Positions 1 through 64,000 of a stretch of DNA of 64,000 bases are shown here, in pieces. The stretch lies in the NCBI GenBank assembly GCA_964019695.1, contig OZ026517.1, positions 59,981,478 to 60,045,477 of the forward strand. Direction: 5' to 3'. The notes beneath the pieces were generated by a model. It ran no database searches. It saw only the letters and a list, made by a program, of their open reading frames with translations, and had not been told where the DNA came from. Origin of the DNA: Loripinus fragilis (lineage: Eukaryota > Mollusca > Bivalvia > Lucinida > Lucinidae). The translations under genes were made by a program, and so were the position numbers. The first letter of the stretch is position 1, and each line of letters starts with the position of its first letter.

Positions 1-299
1 CTCTGGATATTTAAAGCTGTCCGTCCAGCTTGTAACTTCTGCAGACTGACAATTTTTTCTACAGATGCCAAGTCAGCCATGAGTACAGAAAAAGAGTTTT
101 CTGAATGACTGACCTTGTATATCCCTCCAACTTCTTCCCCCTTGATACCAGCATCGCACAGGGAGTTCATGACGTCGCCATAGCTCATCTGCTTCCTAGG
201 CCCTTGGTCCACTGGTACGATCTTTACAGTTCTTTCTAATATATCAGGATTGATATGATACGCCTCAATTCCTTCAAATTTTAATACTGGACTAGCCAT
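1..299 (-). CDS. ORF1 of LINE-0, N-terminal part (partial)
   Basis: ATG is at 297-299 on the minus strand; the frame is open to the window edge, about 99 codons. The product starts MASPVLKFEG and matches the LINE-1 and LINE-4 ORF1 nearly residue for residue. The zinc knuckle would lie outside the window. By family this is the nucleic-acid-binding ORF1 protein of a LINE RNP. Whether the rest is intact cannot be seen. Confidence 0.85.
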   Translation of the reverse strand, partial: MASPVLKFEGIEAYHINPDILERTVKIVPVDQGPRKQMSYGDVMNSLCDAGIKGEEVGGIYKVSHSENSFSVLMADLASVEKIVSLQKLQAGRTALNIQ

Positions 300-337
300 A
301 TTGGATATAGACTCTAGACAAGAGGAACCGATGTTGA
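1..337 (-). mobile_element. LINE-0: 5' end of a U1-inserted LINE, cut by window edge
   Basis: Only the short 5' leader (300-337) and the start of ORF1 lie in the window; the rest is to the left. The sequence is almost the same as the matching part of LINE-1 (13507-13844), so it belongs to the LINE-1/LINE-4 lineage. It follows a 28-nt U1 5' fragment, as in the other copies. Confidence 0.9.
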
Positions 338-365
338 CACGGGTTCCTCTGTACCAGGTAAGTAT
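338..365 (-). pseudogene. U1 snRNA gene, 5' fragment (nt 1-28) fused to LINE-0
   Basis: Minus strand reads ATACTTACCTGG, the U1 5' end that pairs with 5' splice sites, and then runs into the LINE leader. The U1 part together with the first LINE bases forms a hairpin, GAGGAACC paired with GGTTCCTC, in the place of U1 stem-loop I. Confidence 0.9.
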
Positions 366-831
366 GCTTGGACAGCGAAGGCCGTGCCTCTTAAAGCACA
401 AGGATCTCAATTCAAAGTGGTGTGGCGCCACCAGCTCCCAGCTCACGCTTCCACACGGTTCCCTCGCGCAGCTGCACGCCATGCACGTGCTCCGCGCCAT
501 GCACGTGCTCCACGAGCCTCTCCTCCAAGCAGCACGAACGAAATCCCACCTGCAGCTCGCACAATATAAAGGAGGCGCACGCTCAGCCTGAAAAACAAGG
601 ACATAAGCGATTAAGCACACAGGCAACGTCGCACATACGTTTCTGACACTCAACGTTTACATTGAGAAAGGGCGACAACTCTCCCTTTCAGCAGCTGCAA
701 CTGCAAATGCTACCTACTAGCCCACATTCAGACTGCCTGTCATGGCGTGATCTGATCTGCGCGAAAGCACAGGGGTTTTCCGGGAGTTCTGGGGATTTTG
801 GAAGGGTTTCTGTTCTGCAATGTCTTTGTTT
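366..831 (-). promoter_or_regulatory. U1 repeat spacer with U1-type promoter (466 bp)
   Basis: Spacer between two U1 units. The candidate proximal sequence element (PSE), minus CACTTTGAATTGAGATCC, lies at 402-419, i.e. -37 to -54 from the U1 start. The same 18 bases sit at this distance in all 13 spacers of the window. A TTTAAG stretch lies near -27. The PSE assignment rests on position and conservation, not on a match to a known consensus. Confidence 0.7.
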
Positions 832-885
832 CAGGGGTCAGCGCGTACGCAGACCCCCACACTTATAAATTGCGTACCCGAGTTG
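832..885 (-). pseudogene. U1 snRNA gene, 3'-terminal piece (nt 111-164), split by DNA transposon
   Basis: Contains stem-loop IV (GGGGGTCTGCG...CCCCTG on the minus strand) and the Sm-site region. The U1 3' fragment downstream of LINE-1 is cut here by the 886-5796 transposon; its other part is 5797-5873. One base differs from the intact copies (ggggtcagcg instead of ggggttagcg on the plus strand). Confidence 0.9.
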
Positions 886-1380
886 TAGTGTAGGCCGCTG
901 TGTAATTCCGTGTGCATTTTTTGGTAAAAGTGTCAAACATACATTTTCTTGTAGGAAAATGTATTCTGTTAAAGGAAAAAGATGTTTACAATTTTTCTTT
1001 GGCGTTTTAACGTCACAGTGACGTCACAAAGTAACGTACCCATTTTTAGCTTATTTAAGGCTTGAAAGTGGAGTGTTATGAATTCCAGCAGGCATAAACA
1101 TGAACTGTTCGATCAGTTGTGGTAATTTTACTGGCGATATGTTGAATTTGGAGCATAGACATTAACTTGAAAATGATGTCTGTATATGGAAAGTGACGTC
1201 AGTACCAAAATGAAAATTCTGCGATAGTGAAAGCTCAAATAGCTAGACCCTCCACTCCACAAAGCAGGGAAAATATTGTTTACTATAATTTTCTGAAACC
1301 ATATTATATAAGATGCAAATGGCATACGTTAGCTCTCTGACCTATATTTTGGCAGGCATGTTAACAACGTTACCCTATTA
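886..1380 (+). repeat. Left long degenerate terminal inverted repeat of the DNA transposon
   Basis: Blocks here recur inverted in 5275-5796: the terminal ~50 bp, AAGGAAAAAGATGTTTACAA, the TGACGTCA-type tract near 1010-1030, and the pair GTTAGCTCTCTGA and ACGTTACCCTA near 1327-1375. Similarity is patchy, so the arm is about 500 bp but not exact. Confidence 0.75.
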
Positions 1381-4300
1381 TAGTTTCAAATTCTATTTTT
1401 CAAATACCAAGTTATACCGAATTATTATTTATCGACATGCTGTTTGCCTTAAAACATTTTTAAATGGAGGGAACAGCCGGTATGCATTCAAACAATACAC
1501 CACCATGATGTTACAGTTATATATGTTACATTAAATGTATAACTATGTAATGCATTACTGTCACTAGACATAGGACTACCAAAATACCTTCTAGGGGGGT
1601 TTTGTACACGATAACTTTCAAAAACCACATTCTACAAATTCATTGCCACAAATTAATGAATGTTAACTCTTTAGCGGCTGGGGCGATACAACACAATAGC
1701 AAAAACTCTTATGTTACTGTAAAATAATTGGATATCTTATCTAATTACTCCTTATTCTTACATGACAATATAACCTTTTAATTGTAAACAGATGACTAGC
1801 AATATGATGTTATCAAAGTAGAAGGATCTGTTATTACGGTGACTTTACCGTTACTTTCTTTTAAATACATTTTCAAATTACAAAGTAACACTATTTAAGT
1901 TTACACTGCTAGTAGGACATGCATTGCCATTAAACTGCCATTAATTGTCTTTAAATGAAAATACCAACAACACATGGATGAATAAAAGCGTAAAATTTGA
2001 ACTTCATTCACATACAACGATTTTTAATGCATGTTTGATTTATTAAATATGCAAACAGCATTTTATTTTCTCAAATTTTTATTAAATGATATATTTTTTC
2101 TCACTGAAACTGATATATTTGCCTCTTTTATACGTGGAATGATATATAAAAGACACATATAAAGTCATTTAACCTATCAGAAGAAATGCTAGATGCTCCT
2201 CAGGAAAATTATTGTTGTTGTTTCACTACATTTATATGTTAACGTATGTGTAGTTTATAAACATTGTTATGTTATATTGTATCGTATTTAAGATACCACA
2301 ATAATATTAAGCATGGAATAGCTTAGTAAGATTTATCACATATTGTTTCAGCCAGGTATTAATTACAACTACTATGCTGATACCATTGAGAAATAAAACC
2401 TTTTCAGAATTTGTGAATGTAGGTCAATTCAAGCATATATATTAAAATCAGGAATTGAGAACTTTAAACGGTCCTTTATCCAAGTCTTTTGAAAAAAATA
2501 AACTGAAATGATTTAAAAACTTAGCGATCTTTGCCCAATGGTTAAAACTGCATATAACAGAACAATATCCAGTTTGGCGACAAAAGAATACCATTTAAAA
2601 TGGTAAATTGCATAACAAGAGAATTTTAAGGACATATTGCACTTATCATCTGTTCTGTCTGGTTCTAAACTATTGTAAAGCATTCAAACAGAACAATATT
2701 TGTTCTAATGATTCATTTTAGTCATACGTTTGAAAGATATATGTTTATCACTTAGAAAGGCCCCCAGGTATTGTTCGTATTAATGCATAATGTAGCCATT
2801 GCTGAAATAGCTGACTCGTATCAAATTATTTCTTTTAATAAATTATTTGTTTTGCATTATTCTATCAATTAAACCCATTAGTTTTATAGAGGAATTTTGT
2901 TGCATGTCAAATGTGAACATCATCGTTGATACAAAATTGCAGCCTAATAATAATCTTAGCATAGTCCAAATCAAACAAAATAGATGCACTAGTAATGGAA
3001 GAACAGATCAAAGTAATAAGCCCATTTGATTTTGGTACTTGTCGCAGTGTTGAGCAATAAAGGCTCAGGTGAGCCTGTGCATATGTTTAGGTAGACTTAC
3101 CAGAGCCTTCGCTGCTGGTATACACAAAGTAGTATGGTAGTTGATGACCAAATTTTAGAAAGCTAGCCCCTCTGCATCATGAAGAGTGATTAAAAATGCT
3201 TTTGCTAGTCAAAATAGTTATTTATGAAGTACAGTAAAAGTGTCTAAAAGTATTTTGCATCTGAAAGCAACGTAATTTATACTTGCGCTACTGTCAAAGA
3301 ACATATGTGGAATATAGCATTCAACATTTCGTAAACTATACCATACACATATATTACACAATTGACAATATGACACTGCTAAATCAATCTCTGAGATTTA
3401 TAATGATATCCTGTACATTAAAATGATATGATTTCTTTTAGAGATAGCTGAATAAAAGTATACATGGCAAATTAGGTATGTATAAGTTCATGCACATTTC
3501 TTTTTAACTTTGCATGTGCAACTATCATTGGTGACAATGTTGATACTGAGAAGATTGTCATCTTAATGTTGAACAGTTAGCATTGTGTATGCTCCTTTTG
3601 AATCCATGTCCTTGCAAGTTAACAACTCATTCTAATCTTAAGTACACATATACATGTAAACCATTGTTATTAATGATTACATTTATCATGTTTGCGAGGT
3701 TCCTGTACTGTTTTGCCAACGTTCTGTTTAGTGGAAATTATCATCAGGTGTATTAACATTTATTGCTAAAACTAAATAGGATTTTATCCCTTGACTACAT
3801 TTTTATAATGTTTCACATTTCTATCCATCATTCTAAAAAACATTGTAAAATCTCCTTTACAATAACTTGAATGTCACCTGTTATAATTTTGCCAGACACA
3901 ATTTTAGCTGAAAAGTCTTTATTGAATTGATATCGTTGTAACAGCTGAACTTTTTCCTTGCATATGACCATATGACCTTAAAGTCAAACTCACCACTATA
4001 ACCAACGTTCTCTATTTCCAGCGAAATGCATGTTTCTCATTAATAAAGCAGTTCTTTAGATATTATTGGTTGAGCAAAGTGATCCAAGGTACTAACTTAA
4101 TGTGATGGACAGTTTTGTTGATTGCACAACAAAAGCTATACTGTATATAAACTAAAATTAATTTCAAAGCTTCTGTAGTGCGGCACCATATGCATACACA
4201 GCTAAAAGTCAAGATACAAATTGATTTCGAGACAGTCACTTTAAATAATAACTCATTACAGACACTTTAAATAACTTAATTGAAGTAGCTCAATTAAACT

Positions 4301-5274
4301 AAGAATTCTTCAGAAAAATATTACAAAACTCTTAACTTAACATAATATATTAGTTTTTCTGGCTCAGTTATTTTTCGTCTTTGTTAACATTTTAGATAAA
4401 CATATGGCAATATAATATATTTTGTACAGTAATATGTTATTTTAACAATTAGACAGAAAATTGAAATATATCCTTCTAAGTGCTGTTACTTGAGGGCTAT
4501 TATTTTCTTTGATTATGAATTTTAAAATCTAAAATTTTAGGCAAAGCATTTCTTTGCAGATATAAAAAAATCAAATATATACTATTTTGCAAATGTAAAT
4601 GTGCATGGATAATAAGTAGGAACTTAAATGCAAACTGATAAATCCTTTTTTCAAACAGACTGGTATCTTGATATCTATTTAACAAGCACAGTCAGTTTTG
4701 AGATGAAACGACGTAAAATATACGGAATAAAGCAATGAATTTGCAGTCTTGAAATTTGTAATATACGTTACATGATGCCGTACAAACAAAAACAAAACTA
4801 ATATTTTACACTGGAAACGAAGTTAAGCATGGCTTTTCACTCTTGCTTATCAACAGAATGTTCATATTTGGTGTTTAAAGGTTTTCCAATTGAATTTCAT
4901 GCTGAATTAAAGAATGAACTTTTTTTTCAGGGTCGTCATATTTAAAAGTTTATAACTCTTTAAGTATTTGGATAGAAACAAACTGTTTGCAGCTATATAA
5001 TGGACCATTACTTGTCTTTAGGAAGGTGTATTAAAAACCAGAAAGTTATCGGGGAAGCTTATCAAAGAAAATTATTTAACAAAATTACAGTGATTTTAAA
5101 TGGAGTAGCTTAAAATGTAACATAAATAACATTATAATTGGCCCATTCAACTTTTATAAACATGAATATATGTAAGGAATAAAATGTTCTTGTATGATAC
5201 GTGATTGTTTGTCCAATTTAAATAATTCAAGTATTACCTTAACAACCTTGATTACATTTATTTTGTTTAAAAAT

Positions 5275-5796
5275 GTAGGGTAACGTAGTTAACACACTGT
5301 AGCAGCTGAACGCTTCAACCATCAGAGAGCTAACTTGTTTCAAAAAGCTAAGCCAGGAACATACAGTTATGCTAAGATCTGATTTTAGTCGCAAGGCGCA
5401 GGCGAATTTCTAGAATTATTTTTCTTTGTACGCAATGTGTTTTTCCAGCAAACTGACGTCAAATCGACGTCAATTTCATGTAAAATTGAAGTCCATATTG
5501 AATCAAATTTTCATTTTAGTATTTCTATAGACGTTTTTAACCATTTCAATGCAACAAACATAAAAAGAAGATTATTTAATCTGTGTAAATAACACTACCA
5601 CATATAAGATCTTTGATGCAAGTTAAAAGACAGTACCACATTTTGTGACGTCACTGTGACGTTAATACTGCAAGAAAAAATTGTAAACATCTTTTTCCTT
5701 ATACTTCATATATTTCTCTAGTTAAAAATCGATAAGAATCACTTTTACCAAAAAATGCACACGGGAGCCCAAATTTCGACACAGGGGCCTACACTA
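5275..5796 (-). repeat. Right long degenerate terminal inverted repeat of the DNA transposon
   Basis: Inverted counterpart of 886-1380: GGGTAACGT and TCAGAGAGCTAAC at 5279-5335, GTGACGTCACTGTGACGTT near 5645-5663, TTGTAAACATCTTTTTCCTT near 5681-5700, and the terminal CTTTTACCAAAAAATGCACA block. Confidence 0.75.
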
Positions 5797-5873
5797 TTGT
5801 CCACATTTGGGACAATCGCAGCCGTCAGCCCAACCGAAGTGCAATGGAAGGGCCTCCTGCTGGAGGAACCGCC
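5797..5873 (-). pseudogene. U1 snRNA gene, fragment nt 37-113, between LINE-1 tail and DNA transposon
   Basis: Begins on the minus strand with GGCGGTTCCTCC directly after the LINE-1 A-rich tail. It holds stem-loop II with the U1A-type loop ATTGCAC and the start of stem-loop III. The first three plus-strand bases (TTG) are the transposon's target duplication. Confidence 0.9.
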
Positions 5874-7340
5874 TTTTTTTGTTTTTCATAAATTTAATAT
5901 AGTATTTACAATAAAAACCGGTGGGGTGTAAAAGCCCCACACGGCCGGTACCTTTAGCATGCATATACAATGATTGAAACCCTTAAAAAGACCTATGAAA
6001 AAACTTTATACATCGAAATATGAAAGATAAAAAATGTTATAGAGAAGTAATTGAAAAAGACCTAGATAGAAATTATTTGAAATATCTTGCAAGGAAAGAA
6101 AAAGAAAATGATAGATATGACTTTTATGGCAAATTGAATCCCTTAATATGCACTATGGCGGCATATATTCAACAATAGATAAATTGCATTGCGTTTTCAC
6201 AAACCTAAACCTTAAAAGGTACCGTGTGTTAGTATTTGAGATTACTTGACCACATACTAAATATTTTATACATTTGTATTTATGTTTTGCCAGTCTATTA
6301 GGTAAAAAAAAAAGAGAAAATCTTAGGAAAAAATGTCCTGCCTTCCATGTGTCCCTGGTCATGACACGAGCGTTGTGCACCTCGTGCACAAGGCTAGAGC
6401 CAGTGACCAAGTTCACATTTCAACCTGGGTCAGCCTTTAGTATGGGATATATGTAGAATATTTTCATACAATGTGGTATAAGCATAATGTATACAACGAC
6501 GGACATTGATCACAGAGGGCAAATGGGAGAGTTGGACTTGGGTCGCTCACTATTCTGGGGGAAAGACAAGAACCACTCACACATCCAAGAGACGAGGGCT
6601 CGGGTTCCCTCCCCACTTTGGCGTGGGAGTATTAAAAGGATATCCATATTTATTAACCTAATTGTGTTGTGCAGGTATAATTCAAAATTATCTTAGTCTG
6701 TAGTCAAGTAAGAGCTCTACATATATAGTTAGTACAATACAATGAATATTCACAAATGAAATGACAATTCTTTACTGTTCAGACAGCAACTGCAGTCTGA
6801 AAATAGAGACTAGTTTAAAACATGTACAAGATTATTTTCCATAATATAAACAAAATGACAATATAAATTGTAAGTATCAGAGGAGATAATGGCTAAATTA
6901 CCCGTAGTTTGGACTGAGATGAGTTCTGACATATAGTCAGGTCTGACCTCTGTCCAAAATACTAGTAATTCTCATAAGTAGATGATTAAAGTCACGATTT
7001 AAGTTAATCCTATAGTCTTTTCTTTGGAAAAAAAACAAACAGTGCAGATCCAGATTAGCCACTACATAACGCAGCATCCAATCAGGCTCTCCACTGTTTG
7101 CTTATATAATGTTATATTAATTTTGGATGAAAAGAAGAATCTAAGAAGGGGTAATGGATAATCTATTTGGCTTGAAGGGGTAAAAAGAATAACAAATTTT
7201 GAAGTGAACAATAAACGAAATGAAAGGTGTATTTTGCTTTGTTTAATAGGTTGTGGACGAAAGAAACCAGTGCAAACCAGGAGGAGACGTTAGCTAGGAC
7301 CACATCTCATCTAGTCTGTACTGCTTGCAATATTTATAAG
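5874..7340 (-). other. 3' UTR of LINE-1
   Basis: No gene. Reading inward from the tail there are two hairpins shared with the other full-length copies: a 3'-terminal one (5917-5949; ACCGG/CCGGT outside, TGGGG/CCCCA inside) and a nested one (6355-6411; inner stem TTGTGCAC/GTGCACAA, loop CTC). The part 6830-7340 matches the short 3' UTR of LINE-7. Confidence 0.85.
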
Positions 7341-10300
7341 TTATTGATTTTCTATCATTGTTTTTTGGAAATATTTTCTTATATCCAAAATGGGGTCAAA
7401 ACTTATTGTATCAGAAATAATTTCAATGCTGCAAAATCCTAAAGAAACCCAAGTATCAAAAAAGTCGTCCGCCATCAATCTTTCCTTATCAACCAGAATT
7501 CTAAATTTGATTTTATTTAAAAATTTTGAAACCACACCCAAACTAGTTATTGTTTTTAATTCGTGTTTAGCTAAATTTCTATTTGTCCAAATGATATGCC
7601 TGGACTCTGTAAGAAGAATTAATGCTACTTGTTTTTTGAATTTTGGAAGTTGAGGCAATACAAAATATCTAAAAGTTTTTTCTGAAAGTGAAATTTTGTT
7701 TTGGCTAAGCTTCTTTAACATAAACAATACAATTTTATTTAGGGGTAAGAAGACATTACATTCCAAAAACAGGTGAGTCACAGTTTCTATTTTATCACAT
7801 AAGGGGCAAGTCTTAATTTTTGAAATATGTTTATAGTAAAGATAATAATTAACATATATAACAACATGAATTAATTTCCAAAATGTATTACGGACATCAG
7901 GGTCAATATATGGCAAACTAATACTTTTCCAAATAGGCTTAAAATCTATATATGGGCACACTTTTTCTATTTTTGGCTGTATGCAAGTGTCTTGTAATAA
8001 TGTTTTGTATATGTGTTTCTTGTGAAATGAGTTAAAATCAATGTCTTCATTTGTATGTGTGAAATTGTCAAAAATTGATAAACATGTTTTGTAAAATATA
8101 GGAATGTATTCACTATGGGGGAACGCTGTTACTAGCAAAGGCTGGGTTAAACTTTCTAAGTTGCAAACCTATCCAATATTTAGCAAAGAAGGTCCAGTTA
8201 GCGTTATGGTTATTTATTAGCTTCTGCAAATGGTTTAAGTATATCGAATGGCACTTAAGTTTCACACATGGAACATTCAATCCTCCTTGATTAAAATCTA
8301 GATATAAGGTTTTTCTGGCCACAGGTCCAAATGTAGAGCTCCAAATAAATCTAAAGAATCGTCTTTCAAAAAGTGTGAGATAGTGAGAAGGTATTGGGTT
8401 ACAAGTAGCATAATACAATATTTTACTAAGACACAGAGAATTCAAAACTGTTGATTTCCCTTTAAAAGAAAGTTTCCTTGAAGTCCAAAGGTTAAGGGTT
8501 TTATCAATTTTCACATATATTTTCGACCATATATCATCATTACTGAAACCTGATCCAAAAAAGTAACCAAGAATTTTATAATGGTCAATCCAACTGATGC
8601 CAAAAGGGTGATCAGATCTAGTTTTCCATTTACCAAGGTACATTCCTTTCGATTTTTCATAATTTATTTTTGCTCCAGATACCTGTCCAAAAAAGTTTTA
8701 CCCAATAGAAATATTTTCGAATGGAGGAATCAGATGTCAAAAGTGCTGTACTATCATCAGCATATAAACTAAATTTCACTTCAGAACTAGAACCAGGTAA
8801 TTTAATTCCTTTGATATCGTCCAAGTTTCTGATTTTGTGTGCAAAAGGTTCGAAACATATAACATACAGGGGCATTGATAAGGAGCAGCCCTGTCTTACA
8901 CCTCGTTTGATTGGAAATGTATCAGATATATGATTGTTTACAATGACGGAAGAAGAAATGTCATTATAAAGAAGCTTGATCCATTTTAAGAAGTTTTCAT
9001 TAAAGCCAAACGCTGTCAAAGTATTGAGCATATAAGATCTAGACACTCTATCAAAAGCTTTTTCTTGATCTAAGCAAATGAAAGAGGCTCCCAAGTTTTT
9101 CTGGTCGACATAATCTATTACATTACGTATTAAGTGAAGGTTGTCAAAAATTGAGCGACCTTTAACAGAACAAGTTTGATCAATGCCAATAATTTTAGGT
9201 AGAATATTTCCAAGCCGAATAGTAATGATTTTGGAAATAATCTTATAATCAATGTTGAGAAGTGAAATAGGTCTGTAACATTTCATTTCATTAGCTCTAG
9301 TTTCATCTTTGCAAATCAGTGTGATGTATGATAGTTTCTGAGATTCAGATAATTCACCATTCTTGTATGCCAAGTTAATTATTTCACATAAAACGTCACC
9401 AAACAAGTGAAAGAATTTCAAATAGAAGGTATTTGTCAAACCATCACTACCAGGTGATTTATTGGATTTCATTTCTTTCAGGGCGTGCAAAATTTCATCT
9501 TTTTCTATTTTCTTTTCCAGGAACAGATTATCGGAGGGGTCTATCTGAGGAAGGCCATCAAAGAAGAGAGAATTTAAGGATGGGTCAACAGGATCTTCAT
9601 TATATAGGCTTCGGTAAAAGGATCGAAAAGAGGTAAGTATATCTTTGGAGTTATTGTATGTGTTGTTGTTGTGTTGTATTGTTTTTATTGTTTTTTGTTT
9701 GCCTTGAGATGCTTCTTTTTGAAAGAAGAATGTTGTTGGATTTTTATTACTTTCAATATTTTGTGTTTTGCTGCGAATAATTGTGCCTTTTAATATGTTA
9801 TTTTCTATTTCTTTTACTTTTAGCTTAATATCATTATATATATGTAAGTCTGATTCAGATTGCAAATTTAAATGTGAGTATTGTTTTTTTAAGTGTTTTA
9901 ATTCACCAAATTGTTTTCTGTTTTTTGATTTACTGTAGTCTATACAAAACAGTTTAATTTGAGTCTTAATATAATCCCACCATACTAAAGTTACATCTTT
10001 ATTTTGTGTCAACATCTGCCAAAAGAATTCAAAGGATCTTACAAAATCATGGTCATCCAATAGTTGATCATTAAATTTCCAATAAGATTTGCCAATATCA
10101 ATTCCACTGTCAGGAGCCAAGGTCATTTTAATAAAACTATGATCTGAACATGCACAGGGTAGTGTCTCAAAAGAAGATACTGAGTTACAAATTAGTTTTG
10201 AAGTGTAAAATCGATCAATTCTTGTGCCAACAATATCATAATTTGATGTATCATTCCCAGTTGCAACATTTGATCTTGTCCAAGTTACTGTTTTTTTATT

Positions 10301-10861
10301 AGGGTTCAAATGTCGAAAACAGTCTGAAAGACTAAATTTTTCAGCAAGAGTTTTAAAGGTTTTTGACCCAACAGTGCCTTTGCTTAAGTTTCCGCCAATT
10401 TTGTCCAAATTTGGGTCCAATATAAAATTGAAATCACCACCAAGGATAATATTTTTTGCCCCAGATATGTATTGCGCAAAAGTATTTAGAAATTCTAGTC
10501 TATCTGAAGATTCACTCGGAAAATAAGCGTTAACAATCCTGAAGTTTTCAAACCCATCAGCGGCAAAGTCTAAACGAATCACTCTGCCGTAGAAGTCTAA
10601 GTGAAAATTTTCAATCTGAATATTATCCTTAATAAGAAGAATAGCCACTCCACATGAGTCAGCTCTACCAAAGTTCCAAATGATTTTATCTTCTAGTTCC
10701 AAAGTTCTTTCAATAGTTTTTGCCAATCGCATATTGTCAACAAAAGTTTCTTGGATCAATAAAATGTCAATCTTATTCTGATCTATAAACTGTTTTACCA
10801 ATCGTTGTTTATAGTTGGATCTAAATCCGTTAATATTTATGCTAGAAATGTTCAAATCCAT
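7341..10861 (-). pseudogene. ORF2 of LINE-1 (endonuclease + reverse transcriptase), two frameshifts
   Basis: The start MDLNISSINI is at 10861. Piece one (8657-10861) carries the endonuclease motifs (NINGFRS, QETF, GGDFNF, RIDRFY, CSDH) and the RT up to YADDSTALL. The frame is lost near 8691-8696, where a run of six A replaces five. Piece two is in 8113-8643. The frame is lost again near 8116-8120, where five G replace the four seen in LINE-6. Piece three (7341-8138) holds the CPLC...H...C finger. Both lesions are homopolymer length changes, so sequencing error is possible. N-terminal two thirds resemble LINE-4, the rest LINE-7. Confidence 0.9.
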
Positions 10862-10955
10862 CTTGATATGAATATATGCTAATTATGTATATAGAATTCC
10901 AAGTTTCAAAACTACAGTAGTGGTAATAGAACATGTATATAGTTATCAAAAAAGT

Positions 10956-10994
<39 letters not shown>

Positions 10995-11112
10995 GCAAAA
11001 GTATAAAATATAAACAAAAGAGTGTACAAATGTTTTGGGTCTTGAGCAGGTCCAACATTTAGTTGGGCCTGATCTTGTTCCAAACCATTTGCAAGGAAAG
11101 TCAATTGCCTGG

Positions 11113-11165
<53 letters not shown>

Positions 11166-11276
11166 GCATAAAATATAAGTTTTAGGGCATGCAGATGTTT
11201 TGATTCTAGAGCAGGCCCGACATTTAGTCGGACCTGGTCCTGGGCCAAAACACTTGTAAAGAATGTCAATTTGCAA

Positions 11277-11321
<45 letters not shown>

Positions 11322-12706
11322 TATAATAAATAATATTAATATTAAGATGCAAAAATGTTTTGGATCCAGATCAGGCCCGACTGTAAGTCGGGCCTGATCC
11401 TGGTCCAAACCATTTGCGAAGGTTTTGAAGGGATATATTTTTTGTAATAGATAAGTGTTTTGTGTAAATATGGTAATATTGGGGGGAGACCTACTAGAAA
11501 TCTGATGATGATGATATTTATTATATATATACATGTATTTACAGTACTGGTATGGGATAATGGTAGATATCACATGTGAACATTTGCTGAAGATAGCCCA
11601 AGTTCGAAAAGGGTTATAAACTGGGTGGATAAGGTATAATATATAAAGACTTATCTGTCTTATTGCTGTGCAGATATGCAAAACAGCTTTGATAAAGGTT
11701 AGAGTCTGCACTGAGTAGAAGATGATATTATGACAGGTAAAGTATCTCAGATTCATCATCGTATATGGAATCATGGGGAGTGTTCGGCCATAAATTTGCA
11801 AAATATAGCAGACTAGTGATCGTACAGCAGGACCAAGGTACAGTGTATTTATCCAATGCATTTGTACACTAAAAATATTTAGCAGGCAAAAGGTAAAAGC
11901 CAGTGGTGATTTTTCCAATAGTTTTACTCGCAGTAAATAAACGTCTGCTATTGAAGCGAATTGCTATAGAGAAGCCAGGTAAAACAGAAAATCAATACAG
12001 CGTAGAGCTTGATAAGACATAAATAAGTTGCATGGTTCAAAAAATACAGGTGAGGTGTATTTTTAGGTAGACCAAGGTAAAGCGTGGTCGCATAGTAACG
12101 ATGTACATGAGTGAACAATATATCTAAAGTGGTGTGATTTATAGCGTTAATAGAGGCCATGTACATGTATATCAATCTGTTGGATAGCAATGTTAGAAGT
12201 TGTTTGTAAACCAGTTTTGGGGGGATGGAAAATAAAACTTTATCCAATGAGGGGATGTATATATATATATGAGTTTTTATGCTTTTCAAAATTGGGGTAA
12301 GGGAGCAGTGAACATGCATATGATATGAAAAATGGCTTGTAGCTACTAGAGTGGGTGACGGGAACATTAGGGGCTGTTTACAGAGCGGAAACATTAGGGG
12401 CATAGCATCGCTATAGGAATTTATAGGGTAGTTTATTGGGTGTAGATGGCTATAGTATTTGGAAATGTATTGGAGAGGGGTTGTGAAAGGATGGATAAGG
12501 CTACATATGGGTGAAAGCAAAACACAACACAGCATGGATAAATACAATAAAATGGTTACAAACCAGGCAATTTTATAATGTATAATTGCCTTAGAGGTAA
12601 AATCCAATCTCGCAGTCCGTTGCCATTTCCGGGTCTCGCATACCAAACAAGGATTGACAAATCCGTAATCTAAAAACTCATTATCCATAAACATTGCCAT
12701 TTTCAT
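10842..12706 (-). pseudogene. Middle ORF of LINE-1, broken by a 16-nt deletion
   Basis: The start ATG at 12706 overlaps the ORF1 stop as TAATG, as in LINE-4. The frame is open through 11948-12706 (252 aa), then lost near 11966-11972, where 16 nt present in LINE-4 (near 38613-38630) are missing; it is open again over 10842-11918. Compared with LINE-4 it also lacks 18 nt near 12214, in frame. The distal part holds (TAA)n tracts and three palindromic units. It overlaps the ORF2 start by 20 nt. The function is unknown; the product would be hydrophobic. Confidence 0.65.
10960..11420. repeat. (TAA)n tracts alternating with three ~55-bp palindromes
   Basis: Three TAA runs (about 10961-10995, 11117-11164, 11277-11322) alternate with three inverted-repeat units (about 11030-11085, 11190-11250, 11353-11412). 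A unit has the form TTTGGATCCAGATCAGGCC, a short loop, then the complementary arm ending in GGTCCAAAC. The period is about 160 bp. Confidence 0.85.
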
Positions 12707-13806
12707 TATTGAACATCAACATCAACATCATTTTCAGGATCTGATTCAGCCTCGCTACCAGCTTCCTCAATTGACTTCATTAAATTCTCGATTCCAGCTA
12801 AGGCTTCAAATGTAGTTGAAAGAGTGAGAGGGGCCGCCTCCCCCGACGACGAGAGCGCCCTGGCTGTTTTGTTGGGCGTGAAAAAACCACTGTGCCCGTC
12901 GTCAGGAGACTCGTCCCTCGCCCTCTTTGAACTCTTTTCAACTGAACCCATCTCCTCATCAGAGTCAAACATAGACTTCTGAGGTTGCTCAGACCCGAGC
13001 CCATCCGCACCCGAGTTAGGAGGTGTGGCAGTCGCATCCGCTGTGACGGGTGCAACTACCACATCCGCTGAGGACGGCATCGGTGTTGGGCCAACTGACC
13101 CAGCACCATTGCTAGCCTCTTTCTCGGGGGCCCTTGGGGGGGTCCGAGCATCCGCAGCAGTCGGAAAGTTCCTTATCACACCTGCAAAGGTCTTGGGAGG
13201 ACATCTAGATCTTATGTGCCCTACTGTCTGGCACTTCAGACAGTAGGGGGGTCGTCCTAACATTGTAATTAGGCAACTTCGCCCAGACTGGAAGTTGATC
13301 AGGTGAGGGATGTTTTGCCTCCTCACCTCATCTGTAATCATGGTTATTTCTCGCACACCAGTTAAGGTTTTAAACTTCTCGTTGGAAGTATGGAGCATAT
13401 TGATTGAAGTTATTTCTCCAAACCTAGATAAGGCACTCTTCAAAATACTATTCTCATAGTACAAAGGCAGCCAGTGTACTCTAAGTGTGATGGTTTGTTC
13501 TGTCATCCTCTGAATATTTAAAGCTGTCCGTCCAGCTTGTAACTTCTGCAGACTGACAATTTTTTCTACAGATGCCAAGTCAGCCATGAGTACAGAAAAA
13601 GAGTAGTCTGAATGACTGACCTTGTATATCCCTCCAACTTCTTCTCCCTTGATACCAGCATCGCACAGGGAGTTCATGACGTCGCCATAGCTCATCTGCT
13701 TCCTAGGCCCTTGGTCCACTGGTACGATCTTTACAGTTCTTTCTAATATATCAGGATTGATATGATACGCCTCAATTCCTTCAAATTTTAATACTGGACT
13801 AGCCAT
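12706..13806 (-). CDS. ORF1 protein of LINE-1, 366 aa
   Basis: The MASP start at 13806 is chosen because it is shared with LINE-0 and LINE-4 and lies just inside the LINE leader; the frame stays open upstream into U1 spacer, which would not be in the transcript. Residues ~105-180 contain HWLPLYYENSILKSALSRFG, a possible RRM-like fold (inference). A zinc knuckle CLKCQTVGHIRSRC (CX2CX4HX4C) follows near residue 189. The C-terminal third is Pro/Ala/Ser-rich, then basic (SSKRARDESPDD), and ends in acidic DVDVDVQ. By family it is the RNA-binding component of the LINE RNP. The stop overlaps the next ATG (TAATG). Confidence 0.9.
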   Translation of the reverse strand: MASPVLKFEGIEAYHINPDILERTVKIVPVDQGPRKQMSYGDVMNSLCDAGIKGEEVGGIYKVSHSDYSFSVLMADLASVEKIVSLQKLQAGRTALNIQRMTEQTITLRVHWLPLYYENSILKSALSRFGEITSINMLHTSNEKFKTLTGVREITMITDEVRRQNIPHLINFQSGRSCLITMLGRPPYCLKCQTVGHIRSRCPPKTFAGVIRNFPTAADARTPPRAPEKEASNGAGSVGPTPMPSSADVVVAPVTADATATPPNSGADGLGSEQPQKSMFDSDEEMGSVEKSSKRARDESPDDGHSGFFTPNKTARALSSSGEAAPLTLSTTFEALAGIENLMKSIEEAGSEAESDPENDVDVDVQ

Positions 13807-13844
13807 ATTGGATATAGACTCTAGACAAGAGGAACCGATGTTGA

Positions 13845-13872
13845 CACGGGTTCCTCTGTACCAGGTAAGTAT
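13845..13872 (-). pseudogene. U1 snRNA gene, 5' fragment (nt 1-28) fused to LINE-1
   Basis: Minus-strand U1 start ATACTTACCTGGTACAGAGG, then CCCGTG, then the LINE leader. GAGGAACC/GGTTCCTC pair perfectly around a new loop, replacing U1 stem-loop I. Confidence 0.92.
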
Positions 13873-14308
13873 GCTTGGACAGCGAAGGCGGTGCCTCTTA
13901 AAGCACGAGGATCTCAATTCAAAGTGGTATGGCGCCACCAGCTCCCAGCTCCCACTTCCACACGGTTCCCTCGCGCAGCTGCACGCCATGCACGTGCCCC
14001 ACGACATGCACGTGCTCCACGTTCCTCTCCTCCAAGCAGCACGAACGAAATCCCACGTGCAGCTCGCACAATATAAAGGAGGCGCACATTCAGCCTGAAA
14101 AACAAGAACAAAAGCGATTCAGCACACAGGCAACGTCGCACATACGTTTCTGACATTCAACGTTTACATTGAGAAAGGGTGACAACTCTTCCTTTCAGCA
14201 GCTGCAACTGCAAATGCTACCTGATCTGCGCGAAAGCACAGGGGGGTTTTCGCGATTTTCTAGGGATTTCGGAAGGGTTTCTATTCTGGAATGTCTTTGT
14301 TTTTGTTT
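13873..14308 (-). promoter_or_regulatory. U1 repeat spacer, variant A (436 bp)
   Basis: Candidate PSE at 13909-13926. This spacer and 21503-21939 share a variant (CACATTCAGCC, CCCACGTGCAGCTC, TTCTATTCTGG on the plus strand) that differs from all other spacers in the window. Confidence 0.7.
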
Positions 14309-14436
14309 CAGGGGTTAGCGCGTACGCAGACCCCCACACTTATAAATTGCGTACCCGAGTTGTCCACATTTGGGACAATCGCAGCCTTCAGCCCAACCGA
14401 AGTGCAATGGAAGGGCCTCCTGCTGGAGGAACCGCC
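14309..14436 (-). pseudogene. U1 snRNA gene, 3' fragment (nt 37-164) after LINE-2
   Basis: 128 nt from GGCGGTTCC to CCCCTG on the minus strand, joined directly to the LINE-2 tail. One change from the intact copies (plus-strand cagccttcag instead of cagccgtcag). Confidence 0.92.
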
Positions 14437-15699
14437 TTTTTGTTTTTCATAAATTTATTTTACTATTTACAATAAAAACCGGTGGGGTGTAAAGGCCCCA
14501 CACGGCCGGTACCTTTGAGCATGCAATAACAAATACTGAATACCTTATAGACCTATAAAGACGTTACATATCGAGATAAAAAGATAAAAACTTACTTAAA
14601 GAGAAAATATTGCAAAAGACCTAGATAGAAATTATTTGAAAAAATTGCAAGGAAAGAAAAGAGAGTGGATAGATTTAACTTCATTGCATAATTGAATCCC
14701 TTAATATGCACTATGACGGCATATATTTAACAATAGATAATTGACTTGCGGGTTAACAAACCTAATCCTTAAAAGGTACTATTTTTGATAGTCATTGATA
14801 GAGGAAAAAAAATAGATTTGAAAGAAAAGTTCTGCCTTTCACATGTGTCTCCTGGCCATGACACGAGCGTTGCACACCTTGTGTGCAAGGCTAATGTCAG
14901 TGACCAGGCACACATTCTTAGCCTGGGGTAAGCCTTTGGGACATATATAAATGGGTGTTTCTATATAGATTGAAAGGTGCAAGTTTTACAACGACAGACA
15001 TTGATCACAAGGACAAGTATGGGGTGTTTTGGACGGGGGTCGCTCACTATTTAAGGGTGGGTGAAAAGCAAAACTGCTCACACATCCAAGAGACGAAGGC
15101 TCGGGTTCCTTCCCCACTTGGGCGTGGGAGCATGGAAAATACATTATTTATGATTAATAGTCTTAAACATCTGACGCAGGTATAATTTCAAAATCACTTG
15201 ATAGACTGTAGTCAAGTCAGAGCTCTACATATATGGTTAGTACATTACAATGAATATTCACAATGACAAATTCTTTACTTTTCAGACAGCAACCGCAGTC
15301 TGAAAATAGAAAAACTGTTATAGTACATGTACAAGACATATAACAATTAGTGGCAATATATGGAAATAGAAAGTTCGGATAATATTATGTCAAAATTACT
15401 AATGACTTGGATCCAGATCAGGACCGACGTCATGTAGGCACTGATCTTTATCCCAACCATCTGTAATGATTTTAGTAGATGGTTTGAGCTTAACCAAATT
15501 GTATTAACATTTCTATTTTCAGGGCCTTTAGTATATGTTAATTATGAACAATATGCGATTTGAAAGAAAAAAAAAATCTCATTTTCGGTTAGGGGGTATT
15601 GAGGGAAGCAAATAATAGGAAACGGAGGGAAACGCAAGCAAAGCCTACGCCTCATCCCGGTTCCCATCATTTGCTATTTCAATAATCAAAGTTTGTGTA
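14437..15699 (-). other. 3' UTR of LINE-2
   Basis: 3'-terminal hairpin at 14478-14510. Nested hairpin at about 14851-14907 with inner stem TTGCACAC/GTGTGCAA, i.e. two base pairs swapped relative to LINE-1/-4/-6. One imperfect palindrome of the GGATCCAGATCAGG type at about 15408-15465. A stem GGAAACGG/CCGGTTCC (15618-15664) lies just past the ORF2 stop. No gene seen. Confidence 0.85.
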
Positions 15700-18600
15700 T
15701 TAATGTTTTTGAAAGTATTTCCTTATATCCAAAAAAGGCTCAAAACATATTGTATTAGAAATTATTTCGATATTGCAGAATCCTAAAGAAACCCAAGAAT
15801 TAAAAAAGTCGTCTGCCGTCAGTCTGTCCTTATCAATGAGAATTCTAAATTTGATTTTATTTAAAAATTTTGAAACCACGCCAAAACTACTTATATTTTT
15901 AAATTCATGTTTTGCTAAGTTTCGATTTGACCAAATTATTTGCCTGGACTCTGTAAGAAGGATTAATGCTACTTGTTTTTTGAATTTAGGAAGTTGAGGC
16001 AATACAAAGTATCTAAAGGTTTTTTCTGAAAATGAAATCTTGTTTTGGCTAAGTTTCCTTAACATAAACAATACAATTTTATTTAAGGGTATAAACACGT
16101 TACATTCTAAAAACAAATGTGAAACAGTTTCAATTTTATTACATAATGGGCATGTTTGGATTTTTGAGATATGTTTATTATACAAGTAATAATTTACATA
16201 TATAACATCATGACATAATTTCCAGTATGTATTTCTAACATCTGGATCAATATATGGATGGGACATGTTTTTCCAAATGGTTTTAAAATCTATATTGGGG
16301 CATATTTTTTCAATTTTAGGTACAGCATATATATCCAGCAAAAGGATTTTATATATCAACTTTTTATGTAGAGTGTTAAAATTCAGGTCTTGATTATTAT
16401 TGAGAAAATGGTCTAGAAGTAAAGTGCAATTTTTATAGAATATAGGAATGTGTTCGCTATGGGGTATATTATTATTTGCAAAAGTTGGGTTTAAATTCCT
16501 GAGTTGCAAACCTATCCAATATTTGGCAAAGTAAGTCCACTTAGCTTCGTGATTGTTAACTATTTTTTGCAAATGGTTAAGGTATAACGAATGACATTTA
16601 AGTTTCAAACATGGAACATTCAATCCACCTTGATTAAAATCCAAGTATAAAGTTGTTCGGGCAATGGGCTCATACTTTGAGTTCCAAATGAATCTAAAGA
16701 ATCTTCTTTGAAGAAGTGTCAAGTAATGAGAAGGTATTGGGGTGGCAGCTGCATAATAGAGGATTTTGCTAACACAAAGTGAATTTAAAACAGTTGATTT
16801 TCCTTTAAAGGAAAGTTTTCGAGAGCTCCAAAGGTTCAGTGTGCGATCAATTTTTACAAATATTTTTGACCAAATATCGTCTTCACCAAACCCAGTTCCA
16901 AAATGATAACCAAGTATTTTATGATTGTCAATCCAACTTATGCCAAAAGGGTGATCTGATCTAGTTTTCCATTTGCCAAGATACATTCCCTTTGATTTAT
17001 CATAATTTATTTTTGCACCTGAAACGTTTCCAAAGAGTTTTACCCAATAGAAGTATTTGCGAATGGAGGAATCAGACGTCAAAAGTGCCGTGCTATCATC
17101 AGCATATAAGTTAAGTTTCACTTCAGAGCTCGAACCAGGTATTTTAAGTCCTTTGATATCATCCAAGTTTCTGATTTTATGCGCAAAAGGTTCGAAACAT
17201 ATAACATACAAGGGCATTGATAAGGAACAACCTTGTCTTACACCTCGTTTGATTGGGAATGATTCGGATATATGATTGTTTACAATGACAGAAGATGATA
17301 TGTCATTATACAGAAGCTTGATCCATTTTAAGAAGTTTTCATTGAAACCAAACGCTGTCAAAGTATCGAGCATGTATGATCTAGACACTCTATCGAATGC
17401 TTTTTCCTGATCCAAGCATATGAAAGAGGCTCCCAAGTTTTTCTGATCTATATAATCCATCACATTACGTATTAAATGAAGATTGTCAAAAATAGAGCGA
17501 CCTTTAACTGAACAAGTTTGATCTATGCCAATAATCTTAGGTAAAATATTTCCAAGTCGAATTGTAATAATTTTCAAAATAATCTTATAGTCAATATTAA
17601 GAAGTGAAATAGGCCTGTAACATTTCATTTCATCAGCCCTAGTTTCGTCTTTGCAAATCAATGTGATATAAGACAGTTTCTGAGTTTTAGATAATTCACC
17701 ATTTTCGTATGCCAAGTTTATTATTTCACATAAAACGTCACCAAATAAATGAAAGAATTTCAAGTAGAAGGCGTTTGTCAAACCATCACTACCAGGGGAT
17801 TTATTGGGTTTCATTTCTTTCAGGGCGTGCAAAATTTCATTTTTGTCTATTTTCTTTTCCAGGAGAACGTTATCGGAAGGATCAATTTGGGGCAGACCGT
17901 CAAAGAAAATAGAGTTTAGAGATGAGTCAACAGGTTCTTCATTATAAAGGTTTTGATAAAAGGATTGAAAGCAGGTTAGTATCTCTTTTGAGTTATTGTA
18001 TGTATTGTTGTTGTGTTGTATTGTTTGTATTGTTTTTTGTTTGCCTTGTGATGCTTCTTTTTGAAAAAAATATGCTGTTGGGTTTTCATTGCTTTCAATT
18101 GTTTGTGTCTTACTACGTATAATTGTGCCTTTTAGTATATTGTTTTCGATATTTTTAACTTTTAATTTGATATCATTGTAAGTATGTAGGTCAGATTCAG
18201 ACTGTAAATTAATGTGAGAGTATTGTTTCTTTAAATGTTTTAATTCTCTTAATTGTTGTTTATTTTTTGATTTACTGTAGTCTATACAAAACAGTTTTAT
18301 TTGAGTTTTGATATCATCCCACCATTCTAAAGTTATATTTTTATTCAGGGTCAAATATTGCCAAAAAAGCTCAAAAGATCTTACAAAGTTACAGTCATCC
18401 AATAATTGATCATTGAGTTTCCAATATGATTTGCCAATATCAATTCCACTATTAGCAGCCAAGGTCATTTGAATGAAGCTATGATCTGAACATGCACAAG
18501 GAAGTGTCTCAAAGGATGTAATTGAATTGCAAATAAGTTTGGAAATATAGAATCTATCGATTCTGGTGCCAATCAGGTCATAGTTTGATGTATTATTTCC

Positions 18601-19203
18601 AGTACCAACATTTGATCTTGTCCAAGTTACATTTTTCTGATTCGGGTGCAAATGCCGAAAACAGTCTACTAAACTAAATTTTTCAACAAGAACTTTGAAA
18701 GATTTTGAGCCAATAGTACCTTTCTTGGGATTGCCACCAAGTTTATCTAAGTTTGGATCCAATATAAAGTTGAAATCACCTCCAATGATAACTTGTTTTG
18801 CTCCACTTAAGTGTTTCGAAAATGAGCTTAGAAAATCCAATCTTTCAGCAGATTCGCTTGGAAAGTATGTATTAACAATTCTAAAGTTTTCAAACCCATC
18901 AGTGGCAAAGTCTAAACGAATTACTCTGCCTTGAAAATCCGAGTGAAATTTTTCAATCTTTATGTTATCTTTAATAAGAAGTATTGCTACACCACAAGAA
19001 TCAGCCTTACCGAAGTTCCATATGATTTTATTTTCCAGTTTCAAAGTTTTCTCAATAGATTTTGCCAAGTGAAAATTATCAACAAAAGTTTCTTGCATCA
19101 ATAAGATATCAATTTTGCTTTGAGCTATAAACTGTTTAATCAAATTGTGTTTATAGTTCGACCTAAAGCCGTTTATATTTATGCTTGCTATGTTCAAATC
19201 CAT
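15700..19203 (-). CDS. ORF2 protein of LINE-2: APE endonuclease + reverse transcriptase, 1167 aa
   Basis: Nicks the target and copies the LINE RNA into it. Endonuclease, residues ~1-245: NINGFRS (9-15), QETF with E38, GGDFN (141-145), RIDRFY with D216, and SDH (239-241). RT, residues ~460-770: YRPISLLN (529-536), FICLDQEKAFDRV with D598, RQGCSLSMPLY (656-666), YADD (700-703). C-terminal finger CX2CX7HX4C at C1018, C1021, H1029, C1034. Motif style is L1/Tx1-like, and the length suits that group. The ATG lies inside the end of the middle ORF (10-nt overlap), pointing to coupled translation. No lesion is seen in the catalytic motifs. Confidence 0.95.
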   Translation of the reverse strand: MDLNIASININGFRSNYKHNLIKQFIAQSKIDILLMQETFVDNFHLAKSIEKTLKLENKIIWNFGKADSCGVAILLIKDNIKIEKFHSDFQGRVIRLDFATDGFENFRIVNTYFPSESAERLDFLSSFSKHLSGAKQVIIGGDFNFILDPNLDKLGGNPKKGTIGSKSFKVLVEKFSLVDCFRHLHPNQKNVTWTRSNVGTGNNTSNYDLIGTRIDRFYISKLICNSITSFETLPCACSDHSFIQMTLAANSGIDIGKSYWKLNDQLLDDCNFVRSFELFWQYLTLNKNITLEWWDDIKTQIKLFCIDYSKSKNKQQLRELKHLKKQYSHINLQSESDLHTYNDIKLKVKNIENNILKGTIIRSKTQTIESNENPTAYFFQKEASQGKQKTIQTIQHNNNTYNNSKEILTCFQSFYQNLYNEEPVDSSLNSIFFDGLPQIDPSDNVLLEKKIDKNEILHALKEMKPNKSPGSDGLTNAFYLKFFHLFGDVLCEIINLAYENGELSKTQKLSYITLICKDETRADEMKCYRPISLLNIDYKIILKIITIRLGNILPKIIGIDQTCSVKGRSIFDNLHLIRNVMDYIDQKNLGASFICLDQEKAFDRVSRSYMLDTLTAFGFNENFLKWIKLLYNDISSSVIVNNHISESFPIKRGVRQGCSLSMPLYVICFEPFAHKIRNLDDIKGLKIPGSSSEVKLNLYADDSTALLTSDSSIRKYFYWVKLFGNVSGAKINYDKSKGMYLGKWKTRSDHPFGISWIDNHKILGYHFGTGFGEDDIWSKIFVKIDRTLNLWSSRKLSFKGKSTVLNSLCVSKILYYAAATPIPSHYLTLLQRRFFRFIWNSKYEPIARTTLYLDFNQGGLNVPCLKLKCHSLYLNHLQKIVNNHEAKWTYFAKYWIGLQLRNLNPTFANNNIPHSEHIPIFYKNCTLLLDHFLNNNQDLNFNTLHKKLIYKILLLDIYAVPKIEKICPNIDFKTIWKNMSHPYIDPDVRNTYWKLCHDVIYVNYYLYNKHISKIQTCPLCNKIETVSHLFLECNVFIPLNKIVLFMLRKLSQNKISFSEKTFRYFVLPQLPKFKKQVALILLTESRQIIWSNRNLAKHEFKNISSFGVVSKFLNKIKFRILIDKDRLTADDFFNSWVSLGFCNIEIISNTICFEPFLDIRKYFQKH

Positions 19204-20396
19204 TGTCCTAGCAATAGTTTAATGCAAAAAGATATATATAAAGATCCAAGTTCCAATCTACAGTAGTAATAGTTATGGTAATAAAAATAAAAGTGATAGC
19301 TATGGTAATGGTAGTTGTAATAGTAGTAACAGCAGCAGTAGTAATAATAGCAATAGTTGTTGTAAAATCTATAATAGTTGCAGCAGTAAAAGTCAACATA
19401 ATAATGATTTTTGCAGACTTGAAGGGTGAAGAGGCAGAGATGGGCTTTGGGTAATATGGGAGTATTTATATCTGAATGTCTGAACGGGAGCATTGGGGGC
19501 ATAGTATTTGTATGACACGGGAGCATTTGGGGCTTGATTTTGCTATAGGAAGTTATAAGATGACAGGAAAAGGAAATTGGGTTATCATATTTTAGGTGGG
19601 CACATTGATATATGGGGAAAATGAAATAAAAACACATGTATAATACATATATAACATTTTTTAACATCATACAAAATGGTAAATATTTTATTATATATAC
19701 ATGTAGAGAGAAGTTAGCTAATACCAAGTGAATTCTACCAATTGCGTGCCAAATAGCGCTAGCAAGTAGGGAAATGTTAGAGAGGTGATTTAGAAGCATT
19801 ACACAGCATGCCAAGGGTATATATAATCGGTAATCATCGTAAAATAGCGGACAATACCGACGCGCTTGCACTTCCGCCCAGATAAAATCTGAATACTGTA
19901 GGTATTTTTCCAATATTGCAAAACGATAGATAGAAAAAGCTTCAATTACGCTGTGTACAGGTATCTTACTTACAGGTATATAAAAACAGGTAAACCAAAA
20001 AACCAATAATGCAGTGTAGAGTGTGATAAGAACAGTTGAATCATTGAGGTGTAACAAGTAGATAAATAAGTTAAAGCGTAGTACAGGTAAGGTATATATA
20101 CATGTGGTTGCCAAGTTACAAGTATGTACATGCGAAGCAAATGTAGTGGTCTGATATAAGACTGGGGTTATAATCTGCATGTATAATAGATGTTTAGCTA
20201 GCGCATATGATAGGAAAAAGAGTAGTACAATACACAACAATAAAAAGAGGAAACAGGCAATACTAATATGGTATATTGCCTTACAAATGAAGGGGTTAAT
20301 CTGTCTCATTGTCCGTTTTCGTGTCCGTGTCTGCATCCCATTTGTCTTGTCAGCCTGTCCGTTTGTCTTCAAATCATAGTCGTTTGTCCAGTCCAT
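19194..20396 (-). CDS. Middle ORF of LINE-2, ~400 aa hydrophobic protein of unknown function
   Basis: The start MDWTNDYD at 20396 is chosen because it aligns with MDRLTDYE of LINE-6 and lies 22 nt after the ORF1 stop; the frame is also open upstream to 20510 inside ORF1. Hydrophobic stretches (e.g. ISIACFLFLLLCIVLLFFL) suggest membrane segments. The C-terminal part is Tyr/Cys-rich from a TAG/TAA-like trinucleotide repeat. It ends GQWI and overlaps the ORF2 start by 10 nt. No known family is recognised. It may be a protein, or only a frame kept open for coupling ORF1 to ORF2. Confidence 0.55.
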   Translation of the reverse strand: MDWTNDYDLKTNGQADKTNGMQTRTRKRTMRQINPFICKAIYHISIACFLFLLLCIVLLFFLSYALAKHLLYMQIITPVLYQTTTFASHVHTCNLATTCIYTLPVLRFNLFIYLLHLNDSTVLITLYTALLVFWFTCFYIPVSKIPVHSVIEAFSIYRFAILEKYLQYSDFIWAEVQARRYCPLFYDDYRLYIPLACCVMLLNHLSNISLLASAIWHAIGRIHLVLANFSLHVYIIKYLPFCMMLKNVIYVLYMCFYFIFPIYQCAHLKYDNPISFSCHLITSYSKIKPQMLPCHTNTMPPMLPFRHSDINTPILPKAHLCLFTLQVCKNHYYVDFYCCNYYRFYNNYCYYYYCCCYYYYNYHYHSYHFYFYYHNYYYCRLELGSLYISFCIKLLLGQWI

Positions 20397-20418
20397 TTTG
20401 TAAGCGTAGAGGTTGAAC

Positions 20419-21438
20419 CTATTCAACATCAACATCAACATCAGCATCAACATCCTTATCCAAATCAGAGGTGTCCCCAAAAATAGCCTCACTGGTTGGT
20501 GGAAGGCCAAGCTGAGAAAACATGTTCGAAGTGGAGGCAGGTGGCTCTGGCGACAACTGTGTCATCCTCGCCGGCTTATTGGGGGGGATGAAACCGTCGT
20601 CGTCATCGTCTGTATCCCGCCTCCTCTTCGAACTAGCAACTGCCATCTCTATATCCTCAGTGGTGCCCGTTTGCACCTCCGACACATCCCCGCCAACCAC
20701 TGGAACCCCGGTACCCCCAACAGGGGGTGGGGAAGCACCCTCTGAGCGTACTGGCTCAGACAGTACCTCCCCCCTGGGTTCCCTAGCTGACTGGGCAGCC
20801 GGACGAACAAAAGAAGCAACTCTTGAATACCTGGTTGATTCACATTCCCGCCTAGTATGTCCTACCTCATGGCATTTTAAACATAAGGGGGGTCTACCTT
20901 GCATTGTTATGAGCATGGATTGCCCACAACCAAACTTGACCATATGAGGGATCCTTTGTTTTGACTTTTCATCAGTTTTGAGGGTTACTTCCCTCATTCC
21001 GTTGAAGGTACATACATTAGTATATGAGGTTTTATTATGCTTTACCTCTAAAACTTCGCCATAGTCACAAAATATGGCCTTCAATAGCCGATCTTGGTAG
21101 TAGAGGGGTAACCAATGTACTCTTAGTGAGACAATTTGCTCTGAACAAAGCATCACTGTAAATCTCTTACTGCCACGCCCAATAAACTTTGCATCCATCA
21201 ACCTCTTGGCTGTATGTCTGTCTTTCATAGTTAGATTGAAAGATCTGTCATTTGAACTGACCTTGTAAAGTCCAGTTAAGTCCTCCGCCTTCAGCCCCTC
21301 ATCTTCCAAAGCTATAAACACATCACCATAGCTCAGCGTACCATACTCTGTTGGAGTCAATCTGACCGTCAATTCCAGCTGATCTTCATCAATGTAATTG
21401 GTTTCATTGCCATCAAAATGAATGATTGGATTTGCCAT
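20419..21438 (-). CDS. ORF1 protein of LINE-2, 339 aa
   Basis: Starts MANPIIHFDG at 21438, 36 nt inside the LINE. Same plan as the other ORF1s but well diverged from LINE-1: SYGDVF near residue 40, HWLPLYYQDRLLKAIFCDYG in the middle, zinc knuckle CLKCHEVGHTRREC, a Pro/Gly-rich stretch, basic KRRRD, then a tail of Asp/Val repeats. By family an RNA-binding RNP protein. Confidence 0.9.
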   Translation of the reverse strand: MANPIIHFDGNETNYIDEDQLELTVRLTPTEYGTLSYGDVFIALEDEGLKAEDLTGLYKVSSNDRSFNLTMKDRHTAKRLMDAKFIGRGSKRFTVMLCSEQIVSLRVHWLPLYYQDRLLKAIFCDYGEVLEVKHNKTSYTNVCTFNGMREVTLKTDEKSKQRIPHMVKFGCGQSMLITMQGRPPLCLKCHEVGHTRRECESTRYSRVASFVRPAAQSAREPRGEVLSEPVRSEGASPPPVGGTGVPVVGGDVSEVQTGTTEDIEMAVASSKRRRDTDDDDDGFIPPNKPARMTQLSPEPPASTSNMFSQLGLPPTSEAIFGDTSDLDKDVDADVDVDVE

Positions 21439-21474
21439 ATTGATTGACAAAAAATACAAGAGGAAACAATTAAT

Positions 21475-21502
21475 CACTGTTTCCTCTGTACCAGGTAAGT
21501 AT
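21475..21502 (-). pseudogene. U1 snRNA gene, 5' fragment fused to LINE-2
   Basis: U1 nt 1-28 on the minus strand with GAGGAAACAGTG at the end. GAGGAAAC pairs with GTTTCCTC of the LINE leader around an 11-nt loop. Confidence 0.92.
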
Positions 21503-21939
21503 GCTTGGACAGCGAAGGCGGTGCCTCTTAAAGCACGAGGATCTCAATTCAAAGTGGTATGGCGCCACCAGCTCCCAGCTCCCACTTCCACACGGTTCCC
21601 TCGCGCAGCTGCACGCCATGCACGTGCCCCACGACATGCACGTGCTCCACGTTCCTCTCCTCCAAGCAGCACGAACGAAATCCCACGTGCAGCTCGCACA
21701 ATATAAAGGAGGCGCACATTCAGCCTGAAAAACAAGAACAAAAGCGATTCAGCACACAGGCAACGTCGCACATACGTTTCTGACATTCAACGTTTACATT
21801 GAGAAAGGGTGACAACTCTTCCTTTCAGCAGCTGCAACTGCAAATGCTACCTGATCTGCGCGAAAGCACAGGGGGGTTTTTCGCGATTTTCTAGGGATTT
21901 CGGAAGGGTTTCTATTCTGGAATGTCTTTGTTTTTGTTT
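21503..21939 (-). promoter_or_regulatory. U1 repeat spacer, variant A (437 bp)
   Basis: Candidate PSE at 21539-21556. Nearly identical to the spacer 13873-14308 next to LINE-1 and unlike the spacers directly upstream. Confidence 0.7.
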
Positions 21940-22103
21940 CAGGGGTTAGCGCGTACGCAGACCCCCACACTTATAAATTGCGTACCCGAGTTGTCCACAT
22001 TTGGGACAATCGCAGCCGTCAGCCCAACCGAAGTGCAATGGAAGGGCCTCCTGCTGGAGGAACCGCCTTGTTGATCACGGTTTCCTCTGTACCAGGTAAG
22101 TAT
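21940..22103 (-). ncRNA. U1: U1 snRNA gene, uninterrupted (164 nt)
   Basis: Recognises 5' splice sites as part of the U1 snRNP. Minus strand: nt 1-12 ATACTTACCTGG (splice-site pairing), stem-loop I with GATCAACAAGG in the U1-70K loop position, stem-loop II with ATTGCAC (nt 65-71, U1A-type loop), stem-loop III GTCC/GGAC around CAAATGT (nt 97-111), and stem-loop IV ending CCCCTG at nt 164. The Sm-site region reads AATTTATAAG (nt 125-134), weaker in U than the usual A-U4-6-G, so function is not certain. Length equals vertebrate U1. Confidence 0.95.
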
Positions 22104-22549
22104 GCTTGGACAGCGAAGGCCGTGCCTCTTAAAGCACAAGGATCTCAATTCAAAGTGGTGTGGCGCCACCAGCTCCCAGCTCACGCCTCCACACGGTTCC
22201 CTCGCGCAGCTGCACGCCATGCACGTGCTCCACGCCATGCACGTGCTCCACGAGCCTCTCCTCCAAGCAGCACGAACGAAATCCCACCTGCAGCTCGCAC
22301 AATATATAGGAGGCGCACGCTCAGCCTGAAAAACAAGGACATAAGCGATTAAGCACACAGGCAACGTCGCACATACGTTTCTGACACTCAACGTTTACAT
22401 TGAGAAAGGGCGACAACTCTCCCTTTCAGCAGCTGCAACTGCAAATGCTACCTACTAGCCCACATTCAACCTGCCTGTCGTGGCGTGATCTGATCTGCGC
22501 GAAAGCACAGGGATTCTGGAAGGGCTTCTGTTCTGCAATGTCTTTGTTT
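22104..22549 (-). promoter_or_regulatory. U1 repeat spacer, 446-bp variant
   Basis: Candidate PSE at 22140-22157. About 20 bp shorter than the 466-bp spacers, missing part of the stretch just downstream of the next U1 3' end. Almost identical to 22714-23159. Confidence 0.7.
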
Positions 22550-22713
22550 CAGGGGTTAGCGCGTACGCAGACCCCCACACTTATAAATTGCGTACCCGAG
22601 TTGTCCACATTTGGGACAATCGCAGCCGTCAGCCCAACCGAAGTGCAATGGAAGGGCCTCCTGCTGGAGGAACCGCCTTGTTGATCACGGTTTCCTCTGT
22701 ACCAGGTAAGTAT
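22550..22713 (-). ncRNA. U1: U1 snRNA gene, uninterrupted (164 nt)
   Basis: Same 164 nt as the copy at 21940-22103; 610 bp separate the two starts. The identity of unit and spacer to the next unit (one difference noticed) points to a recent duplication or gene conversion. Confidence 0.95.
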
Positions 22714-23159
22714 GCTTGGACAGCGAAGGCCGTGCCTCTTAAAGCACAAGGATCTCAATTCAAAGTGGTGTGGCGCCACCAGCTCCCAGCTCACGCCTCC
22801 ACACGGTTCCCTCGCGCAGCTGCACGCCATGCACGTGCTCCACGCCATGCACGTGCTCCACGAGCCTCTCCTCCAAGCAGCACGAACGAAATCCCACCTG
22901 CAGCTCGCACAATATATAGGAGGCGCACGCTCAGCCTGAAAAACAAGGACATAAGCGATTAAGCACACAGGCAACGTCGCACATACGTTTCTGACACTCA
23001 ACGTTTACATTGAGAAAGGGCGACAACTCTCCCTTTCAGCAGCTGCAACTGCAAATGCTACCTACTAGCCCACATTCAACCTGCCTGTCGTGGCGTGATC
23101 TGATCTGCGCGAAAGCACAGGGATTCTGGAAGGGCTTCTGTTCTGCAATGTCTTTGTTT
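22714..23159 (-). promoter_or_regulatory. U1 repeat spacer, 446-bp variant
   Basis: Candidate PSE at 22750-22767. Copy of 22104-22549. Confidence 0.7.
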
Positions 23160-23287
23160 CAGGGGTTAGCGCGTACGCAGACCCCCACACTTATAAATTG
23201 CGTACCCGAGTTGTCCACATTTGGGACAATCGCAGCCGTCAGCCCAACCGAAGTGCAATGGAAGGGCCTTCTGCTGGAGGAACCGCC
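23160..23287 (-). pseudogene. U1 snRNA gene, 3' fragment (nt 37-164) after LINE-3
   Basis: 128 nt starting GGCGG right after the LINE-3 tail GAAAAACAAAAA. One change from the intact copies (plus gggccttctg instead of gggcctcctg). Confidence 0.92.
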
Positions 23288-24918
23288 TTTTTGTTTTTCA
23301 TAAATTTAATAGTATTTACAATAAAAACCGGTGGGGTGTAAAAGCCCCACACGGCCGGTACCTTTTTGCATGCATATACAATAATTGAAAACCTTAAAAA
23401 GACCTATGAAAAAACTTTATACATCGAGATATTAAAGGTAAAAAACTTTTTATAGAGTAAATAATTCAAAAAGACCTAGATAGAAAATTATAGAAAGTAT
23501 TGTAAGGAAAGAAATGGAAAGGATAGATATAACTTTTATTGCAAATTGAATCCCTTAATATGCTCTAGGATGGCATATATTCAACAATTGATATATTGAA
23601 TTACGTGTTCACAAACCTAGCCCTTAAAAGGTACCGTATGTTAGTACTTGAGATGACTTGACCACAGACTATTTATTCTACTCATATAACATCTATGTTT
23701 TGGCAGTCATATAGTTAAGCAGTAAGGTAAACATAATATATATATTTTTGAAAGTATTGGTTCTGCCTTTCACATATGTTCTTGGTCCTGACACGAGCGT
23801 TGTGCACCACTTGCACAAGGCTAATGTCAGTGACCAAATTCACATTTTAAAACGGGGTCAGCCTTTGGAACGTATTACTTGGTATAAGCATATTATCTAC
23901 AACGACAGACATTGATCACAGAGGACAAATATGGGACATTTTGGACTGGGGTCGCTCACTATTCCTGGGGGTGAAAGACAAAACTACTCACACATCCAAA
24001 AGACGAGGGCTCGGGTTCCCTCCCCACTTGGGTGTGGGAGCATGTTTTTAATAAGCATTTGTAAATTGTTAATAAAAAGAAAAACGTCAGATGCAGTTGT
24101 GTCAAAAACATTCACAGGCTGTAGTCAAGTCATTACTCTCCAAATAATGGTTAGTACAATATAGAAGAGATATTCACAAATGACAAAATGAGATTCTTTT
24201 CATTATCAGACGGCAACAGCAGTCTGAAATAGAGAAACTATTTTAGAATATGTACAAGGTTATTTCAGAAATAGCAACTTTAAGTCTATATATATATATA
24301 TATAATAATTTATCTGGATGCTAAAAAGTTGATCTAGATTGCTAAGAATTTGGATCCAGATCAGATTTGACATGTTGTCACGTCTAATCTGGAATCAAAC
24401 TATTTGCAAGGATCGTAAGTGGTGGCAAAAAGTCGCTACTTTGGGCGAATGAAAATCGCATCACTGTATCAGGTAATAGACAAATCAATCTTAATAGGAT
24501 GGCGTTTATGGGTTCTAAAATGTTTGGATCAAGATCAGGTTGAATATTATTAGTCTGATTTTATTTCAAACATTTTTGAAGATATTTTAGTATACTATAT
24601 AAGTTTTTATTGGATTATATATCTTGAGTAAAAGTAAGATCAAAATAATTGTCATCATAATGCGAAAAAATTCAGATCAAAATCAGGCCAGATATTTTAT
24701 CAGCTCTGATTGTGGCCTAAATTTTTTCAAGTTTTCCTGGTAATAATCGCCATATTTGAAAATAAATAGTATATGATTTTAATAGAAAATATATATATTT
24801 AGCCATAGGGTAAGAGCGAAAAAACAAATAGTAAAAACTAGGAGGAGACACTGGCAATAGCTTGCGCTTCATCCTAGTCTATATCATTTGTTATCCTTAT
24901 AAGCTTGAAATTTGTTTA
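23288..24918 (-). other. 3' UTR of LINE-3
   Basis: 3'-terminal hairpin 23327-23359. Nested hairpin ~23782-23838, with one mismatch in the inner stem (TTGTGCAC/TTGCACAA). Three degenerate ~55-bp palindromes (~24351-24409, ~24522-24575, ~24672-24728). A stem ACTAGGA/TCCTAGT (24838-24878) lies just past the ORF2 stop. No gene seen. Confidence 0.85.
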
Positions 24919-27900
24919 TCATTGTTGTTGAAAGTATCTTCGTATATCTAAAATTGGTTCAAAAGTGATTGTGTTTGAAATAATTTCGATATTGCAAAAC
25001 CCTAAGGAGCACCATGTATCGAAAAAGTCGTCTGCTGTCAGTCTGTCCTTATCAATAAGAATTCTAAATTTAATTTTATTCAAAAATTTAGAAACCACGC
25101 CAAAAGCAGTAATGTTTTTTAATTCATGTTTTGCTAAATTTCTATTTGTCCAGATGATATGCCTTGACTCTGTTAAAAGAATTAATGCAACTTGTTTTTT
25201 GAATTTAGAAAGTTGAGGCAACACAAAATATCTAAATGTTCTTTCTGAAAGTGAAACCTTATTCTGGCTAAGTTTCCTTAACATGGACAGGACAATTTTA
25301 TTTAAGGGTAAAAACACATTGCATTCTAAAAAAAGATGGGAGACAGTTTCAATTTTATCACACAATGGGCAGGTCTTAATCTTTGAAATATGTTTTTGAT
25401 ATAAGTAATAATTTACATAAATAACATCATGGGTTAATTTCCAAAAGGTATTACGAACATCAGGGTCAATATATGGCAAACTAATACTTTTCCATATTGG
25501 CTTAAAATCTATATATGGGCATATTGTTTCGATTTTTGGTTGTTTGTATATGTCTTGTAATAGTGTTTTGTATATAAGTTTTTTATGAAATGAATTTAAA
25601 TCAATGTCTTGATTTGTATTTTTAAACTCATCTAAAATTGATATGCATGTTTTATAAAATATAGGAATATATTCGCTATGGGGAATACTGTTACTAGCAA
25701 AGGCTGGGTTAAACTTTCTGAGTTGCAATCCAATCCAATATTTAGCAAAGAAAGTCCAGTTAGCATTATGGTTATTTATAAGTTTCTGCAAATGATTAAG
25801 ATATATTGAATGACACTTAAGTTTCACACATGGAACATTCAATCCTCCTTGATTAAAATCTAGGTATAAGGTATTTCGAGCCACCGGTTCAAATTTAGAG
25901 TTCCAAATAAATCTAAAGAATCGCCTTTGAAAAAGCTTAAGATAGTGAGAAGGTATGGGGTTAGCCGTGGCATAATATAGAATTTTGCTGAGACATAAAA
26001 AGTTCAAAATTTGTGATTTCCCTTTAAAAGAAAGTTTTCTTGAATTCCAAAGATTCAAAGTCCTATCAATTTTCACATATATTTTCGACCAGTTATCGTC
26101 ATCACTAAATCCAGATCCAAAAAAGTAGCCAAGTATTTTATGATGGTCCACCCAACTGATGCCAAATGGGTGATCTGATCTTGTTTTCCATTTACCGAGA
26201 TGCATTCCTTTCGATTTTTCATAATTGATTTTCGCCCCAGATATTTGTCCAAAGAGTTTGACCCAATAAAAGTATTTTCGAATTGAAGAATCAGAGGTCA
26301 AAAAGGCTGTACTGTCATCTGCATATAAGCTAAGTTTCACCTGAGAATTCGTACCCGGCATTTTTATACCTTTGATATCATCCGAGTTTCTAATTTTGTG
26401 AGCAAAAGGTTCAAAACATATGACATATAGAGGCATTGATAAAGAACAACCCTGTCTAACGCCTCGTTTGATTGGAAATCTATCAGATATGTGATTATTT
26501 ACAATCACCGAAGACGAAATGTCATTATAAAGAAGCTTGATCCATTTTAAAAAGTTACCATTGAATCCAAACGCTGTCAAAGCATCAAACATGTATGACC
26601 TAGACACTCTGTCAAAGGCCTTTTCTTGGTCCAAGCAAATAAAGGATGCTGCCAAGTTTTTCTGATCAACATAGTCTACAACATTACGTATCAAATGAAG
26701 ATTATCAAAGATTGAACGTCCTTTAACAGAGCAAGTTTGATCTATGCCAATAATTTTTGGTAAAACCTTTCCAAGTCGAATAGTAATAGTTTTTGAAATA
26801 ATCTTGTAATCAATGTTAAGAAGTGAAATTGGCCTATAGCATTTCATTTCCTCAGACCTAGTTTCATCTTTGCAAATCAAAGTAATGTAAGATAATTTCT
26901 GAGTTTCAGATAATTCTCCAGCTTCATAGGCCAAGTTAATGATTTCACATAGAACATCACCAAATAAATGAAAGAATTTCAAATAAAAAGCATTTGTTAA
27001 ACCATCACTGCCAGGGGATTTATTGGGTTTCATTTCTTTCAGGGCTTGCAAAATTTCAGCTTTTTCAATTTTCTTTTCCAGGAATAGATTATCGGAATGG
27101 TCAATTGTGGGTAAATCATCAAAGAAAAGGAAATTTAAAGATCGATCAACAGGTTCTTCACTATACAGAGTTTCATAGAAGGATCTAAAACAGGTAAGTA
27201 TATCTTTTGAGTTATCATATGTGTTAGCATTGTGTTGTATTGTTTTTATTGTTTTGTTTTTGTTTGATGATGCTTCTTTTTGAAAAAAATGTGTGCTAGG
27301 TGTTTCATTTTCTTGAATGGACTGAGTTTTGCTGCGGATCATTGAGCCCTTGAGAATGTTGTTTTCGATTTCTTTTACTTTTAGCTTGATGTCATTGTAT
27401 ATGTGAAGGTCAGATGTGGATTTCAAATCAAGGTTTGTATATTGCTTTTTTAGGTTTTTGAAATCAGCAAATTGTTTCTTGTTCTTTGATTTACTATAGT
27501 CTATGCAAAATCTCTTTATTTGAGTTTTCATATTATCCCACCATTCCAAAGTTATTTCCTCTGTTTGCGAAATGAATTTCCAAAACAATTCAAAACATTT
27601 TAAGAAGTCATTGTCCTCCAATAATTGATCATTGAATTTCCAATAGGATTTACCAATATCAATTCCACAGTTTGTAGCCAATTTCATTCGAATGAAGTTA
27701 TGGTCTGAACATACACAAGGTAGAGTTTCAAAAGTAGATATTGAGTTACACATAAATTTTGTAGTATAGAATCTGTCAATTCTTGTGCCAATCAAGTCAT
27801 AGTTTGTTGTGTCATTCCCAGTTGCAATATTTGATCTAGTCCAAGTTACACTTCTCTTATTAGGATGCAGATGTCGAAAACAATCTGTCAAACCAAATTT

Positions 27901-28422
27901 TTCAACAAGAACATTAAAAGGTTTAGAGCCAATAGTACCTTTCTTTGGATTGCCACCAATTTTATCTAAGTTTGGATCCAATATAAAATTGAAATCACCA
28001 CCAAGAATTACATTTTTTGCTCCAGTTAAGTGTTGTGAAAATGAATTTAAAAATTCCAATCTTTCACCAGATTCGCTTGGGAAGTATGCATTAACAATTC
28101 TAAAGTTTTCAATCCCATCAGTGGCAAAGTCTAAACGAATTACTCTGCCATAAAAATCTGAGTGATATTTTTCAATCTTTATGTCATCTTTAATGAGAAG
28201 TATTGCCACTCCACATGAATCAGCTCTACCAAAGTTCCATATGATTTTATTTTCCAATTCTAAAGTTCTTTCAATGGATTTTGCCAAACATAAGTTATCA
28301 ACGAAAGTTTCTTGAATCAATAAGATATCAATCTTGTTCTGATCTATAAACTGCTTTATCAATCTGTGTTTATAGTTGGATCTAAATCCATTTATATTAA
28401 TGCTCGAAATGTTCAAATCCAT
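24919..28422 (-). CDS. ORF2 protein of LINE-3: endonuclease + reverse transcriptase, 1167 aa
   Basis: Same domain order as LINE-2 ORF2, with all endonuclease motifs (QETF, GGDFNF, RIDRFY, CSDH; here CSDHNF), RT motifs (LDQEKAFDRV, RQGCSLSMPLY, YADDSTAFL) and the CPLC-H-C finger present. Diverged from LINE-2 mostly between residues 250 and 450 and at the C-terminus (ends RRYFQQQ). The start overlaps the middle ORF by 10 nt. Looks intact. Confidence 0.95.
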   Translation of the reverse strand: MDLNISSININGFRSNYKHRLIKQFIDQNKIDILLIQETFVDNLCLAKSIERTLELENKIIWNFGRADSCGVAILLIKDDIKIEKYHSDFYGRVIRLDFATDGIENFRIVNAYFPSESGERLEFLNSFSQHLTGAKNVILGGDFNFILDPNLDKIGGNPKKGTIGSKPFNVLVEKFGLTDCFRHLHPNKRSVTWTRSNIATGNDTTNYDLIGTRIDRFYTTKFMCNSISTFETLPCVCSDHNFIRMKLATNCGIDIGKSYWKFNDQLLEDNDFLKCFELFWKFISQTEEITLEWWDNMKTQIKRFCIDYSKSKNKKQFADFKNLKKQYTNLDLKSTSDLHIYNDIKLKVKEIENNILKGSMIRSKTQSIQENETPSTHFFQKEASSNKNKTIKTIQHNANTYDNSKDILTCFRSFYETLYSEEPVDRSLNFLFFDDLPTIDHSDNLFLEKKIEKAEILQALKEMKPNKSPGSDGLTNAFYLKFFHLFGDVLCEIINLAYEAGELSETQKLSYITLICKDETRSEEMKCYRPISLLNIDYKIISKTITIRLGKVLPKIIGIDQTCSVKGRSIFDNLHLIRNVVDYVDQKNLAASFICLDQEKAFDRVSRSYMFDALTAFGFNGNFLKWIKLLYNDISSSVIVNNHISDRFPIKRGVRQGCSLSMPLYVICFEPFAHKIRNSDDIKGIKMPGTNSQVKLSLYADDSTAFLTSDSSIRKYFYWVKLFGQISGAKINYEKSKGMHLGKWKTRSDHPFGISWVDHHKILGYFFGSGFSDDDNWSKIYVKIDRTLNLWNSRKLSFKGKSQILNFLCLSKILYYATANPIPSHYLKLFQRRFFRFIWNSKFEPVARNTLYLDFNQGGLNVPCVKLKCHSIYLNHLQKLINNHNANWTFFAKYWIGLQLRKFNPAFASNSIPHSEYIPIFYKTCISILDEFKNTNQDIDLNSFHKKLIYKTLLQDIYKQPKIETICPYIDFKPIWKSISLPYIDPDVRNTFWKLTHDVIYVNYYLYQKHISKIKTCPLCDKIETVSHLFLECNVFLPLNKIVLSMLRKLSQNKVSLSERTFRYFVLPQLSKFKKQVALILLTESRHIIWTNRNLAKHELKNITAFGVVSKFLNKIKFRILIDKDRLTADDFFDTWCSLGFCNIEIISNTITFEPILDIRRYFQQQ

Positions 28423-28570
28423 TGTATTGATTGAAATTGTACGCCAAACGTGTATAAACGACTCAGTTTCAAACTACAGTACCAGTAAGAATAAACACAA
28501 GAAGTATAGTAGTATAGTGTATGCAGCAATATCAATGTGTAATAGTAATGTATGAGTATAATGCAGGTTA

Positions 28571-28613
<43 letters not shown>

Positions 28614-30953
28614 TATGTAATTAAAACAGGGATTAGTGGGAGTAGAGTTACTGATGGTGATAGTAGTGTTTGCTTGTTGTATTAGTGATATTTTTAATGG
28701 TAATAATAATAGTGGTTGTTGATTCATCATATTGTCAAAGAGTTTTAGACCCAGACCAGACCCGACAAAATGTCGCCCCTGATCTGGGTCCAACCTATTT
28801 GTAAGTGGTATGAGTAAATAAAGTATAAGCATCAATGATAACAAAAGTTGGAAAAGTAATAGTAATGATGATGGCAGTATTTTGAGTGGTAGTAATAGTG
28901 GTTGTAATTTTTCTATTTTGTCAAAAAATTTTGGATCCAGATCAGGCCTGACAAAATGTCGGCCCCCATCTGGGTCCAAACTATTTGCATAAGTTATCAG
29001 CAAATGAGGTATAAATACCAGTGATAGTAAAATTGGGATATGCCATATTAGTGATGTTGGTAGTATTTTGGGGTATGATAGTAGTGAGTGGTATTTTTTC
29101 ATATTGTCGAAAAGTTTTGGATCCAGATCAGGCCCGACAAAGTGTCGGCCCCCATCTGGGTCCAAACTGTTTGCATAGGTTCTCAGCAAATGAGATATAA
29201 CCACCAGTGATAGTAAAATTGGGATATGCCAAAATAGTGATGTTGGTGGTATTTTGGGGTATGATAATAGTGAGTGGTATTTTTTTATATTGTCAAAAAG
29301 TTTTGGATCCAGATCAGGCCCGACAAAATGTCGGCCCTTATCTGGTTCCAAACTATTTGCATAGGTTATCAGCAAATGAGATATAAACACCAGTGATAGT
29401 AAAATTGGGATAAGCAAAAATAGTGGTGTTGATGGCATTTTAGGGGATGATGATAGTGAGTGGTATTTTTTCATATTGTCAAAACATCCTGGATCAAGAT
29501 CAGGTCCGACAAAATGTCGGGCCTCATCTGGTTCCAAACTGTTTGCAAATGTTTTCAGTAAATTGAATATGAGCATTATTAGTGGCAGTATGTGAAAAAA
29601 ATATGGTTTCTGTGATGATAAGGACCAATATATAGGTTTATAGGGGTTAATCTTTTGATGATGATGATGATGATATATGTACATGTATATACAATATAGG
29701 GTTCTTGTCAGTGCAGCTAAGTATTTGTTTACAATATCTAGAAGGCAAGAAAGGGTGAATATATACCAAACGTACAGGGGGTAACCATTAAGGTAATTAT
29801 GGTATAAAATATCACCTAACGGTCTTATTGCTGTACAGATTTGCAAAGTCCAATGCCTGAAGGTTAGAGTCTGTACTGCGTAAAAGGTATATTGATGACA
29901 GGTAATGTGCTCTAGATTCATTCCAAGGTATAAAATCGTGCAGGCCATTTTGCTATCACTGTTAATTTGCAAAGAACAACAGAGTAGCGATAGTACAAAT
30001 ACAGCAGGAATTAGGTATAGGAAGTTTAACAAAGGTAGTTGTATACTAAAAATACTCAGCAGGAATAAGGTGAACGACTGTAAACCGACAATTGATTTTT
30101 CCAATACTTTATAGCGTGATAAAATATCGTCTGCTTTCTGAGTAAATTGAGGTAGTTTTATATCACCATAGAGTGTACAGGTAAATCGAAAAATCAATAC
30201 AGTGTAGAACGTGGCCAGACAAATAGTAAGCACAGGCTTCAAATTATACATGCGGTGTAAAAATAATATATGTAAACCAAGGTAAAGCGTGGTTGCATAG
30301 TAACCAAGTACATGTATTGGTGATTTAGCTAGAGTGGCCTGATAGATAGCGTTAATCGTGTATATCGACATGTATATCCATCTATATGATGTCTGTATGA
30401 GAAGATTTTTGCCAATTACACAATAGTTATAACACCTAAGTTTTAACGAATCTGGAGACAGGGGTTTATATATTGGTACAAAACCAAGAATAGTGTATGC
30501 AAGATGCAAGAAAGGGGCATACCATTTGAAGAGATTACAGGGGTTGTATGATGGAATTTTATTAAGGGCTATATGAAATATGGGTGTAGTATTGGGTACT
30601 AAAAAGTAAAACGGGAACATTAGGGGCGTTGTATGAATCGGGAACATTAGGGGTGTAGCATTGCTATAGGAGTTTATTGGGTGGTAATTTGAGAGGAAGC
30701 TATAGGACTTGATGTAGAGATTGGCAGGGTTTTTGGTTTGACAGTCAAATGAATTTATGGGGGAAATAAAAACAAGAGACACATAAAATACATGTAAACA
30801 AATAGTGACATACAAAAAACAGGCAATCAGAGTGAACAGGTTGATTGCCTTAGAATTTAGTCCGTTAATCAGTATCGCAGTCCATGTCCATTTCCGGGTC
30901 TCACGTTCCAAACAAGGATTAGTATTGCCATAAATCAAGGTGTGTAGGTCCAT
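28413..30953 (-). CDS. Middle ORF of LINE-3, 846 aa, with five peptide repeats
   Basis: The start MDLHTL is at 30953, 23 nt after the ORF1 stop; it ends QWI inside the ORF2 start. Early NPCLERETRKW matches NPCLVCETRKW of LINE-4. Hydrophobic segments follow throughout the first ~450 residues. Five tandem repeats of the type NSLDPDGGRHFVGPDLDP then come from ~185-bp DNA repeats carrying palindromes, and then a Tyr run from (TAA)n. The frame is open for over 2.5 kb in AT-rich DNA and only in this frame. The function is unknown; no family is recognised. Confidence 0.55.
28735..29560. repeat. Five tandem ~185-bp units, each with a ~55-bp palindrome
   Basis: Palindrome centres lie near 28771, 28956, 29141, 29328 and 29512. 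Arms are of the form TTTGGATCCAGATCAGGCC and the complementary GGCC..ATCTGGGTCCAAAC, with a loop around ACAAAATGT. Units 2-4 are the most alike; units 1 and 5 are diverged, as at the edges of a tandem array. Confidence 0.9.
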
Positions 30954-30976
30954 TTCAAAGCATTAAGTCATTATAA

Positions 30977-32003
30977 TTAATCCACTTGACTGGGGGGGAC
31001 CTGATCACTGGGGCTATATATCCCAGGGGTCAGGTCAAGAAAATTGTTCTGTAAGGAGACGGGCTCGGGCTCATCAGCCCAAGACTGCGCTTTCGCAGTC
31101 TTGGTTGGCTTGACAAAACCATCATCATCGCCAGGCTCATGATCCCTTCCCCTCTTAGCACCATTACTCTCCGACCCTTCCATGGACTCCTCTTGCTGTT
31201 CCTCCTGCCCAAGGCCAACAGCAACCTCAACCTCAGTTCCCACATTTGCGGGTGCTGGTGTGACATCTGGAGCTGAAGTGTCAGACCCAGATGTCACATC
31301 AACCTGGGGCGCAGGTGCATCAGGCGGGGCAGGAGCAACAGCAACTTCCATCCGCTGGTTCCCTGTAAACAGCTGGTTAAACTTCTTGTTCGTGGGGCAC
31401 CTAGATCTTATATGCCCCACACTTCTACATTTAAGGCAGTATGGGGACCTACCTGCCATTGTTATAAGTATACTCTGTCCTGAGTTAAAATTTACCAGAT
31501 GAGGTATCCTCTGCTTCCTAAATTCATCCGTTTTCAGGCGTACCTCTCGAATGCCATTGAAAGCTGAGACTAAGGCATGACTGGTTTTTTGCATGCTTAC
31601 GTCAACAACCTTACCATATTCAGAAAATATTTCCCAGAGAAGGGAGTTGTCCATGTATAATGGAAGCCAGTGGACTTTTAGGTTAACGATTTGCTCATCC
31701 ATTCTCATAATATCGAAGGGGATTTTGTTGATTACTATAGACGTTTTTGCATGTATTTTTCTCATAGCGTCATCGTATTTAAATAGCACTGAGTAACTAG
31801 TCTCTAGCACTAACCTTGTAAATCCCCTGGATATCCTCTGGATTAACACCATTCTCGCAAAGCCCTGTCAATAGCTCACCATAGCTCACTGATGTACCAC
31901 CCATGTATTCTTTCGGTACAAACTTCACCGTCTTAGCCATCCTGTCCACATTGATGTAATCAGCCTCAAAACCGTCAAAATCTATTTCTGCCTTGAAATT
32001 CAT
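30977..32003 (-). pseudogene. ORF1 of LINE-3, one-base frameshift
   Basis: The N-terminal part starts MNFKAEIDFD at 32003 and runs to a stop at 31797. The rest (YSVLFKYDD onward, to 30977) is in another frame. One extra base near 31797-31805 would explain the break. The rest has HWLPLYMDNSLLWEIFSEYG, zinc knuckle CLKCRSVGHIRSRC, and an acidic C-terminus. Otherwise like the other ORF1s. A sequencing error cannot be excluded. Confidence 0.85.
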
Positions 32004-32050
32004 TGTGAAGATAGCACTGATACAGCGTATCAGAGGAAAACGCCAGAAAA

Positions 32051-32098
32051 GAGGAAACCGCCTTGTTGATCACGGTTTCCTCTGTACCAGGTAAGTAT
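32051..32098 (-). pseudogene. U1 snRNA gene, 5' fragment (nt 1-36 plus 12-bp duplication) fused to LINE-3
   Basis: U1 nt 1-36 at 32063-32098 match the intact gene, then GGCGGTTTCCTC (32051-32062) repeats the start of the U1 3' part with one extra T. Stem-loop I is therefore complete in this copy. Confidence 0.93.
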
Positions 32099-32564
32099 GC
32101 TTGGACAGCCAAGGCCGTGCCTCTTAAAGCACAAGGATCTCAATTCAAAGTGGTGTGGCGCCACCAGCTCCCAGCTCACGCTTCCACACGGTTCCCTCGC
32201 GCAGCTGCACGCCATGCACGTGCTCCACGCCATGCACGTGCTCCACGAGCCTCTCCTCCAAGCAGCACGAACGAAATCCCACCTGCAGCTCGCACAATAT
32301 AAAGGAGGCGCACGCTCAGCCTGAAAAACAAGGACATAAGCGATTAAGCACACAGGCAACGTCGCACATACGTTTCTGACATTCAACGTTTACATTGAGA
32401 AAGGGCGACAACTCTCCCTTTCAGCAGCTGCAACTGCAAATGCTACCTACTAGCCCACATTCAACCTGCCTGTCGTGGCGTGATCTGGTCTGCGCGAAAG
32501 CACAGGGGTTTTCCGGGATTTCTCGGGATTTTGGAAGGGTTTCTGTTCTGCAATGTCTTTGTTT
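32099..32564 (-). promoter_or_regulatory. U1 repeat spacer (466 bp)
   Basis: Candidate PSE at 32135-32152. Contains the doubled 18-bp unit CCATGCACGTGCTCCACG (plus strand), giving two CACGTG boxes about 115-150 bp upstream of the U1 start. Confidence 0.7.
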
Positions 32565-32692
32565 CAGGGGTTAGCGCGTACGCAGACCCCCACACTTATA
32601 AATTGCGTACCCGAGTTGTCCACATTTGGGACAATCGCAGCCGTCAGCCCAACCGAAGTGCAATGGAAGGGCCTCCTGCTGGAGGAACCGCC
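32565..32692 (-). pseudogene. U1 snRNA gene, 3' fragment (nt 37-164) after LINE-4
   Basis: 128 nt identical to the intact copies, joined to the LINE-4 tail GAAAAACAAAAAA. Confidence 0.92.
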
Positions 32693-33995
32693 TTTTTTGT
32701 TTTTCATAAATTTAATATAGTATTTACAATAAAAACCGGTGGGGTGTAAAAGCCCCACACGGCCGGTACCTTTAGCATGCATATACAATGATTGAAATCC
32801 TTAAAAAGACCTATGAAAAAACTTTATACATCGAAATATGAAAGATAAAAAATGTTATAGAGAAGTAATTGAAAAAGACCTAGATAGAAATTATTTGAAA
32901 TATCTTGCAAGGAAAGAAATGGAAAGGATAGATATAACTTTTATTGCAAATTGAATCCCTTAATATGCTCAAGGATGGCATATATTCAACAATTGATATA
33001 TTGAATTACGTGTTCACAAACCTAGCCCTTAAAAGGTACCGTATGTTAGTATTTGAGATGACTTGACCACAGACTATTTATTCTACTCATATAACATCTA
33101 TGTTTTGGTATTCATATAGTTAAGCATAATATATATATTTTTTTTTTTTGAAAATATTGGTTCTGCCTTTCACATGTGTTCCTGGTCCTGACACGAGCGT
33201 TGTGCACCACGTGCACAAGGCTAATGTCAGTGACCACAATCACATTTCAAACTGGGTCAGCCTTTGGAACGTATTACTTGGTATAAGCATATTATCTACA
33301 ACGACAGACATTGATCACAGAGGACAAATATGGGACATTTTGGACTGGGGTCGCTCACTATTTCTGGGGGTGAAAGACAAAACTGCTCACACATCCAAGA
33401 GACGAGGGCTCGGGTTCCCTCCCCACTTGGGTGTGGGAGCATGTTTTTAATAAGCATTTGTAAATTGTTAATAAAAAGAAAACGTCAGATGTAGTTGTGT
33501 CAAAAAAACGTTCACAGGCTGTAGTCAAGTCATTACTCTACAAATAATGGTTAGTACAATACAGAAGAAATATTCACAAATGACAAAATGACATTCTTTT
33601 CATTATCAGACGGCAACAGCAGTCTGAAATAGAGAAACTACTTTAGAATATGTACATGGTTATTTCAGAAATAGCAACTTAAAGTCTATATATATGATAA
33701 TCTATCCGGATGTTAAAATGTGATCTAGATTGCTAAGAATTTGATTCCAGATCAGACTTGACATGTTGTCACGTCTAATCAGGAATCAAACTATTTGCAA
33801 GGATCGTAATAGGTGGCAAAAAGTCGCTACTTTGGGCGAATAAAATCGCATCTATATTTGAAAATGAATAGTATATGATTTAAATAGAAAATATACATTA
33901 TGCCATAGGGTAATAGCGAAAAACAAATAGTAAAAACTAGGAGGAGACACTGGTAATAACTTACGTTTCATCCTAGTCTGTATCATTTGTTATCC
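32693..33995 (-). other. 3' UTR of LINE-4
   Basis: 3'-terminal hairpin 32735-32767; nested hairpin 33182-33236 with a perfect inner stem TTGTGCAC/GTGCACAA; one palindrome ~33741-33795; post-ORF2 stem ACTAGGA/TCCTAGT (33937-33977). Compared with LINE-3 it lacks two palindromes (about 350 bp). No gene seen. Confidence 0.85.
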
Positions 33996-36900
33996 TTATA
34001 AGCTTGAAATTTGTTTACATTGTTGTTGAAAGTATCTTCGTATATCTAAAATTGGTTCAAAGGTAATTGTGTTTGAAATAATTTCGATATTGCAAAACCC
34101 TAAGGAGCACCATGTATCAAAAAAGTCGTCTGCTGTCAGTGTGTCCTTATCAATAAGAATCCTAAATTTAATTTTATTCAAAAATTTAGAAACCACGCCA
34201 AAAGCAGTAATGTTTTTTAATTCATGTTTTGCTAAATTTCTATTTGTCCAGATGATATGCCTCGACTCTGTTAAAAGAATTAATGCAACTTGTTTTTTGA
34301 ATTTAGAAAGTTGAGGCAACACAAAATATCTAAATGTTCTTTCTGAAAGTGAGACCTTATTTTGGCTAAGTTTCCTTAACATAGACAAGACAATTTTATT
34401 TAAGGGTAAAAACACATTGCATTCTAAAAACAGATGGGAGACAGTTTCAATTTTATCACACAATGGGCAGGTCTTAATCTTTGAAATGTGTTTTTGGTAT
34501 AAGTAATAATTTACATAAATAACATCATGGGTTAATTTCCAAAAAGTATTACGAACATCAGGGTCAATATATGGCAAACTAATACTTTTCCAAATTGGCT
34601 TAAAATCTATATATGGGCAAATTGTTTCAATTTTTGGTTGTTTGTATATGTCTTGTAATAGTGTTTTGTATATAAGTTTTTTATGAAATGAATTTAAATC
34701 AATGTCTTGATTTGTATTTGTAAACTCATCTAAAATTGATATGCATGTTTTATAAAATATAGGAATATATTCGCTATGGGGAATACTGTTGTTTGCAAAA
34801 GATGGGTTTAGTTTTCTTAGGTTCAAACCTATCCAATATTTGGCAAAATAAGTCCACTTAGCTTCGTGGTTATTTACTAATTTTTGCAAATGGTTAAGAT
34901 ATAACGAATGACACTTGAGTTTCAAACACGGAACATTCAATCCACCTTGATTAAAATCTAAGTATAAGGTATTACGGGCTACAGGCTCATACGTAGAGTT
35001 CCACATGAATCTAAAGAATCTTCTTTGAAGAAGTGTCAAATAATGAGAAGGTATAGGGGTTGCCGCTGCATAATAAAGGATTTTGCTAACACAAAGTGAA
35101 TTCAAAACAGTTGATTTTCCTTTAAAGGAAAGTTTCCGAGAGTTCCAAAGGTTTAGTGTTCGATCAATTTTTACAAATATTTTTGACCAAATATCATCTT
35201 CACTAAATCTAGATCCAAAACGATATCCCAGTATTTTATGATTGTCAATCCAACTTATGCCAAACGGGTGATCTGACCTAGTTTTCCATTTACCAAGGTA
35301 CATTCCTTTTGATTTATCATAGTTTATTTTTGCTCCAGATACCTGTCCAAAAAGTTTTACCCAGTAGAAATATTTTCGAACCGAAGAGTCAGATGTCAAA
35401 AGTGCTGTGCTATCGTCAGCATATAAGCTAAGTTTCACTTCAGAATTCGAGCCAGGCAATTTAAATCCTTTTATATCATCTAAGTTTCTAATTTTATGTG
35501 CAAAAGGTTCAAAACATATAACATATAGAGGCATTGATAAGGAACAGCCTTGTCTAACACCTCGTTTGATTGGAAATGTATCAGATATATGATTGTTTAC
35601 AATGACGGAAGATGAAATGTCATTATAAAGAAGCTTGATCCATTTTAAGAAGTTTTCATTAAAGCCAAACGCTGTCAAAGTATCGAGCATATAAGATCTA
35701 GACACTCTATCAAAAGCTTTTTCTTGGTCTAAGCAAATGAAAGAGGCTCCCAAGTTTTTCTGGTCAACATAATCTATAACATTACGTATTAAGTGAAGGT
35801 TGTCAAAAATTGAGCGACCTTTAACAGAACAAGTTTGATCGATGCCAATAATTTTTGGTAGAATATTTCCAAGCCGAATTGTAATGATTTTGGAAATAAT
35901 CTTATAATCAATGTTGAGAAGTGAAATAGGTCTGTAACATTTCATTTCATCAGCTCTAGTTTCATCTTTGCAAATCAGTGTGATGTATGATAGTTTCTGA
36001 GATTCAGATAATTCACCATTCTTGTATGCCAAGTTAATTATTTCACATAAAACGTCACCAAACAAGTGAAAGAATTTCAAATAGAAGGTATTTGTCAAAC
36101 CATCACTACCAGGTGATTTATTGGATTTCATTTCTTTCAGGGCGTGCAAAATTTCATCTTTTTCTATTTTCTTTTCCAGGAACAGATTATCGGAGGGGTC
36201 TATCTGAGGAAGGCCATCAAAGAAGAGAGAATTTAAGGATGGGTCAACAGGTTCTTCATTATATAGGCTTTGGTAAAAGGATCGAAAAGAGGTAAGTATA
36301 TCTTTGGAGTTATTGTATGTGTTGTTGTTGTGTTGTATTGTTTTTATTGTTTTTTGTTTGCCTTGAGATGCTTCTTTTTGAAAGAAGAATGTTGTTGGAT
36401 TTTCATTACTTTCAATATTTTGTGTTTTGCTGCGAATAATTGTGCCTTTTAATATGTTATTTTCTATTTCTTTTACTTTAAGCTTAATATCATTATATAT
36501 ATGTAAGTCTGATTCAGATTGCAAATTTAAATGTGAGTATTGTTTTTTTAAGTGTTTTAATTCACCAAATTGTTTTCTGTTTTTTGATTTACTGTAGTCT
36601 ATACAAAACAATTTAATTTGAGTCTTAATATAATCCCACCATACTAAAGTTACATCTTTATTTTGTGTCAACATCTGCCAAAAGAATTCAAAGGATCTTA
36701 CAAAATCATGGTCATCCAATAGTTGATCATTAAATTTCCAATAAGATTTGCCAATATCAATTCCACTGTCAGGAGCCAAGGTCATTTTAATAAAACTATG
36801 ATCTGAACATGCACAGGGTAGTGTCTCAAAAGAAGATACCGAGTTACAAATTAGTTTTGAAGTGTAAAATCTATCAATTCTTGTGCCAACAAAATCATAA

Positions 36901-37520
36901 TTTGATGTATCATTCCCAGTTGCAACATTTGATCTTGTCCAAGTTACTGCTTTTTTATTAGGGTTCAAATGTCGAAAACAGTCTGAAAGACTAAATTTTT
37001 CGGCAAGAGTTTTAAAGGTTTTTGACCCAACAGTGCCTTTGCTTAAGTTTCCGCCAATTTTGTCCAAATTAGGGTCCAATATAAAATTGAAATCACCACC
37101 AAGGATAATATTTTTTGCCCCAGATATGTATTGCGCAAAAGTATTTAGAAATTCTAGTCTATCTGAAGATTCACTCGGAAAATAAGCGTTAACAATCCTG
37201 AAGTTTTCAAACCCATCAGCGGCAAAGTCTAAACGAATCACTCTGCCGTAGAAGTCTAAGTGAAAATTTTCAATCTGAATATTATCCTTAATAAGAAGAA
37301 TAGCCACTCCACATGAGTCAGCTCTACCAAAGTTCCAAATGATTTTATCTTCTAGTTCCAAAGTTCTTTCAATAGTTTTTGCCAATCGCATATTGTCAAC
37401 AAAAGTTTCTTGGATCAATAAAATGTCAATCTTATTCTGATCTATAAACTGCTTTACCAATCGTTGTTTATAGTTGGATCTAAATCCGTTAATATTTATG
37501 CTAGAAATGTTCAAATCCAT
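33996..37520 (-). CDS. ORF2 protein of LINE-4: endonuclease + reverse transcriptase, 1174 aa
   Basis: Intact endonuclease (QETF, GGDFNF, RIDRFY, CSDH), RT (LDQEKAFDRV, RQGCSLSMPLY, YADDSTALL) and CPLC-H-C finger. Seven residues longer than the LINE-3 protein because the stop is displaced (RRYFQQQCKQISSL). The N-terminal ~720 residues match LINE-1 nearly exactly; the last ~265 match LINE-3. The start overlaps the middle ORF by 20 nt, not 10. Confidence 0.95.
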   Translation of the reverse strand: MDLNISSININGFRSNYKQRLVKQFIDQNKIDILLIQETFVDNMRLAKTIERTLELEDKIIWNFGRADSCGVAILLIKDNIQIENFHLDFYGRVIRLDFAADGFENFRIVNAYFPSESSDRLEFLNTFAQYISGAKNIILGGDFNFILDPNLDKIGGNLSKGTVGSKTFKTLAEKFSLSDCFRHLNPNKKAVTWTRSNVATGNDTSNYDFVGTRIDRFYTSKLICNSVSSFETLPCACSDHSFIKMTLAPDSGIDIGKSYWKFNDQLLDDHDFVRSFEFFWQMLTQNKDVTLVWWDYIKTQIKLFCIDYSKSKNRKQFGELKHLKKQYSHLNLQSESDLHIYNDIKLKVKEIENNILKGTIIRSKTQNIESNENPTTFFFQKEASQGKQKTIKTIQHNNNTYNNSKDILTSFRSFYQSLYNEEPVDPSLNSLFFDGLPQIDPSDNLFLEKKIEKDEILHALKEMKSNKSPGSDGLTNTFYLKFFHLFGDVLCEIINLAYKNGELSESQKLSYITLICKDETRADEMKCYRPISLLNIDYKIISKIITIRLGNILPKIIGIDQTCSVKGRSIFDNLHLIRNVIDYVDQKNLGASFICLDQEKAFDRVSRSYMLDTLTAFGFNENFLKWIKLLYNDISSSVIVNNHISDTFPIKRGVRQGCSLSMPLYVICFEPFAHKIRNLDDIKGFKLPGSNSEVKLSLYADDSTALLTSDSSVRKYFYWVKLFGQVSGAKINYDKSKGMYLGKWKTRSDHPFGISWIDNHKILGYRFGSRFSEDDIWSKIFVKIDRTLNLWNSRKLSFKGKSTVLNSLCVSKILYYAAATPIPSHYLTLLQRRFFRFMWNSTYEPVARNTLYLDFNQGGLNVPCLKLKCHSLYLNHLQKLVNNHEAKWTYFAKYWIGLNLRKLNPSFANNSIPHSEYIPIFYKTCISILDEFTNTNQDIDLNSFHKKLIYKTLLQDIYKQPKIETICPYIDFKPIWKSISLPYIDPDVRNTFWKLTHDVIYVNYYLYQKHISKIKTCPLCDKIETVSHLFLECNVFLPLNKIVLSMLRKLSQNKVSLSERTFRYFVLPQLSKFKKQVALILLTESRHIIWTNRNLAKHELKNITAFGVVSKFLNKIKFRILIDKDTLTADDFFDTWCSLGFCNIEIISNTITFEPILDIRRYFQQQCKQISSL

Positions 37521-37783
37521 CTTGATATGAATATATGCTAATTATGTATATAGAATTCCAAGTTTCAAAACTACAGTAGTGGTAATAGAACGTGTATATA
37601 GTTATCAAAAAAGTGTAATAATAATAATAATAGTAGTAATAATAATAATAATAATAATAATAATAGCAAAAGTATAAAATATAAACAAAAGAGTGTACAA
37701 ATGTTTTGGGTCTTGAGCAGGTCCAACATTTAGTTGGGCCTGATCTTGTTCCAAACCATTTGCAAGGAAAGTCAATTGCCTGG

Positions 37784-37830
<47 letters not shown>

Positions 37831-37941
37831 GCATAAAATATAAGTTTTAGGACATGCAGATGTTTTGATTCTAGAGCAGGCCCGACATTTAGTCGGACCT
37901 GGTCCTGGGCCAAAACATTTGTAAAGGATGTCAATTTGCAA

Positions 37942-37974
<33 letters not shown>

Positions 37975-39393
37975 TATAATAAATAATATTAATATTAAGA
38001 TGCAAAAATGTTTTGGATCCAGATCAGGCCCGACATTAAGTCGGGCCCGATCCTGGTCCAAACAATTTGCGAAGGTTTTGAAGGGATATATTTTTTGTAA
38101 TAGATAAGTGTTTTGTGTAAATATGGTAATATTGGGGGGGGACCTACTAGAAATCTGATGATGATGATATTTATTATATATATACATGTATTTACAGTAT
38201 TGGTATGGGATAATGGTAGATATCACATGTGAACATTTGCTGAAGATAGCCCAAGTTCGAAAAGGGTTATAAACTGGGTGGATAAGGTATAATATATAAA
38301 GACTTATCTGTCTTATTGCTGTGCAGATATGCAAAACAGCTTTGATAAAGGTTAGAGTCTGCACTGAGTAGAAGATGATATTATGACAGGTAAAGTATCT
38401 CAGATTCATCATCATATATGATATCATGGGGAGTGTTCGGCCATAAATTTGCAAAATATAGCAGACTAGTGATCGTACAACAGGACCAAGGTACAGTGTA
38501 TTTATCCAATGCATTTGTACACTAAAAATATTTAGCAGGCAAAAGGTAAAAGCCAGTGGTGATTTTTCCAATAGTTTTACTCGCAGTAAATAAACGTCTG
38601 TTTTTGAAGCGAATTGAGGTAGTTTTATACACCTATAGAGAAGCCAGGTAAAACAGAAAATCAATACAGCGTAGAGCTTGATAAGACATAAATAAGTTGC
38701 ATGGTTCAAAAAATACAGGTGAGGTGTATTTATAGGTAGACCAAGGTAAAGCGTGGTCGCATAGTAACGATGTACATGAGTGAACAATATATCTAAAGTG
38801 GTGTGATTTATAGCGTTAATAGAGGCCATGTACATGTATATCAATCTGTTGGATAGCAATGTTAGAAGCTGTTTGTAAACTACAAAGTCCAAGCAACCCA
38901 GTTTTGGGGGGATGGAAAATAAAACTTTATCCAATGAGGGGATGTATATATGTATATGAGTTATTATGCTTTTCAAAATTGGGGTAAGGGAGCAGTGAAC
39001 ATGCATATGATATGAGAAATGGCTTGTAGCTACTAGAGTGGGTGACGGGAACATTAGGGGCTGTTTACAGAGCGGGAGCATTAGGGGCATAGCATCGCTA
39101 TAGGAATTTATAGGGTAGTTTATTGGGTGTAGATGGCTATAGTATTTGGAAATGTATTGGAGAGGGGTTGTGAAAGGATGGATAAGGCTACATATGGGTG
39201 AAAGCAAAACACAACACAGCATGGATAAATACAATAAAATGGTTACAAACCAGGCAATTTTATAATGTATAATTGCCTTAGAGGTAAAATCCAATCTCGC
39301 AGTCCGTTGCCATTTCCGGGTCTCGCATACCAAACAAGGATTGACAAATCCGTAATCTAAAAACTCATTATCCATAAACATTGCCATTTTCAT
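37501..39393 (-). CDS. Middle ORF of LINE-4, 630 aa, hydrophobic with Ile and Tyr runs
   Basis: The ATG at 39391-39393 shares its A with the ORF1 stop (TAATG), a classic termination-reinitiation arrangement. NPCLVCETRKW comes early, then repeated hydrophobic segments. The distal third contains runs of about 14 Ile and two of 15-17 Tyr from (TAA)n. The first palindromic unit is read as DQDRARLNVGPDLDPKHF, as in LINE-3, but the next two are read in a shifted frame (GPGPGPTKCRACSR), so the distal part is not constrained as a conserved peptide. Ends FEHF. Function unknown. Confidence 0.55.
37615..38070. repeat. (TAA)n tracts alternating with three ~55-bp palindromes
   Basis: Same arrangement as in LINE-1 (10960-11420), with different TAA run lengths and one TAG-interrupted run. 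Palindromes at about 37703-37755, 37862-37912 and 38010-38066. Confidence 0.85.
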
Positions 39394-40490
39394 TACTGAA
39401 CATCAACATCAACATCATTTTCAGGATCTGATTCAGCCTCGCTACCAGCCTCAATTGACTTCATTAAATGCTCGATTCCAGCTAAGGCTTCAAATGTAGT
39501 TGAAAGAGTGAGAGGGGCCGCCTCCCCCGACGACGAGAGCGCCCTGGCTGTTTTGTTGGGCGTGAAAAAACCACTGTGCCCGTCGTCAGGAGACTCGTCC
39601 CTCGCCCTCTTTGAACTCTTTTCAACTGAACCCATCTCCTCATCAGAGTCAAACATAGACTTCTGCGGTTGCTCAGACCCGAGCCCATCCGCACCCGAGT
39701 TAGCAGGTGTGGCAGTCGCATCCTCTGTGACGGGTGCAACTACCACATCCGCTGAGGACGGCATCGGTGTTGGGCCAACTGACCCAGCACCATTGCTAGC
39801 CTCTTTCTCGGGGGCCCTTGGGGGGGTCCGAGCATCCGCAGCAGTCGGAAAGTTCCTTATCACACCTGCAAAGGTCTTGGGAGGACATCTTGATCTTATG
39901 TGCCCTACTGTCTGGCACTTCAGACAGTAGGGGGGGCGTCCTAACATTGTAATTAGGCAACTTTGCCCAGACTGGAAGTTGATGAGGTGAGGGATGTTTT
40001 GCCTCCTCACCTCATCTGTAATCATGGTTATTTCTCGCACACCAGTTAAGGTTTTAAACTTCTCGTTGGAAGTATGAAGCATATTGATTGAAGTTATTTC
40101 TCCAAACCTAGATAAGGCACTCTTCAAAATACTATTCTCATAGTACAAAGGCAGCCAGTGTACTCTAAGTGTGATGGTTTGTTCTGTCATCCTCTGGATA
40201 TTTAAAGCTGTCCGTCCAGCTTGTAACTTCTGCAGACTGACAATTTTTTCTACAGATGCCAAGTCAGCCATGAGAACAGAAAAAGAGTAGTCTGATTGAC
40301 TGACCTTGTATATCCCTCCTACTTCTTCCCCCTTGATACCAGCATCGCACAGGGAGTTTATGACGTCGCCATAGCTCATCTGCTTCCTAGGCCCTTGGTC
40401 CACTGGTACGATCTTTACAGTTCTTTCTAACATGGCAGGGTTGATATGGTAAGCCTCGACTCCTTCAAATTTTAATACTGGACTAGCCAT
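39393..40490 (-). CDS. ORF1 protein of LINE-4, 365 aa
   Basis: MASP start at 40490, 66 nt from the predicted U1 transcription start. HWLPLYYENSILKSALSRFG near residues 111-130, zinc knuckle with C189, C192, H197 and C202, Pro/Ala-rich stretch, SSKRARDESPDD, acidic tail. The frame is open for 118 more codons upstream through U1 spacer, taken as chance. The stop overlaps the middle ORF start. Confidence 0.92.
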   Translation of the reverse strand: MASPVLKFEGVEAYHINPAMLERTVKIVPVDQGPRKQMSYGDVINSLCDAGIKGEEVGGIYKVSQSDYSFSVLMADLASVEKIVSLQKLQAGRTALNIQRMTEQTITLRVHWLPLYYENSILKSALSRFGEITSINMLHTSNEKFKTLTGVREITMITDEVRRQNIPHLINFQSGQSCLITMLGRPPYCLKCQTVGHIRSRCPPKTFAGVIRNFPTAADARTPPRAPEKEASNGAGSVGPTPMPSSADVVVAPVTEDATATPANSGADGLGSEQPQKSMFDSDEEMGSVEKSSKRARDESPDDGHSGFFTPNKTARALSSSGEAAPLTLSTTFEALAGIEHLMKSIEAGSEAESDPENDVDVDVQ

Positions 40491-40528
40491 ATTTGATATA
40501 GACGCTAGACAAGAGGAACCGATGTTGA

Positions 40529-40556
40529 CACGGTTTCCTCTGTACCAGGTAAGTAT
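40529..40556 (-). pseudogene. U1 snRNA gene, 5' fragment (nt 1-28) fused to LINE-4
   Basis: U1 start through GAGGAAACCGTG, then the LINE leader TCAACATCGGTTCCTC; an SL1-like stem remains possible with one bulged A. Confidence 0.92.
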
Positions 40557-41022
40557 GCTTGGACAGCCAAGGCCGTGCCTCTTAAAGCACAAGGATCTCA
40601 ATTCAAAGTGGTGTGGCGCCACCAGCTCCCAGCTCACGCTTCCACACGGTTCCCTCGCGCAGCTGCACGCCATGCACGTGCTCCACGCCATGCACGTGCT
40701 CCACGAGCCTCTCCTCCAAGCAGCACGAACGAAATCCCACCTGCAGCTCGCACAATATAAAGGAGGCGCACGCTCAGCCTGAAAAACAAGGACATAAGCG
40801 ATTAAGCACACAGGCAACGTCGCACATACGTTTCTGACATTCAACGTTTACATTGAGAAAGGGCGACAACTCTCCCTTTCAGCAGCTGCAACTGCAAATG
40901 CTACCTACTAGCCCACATTCAACCTGCCTGTCGTGGCGTGATCTGGTCTGCGCGAAAGCACAGGGGTTTTCCGGGATTTCTCGGGATTTTGGAAGGGTTT
41001 CTGTTCTGCAATGTCTTTGTTT
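40557..41022 (-). promoter_or_regulatory. U1 repeat spacer (466 bp)
   Basis: Candidate PSE at 40593-40610; doubled CACGTG unit as in 32099-32564. Confidence 0.7.
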
Positions 41023-41186
41023 CAGGGGTTAGCGCGTACGCAGACCCCCACACTTATAAATTGCGTACCCGAGTTGTCCACATTTGGGACAATCGCAGCC
41101 GTCAGCCCAACCGAAGTGCAATGGAAGGGCCTCCTGCTGGAGGAACCGCCTTGTTGATCACGGTTTCCTCTGTACCAGGTAAGTAT
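41023..41186 (-). ncRNA. U1: U1 snRNA gene, uninterrupted (164 nt)
   Basis: Same sequence and landmarks as 21940-22103. It lies between LINE-4's U1 head and the U1 3' fragment after LINE-5, in a 630-bp repeat. Confidence 0.95.
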
Positions 41187-41652
41187 GCTTGGACAGCCAA
41201 GGCCGTGCCTCTTAAAGCACAAGGATCTCAATTCAAAGTGGTGTGGCGCCACCAGCTCCCAGCTCACGCTTCCACACGGTTCCCTCGCGCAGCTGCACGC
41301 CATGCACGTGCTCCACGCCATGCACGTGCTCCACGAGCCTCTCCTCCAAGCAGCACGAACGAAATCCCACCTGCAGCTCGCACAATATAAAGGAGGCGCA
41401 CGCTCAGCCTGAAAAACAAGGACATAAGCGATTAAGCACACAGGCAACGTCGCACATACGTTTCTGACATTCAACGTTTACATTGAGAAAGGGCGACAAC
41501 TCTCCCTTTCAGCAGCTGCAACTGCAAATGCTACCTACTAGCCCACATTCAACCTGCCTGTCGTGGCGTGATCTGGTCTGCGCGAAAGCACAGGGGTTTT
41601 CCGGGATTTCTCGGGATTTTGGAAGGGTTTCTGTTCTGCAATGTCTTTGTTT
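41187..41652 (-). promoter_or_regulatory. U1 repeat spacer (466 bp)
   Basis: Candidate PSE at 41223-41240 (-37 to -54); TTTAAG near -27; two copies of CCATGCACGTGCTCCACG at 41300-41335. Confidence 0.7.
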
Positions 41653-41780
41653 CAGGGGTTAGCGCGTACGCAGACCCCCACACTTATAAATTGCGTACCC
41701 GAGTTGTCCACATTTGGGACAATCGCAGCCGTCAGCCCAACCGAAGTGCAATGGAAGGGCCTCCTGCTGGAGGAACCGCC
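41653..41780 (-). pseudogene. U1 snRNA gene, 3' fragment (nt 37-164) after LINE-5
   Basis: 128 nt, joined to the LINE-5 tail GAAAAACAAAAA. Confidence 0.92.
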
Positions 41781-43109
41781 TTTTTGTTTTTCATAAATTT
41801 ATTTTACTATTTACAATAAAAACCGGTGGGGTGTAAAGGCCCCACACGGCCGTTACCTTTGAGCATGCAATAACAAATACTGAATACCTTATAGACCTAT
41901 AAAGACGTTACATATCGAGATAAAAAGATAAAAAAACTTATTTAAAGAGAAAATATTGCAAAAGACCTAGATAGAAATTATTTAAAAAATTGCAAGGAAA
42001 GAAAAGAGAGTGGATAGATTTAACTTCATTGCATAATTGAATCCCTTAATATGCACTATGACGGCATATATTTAACAATATATAATTGACTTGCGGGTTT
42101 ACAAACCTAATCCTTAAAAGGTACCGTTTGTTAGTACTTGAGATGACTTGACCACAGACTACTTACTTGTTTTATTCATATATTAATTTACCTATTTTTT
42201 GATAGTCATTGGTAAAGGAAAAAAAATAGATTTGAAAGAAAAGTTCTGCCTTTCACATGTGTCTCCTGGCCATGACACGAGCGTTGCGCACCTCGTGTGC
42301 AAGGCTAATGTCAGTGACCAGGCACACATTCTTAGCCTGGGGTAAGCCTTTGGGACATATATAAATGGGTGTTTCTATATAGATTGAAAGGTGCAAAGTT
42401 TTACAACGACAGACATTGATCACAAGGACAAGTATGGGGTGTTTTGGACGGGGGTCGCTCACTATTTAAGGGTGGGTGAAAAGCAAAACTGCTCACACAT
42501 CCAAGAGACGAAGGCTCGGGTTCCTTCCCCACTTGGGCGTGGGAGCATGGAAAATACATTATTTATGATTAATAGTCTTAAACATCTGACGCAGGTATAA
42601 TTTCAAAATCACTTGATAGACTGTAGTCAAGTCAGAGCTCTACATATATGGTTAGTACATTACAATGAATATTCACAATGACAAATTCTTTATTTTTCAG
42701 ACAGCAACCGCAGTCTGAAAATAGAAAAACTGTTATAGTACATGTACAAGACATATAACAATTAGTGGCAATATATGGAAATAGAAAGTTCGGATAAGAT
42801 TATGTCAAAATTACTAATGACTTGGATCCAGATCAGGACCGACGTCATGTAGGCACTGATCTTTATCCAAACCATCTGTAATGATTTTAGTAGATGGTTT
42901 AAGCTTAACCAAATTGTATTAACACTTCTATTTCAGGGCCTTTAGTATATGTTAATTATGAACAATATGCGATTTGAAAGAAAAAATCTCATTTTCGGTT
43001 AGGGGGTATTGAGGGAAGCAAATAATAGGAAACGGAGGGAAACGCAAGCAAAGCCCACGCCTCATCCCGGTTCCCATCATTTGCTATTTCAATAATCAAA
43101 GTTTGTGTA
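41781..43109 (-). other. 3' UTR of LINE-5
   Basis: 3'-terminal hairpin 41822-41854 (one pair lost: CCGTT). Nested hairpin ~42265-42323 with inner stem TTGCGCAC/GTGTGCAA, a G-T step on the plus strand. One palindrome ~42823-42878. Retains the ~66 bp near 42123-42190 missing from LINE-2. No gene seen. Confidence 0.85.
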
Positions 43110-46100
43110 TTAATGTTTTTGAAAGTATTTCCTTATATCCAAAATAGGCTCAAAACATATTGTATTAGAAATTATTTCGATATTGCAGAATCCTAAAGAA
43201 ACCCAAGAATTAAAAAAGTCGTCTGCCGTCAGTCTGTCCTTATCAATGAGAATTCTAAATTTGATTTTATTTAAAAATTTTGAAACCACGCCAAAACTAC
43301 TTATGTTTTTAAATTCATGTTTTGCTAAGTTTCGATTTGACCAAATTATTTGCCTGGACTCTGTAAGAAGGATTAATGCTACTTGTTTTTTGAATTTAGG
43401 AAGTTGAGGCAATACAAAGTATCTAAAGGTTTTTTCTGAAAATAAAATCTTGTTTTGGCTAAGTTTCCTTAACATAAACAATACAATTTTATTTAAGGGT
43501 ATAAACACGTTACATTCTAAAAACAAATGTGAAACAGTTTCAATTTTATTACATAATGGGCATGTTTGGATTTTTGAGATATGTTTATTATACAAGTAAT
43601 AATTTACATATATAACATCATGACATAATTTCCAGTATGTATTTCTAACATCTGGATCAATATATGGATGGGACATGTTTTTCCAAATGGTTTTAAAATC
43701 TACATTGGGGCATATTTTTTCAATTTTAGGTACCGCATATATATCCAGCAAAAGGATTTTATATATCAACTTTTTATGTAGAGTGTTAAAATTCAGGTCT
43801 TGATTATTATTGAGAAAATGGTCTAGAAGTAAAGTGCAATTTTTATAGAATATAGGAATGTGTTCGCTATGGGGTATATTATTATTTGCAAAAGTTGGGT
43901 TTAAATTCCTGAGTTGCAAACCTATCCAATATTTGGCAAAGTAAGTCCACTTAGCTTCGTGATTGTTAACTATTTTTTGCAAATGGTTAAGGTATAACGA
44001 ATGACATTTAAGTTTCAAACATGGAACATTCAATCCACCTTGATTAAAATCCAAGTATAAAGTTGTTCGGGCAATGGGCTCATACTTTGAGTTCCAAATG
44101 AATCTAAAGAATCTTCTTTGAAGAAGTGTCAAGTAGTGAGAAGGTACTGGGGTGGCAGCTGCATAATAGAGGATTTTGCTAACACAAAGTGAATTTAAAA
44201 CAGTTGATTTTCCTTTAAAGGAAAGTTTTCGAGAGCTCCAAAGGTTCAGTGTGCGATCAATTTTTACAAATATTTTTGACCAAATATCGTCTTCACCAAA
44301 CCCAGTTCCAAAATGATAACCAAGTATTTTATGATTGTCAATCCAACTTATTCCAAAAGGGTGATCTGATCTAGTTTTCCATTTGCCAAGATACATTCCC
44401 TTTGATTTATCATAATTTATTTTTGCACCTGAAACGTTTCCAAAGAGTTTTACCCAATAGAAGTATTTGCGAATGGAGGAATCAGACGTCAAAAGTGCCG
44501 TGCTATCATCAGCATATAAGCTAAGTTTCACTTCAGAGCTCGAACCAGGTATTTTAAGTCCTTTGATATCATCCAAGTTTCTGATTTTATGCGCAAAAGG
44601 TTCGAAACATATAACATACAAGGGCATTGATAAGGAACAACCTTGTCTTACACCTCGTTTGATTGGGAATGATTCGGATATATGATTGTTTACAATGACA
44701 GAAGATGATATGTCATTATACAGAAGCTTGATCCATTTTAAGAAGTTTTCATTGAAGCCAAACGCTGTCAAAGTATCGAGCATGTATGATCTAGACACTC
44801 TATCGAATGCTTTTTCCTGATCCAAGCATATGAAAGAGGCTCCCAAGTTTTTCTGATCTATATAATCCATCACATTACGTATTAAATGAAGATTGTCAAA
44901 AATAGAGCGACCTTTAACTGAACAAGTTTGATCTATGCCAATAATCTTGGGTAAAATATTTCCAAGTCGAATTGTAATAATTTTCGAAATAATCTTATAG
45001 TCAATATTAAGAAGTGAAATAGGCCTGTAACATTTCATTTCATCAGCCCTAGTTTCGTCTTTGCAAATCAATGTGATATAAGACAGTTTCTGAGTTTTAG
45101 ATAATTCACCATTTTCGTATGCCAAGTTTATTATTTCACATAAAACGTCACCAAATAAATGAAAGAATTTCAAGTAGAAGGCGTTTGTCAAACCATCACT
45201 ACCAGGGGATTTATTGGGTTTCATTTCTTTCAGGGCGTGCAAAATTTCATTTTTGTCTATTTTCTTTTCCAGGAGAACGTTATCGGAAGGATCAATTTGG
45301 GGCAGACCGTCAAAAAAAATAGAGTTTAGAGATGAGTCAACAGGTTCTTCATTATAAAGGTTTTGATAAAAGGATTGAAAGCAGGTAAGTATCTCTTTTG
45401 AGTTATTGTATGTATTGTTGTTGTGTTGTATTGTTTGTATTGTTTTTTGTTTGCCTTGTGATGCTTCTTTTTGAAAAAAATATGCTGTTGGGTTTTCATT
45501 GCTTTCAATTGTTTGTGTCTTACTACGTATAATTGTGCCTTTTAGTATATTGTTTTCGATATTTTTAACTTTTAATTTGATATCATTGTAAGTATGTAGG
45601 TCAGATTCAGACTGTAAATTAATGTGAGAGTATTGTTTCTTTAAATGTTTTAATTCTCTAAATTGTTGTTTATTTTTTGATTTACTGTAGTCTATACAAA
45701 ACAGTTTTATTTGAGTTTTGATATCATCCCACCATTCTAAAGTTATATTTTTATTCAGGGTCAAATATTGCCAAAAAAGCTCAAAAGATCTTATAAAGTT
45801 ACAGTCATCCAATAATTGATCATTGAGTTTCCAATATGATTTGCCAATATCAATTCCACTATTAGCAGCCAAGGTCATTTGAATGAAGCTATGATCTGAA
45901 CATGCACAAGGAAGTGTCTCAAAGGATGTAATTGAATTGCAAATAAGTTTGGAAATATAGAATCTATCGATTCTGGTGCCAATCAGGTCATAGTTTGATG
46001 TATTATTTCCAGTACCAACATTCGATCTTGTCCAAGTTACATTTTTCTGATTCGGGTGCAAATGCCGAAAACAGTCTACTAAACTAAATTTTTCAACAAG

Positions 46101-46613
46101 AACTTTGAAAGATTTTGAGCCAATAGTACCTTTCTTGGGATTGCCACCAAGTTTATCTAAGTTTGGATCCAATATAAAGTTGAAATCACCTCCAATGATA
46201 ACTTGTTTTGCTCCACTTAAGTGTTTCGAAAATGAGCTTAGAAAATCCAATCTTTCAGCAGATTCGCTTGGAAAGTATGTATTAACAATTCTAAAGTTTT
46301 CAAACCCATCAGTGGCAAAGTCTAAACGAATTACTCTGCCTTGAAAATCCGAGTGAAATTTTTCAATCTTTATGTTATCTTTAATAAGAAGTATTGCTAC
46401 ACCACAAGAATCAGCCTTACCGAAGTTCCATATGATTTTATTTTCCAGTTTCAAAGTTTTCTCAATAGATTTTGCCAAGTGAAAATTATCAACAAAAGTT
46501 TCTTGCATCAATAAGATATCAATTTTGCTTTGAGCTATAAACTGTTTAATCAAATTGTGTTTATAGTTCGACCTAAAGCCGTTTATATTTATGCTTGCTA
46601 TGTTCAAATCCAT
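43110..46613 (-). CDS. ORF2 protein of LINE-5: endonuclease + reverse transcriptase, 1167 aa
   Basis: Differs from LINE-2 ORF2 at only a few residues (e.g. IISKIIT instead of IILKIIT near 542, SLYADD instead of NLYADD near 698). At both of these sites LINE-5 agrees with the other lineages, so LINE-2 is the changed one. All catalytic motifs and the CPLC-H-C finger are present. Confidence 0.95.
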   Translation of the reverse strand: MDLNIASININGFRSNYKHNLIKQFIAQSKIDILLMQETFVDNFHLAKSIEKTLKLENKIIWNFGKADSCGVAILLIKDNIKIEKFHSDFQGRVIRLDFATDGFENFRIVNTYFPSESAERLDFLSSFSKHLSGAKQVIIGGDFNFILDPNLDKLGGNPKKGTIGSKSFKVLVEKFSLVDCFRHLHPNQKNVTWTRSNVGTGNNTSNYDLIGTRIDRFYISKLICNSITSFETLPCACSDHSFIQMTLAANSGIDIGKSYWKLNDQLLDDCNFIRSFELFWQYLTLNKNITLEWWDDIKTQIKLFCIDYSKSKNKQQFRELKHLKKQYSHINLQSESDLHTYNDIKLKVKNIENNILKGTIIRSKTQTIESNENPTAYFFQKEASQGKQKTIQTIQHNNNTYNNSKEILTCFQSFYQNLYNEEPVDSSLNSIFFDGLPQIDPSDNVLLEKKIDKNEILHALKEMKPNKSPGSDGLTNAFYLKFFHLFGDVLCEIINLAYENGELSKTQKLSYITLICKDETRADEMKCYRPISLLNIDYKIISKIITIRLGNILPKIIGIDQTCSVKGRSIFDNLHLIRNVMDYIDQKNLGASFICLDQEKAFDRVSRSYMLDTLTAFGFNENFLKWIKLLYNDISSSVIVNNHISESFPIKRGVRQGCSLSMPLYVICFEPFAHKIRNLDDIKGLKIPGSSSEVKLSLYADDSTALLTSDSSIRKYFYWVKLFGNVSGAKINYDKSKGMYLGKWKTRSDHPFGISWIDNHKILGYHFGTGFGEDDIWSKIFVKIDRTLNLWSSRKLSFKGKSTVLNSLCVSKILYYAAATPVPSHYLTLLQRRFFRFIWNSKYEPIARTTLYLDFNQGGLNVPCLKLKCHSLYLNHLQKIVNNHEAKWTYFAKYWIGLQLRNLNPTFANNNIPHSEHIPIFYKNCTLLLDHFLNNNQDLNFNTLHKKLIYKILLLDIYAVPKIEKICPNVDFKTIWKNMSHPYIDPDVRNTYWKLCHDVIYVNYYLYNKHISKIQTCPLCNKIETVSHLFLECNVFIPLNKIVLFMLRKLSQNKILFSEKTFRYFVLPQLPKFKKQVALILLTESRQIIWSNRNLAKHEFKNISSFGVVSKFLNKIKFRILIDKDRLTADDFFNSWVSLGFCNIEIISNTICFEPILDIRKYFQKH

Positions 46614-47806
46614 TGTCCTAGCAATAGTTTAATGCAAAAAGATATATATAAAGATCCAAGTTCCAAACTACAGTAGTAATAGTTATGGTAATAAAAATAA
46701 AAGTGATAGCTATGGTAATGGTAGTTGTAATAGTAGTAACAGCAGCAGTAGTAATAATAGCAATAGTTGTTGTAAAATCTATAATAGTTGCAGCAGTAAA
46801 AGTCAACATAATAATGATTTTTGCAGACTTGAAGGGTGAAGAGGCAGAGATGGGCTTTGGTTAATATGGGAGTATTTATATCTGAATGTCTGAACGGGAG
46901 CATTGGGGGCATAGTATTTGTATGACACGGGAGCATTTGGGGCTTGATTTTGCTATAGGAAGTTATAAGGTGACAGGAAAAGGAAATTGGGTTATCATAT
47001 TTTAGGTGGGCACATTGATATATGGGGAAAATGAAATAAAAACACATGTATAATACATATATAACATTTTTTAACATCATACAAAATGGTAAATATTTTA
47101 TTATATACACATGTAGAGAGAAGTTAGCTAATACCAAGTGAATTCTACCAATTGCATGCCAAATAGCGCTAGCAAGTAGGGAAATGTTAGAGAGGTGATT
47201 TAGAAACATTACACAGCATGCCAAGGGTATATATAATCGGTAATCATCGTAAAATAGCGGACAATACCGACGCGCTTGCACTTCCGCCCAGATAAAATCT
47301 GAATACTGTAGGTATTTTTCCAATATTGCAAAACGATAGATAGAAAAAGCTTCAATTACGCTGTGTACAGGTATTTTACTTACAGGTATATAAAAACAGG
47401 TAAACCAAAAAACCAATAATGCAGTGTAGAGTGTGATAAGAATAGTTGAATCACTGAGGTGTAACAAGTAGATAAATAAGTTAAAGCGTAGTACAGGTAA
47501 GGTATATATACATGTGGTTGCCAAGTTACAAGTATGTACATGCGAAGCAAATGTAGTGGTCTGATATAAGACTGGGGTTATAATCTGCATGTATAATAGA
47601 TGTTTAGCTAACGCATATGATAGGAAAAAAAGTAGTACAATACACAACAATAAAAAGAGGAAACAGGCAATACTAATATGGTATATTGCCTTACAAATGA
47701 AGGGGTTAATCTGTCTCATTGTCCGTTTTCGTGTCCGTGTCTGCATCCCATTTGTCTTGTCAGCCTGTCCGTTTGTCTTCAAATCATAGTCGTTTGTCCA
47801 GTCCAT
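46604..47806 (-). CDS. Middle ORF of LINE-5, ~400 aa hydrophobic protein of unknown function
   Basis: Start MDWTNDYD at 47806, 22 nt after the ORF1 stop; ends GQWI inside the ORF2 start. Nearly identical to the LINE-2 frame; the few differences keep it open. Lacks the palindrome repeats found in the other lineages. Confidence 0.55.
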   Translation of the reverse strand: MDWTNDYDLKTNGQADKTNGMQTRTRKRTMRQINPFICKAIYHISIACFLFLLLCIVLLFFLSYALAKHLLYMQIITPVLYQTTTFASHVHTCNLATTCIYTLPVLRFNLFIYLLHLSDSTILITLYTALLVFWFTCFYIPVSKIPVHSVIEAFSIYRFAILEKYLQYSDFIWAEVQARRYCPLFYDDYRLYIPLACCVMFLNHLSNISLLASAIWHAIGRIHLVLANFSLHVYIIKYLPFCMMLKNVIYVLYMCFYFIFPIYQCAHLKYDNPISFSCHLITSYSKIKPQMLPCHTNTMPPMLPFRHSDINTPILTKAHLCLFTLQVCKNHYYVDFYCCNYYRFYNNYCYYYYCCCYYYYNYHYHSYHFYFYYHNYYYCSLELGSLYISFCIKLLLGQWI

Positions 47807-47828
47807 TTTGTAAGCGTAGAGGTTGAGC

Positions 47829-48848
47829 CTATTCAACATCAACATCAACATCAGCATCAACATCCTTATCCAAATCAGAGGTGTCCCCAAAAATAGCCTC
47901 ACTGGTTGGTGGAAGGCCAAGCTGAGAAAACATGTTCGAAGTGGAGGCAGGTGGCTCTGGCGACAACTGTGTCATCCTCGCCGGCTTATTGGGGGGGATG
48001 AAACCGTCGTCGTCATCGTCTGTATCCCGCCTCCTCTTCGAACTAGCAACTGCCATCTCTATATCCTCAGTGGTGCCCGTTTGCACCTCCGACACATCCC
48101 CGCCAACCACTGGAACCCCGGTACCCCCAACAGGGGGTGGGGAAGCACCCTCTGAGCGTACTGGCTCAGACAGTACCTCCCCCCTGGGTTCCCTAGCTGA
48201 CTGGGCAGCCGGACGAACAAAAGAAGCAACTCTTGAATACCTGGTTGATTCACATTCCCGCCTAGTATGTCCTACCTCATGGCATTTTAAACATAAGGGG
48301 GGTCTACCTTGCATTGTTATGAGCATGGATTGCCCACAACCAAACTTGACCATATGAGGGATCCTTTGTTTTGACTTTTCATCAGTTTTGAGGGTTACTT
48401 CCCTCATTCCGTTGAAGGTACATACATTAGTATATGAGGTTTTATTATGCTTTACCTCTAAAACTTCGCCATAGTCACAAAATATGGCCTTCAATAGCCG
48501 ATCTTGGTAGTAGAGGGGTAACCAATGTACTCTTAGTGAGACAATTTGCTCTGAACAAAGCATCACTGTAAATCTCTTACTGCCACGCCCAATAAACTTT
48601 GCATCCATCAACCTCTTGGCTGTATGTCTGTCTTTCATAGTTAGATTGAAAGATCTGTCATTTGAACTGACCTTGTAAAGTCCAGTTAAGTCCTCCGCCT
48701 TCAGCCCCTCATCTTCCAAAGCTATAAACACATCACCATAGCTCAGCGTACCATACTCTGTTGGAGTCAATCTGACCGTCAATTCCAGCTGATCTTCATC
48801 AATGTAATTGGTTTCATTGCCATCAAAATGAATGATTGGATTTGCCAT
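47829..48848 (-). CDS. ORF1 protein of LINE-5, 339 aa
   Basis: MANP start at 48848; appears identical to LINE-2 ORF1. Zinc knuckle CLKCHEVGHTRREC; acidic Asp/Val tail. Confidence 0.92.
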   Translation of the reverse strand: MANPIIHFDGNETNYIDEDQLELTVRLTPTEYGTLSYGDVFIALEDEGLKAEDLTGLYKVSSNDRSFNLTMKDRHTAKRLMDAKFIGRGSKRFTVMLCSEQIVSLRVHWLPLYYQDRLLKAIFCDYGEVLEVKHNKTSYTNVCTFNGMREVTLKTDEKSKQRIPHMVKFGCGQSMLITMQGRPPLCLKCHEVGHTRRECESTRYSRVASFVRPAAQSAREPRGEVLSEPVRSEGASPPPVGGTGVPVVGGDVSEVQTGTTEDIEMAVASSKRRRDTDDDDDGFIPPNKPARMTQLSPEPPASTSNMFSQLGLPPTSEAIFGDTSDLDKDVDADVDVDVE

Positions 48849-48884
48849 ATTGATTGACAAAAAATACAAGAGGAAACAATTAAT

Positions 48885-48912
48885 CACTGTTTCCTCTGTA
48901 CCAGGTAAGTAT
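48885..48912 (-). pseudogene. U1 snRNA gene, 5' fragment fused to LINE-5
   Basis: U1 nt 1-28 with end GAGGAAACAGTG. GAGGAAAC/GTTTCCTC stem across the junction, as in LINE-2. Confidence 0.92.
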
Positions 48913-49378
48913 GCTTGGACAGCCAAGGCCGTGCCTCTTAAAGCACAAGGATCTCAATTCAAAGTGGTGTGGCGCCACCAGCTCCCAGCTCACGCTTCCA
49001 CACGGTTCCCTCGCGCAGCTGCACGCCATGCACGTGCTCCACGCCATGCACGTGCTCCACGAGCCTCTCCTCCAAGCAGCACGAACGAAATCCCACCTGC
49101 AGCTCGCACAATATAAAGGAGGCGCACGCTCAGCCTGAAAAACAAGGACATAAGCGATTAAGCACACAGGCAACGTCGCACATACGTTTCTGACATTCAA
49201 CGTTTACATTGAGAAAGGGCGACAACTCTCCCTTTCAGCAGCTGCAACTGCAAATGCTACCTACTAGCCCACATTCAACCTGCCTGTCGTGGCGTGATCT
49301 GGTCTGCGCGAAAGCACAGGGGTTTTCCGGGATTTCTCGGGATTTTGGAAGGGTTTCTGTTCTGCAATGTCTTTGTTT
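48913..49378 (-). promoter_or_regulatory. U1 repeat spacer (466 bp)
   Basis: Candidate PSE at 48949-48966. Confidence 0.7.
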
Positions 49379-49542
49379 CAGGGGTTAGCGCGTACGCAGA
49401 CCCCCACACTTATAAATTGCGTACCCGAGTTGTCCACATTTGGGACAATCGCAGCCGTCAGCCCAACCGAAGTGCAATGGAAGGGCCTCCTGCTGGAGGA
49501 ACCGCCTTGTTGATCACGGTTTCCTCTGTACCAGGTAAGTAT
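49379..49542 (-). ncRNA. U1: U1 snRNA gene, uninterrupted (164 nt)
   Basis: Same sequence as 21940-22103. First of two complete U1 units between LINE-5 and LINE-6. Confidence 0.95.
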
Positions 49543-50008
49543 GCTTGGACAGCCAAGGCCGTGCCTCTTAAAGCACAAGGATCTCAATTCAAAGTGGTGT
49601 GGCGCCACCAGCTCCCAGCTCACGCTTCCACACGGTTCCCTCGCGCAGCTGCACGCCATGCACGTGCTCCACGCCATGCACGTGCTCCACGAGCCTCTCC
49701 TCCAAGCAGCACGAACGAAATCCCACCTGCAGCTCGCACAATATAAAGGAGGCGCACGCTCAGCCTGAAAAACAAGGACATAAGCGATTAAGCACACAGG
49801 CAACGTCGCACATACGTTTCTGACATTCAACGTTTACATTGAGAAAGGGCGACAACTCTCCCTTTCAGCAGCTGCAACTGCAAATGCTACCTACTAGCCC
49901 ACATTCAACCTGCCTGTCGTGGCGTGATCTGGTCTGCGCGAAAGCACAGGGGTTTTCCGGGATTTCTCGGGATTTTGGAAGGGTTTCTGTTCTGCAATGT
50001 CTTTGTTT
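49543..50008 (-). promoter_or_regulatory. U1 repeat spacer (466 bp)
   Basis: Candidate PSE at 49579-49596. Confidence 0.7.
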
Positions 50009-50172
50009 CAGGGGTTAGCGCGTACGCAGACCCCCACACTTATAAATTGCGTACCCGAGTTGTCCACATTTGGGACAATCGCAGCCGTCAGCCCAACCGA
50101 AGTGCAATGGAAGGGCCTCCTGCTGGAGGAACCGCCTTGTTGATCACGGTTTCCTCTGTACCAGGTAAGTAT
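50009..50172 (-). ncRNA. U1: U1 snRNA gene, uninterrupted (164 nt)
   Basis: Same sequence as 21940-22103, exactly 630 bp from the copy at 49379. Confidence 0.95.
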
Positions 50173-50638
50173 GCTTGGACAGCCAAGGCCGTGCCTCTTA
50201 AAGCACAAGGATCTCAATTCAAAGTGGTGTGGCGCCACCAGCTCCCAGCTCACGCTTCCACACGGTTCCCTCGCGCAGCTGCACGCCATGCACGTGCTCC
50301 ACGCCATGCACGTGCTCCACGAGCCTCTCCTCCAAGCAGCACGAACGAAATCCCACCTGCAGCTCGCACAATATAAAGGAGGCGCACGCTCAGCCTGAAA
50401 AACAAGGACATAAGCGATTAAGCACACAGGCAACGTCGCACATACGTTTCTGACATTCAACGTTTACATTGAGAAAGGGCGACAACTCTCCCTTTCAGCA
50501 GCTGCAACTGCAAATGCTACCTACTAGCCCACATTCAACCTGCCTGTCGTGGCGTGATCTGGTCTGCGCGAAAGCACAGGGGTTTTCCGGGATTTCTCGG
50601 GATTTTGGAAGGGTTTCTGTTCTGCAATGTCTTTGTTT
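50173..50638 (-). promoter_or_regulatory. U1 repeat spacer (466 bp)
   Basis: Candidate PSE at 50209-50226. Confidence 0.7.
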
Positions 50639-50766
50639 CAGGGGTTAGCGCGTACGCAGACCCCCACACTTATAAATTGCGTACCCGAGTTGTCCACATT
50701 TGGGACAATCGCAGCCGTCAGCCCAACCGAAGTGCAATGGAAGGGCCTCCTGCTGGAGGAACCGCC
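50639..50766 (-). pseudogene. U1 snRNA gene, 3' fragment (nt 37-164) after LINE-6
   Basis: 128 nt, joined to the LINE-6 tail GAAAAACAAAAA. Confidence 0.92.
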
Positions 50767-52401
50767 TTTTTGTTTTTCATAAATTTAATAGTATTTACAA
50801 TAAAAACCGGTGGGGTGTAAAAGCCCCACACGGCCGGTACCTTTTTGCATGCATATACAATAATTGAAAACCTTAAAAAGACCTATGAAAAACTTTATAC
50901 ATCGAGATATGAAGATAAAAACTTTTTATAGAGTAAATAATTTAAAAAGACCTAGATAGAAAATTATTGAAAGTATTGTAAGGAAAGAAATGGAAAGGAT
51001 AGATATAACTTTTATTGCAAATTGAATCCCTTAATATGCTCTAGGATGGCATATATTCAACAATTGATATATTGAATTACGTGTTCACAAACCTAGCCCT
51101 TAAAAGGTACCGTATGTTAGTACTTGAGATGACTTGACCACAGACTATTTATTCTATTCATATAACATCTATTTTTGGCAGTCATATAATTAAGCAGTAC
51201 AGGGGAAACATAGTCTATATTATTTTTTGAAATTATTGGTTCTGCCTTTCACATGTGTTTCTGGTCCTGACACGAGCGTTGTGCACCACGTGCACAAGGC
51301 TAATGTCAGTGACCAAATTCACATTTCAAACTGGGTCAGCCTTTGGAACTTATTACTTGGCATGAGCATAATATCTACAACGACAGACATTGATCACAAA
51401 GGACAAACATGGGACATTTTGGACTGGGGTCACTCACTATTCCTGGGGGTGAAAGACAAAACTACTCACACATCCAAGAGACGAGGGCTCGGGTTCCCTC
51501 CCCACTTGGGTGTGGGAGCATGTTTTTTTATAAGCATTTGTAAATTGTTAATAAAAAGAAAAAACGTCAGATGCAGTTGTGTCAAAAAACATTCACAGGC
51601 TGTAGTCAAGTCATTACTCTACAAATAATGGTTAGTACAATATAGAAGAATATTCACAAATGACAAAATGAGATTCTTTTCATTATCAGACGGCAACAGC
51701 AGTCTGAAATAGAGAAACTATTTTAGAATATGTACAAGGTTATTTCAGAAATAGCAACTTTAAGTCTATATATACATAATAATCTATCCGGATGCTAAAA
51801 AGTTGATCTAAATTGCTAAGAATTTGGATCCAGATCAGACTTGACATGTTGTCACGTCTAATTTGGAATCAAACTATTTGCAAGGATCGTAAGTGGTGGC
51901 AAAAAGTCGCTACTTTGGGCGAAAGAAAATCGCATCACTGTATCAGGTAATAGAAAAATCAATCTTAATAAGATGGCGTTTATGGGTTCTAAAATGTTTG
52001 GATCAAGATCAGGTTGAATATTATCAGTCTGATTTTATTTCAAACATTTTTGAAGATATTTTAGTATATTATATAAGTTTTTATTGGATTATATATCTTG
52101 AGAAAAAAGTAAGATCAAAATAATTGTCATCATAATGCGAAAAAATTCAGATCAAAATCAGACCAGATATTTTATCAGCTCTGATTGTGGCCTAAATTTT
52201 TTTTTTTTTTCAAGTTTTCCTGGTAATAATCGCCATATTTGAAAATGAATAGTATATGATTTTAATAGAAAATATATATATTTAGCCATAGGGTAAGAGC
52301 GAAAAAACAAATAGTAAAAACTAGGAGGAGACACTGGCAATAGCTTACGCTTCATCCTAGTCTATATCATTTGTTATCCTTATAAGCTTGAAATTTGTTT
52401 A
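50767..52401 (-). other. 3' UTR of LINE-6
   Basis: Near copy of the LINE-3 3' UTR: 3'-terminal hairpin 50806-50838, nested hairpin 51261-51315 with a perfect inner stem, three palindromes (~51827-51885, ~51997-52055, ~52148-52200), and the ACTAGGA/TCCTAGT stem at 52320-52361. No gene seen. Confidence 0.85.
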
Positions 52402-55400
52402 TCATTGTTGTTGAAAGTATCTTCGTATATCTAAAATTGGTTCAAAAGTGATTGTGTTTGAAATAATTTCGATATTGCAAAACCCTAAGGAGCACCATGT
52501 ATCGAAAAAGTCGTCTGCTGTCAGTCTGTCCTTATCAATAAGAATTCTAAATTTAATTTTATTCAAAAATTTAGAAACCACGCCAAAAGCAGTAATGTTT
52601 TTTAATTCATGTTTTGCTAAATTTCTATTTGTCCAGATGATATGTCTCGACTCTGTTAAAAGAATTAATGCAACTTGTTTTTTGAATTTAGAAAGTTGAG
52701 GCAACACAAAGTATCTAAATGTTCTTTCTGAAAGTGAAACCTTATTTTGGCTAAGTTTCCTTAACATGGACAGGACAATTTTATTTAAGGGTAAAAACAC
52801 ATTGCATTCTAAAAAAAGATGGGAGACAGTTTCAATTTTATCACACAATGGGCAGGTCTTAATCTTTGAAATATGTTTTTGATATAAGTAATAATTTACA
52901 TAAATAACATCATGGGTTAATTTCCAAAAGGTATTACGAACATCAGGGTCAATATATGGCAAACTAATACTTTTCCAAATAGGCTTAAAATCTATATATG
53001 GGCACAATTTTTCTATTTTTGGCTGTATGCAAATGTCTTGTAATAATGTTTTGTATATGTGTTTCTTGTGAAATGAGTTAAAATCAATGTCTTCATTTGT
53101 ATGTGTGAAATTGTCAAAAATTGATAAACATGTTTTGTAAAATATAGGAATGTATTCACTATGGGGAACGCTGTTACTAGCAAAGGCTGGGTTAAACTTT
53201 CTAAGTTGCAAACCTATCCAATATTTGGCAAAGAAGGTCCAGTTAGCGTTATGGTTATTTATTAGCTTCTGCAAATGATTTAAGTATATCGAATGGCACT
53301 TAAGTTTCACACATGGAACATTCAATCCTCCTTGATTAAAATCTAGATATAAGGTTTTTCTGGCCACAGGTTCAAATGTAGAGCTCCAAATAAATCTAAA
53401 GAATCGTCTTTCAAAAAGTGTGAGATAGTGAGAAGGTATTGGGTTACAAGTAGCATAATACAATATTTTACTAAGACACAGAGAATTCAAAACTGTTGAT
53501 TTCCCTTTAAAAGAAAGTTTCCTTGAAATCCAAAGGTTAAGGGTTTTATCAATTTTCACATATATTTTCGACCATATATCATCATTACTGAAACCTGATC
53601 CAAAAAAGTAACCAAGAATTTTATGATGGTCAATCCAACTGATGCCAAAAGGGTGATCAGATCTAGTTTTCCATTTACCAAGGTACATCCCTTTCGATTT
53701 TTCATAATTGATTTTCGCCCCAGATATTTGTCCAAACAGTTTGACCCAGTGTAAGTATTTTCGAATAGAGGAGTCAGTGGTCAAAAAAGCAGTACTATCA
53801 TCTGCAAACAAACTTAGTTTCACCTGAGAAGTTGTACCTGGCATGTTGATACCTTTGATATCATCCGAGTTTCTAATCTTATGCGCAAAAGGTTCAAAAC
53901 ATATAGGGGCATAGATAGGGAACAACCCTGCCGAACGCCTCTCTTAATTGGAAAAGCCTGAGATATGTGATTATTTACAATGACTGAAGAAGAAATATCA
54001 TTATATAGAAGCTTGACCCATTTTATAAAGTTACTATTAAATCCAAACGCTGTCAAAGCATCAAACATATATGACCTAGATACTCTATCAAAAGCTTTTT
54101 CTTGGTCCAAACAAATAAACGAAGCTGCCAAGTTTTTCTGATCAACGTAATCTACAATGTTCCGTATCAAATGAAGGTTATCAAAAATTGATCGTCCTTT
54201 CACAGAGCAAGTTTGATCTATGCCAATGATTTTTGGTAGCACTTTCCCAAGTCGAACTGTAATTATTTTCGAAATGATTTTGTAATCAATATTCAAAAGT
54301 GAGATGGGCCTATAGCATTTCATTTCTTCTGACCTAGTTTCATCTTTGCAAATCAAAGTAATATATGACAATTTCTGAGTTTCAGATAATTCTCCAGTTT
54401 CATAAGCTAAATTTATAATTTTACAAAGAACATCACCAAATAGATGAAAGAATTTCAAATAGAAGGCGTTTGTTAGACCGTCACTACCAGGAGATTTATT
54501 GGGCTTCATTTCTTTAAGGGCATGCAAAATTTCATCTTTTTCTATTTTCTTTTCAAGGAAGAGATTATCGGATTGGTCAATCTTGGGCAAATCATCAAAG
54601 AAAAGGGAGTTTAAAGATGAGTCAACAGGTTCTTCACTATATAGAGTTTCATAAAAGGACCTAAAGCAGGTAAGTATGTCTTTTGAGTTATTATATGTGT
54701 TTATGTTGTGTTGTATTGTTTTTATTGTTTTGTTTTTACTTATTGTTGCTTCTTTTTGAAAAAAATATGCACTAGGTTTTTCATTTTCTTGTATAGATTG
54801 AGTTTTGCTACGAATCATTGAACCTCTAAGAATATTATCTTCTATTTCTTTTACTCTAAGTTTGATGGCATTGAATGTATGTAGGTCAGATGTAGATTCT
54901 AAATCAAGTGTTGAATATTGCTTTTTTAATTTTTTAAATTCACCAAATTGTTCCTTGTTTTTTGATTTGCTGTAGTCAATGCAAAATATTTTTATTTGAT
55001 ATTTCATATGATCCCACCATTTCAAAGTTATTTCCTTAGTTTCAGAAATGAATTTCCAAAATTTTTCAAAATAATTTAAGAAGTTGATGTCATCCAATAA
55101 CTGATCATTGAATTTCCAATAGGATTTACCAATGTCTATTCCAGAGTTTGCAGTCAAGTTCATTTTGATAAAACTATGGTCCGAACATACACAAGGTATA
55201 GTGTCAAAAGTATTGATTGAGTTACACATATATTTTGAAATATAAAATCTGTCGATCCTAGTGCCAATCATATCATAGTTTGGTTTATCATTCCCAGTTG
55301 CAACATTTGATCTAGTCCAAGTTACAGATTTCTTATTAGGGTTTATGTGTCGAAAGCAGTCTGTTAAATCAAATTTATCAACAATAGTTTTAAAAGTTTT

Positions 55401-55898
55401 AGAGCCAATGGTACCTTTCTTTGGATTGCCACCAAGTTTGTCCAAGTTTGGATCCAATATAAAATTAAAATCACCGCCAATGATAACATTTTTTGCTCCA
55501 GTTATGTGCTGTGAGAAAGAGTTCAGAAATTCCAATCGTTCAGCAGATTCACTTGGAAAGTATGCATTAACAATTCTGAAGTTTTCAAACCCATCAGTGG
55601 TAAAGTCTAAATGGATTACTCTACCATAAAAATCTGAGTGAAATTTTTCAATCTGAATGTTATCTTTAATAAGAAGTATTGCAACACCACAAGAATCACT
55701 CCTACCAAAGTTCCATATGATTTTATTTTCCAATTCTAAAGTTTTTTCAATAGATTTTGCCAAACGTAGGTTATCAACAAAAGTTTCTTGCATTAATAAT
55801 ATATCAATATTGTTCTGTTCTATAAACTGTTTTATCAATCTGTGTTTATAGTTGGATCTAAACCCATTTATATTAATGCTTGAAATATTCAAATCCAT
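52402..55898 (-). pseudogene. ORF2 of LINE-6 (endonuclease + RT), frameshift in the RT
   Basis: The MDLN start at 55898 is chosen by homology; the frame is open further upstream to 56012. Endonuclease and RT are intact up to RQGCSLSMPLYV, then 7 nt present in the other copies are missing near 53903-53910 and the frame is lost before YADD. In the second frame (52402-53925) the catalytic motif reads LFADDSTAFL, Phe for Tyr, and the CPLC-H-C finger remains. Confidence 0.9.
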
Positions 55899-56029
55899 TG
55901 TACTGATTGATATTGTATGCCAAGCATATATAAAAGACAAAGTTTCAAAACACAGCACAATAAGGGATACAAATAAACAGTCAGATAATAGAGCATATGG
56001 AAGTTGTAACAATATGTGATAATAATAAC

Positions 56030-56060
<31 letters not shown>

Positions 56061-57667
56061 TTTATTGTGCTTGTGGACAGTATAAGTGGTAGTATTGCAT
56101 GTATAGATGGTGATGCAAGTAGTTGCTGTTGGATTATCATATTTTCAAACAATATTGGATCCAGATCAGCTCCACAAAAATGTTGAGTCTGATCTGAGTC
56201 CAAACCATTTGTAAATGTTGTCGGCAGAAAAAATATGAGCACGATGAAAATTATTTGTTGGAAAAGTAATAGTGTTGACCGTGATAAGGGCCAATGTATA
56301 TATATGGGATTTGTAGGTTTGTTTATATATAGGTGAAGATGATGATGATAATAATGATGATAATATATATACATGTATATACAATATGATTGAGGGTTTG
56401 TGGTGGAAAGGTCAGGAAAGTGTCCATTGAAAATCATCCAGCTAAACAAGATCAACATAAGATGAATAATAAGGTAAATACGGTACAGTATAGCACATAT
56501 TTTTAGTCTTAGTGCTGTACAGATCTGCAAAATATATAGACAGAAGTTTAGAGTCTGTACTGGTAAGAAGGTGTTTTTAGAACATGCATTCAATCTTAGA
56601 TTCATCGCAATATATGAAATTATGGGGAAATATATGCTATGAGTGTATGTTTGCCAAATATAGCATAATCTCCAAGGTGTAAATTTAACAGGACTAAGGT
56701 GCATACAAACTAACCAAGGTAGTTGTCGGTATAAAATACTCAGCAGGAACAAGGTAAGTAACATACAGTCGACAAGAGATTTTTCCAATACTACATATCG
56801 TTCAGATTTATCGTCTGCTTTTAGAGCGAATTGAGACGATTTTATACACCAAAAATACGCCCAGGTAAACCAGTAAATCGATGAAACAGTGTAGCGCTTA
56901 ATCAGGCGTTTAGCGAGTGCAGGGTTCAAAATATACATGAGGTGTAAAAATAGTTTATGTAAACCAAAGTGTGGCGTGATCACGTAGCTACTAAGTGTAT
57001 ATACATGTACTGGTAATGTATCTAAGGTTGTTTGATATGAGGCGTTAAACAGGTACATGTATATCCATCTCAATCTGTGTGAAAGCAATATAAGAAGTTT
57101 ATGTCCAAGTATATTGGGTCCCAAACCTATTAGCTCTAAGAAGGACGAAAAACATTTGAGCTTGAGAATAAAGCCAGTTACACAGGCAAAATGGCTGAAA
57201 TATAGATAATGAGGGATGAAACATCTCTGCGCATGGTATGAGTTGAGAAAAACTTTGTAATAGGGAGTGGTTGGAGTTTGTTTAACTAGATATGGTGACG
57301 GGAGCATTAGGGACATTTGATTTTTATAAGACGGGAGCATTTGGGACATGGAATGGCTATAGGAATATATATGGTGGTGTAATGTGGGATAATGGCTATA
57401 GGATCCAAAATCAGTATGGGGTGGAGCTATATTGGGATTGAAAATGGTATATATGGAAAAATAAATAACACAATACATGATACATATATTTAAACAGGCG
57501 AAAGCATGTATGAAACAAAGAAATACAAACCAGGCAATCAAAAACATTGAGATTGCCGTATAACCATTGATCTTTCTCACAGTCGGGGGCCATTTCCAGG
57601 TCACACATGCCGGACAAGGATTTGCCATTCCATAATCTAAATACTCATAATCGGTCAGTCGGTCCAT
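55889..57667 (-). CDS. Middle ORF of LINE-6, 592 aa hydrophobic protein of unknown function
   Basis: Start MDRLTDYEYLDYG at 57667, 7 nt after the ORF1 stop; ends QWI inside the ORF2 start. NPCPACVTWKW near residue 18 aligns with NPCLVCETRKW of LINE-4. Shared short motifs with LINE-3 include RWIYM, QTLNF..LQICTA and MYIYYHH. Only one palindromic unit (~56155-56212). The (TAA)n tract gives an Ile run. No known family. Confidence 0.55.
56015..56215. repeat. (TAA)n tract and single ~55-bp palindrome in LINE-6
   Basis: TAA run at ~56019-56058. Palindrome at ~56155-56212: TTGGATCCAGATCAGCTC with the complementary arm GATCTGAGTCCAAACC. Confidence 0.8.
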
Positions 57668-57674
57668 TTTGAAA

Positions 57675-58664
57675 TTACATATTTTTATTGAGTACTCTGG
57701 TGCTAGCCATCAAACATTCATAATGATTATCCAGAGAAGGTGGAGAGGGGACCCCAGACTGGGACGCTCTCGCCGTCTTATTCGGCGTAAACCAGCCGTC
57801 ATCAGTCTCAGATTCCCTCTCCCTCTTCGAACTGGGCTGTTCCATTTCAATAGAATCAAGTAGCTGTTCCTGTGACCCCCTGCCAACAGCACCAACCTCC
57901 CCAGATCCCACAGCTGTGGGTGCTGGTGTGCTATCTGGGTTCGAAATATCGTTCCCAGAACGCACATCAGGCTGAGGAGGGGGGGCATCAGGCCGGGTCA
58001 CAGCAACAGCCGGGATGCTTCTAGTATGTAGAACTTGTGCATAATTTAGTCTTCCAGGACATCTCGATCTTATGTGACCAGTGCAGTTACAACGAAGACA
58101 ATAGGGTGGCCGGCCAGGTATGGTCAACAAGATACTCTGGCCAGAGTTAAAATTTACTAGATGGGGGATAATGTGCTTTCTAAACTCATCAGTCTTGAGT
58201 TTAACCTCCCTGCTTCCATTGAATGTAGTGATCTTAGCATGGGCTGTCTTCATCATCTTTATGTCCAACACTTCACCATATTTGGAGAAAAGCTCATACA
58301 ATATACTGCTATCGTAGTAAATGGGGAGCCAGTGTACACGAACAGTGACCACTTGCTCTGCCATTTTCATTATGTCATATATCATATTCCCTGCCTTCAA
58401 GCTGGCTGTCTCAATAAATGGTTGGATTGAATCGTCATACTTGAGCAGAATGGAGAAAGAGTTATCTGTAGGGCTTACCTTGAATATGCCCTCTATTTCA
58501 GCTGTTGGAACCCCAACCTGTTCTATAGCATCTAGAAGTTCGCCATAGCTAGCTCCTCTTCCGCTCTCCCTGGGGACAAGCCTCACAGTCCGCTCCATCT
58601 TATCAACGTTGATGTATTCAGTCTCCTGACAATCAAACTTAATAACAGGTTCCATCCTTGACAA
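57675..58664 (-). CDS. ORF1 protein of LINE-6, 329 aa
   Basis: Start MSRMEPVIKF at 58664 (a second ATG three codons on). SYGELLDAIEQVG near residue 40, HWLPIYYDSSILYELFSKYG in the middle, zinc knuckle CLRCNCTGHIRSRC, then a Pro/Ala/Ser stretch and SSKRERESETDD. It lacks the Asp/Val tail of the other ORF1s and ends LNKNM. Confidence 0.9.
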   Translation of the reverse strand: MSRMEPVIKFDCQETEYINVDKMERTVRLVPRESGRGASYGELLDAIEQVGVPTAEIEGIFKVSPTDNSFSILLKYDDSIQPFIETASLKAGNMIYDIMKMAEQVVTVRVHWLPIYYDSSILYELFSKYGEVLDIKMMKTAHAKITTFNGSREVKLKTDEFRKHIIPHLVNFNSGQSILLTIPGRPPYCLRCNCTGHIRSRCPGRLNYAQVLHTRSIPAVAVTRPDAPPPQPDVRSGNDISNPDSTPAPTAVGSGEVGAVGRGSQEQLLDSIEMEQPSSKRERESETDDGWFTPNKTARASQSGVPSPPSLDNHYECLMASTRVLNKNM

Positions 58665-58710
58665 TTTTAAGTACTAACAAACGTTAGAAATACACCAAGA
58701 GGAAACACAA

Positions 58711-58736
58711 AGGTTTCCTCTGTACCAGGTAAGTAT
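58711..58736 (-). pseudogene. U1 snRNA gene, 5' fragment fused to LINE-6
   Basis: U1 nt 1-26 through GAGGAAACCT; a perfect 8-bp stem GAGGAAAC/GTTTCCTC with a 6-nt loop CTTTGT spans the junction. Confidence 0.9.
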
Positions 58737-59202
58737 GCTTGGACAGCCAAGGCCGTGCCTCTTAAAGCACAAGGATCTCAATTCAAAGTGGTGTGGCGCC
58801 ACCAGCTCCCAGCTCACGCTTCCACACGGTTCCCTCGCGCAGCTGCACGCCATGCACGTGCTCCACGCCATGCACGTGCTCCACGAGCCTCTCCTCCAAG
58901 CAGCACGAACGAAATCCCACCTGCAGCTCGCACAATATAAAGGAGGCGCACGCTCAGCCTGAAAAACAAGGACATAAGCGATTAAGCACACAGGCAACGT
59001 CGCACATACGTTTCTGACATTCAACGTTTACATTGAGAAAGGGCGACAACTCTCCCTTTCAGCAGCTGCAACTGCAAATGCTACCTACTAGCCCACATTC
59101 AACCTGCCTGTCGTGGCGTGATCTGGTCTGCGCGAAAGCACAGGGGTTTTCCGGGATTTCTCGGGATTTTGGAAGGGTTTCTGTTCTGCAATGTCTTTGT
59201 TT
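58737..59202 (-). promoter_or_regulatory. U1 repeat spacer (466 bp)
   Basis: Candidate PSE at 58773-58790. Confidence 0.7.
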
Positions 59203-59366
59203 CAGGGGTTAGCGCGTACGCAGACCCCCACACTTATAAATTGCGTACCCGAGTTGTCCACATTTGGGACAATCGCAGCCGTCAGCCCAACCGAAGTGCA
59301 ATGGAAGGGCCTCCTGCTGGAGGAACCGCCTTGTTGATCACGGTTTCCTCTGTACCAGGTAAGTAT
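59203..59366 (-). ncRNA. U1: U1 snRNA gene, uninterrupted (164 nt)
   Basis: Same sequence as 21940-22103. Confidence 0.95.
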
Positions 59367-59832
59367 GCTTGGACAGCCAAGGCCGTGCCTCTTAAAGCAC
59401 AAGGATCTCAATTCAAAGTGGTGTGGCGCCACCAGCTCCCAGCTCACGCTTCCACACGATTCCCTCGCGCAGCTGCACGCCATGCACGTGCTCCACGCCA
59501 TGCACGTGCTCCACGAGCCTCTCCTCCAAGCAGCACGAACGAAATCCCACCTGCAGCTCGCACAATATAAAGGAGGCGCACGCTCAGCCTGAAAAACAAG
59601 GACATAAGCGATTAAGCACACAGGCAACGTCGCACATACGTTTCTGACATTCAACGTTTACATTGAGAAAGGGCGACAACTCTCCCTTTCAGCAGCTGCA
59701 ACTGCAAATGCTACCTACTAGCCCACATTCAACCTGCCTGTCGTGGCGTGATCTGGTCTGCGCGAAAGCACAGGGGTTTTCCGGGATTTCTCGGGATTTT
59801 GGAAGGGTTTCTGTTCTGCAATGTCTTTGTTT
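59367..59832 (-). promoter_or_regulatory. U1 repeat spacer (466 bp)
   Basis: Candidate PSE at 59403-59420. One base change near 59459 relative to the neighbouring spacer. Confidence 0.7.
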
Positions 59833-59960
59833 CAGGGGTTAGCGCGTACGCAGACCCCCACACTTATAAATTGCGTACCCGAGTTGTCCACATTTGGGAC
59901 AATCGCAGCCGTCAGCCCAACCGAAGTGCAATGGAAGGGCCTCCTGCTGGAGGAACCGCC
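59833..59960 (-). pseudogene. U1 snRNA gene, 3' fragment (nt 37-164) after LINE-7
   Basis: 128 nt, same start nucleotide as at the other six junctions, although the LINE joined to it has a different 3' end. Confidence 0.92.
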
Positions 59961-60475
59961 TTTTATTTTCCATAATATAACAAAATGACAATATAAATTG
60001 CAAGTACCAGAGGAGATAATGGCTGAATTTACCTGTAGTTTGGACTGAGGTGAGTTCTGACATATAGTCAGGTCTGACCTCTGTCCAAAATATTAGTAAT
60101 TCTTATAAGTAGATGATTTAAGTCACAACTTAAATTAATCTGTGTTAACATATGCCATACAATCCTATAGTCTTTTCATTGGAACAAAAAACAAACAGTG
60201 CAGATCCAGATTAGCCACTACATAACGCAGCATCCAATCAGGCTCTCCACTGTTTGCTTATATAATGTATATTAATTTTGGATGAAAAGAAAATCTATTT
60301 GGCTTGAAGGGGTAAAAAAGAATAACAAATTTTAAAGTAAACAATAAACGAAATGAAAGGTATATTTGCTTTGTTTAATAGGCTGTGGACGAAAGAAACC
60401 AGTGCAAACCAGGAGGAGACGTTAGCTAGGCCCACATCTCATCTAGTCTGTACTGCTTGCAATGTTTATAAGTTA
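59961..60475 (-). other. Short 3' UTR of LINE-7
   Basis: 515 bp matching 6832-7340 of LINE-1, with small indels (about 35 extra bases near 60140-60165, and about 22 bases missing near 60293). None of the three conserved 3' UTR hairpins of the other lineages is present. Confidence 0.85.
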
Positions 60476-63400
60476 TTAATTTTCTATCATTGTTTTTTGG
60501 AAATATTTTCTTATATCCAAAATGGGGTCAAAACTTATTGTATCAGAGATAATTTCAATGCTGCAAAATCCTGAAGAAACCCAAGTATCAAAAAAGTCGT
60601 CCGCCATCAATCTTTCTTTATCAACCAGAATTCTAAATTTGATTTTATTTAAAAATTTTGAAACCACACCAAAACTAGTTATTGTTTTTAATTCGTGTTT
60701 AGCTAAATTTCTATTTGTCCAAATGATATGCCTCGACTCTGTAAGAAGAATTAATGCTACTTGTTTTTTGAATTTTGGAAGTTGAGGCAATACAAAATAT
60801 CTAAAAGTTTTTTCTGAAAGTGAAATCTTGTTTTGGCTAAGCTTCTTTAACATAAACAGTACAATTTTATTTAGGGGTAAGAAGACATTACATTCGAAAA
60901 ACAGGTGAGTAACAGTTTCTATTTTATCACATAAGGGGCAAGTCTTAATTTTTGAAATATGTTTATGATATAGATAATAATTAACATATATAACATCATG
61001 AGTTAATTTCCAAAATGTATTACGGACATCAGGGTCAATATATGGCAAACTAATACTTTTCCAAATAGGCTTAAAATCTATATATGGGCACAATTTTTCT
61101 ATTTTTGGCTGTATGCAAACGTCTTGTAATAATGTTTTGTATATGTGTTTCTTGTGAAATGAGTTAAAATCAATGTCTTCATTTGTATGTGTGAAATTGT
61201 CAAAAATTGATAAACATGTTTTGTAAAATATAGGAATGTATTCGCTATGGGGAACGCTATTACTAGCAAAGGCTGTGTTAAACTTTCTAAGTTGCAAACC
61301 TATCCAATATTTAGCAAAGAAGGTCCAGTTAGCGTTATGGTTATTTATTAGCTTCTGCAAATGATTTAAGTATATCGAATGGCACTTAAGTTTCACACAT
61401 GGAACATTCAATCCTCCTTGATTAAAATCTAGATATAAAGTTTTTCTGGCCACAGGTTCAAATGTAGAGCTCCAAATAAATCTAAAGAATCGTCTTTCAA
61501 ACAGTGTAAGATAGTGAGAAGGTATTGGGTTACAAGTAGCATAATACAATATTTTACTAAGACACAGAGAATTCAAAACTGTTGATTTCCCTTTAAAAGA
61601 AAGTTTCCTTGAAGTCCAAAGGTTAAGGGTTTTATCAATTTTCACATATATTTTCGACCATATATCATCATTACTGAAACCTGATCCAAAAAAGTAACCA
61701 AGAATTTTATGATGGTCAATCCAACTGATGCCAAAAGGGTGATCAGATCTAGTTTTCCATTTGCCAAGGTACATCCCTTTTGATTTTTCATAGTTGATTT
61801 TCGCCCCAGATATTTTTCCAAAGAGTTTGACCCAATGAAGGTATTTACGAATAGAGGAGTCAGTGGTCAAAAAAGCAGTGCTGTCATCTGCATACAAGCT
61901 AAGTTTCACCTCAGAATTTGTACCAGGCATTTTGATACCTTTGATATCATCCGAATTTCTAATCTTATGCGCAAAAGGTTCAAAGCATATGACATATAGA
62001 GGCATGGATAAAGAACAGCCCTGTCTAACGCCTCGTTTAATTGGGAAAGTTTCAGATATGTGATTATTTACAATGACTGAAGACGAAATGTCATTATATA
62101 GAAGCTTGATCCATTTTATAAAGTTATTATTGAATCCAAACGCTGTCAAAGCATCGAACATATATGACCTAGAGACTCTGTCAAAAGCTTTTTCTTGGTC
62201 CAAACAAATGAAGGAGGCTGCCAAGTTTTTCTGATCAACATAATCTACAACGTTGCGTATCAAATGAAGGTTATCAAAAATTGATCGTCCTTTTACCGAG
62301 CAAGTTTGATCTATGCCAATGATTTTTGGTAACACTTTTCCAAGTCGAATTGTGATTATTTTTGAAATTATTTTATAATCAATATTTAAAAGTGAAATGG
62401 GTCTATAGCATTTCATCTCATCTGACCTAGTTTCGTCTTTGCAAATCAAGGTAATATATGATAATTTCTGAGTTTCAGATAATTCTCCAGCTTCATAGGC
62501 TAAATTTATAATCTTACAAAGAACATCACCAAATAAATGAAAGAATTTCAAATAGAAGGCGTTTGTTAGACCGTCACTACCAGGGGATTTATTGGGTTTC
62601 ATCTCTTTAAGGGCATGCAAAATTTCATCTTTTTCTATTTTCTTTTCCAGGAAGAGATTATCGGAGTGGTCAATCTTGGGCAAATCATCAAAGAAAAGGG
62701 AGTTTAAAGATGAGTCAATAGGTTCTTCACTATACAGAGTTTCATAAAAGGATCTAAAACAGGTAAGTATGTCTTTTGAGTTATTATATGTGTTTGTGTT
62801 GTGTTGTATTGTTTTGACTGTTTTGTTTTTGCTTAGTGTTGCTTCTTTTTGAAAAAAATACGCGCTAGGTTTTTCATTTTCTTGTATGGATTGTGTTTTG
62901 CTGCGGATCATAGAACCTTTTAAAATGTTATTTTCTATTTCTTTTACCTTAAGTTTGATGTCATTGTATATATGTAGGTCAGATGTGGATTTAAAGTCAA
63001 GTTTCGAATATTGCTTTTTCAACTTTTTTAATTCACCAAATTGTTCCTTGTTTTTAGATTTACTGTAGTCAATACAAAATGTCTTTATTTGATTCTTCAT
63101 ATGATCCCACCATTCCAAAGTTATATTCTTAGTTCTAGAAATAAATTTCCAAAATAGTTCAAAATATCTAAAGAAGTCATTATCATCCAATAATTGATCA
63201 TTAAATTTCCAATAGGATTTGCCAATATCTAAACCACAATCTGCAGCCAAGTTGACTTTTATGAAACTATGGTCCGAGCATGCACAAGGTAAGGTTTGAA
63301 AAGCAATAATAGAGTTACACATATATTTCGAAATATAGAATCTGTCAATTCTAGTACCAACAATATCATAGTTTTGTGTATCGTTTCCAGTTGCAATATT

Positions 63401-63991
63401 TGATCTAGTCCAAGTTACAGATTTCTTTTCAGGATTCAAATGTCGAAAACAGTCCGCCAGTCCAAATTTATCAATGATAACTTTAAAAGCTTTAGATCCA
63501 ATGGTACCCTTTTTTGAATTTCCACCAAGTTTATCCAAGTTAGGTTCTAGAATAAAGTTAAAATCACCACTAATGATAACATTTTTTGCCCCAGTTATAT
63601 GATGTGAAAAAGAGTCCAAGAATTCCAATCGTTCTGTAGTATCGCTAGGAAAATATGCATTCACAATTCTAAAGTTTTTAAACCCATCAGTGGCAAAGTC
63701 TAAACGAATTACTCTGCCATAGAAATCTGAGTGGAATTTTTCAATTTGAATGTTATCCTTAATAAGAAGAATTGCTACACCACAAGAATCATCTTTACCA
63801 AAGTTCCATATGATTTTATTTTCCAGTTCTAAAGTTTTTTCAATAGATTTTGCTAAACGTAGGTTATCGACAAAAGTTTCTTGAATCAATAGAATATCAA
63901 TCTTGTTCTGGTCTATAAACTGTTTTATCAATCGGTGTTTATAGTTGGATCTAAATCCGTTTATATTAATGCTTGAGATGTTCAAATCCAT
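60476..63991 (-). CDS. ORF2 protein of LINE-7: endonuclease + reverse transcriptase, 1171 aa
   Basis: MDLNISSINI start at 63991, nine bases from the window edge. Motifs: QETF, GDFNF (here ISGDFNF, Ser in place of the first Gly), RIDRFY, CSDH; RT with LDQEKAFDRV, RQGCSLSMPLY, YADDSTAFL; finger CPLC-H-C with LFFEC for LFLEC. Closest to LINE-6 in the N-terminal and middle parts and to LINE-1 in the C-terminal part. Looks intact. Confidence 0.95.
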   Translation of the reverse strand: MDLNISSININGFRSNYKHRLIKQFIDQNKIDILLIQETFVDNLRLAKSIEKTLELENKIIWNFGKDDSCGVAILLIKDNIQIEKFHSDFYGRVIRLDFATDGFKNFRIVNAYFPSDTTERLEFLDSFSHHITGAKNVIISGDFNFILEPNLDKLGGNSKKGTIGSKAFKVIIDKFGLADCFRHLNPEKKSVTWTRSNIATGNDTQNYDIVGTRIDRFYISKYMCNSIIAFQTLPCACSDHSFIKVNLAADCGLDIGKSYWKFNDQLLDDNDFFRYFELFWKFISRTKNITLEWWDHMKNQIKTFCIDYSKSKNKEQFGELKKLKKQYSKLDFKSTSDLHIYNDIKLKVKEIENNILKGSMIRSKTQSIQENEKPSAYFFQKEATLSKNKTVKTIQHNTNTYNNSKDILTCFRSFYETLYSEEPIDSSLNSLFFDDLPKIDHSDNLFLEKKIEKDEILHALKEMKPNKSPGSDGLTNAFYLKFFHLFGDVLCKIINLAYEAGELSETQKLSYITLICKDETRSDEMKCYRPISLLNIDYKIISKIITIRLGKVLPKIIGIDQTCSVKGRSIFDNLHLIRNVVDYVDQKNLAASFICLDQEKAFDRVSRSYMFDALTAFGFNNNFIKWIKLLYNDISSSVIVNNHISETFPIKRGVRQGCSLSMPLYVICFEPFAHKIRNSDDIKGIKMPGTNSEVKLSLYADDSTAFLTTDSSIRKYLHWVKLFGKISGAKINYEKSKGMYLGKWKTRSDHPFGISWIDHHKILGYFFGSGFSNDDIWSKIYVKIDKTLNLWTSRKLSFKGKSTVLNSLCLSKILYYATCNPIPSHYLTLFERRFFRFIWSSTFEPVARKTLYLDFNQGGLNVPCVKLKCHSIYLNHLQKLINNHNANWTFFAKYWIGLQLRKFNTAFASNSVPHSEYIPIFYKTCLSIFDNFTHTNEDIDFNSFHKKHIYKTLLQDVCIQPKIEKLCPYIDFKPIWKSISLPYIDPDVRNTFWKLTHDVIYVNYYLYHKHISKIKTCPLCDKIETVTHLFFECNVFLPLNKIVLFMLKKLSQNKISLSEKTFRYFVLPQLPKFKKQVALILLTESRHIIWTNRNLAKHELKTITSFGVVSKFLNKIKFRILVDKERLMADDFFDTWVSSGFCSIEIISDTISFDPILDIRKYFQKTMIEN

Positions 63992-64000
63992 TGAATTGAT

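Follow-up and report, generated by a model that had tools for sequence, protein, structure and literature searches.

U1 gene array and LINE copies

The window, that is, the whole 64-kb stretch of DNA analyzed here, contained on its minus strand an array of 14 tandem genes for U1, an RNA required by cells for splicing; six of the genes were intact and eight were split by a LINE. The first-pass annotation had identified a 164-nt unit as U1 and its uninterrupted copies as empty sites. Both assignments were borne out by Rfam: the unit at 21940-22103 and five identical copies each scored 141.6 bits against RF00003 (E 5.7e-36; gathering score, 69.5 bits), and five of the interrupted units also exceeded the gathering score (70-75 bits). 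An origin of the units as scattered U1 pseudogenes, spread by L1-like retroposition, was ruled out, as the units are arranged in tandem with common upstream regions and spacers. The genes and LINE copies are as follows.

59203..59366, minus strand: intact U1 gene (empty site), RF00003 141.6 bits
50009..50172, minus strand: intact U1 gene (empty site), RF00003 141.6 bits
49379..49542, minus strand: intact U1 gene (empty site), RF00003 141.6 bits
41023..41186, minus strand: intact U1 gene (empty site), RF00003 141.6 bits
22550..22713, minus strand: intact U1 gene (empty site), RF00003 141.6 bits
21940..22103, minus strand: intact U1 gene (empty site), RF00003 141.6 bits
59961..64000, minus strand: E0, 5' part outside the window; ORF2 (60476-63991) open
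50767..58736, minus strand: E1, from U1 nt 1 to the 3' end; ORF1 57675-58655, ORFm 55889-57667, ORF2 broken in two frames
41781..48912, minus strand: E2; ORF1 47829-48848, ORFm 46604-47806, ORF2 43110-46613, all open
32693..40556, minus strand: E3; ORF1 39393-40490, ORFm 37501-39393, ORF2 33996-37520, all open
23288..32098, minus strand: E4; ORF1 broken, ORFm 28413-30953, ORF2 24919-28422 open
14437..21502, minus strand: E5; ORF1 20419-21438, ORFm 19194-20396, ORF2 15700-19203, all open
5874..13872, minus strand: E6; ORF1 12706-13806 open, ORFm and ORF2 broken
1..365, minus strand: E7, 5' end only, extending past the window; 5' junction at 365

All six complete copies were full length (7.1-8.8 kb), with no 5' truncation, and no LTRs were seen in a self-comparison of the window. 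The hexamer AATAAA or ATTAAA was present 23-25 nt before the end in six of seven copies, a count made in AT-rich sequence without a chance control. E6 was found to be a mosaic with an E3-like 5' half and an E0-like 3' part. Relative to the corresponding position of E6, the 3' end of E0 was shorter by ~960 nt, yet its U1 junction was identical. What the first-pass annotation lacked were the leader derived from U1, the open third frame, the poly(A) hexamer, the mosaic copies and the fact that several copies are not independent of one another.

Insertion site

At all seven LINE 3' ends in the window (junctions at 59960, 50766, 41780, 32692, 23287, 14436 and 5873), the LINE was joined to GGCGG at U1 nt 37, as had been annotated. 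The annotation had also placed the U1 5' part ahead of the LINE; indeed, all seven 5' junctions in the window (58736, 48912, 40556, 32098, 21502, 13872 and 365) carried the region upstream of U1 together with U1 nt 1-22 or more, and the LINE had the same-strand orientation as U1. Within this window, which covers one array, the constant 3' junction in a multicopy gene supports the site specificity for U1 claimed earlier. The proposed nick on the strand opposite U1 sense is less exactly placed than annotated: U1 nt 35-36 are AA and the LINE ends in A4-A7 tails in all seven cases, so the nick may lie anywhere from 34/35 to 36/37. The 5' junction of E4 retained U1 nt 1-47 with one extra T, which gives a target duplication of ~11 bp (nt 37-47); this repeat was partially retained in the other lineages.

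The seven junctions all fall on one U1 nucleotide but do not represent seven separate events, because E2 and E5 are 99.3% identical and E3 and E6 are 98-99% identical up to mid-ORF2. When only divergent lineages are counted (lineages A, B and C, plus E0 for its separate 3' end), about four junctions remain, and the chance of their agreement at one nucleotide would be ~(1/620)^3 = 4e-9, assuming independence and random landing in a ~620-bp unit. The self-comparison further revealed an internal duplication (14782-28863 versus 42196-56273) of 94% identity, distributed unevenly over the block (99.3% for E2/E5, 90% for E1/E4), and E2 and E5 lay in clearly distinct spacer haplotypes. Array duplication, gene conversion or recombination has clearly taken place, which makes it uncertain how many insertions were independent.

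Open reading frames

The three frames of E5 are as follows.

20419..21438, minus strand: ORF1 of E5; RRM-type domains (predicted fold) and a CCHC knuckle (by eye)
19194..20396, minus strand: ORFm of E5, middle frame without stops; its TGA and the ORF2 ATG overlap (ATGGATTTGA)
15700..19203, minus strand: ORF2 of E5; APE endonuclease, reverse transcriptase (YADD) and zf-RVT

Pfam identified RVT_1 (4.4e-31), Exo_endo_phos (2.5e-10) and zf-RVT (2e-7) in the E5 ORF2, and PF03372 and PF00078 exceeded the cut-off in both ORF2s submitted. The closest PDB entry was human L1 ORF2p (7e-73), with which the QET, GDFN, SDH and (Y/F)ADD motifs of ORF2 align. ORF1 gave weaker matches: RRM_1 was below its cut-off in two of four sequences, the other two gave nothing, zf-CCHC had no match, and the PDB matches were weak (E 0.03); the Foldseek matches to the predicted fold were RRM proteins. 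The APE and reverse transcriptase of ORF2, the short A tails and the target duplication mark the element as an APE-type LINE. Tx1-clade elements have an ORF1 of the RRM/CCHC type and an APE ORF2 close to L1. The annotated L1/Tx1 grouping is supported in part, by the best ORF2 match and by the RRM- and CCHC-like look of ORF1, features that are not clade-specific. No ORF2 relatives were found in the viral or genome contig collections with the ORF2 profile and two peptide patterns each; a U1 26-mer had 0 matches in the genome contig collection, and a U1 18-mer had one in the viral contig collection (L001), which lacked an Rfam match.

The dN/dS of ORF2 was 0.085-0.105 in nine of ten comparisons, the tenth (0.22) being that of the near-identical E2/E5 pair, and this substitution pattern shows purifying selection on ORF2. 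Broken or cut frames (E4 ORF1; E6 and E7 ORFm; E1, E6 and E7 ORF2) were left out of the dN/dS analysis.

ORFm spans 400-846 codons and ends in a stop that overlaps the start of ORF2; in E3 the ORF1/ORFm junction is TAATG. ORFm was stop-free in five of six copies, and the minimum in any frame over 300 dinucleotide shuffles per copy was 11-28 stops; E4 has one stop in this count because the counted region begins upstream of its ORFm ATG. At the observed divergence, ~27 stops would be expected (minimum 12). The E6 ORFm was used only for these shuffles and for the E3/E6 indel comparison.

U1-derived leader

58699..58736, minus strand: leader of E1; U1 nt 1-25 plus a stem-loop-I-like hairpin

A similar leader was found at the other six 5' junctions. 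ORF1 has its first ATG 64-95 nt away from U1 nt 1. The 5'UTR of the LINE appears to be nearly all borrowed, the U1 start and the stem-loop-I-like hairpin making up the leader. The folding energies of the leaders beat those of shuffled sequences (p <=0.004, for segments chosen for their arms), and a contiguous-helix test fell below 0.05 in three of five leaders (E2, 0.026; E4, 0.0145; E6, 0.034) and was not significant for E1 (p 0.153) and E3 (p 0.284); support for the hairpin is therefore mixed. That the LINE is driven by the promoter and start site of U1 is a presumption based on identity with the intact units. A 5' self-cleaving ribozyme was ruled out, as the leader is a simple hairpin and Rfam at the gathering threshold gave U1 alone.

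Proposed mechanism and alternatives

Judging from the sequence, we consider it probable (roughly 0.84) that the array carries an autonomous APE-type LINE family that inserts specifically into U1 genes, is driven by the U1 promoter and uses ORFm as a corridor. Insertion would occur at a single point in the loop of U1 stem-loop I through target-primed reverse transcription: ORF2p would nick the antisense strand within nt 34-37, and copying of the LINE RNA would start at its short A tail. Another cut, probably near nt 47/48, would leave a target duplication of ~11-13 bp (nt 35/37-47), nearly intact in E4. The U1 promoter would drive transcription of the inserted LINE, starting where U1 itself starts. 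The mRNA would open with U1 nt 1-22/25 and the stem-loop-I-like hairpin, continue with ORF1, ORFm and ORF2, and end at the LINE's own poly(A) signal, for which the hexamer may serve. Because the LINE RNA begins with U1 sequence, the cDNA end could anneal to the 5' half of U1 at a new target; insertions would then be full length and bring the leader with them. Most likely, ORFm would serve ribosomes as a corridor without stops, so that initiation on ORF2 is coupled to termination on ORF1. A more far-reaching version is tentative, and we rate it somewhat below even odds: the lineage may have adopted stem-loop I of U1, together with the promoter and start site, as its own 5' end and may produce a tricistronic mRNA with ORFm selected mainly for the lack of stops, while the kept 3' arm and, in most lineages, the loss of the loop would preserve the leader structure and block re-insertion at the LINE's own 5' junction.

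The duplication described above, the near-identical E2 and E5, mosaic copies such as E6 and the homogenised U1 flanks would also be expected if one or two chance LINE insertions in U1, with no target specificity, had been multiplied by unequal crossing-over and gene conversion. We regard this history as very unlikely. The ORF2 lineages differ by dS 0.7-1.1 at dN/dS of about 0.09, which argues that their divergence arose during replication by their own proteins rather than through passive copying with the array. ORF1 shows 52-59% nucleotide identity between lineages, while the spacers downstream of E0-E3 have one differing site over ~400-nt flanks; the uneven identity within the duplicate block also speaks against passive copying, as does the different 3' end of E0 at the same U1 nucleotide, a feature that an A-rich microhomology deletion could mimic. 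Another view takes the U1 5' part as ordinary target DNA, the leaders as decayed target-site duplications and the promoter as internal to the LINE. With 21-47 nt between the hairpin and the ORF1 ATG, an upstream promoter of the LINE's own would have little space, an argument that concerns upstream promoters only. Additionally, the leaders are lineage-specific, E6 and E7 share theirs although their upstream haplotypes differ, and every leader keeps the 3' arm TTCCTCTT with a loop that varies in sequence and length. Although a plain target-site duplication would account for the near-exact U1 nt 1-47 of E4, and although the helix tests for E1 and E3 are not significant, we find this view unlikely.

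It is possible, if rather doubtful, that ORFm is a real, fast-evolving membrane protein and no corridor. Its start and stop positions are conserved, E1, E3 and E4 share ~40% amino acid similarity, and each copy has 5-11 hydrophobic 19-residue stretches, which in E1, E4 and E5, though not in E3, outnumber those of either of the remaining, stop-cut frames; mean hydropathy, however, is alike in all three frames. The E2/E5 dN/dS of 0.21 (11 changes) counts against a pure corridor. The ORFm indels also run against our reading, only 11/19, 15/24 and 11/17 being multiples of three in the three lineage pairs. For the E1/E3/E4 pairs, in contrast, dN/dS was 0.55-0.71 with substitutions near-even over codon positions, pairs with E2/E5 being saturated; Pfam and PDB returned no match for ORFm, and no confident fold was predicted (pLDDT 35.6, five sequences).

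If the U1-driven reading is true, the LINE would be a clean case of Pol II snRNA promoter parasitism and would show how a LINE can dispense with its own promoter and why the insertions seen here are full length. A stop-free yet drifting ORFm would make translation coupling across >1 kb testable, and a site-specific endonuclease with a U1 target would be of practical interest for gene insertion.

Comparison with known systems

U2, rRNA and tRNA genes are already known to harbour LINEs. Keno belongs to the Tx1 clade, and R1 and R2 depend on host-gene transcription, which is by Pol I for rRNA genes and by Pol II for U1 genes. No U1-specific LINE was found in the literature searched, and the novelty of the LINE is not proven. 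In the available part of a 2015 paper, Dada-U1, a DNA transposon, is the sole element named for U1. Going by excerpts of the sources, Dada-U1 resembles the present LINE in its fixed site within U1 genes (PMC3706591) but has a DDE transposase and a 6-7 bp TSD (PMC8869645) and is not a retrotransposon; its TSD, likely GCGAAT/GCGAAC, would lie near nt 91 of the present U1 and not at nt 34-37. An identity with Dada-U1 was rejected, as Pfam found reverse transcriptase and APE in ORF2 and no transposase in six proteins, and the E4 duplication is ~11 bp.

The nearest functional analogue, as far as the consulted part of PMC4640811 describes it, is Keno, an APE-type LINE in a spliceosomal snRNA gene, although its target is U2 rather than U1 and the comparison is by description only. 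Utopia, in the same excerpt, is a LINE that also occupies snRNA genes, its 3' boundaries being precise and its 5' ones varied, but it has a restriction-like endonuclease and targets U2. SART1, going by the title of a work cited in PMC2881922, has a stop/start overlap between frames, UAAUG, comparable to the TAATG of E3, whereas the present LINE has two junctions with a stop-free frame of 400-846 codons between them. R1 and R2 are site-specific LINEs in a host RNA gene array, the 28S rRNA genes (excerpts of PMC3706591 and PMC5035012); there the host is an rRNA gene, whereas here the U1 gene would supply both the start site and the leader.

Array and insertion site

In the window (64 kb, GC 36.6%), U1 snRNA genes formed a tandem array on the minus strand with a repeat of ~610-630 bp. 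Six units were intact, mutually identical and scored 141.6 bits each against RF00003, and eight were split by a LINE (copies E0 to E7) in the U1 sense orientation, giving an occupancy of 8/14 in the window. E0 and E7 cross the window edges and thus show one visible junction apiece.

The first-pass annotation had proposed a LINE specific for U1 genes, with a nick at U1 nt 36/37. We found the fixed site to be real: all seven visible 3' junctions lie at U1 nt 37 (GGCGG), and all seven visible 5' junctions carry the U1 upstream region and the U1 5' end. The target reads ...GTGATCAACAA|GGCGGTTCCTC... and is located in the loop of stem-loop I. The LINE 3' ends carry A4-A7 tails. With A at both U1 nt 35 and 36, the antisense nick can be narrowed only to the interval 34/35 to 36/37, in which the proposed position is one choice. 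The six complete copies, counted from U1 nt 1 through the 3' end, were 7,066-8,811 bp long, and none was 5'-truncated. On its upstream side, E4 retained U1 nt 1-47 plus one extra T, suggesting a second cut close to U1 nt 47/48 and a duplication of ~11-13 bp.

The 3' end of E0 lies ~960 nt upstream of the usual one, yet is joined to U1 nt 37; therefore, site choice is seemingly independent of the usual 3' tail. The short end of E0 could also have been made by an A-rich deletion.

In the RF00003 alignment, the intact units (21940-22103 and others) have the Sm site AAUUUAUAAG and the 70K-type loop GAUCAACAAG, both of which we take to deviate from the usual consensus; judging by sequence, the array may code for a variant U1. 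Behind E6, the U1 unit carries a further insertion in its 3' part:

886-5797, minus strand, 4.9-kb insertion

It is bounded by the terminal inverted repeats TAGTGTAGGCC...GGCCTACACTA, with CAA as a probable duplication of 3 bp. It has no frame of at least 250 aa and looks like a non-autonomous DNA transposon.

U1-derived leader and 3' hexamer

The ORF1 ATG lies 64-95 nt from U1 nt 1. U1 nt 1-22 were identical in all seven copies having a 5' end; past nt 22-25 the sequence was lineage-specific, except in E4, where U1 was kept to nt 47. All lineage leaders folded as a stem-loop-I-like hairpin (-9.6 to -17.0 kcal/mol) with a retained 3' arm, TTCCTCTT, and variable loops. These energies gave p ≤0.004 against 500 mononucleotide shuffles, an optimistic value because the segments were chosen by their arms. 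Since a stricter helix-run test fell below 0.05 in only three of five distinct leaders, the case for selection on the hairpin is suggestive and falls short of proof. The target motif was intact at one of seven 5' junctions (E4), and its loss could shield the remaining elements against re-insertion. Given a LINE-specific 5'UTR of 21-47 nt, transcription from the presumed U1 promoter would be the simplest reading. In a raw count uncorrected for chance, E1-E6 have AATAAA or ATTAAA 23-25 nt before the 3' end, and E0 has it at -7.

Encoded proteins

ORF2 (1,167-1,174 aa) contained APE endonuclease, RVT_1 and zf-RVT domains in Pfam. Its best PDB match was L1 ORF2p (E 7e-73), with R2 far weaker (9e-18), and its catalytic motifs line up with those of L1 ORF2p. 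In ORF1, Pfam matched only RRM_1, below its cut-off in two of four proteins, and a PDB sequence search was weak (E 0.03). Its predicted fold had a mean pLDDT of 57.7 (residues 21-200 mostly 68-87, with a dip to 54). Foldseek matched this fold to RRM proteins, with 93 matches at E ≤0.001 (best 1.3e-6), but at a TM-score of ~0.2 by query and an rmsd of 9-17 Å among the 50 matches listed. One CCHC knuckle was identified by eye. All frames are open in E2, E3 and E5; one or more are broken in each of E1, E4 and E6.

The middle frame

In the interval separating ORF1 from ORF2, one frame (ORFm) was stop-free in E1-E5, the single stop counted in the E4 interval being upstream of the ORFm ATG. The broken copy E6 had at least 12 stops in each frame, and in dinucleotide shuffles (300 per copy) the minimum over all frames was 11-28 stops, depending on the copy. 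At the observed divergence, ~27 stops (minimum 12) would be expected by chance. The ORFm ATG closely follows the end of ORF1 (TAATG in E3). At its other end, the ORFm stop overlaps the ORF2 ATG, as ATGGATTTGA in E1, E2, E4 and E5 and over a longer stretch in E3.

Substitutions in the E1/E3/E4 pairs were spread near-evenly over the three codon positions (dN/dS 0.55-0.71); E2/E5 gave 0.21, based on 11 changes, and pairs of these two with the others were saturated. Of 60 indels, 37 were multiples of three. ORFm had no Pfam or PDB match, and structure prediction gave no confident fold. We read this as selection for openness more than for a particular protein, although a fast-evolving membrane protein is possible. 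If openness is what is selected, ORFm would act as a ribosome corridor leading from ORF1 to ORF2.

Within the E4 ORFm, 28689-29563 holds a direct repeat (85%) whose offset begins at ~189 bp, which is divisible by three; the repeat lengthens ORFm in frame, with repeated HFVGPDLDP-like peptides.

Independence of the insertions

E2 and E5 were 99.3% identical, the 5' halves of E3 and E6 98-99%, and a 14-kb block is repeated in the window at 94% similarity; these two pairings could be array copies. Between lineages (the divergent LINE groups), ORF2 dS was 0.7-1.1 and ORF1 nucleotide identity 52-59%. ORF2 dN/dS was 0.085-0.105 in nine of ten comparisons and 0.22 in the tenth, the near-identical E2/E5.

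Compared over ~400 nt, E0, E1, E2 and E3 have downstream spacers with one differing site among them, and the upstream spacers of E1-E4 are identical. The near-identical E2 and E5 have clearly different spacer haplotypes, and the differing E5 and E6 share nearly the same upstream one. LINE type is thus uncoupled from the U1 unit that holds it, through retrotransposition, recombination or both. E6 (5874-13872) is a mosaic, E3-like (98-99%) up to mid-ORF2 and then E0-like (94%) across the rest of ORF2 and the beginning of the 3'UTR; therefore, elements of the array recombine or switch templates.

Comparison with known elements

As of 2015, the elements reported for snRNA genes comprised Keno and Utopia for U2 as well as Dada-U1 and Dada-U6, and no others (PMC4640811). 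No later U1 LINE was found among the matches listed in our search of mainly open-access literature. The earlier interpretation is largely right. Among site-specific LINEs the element is a new form: it targets U1, its 5' end derives from U1, and it carries an unusual middle frame that is open.
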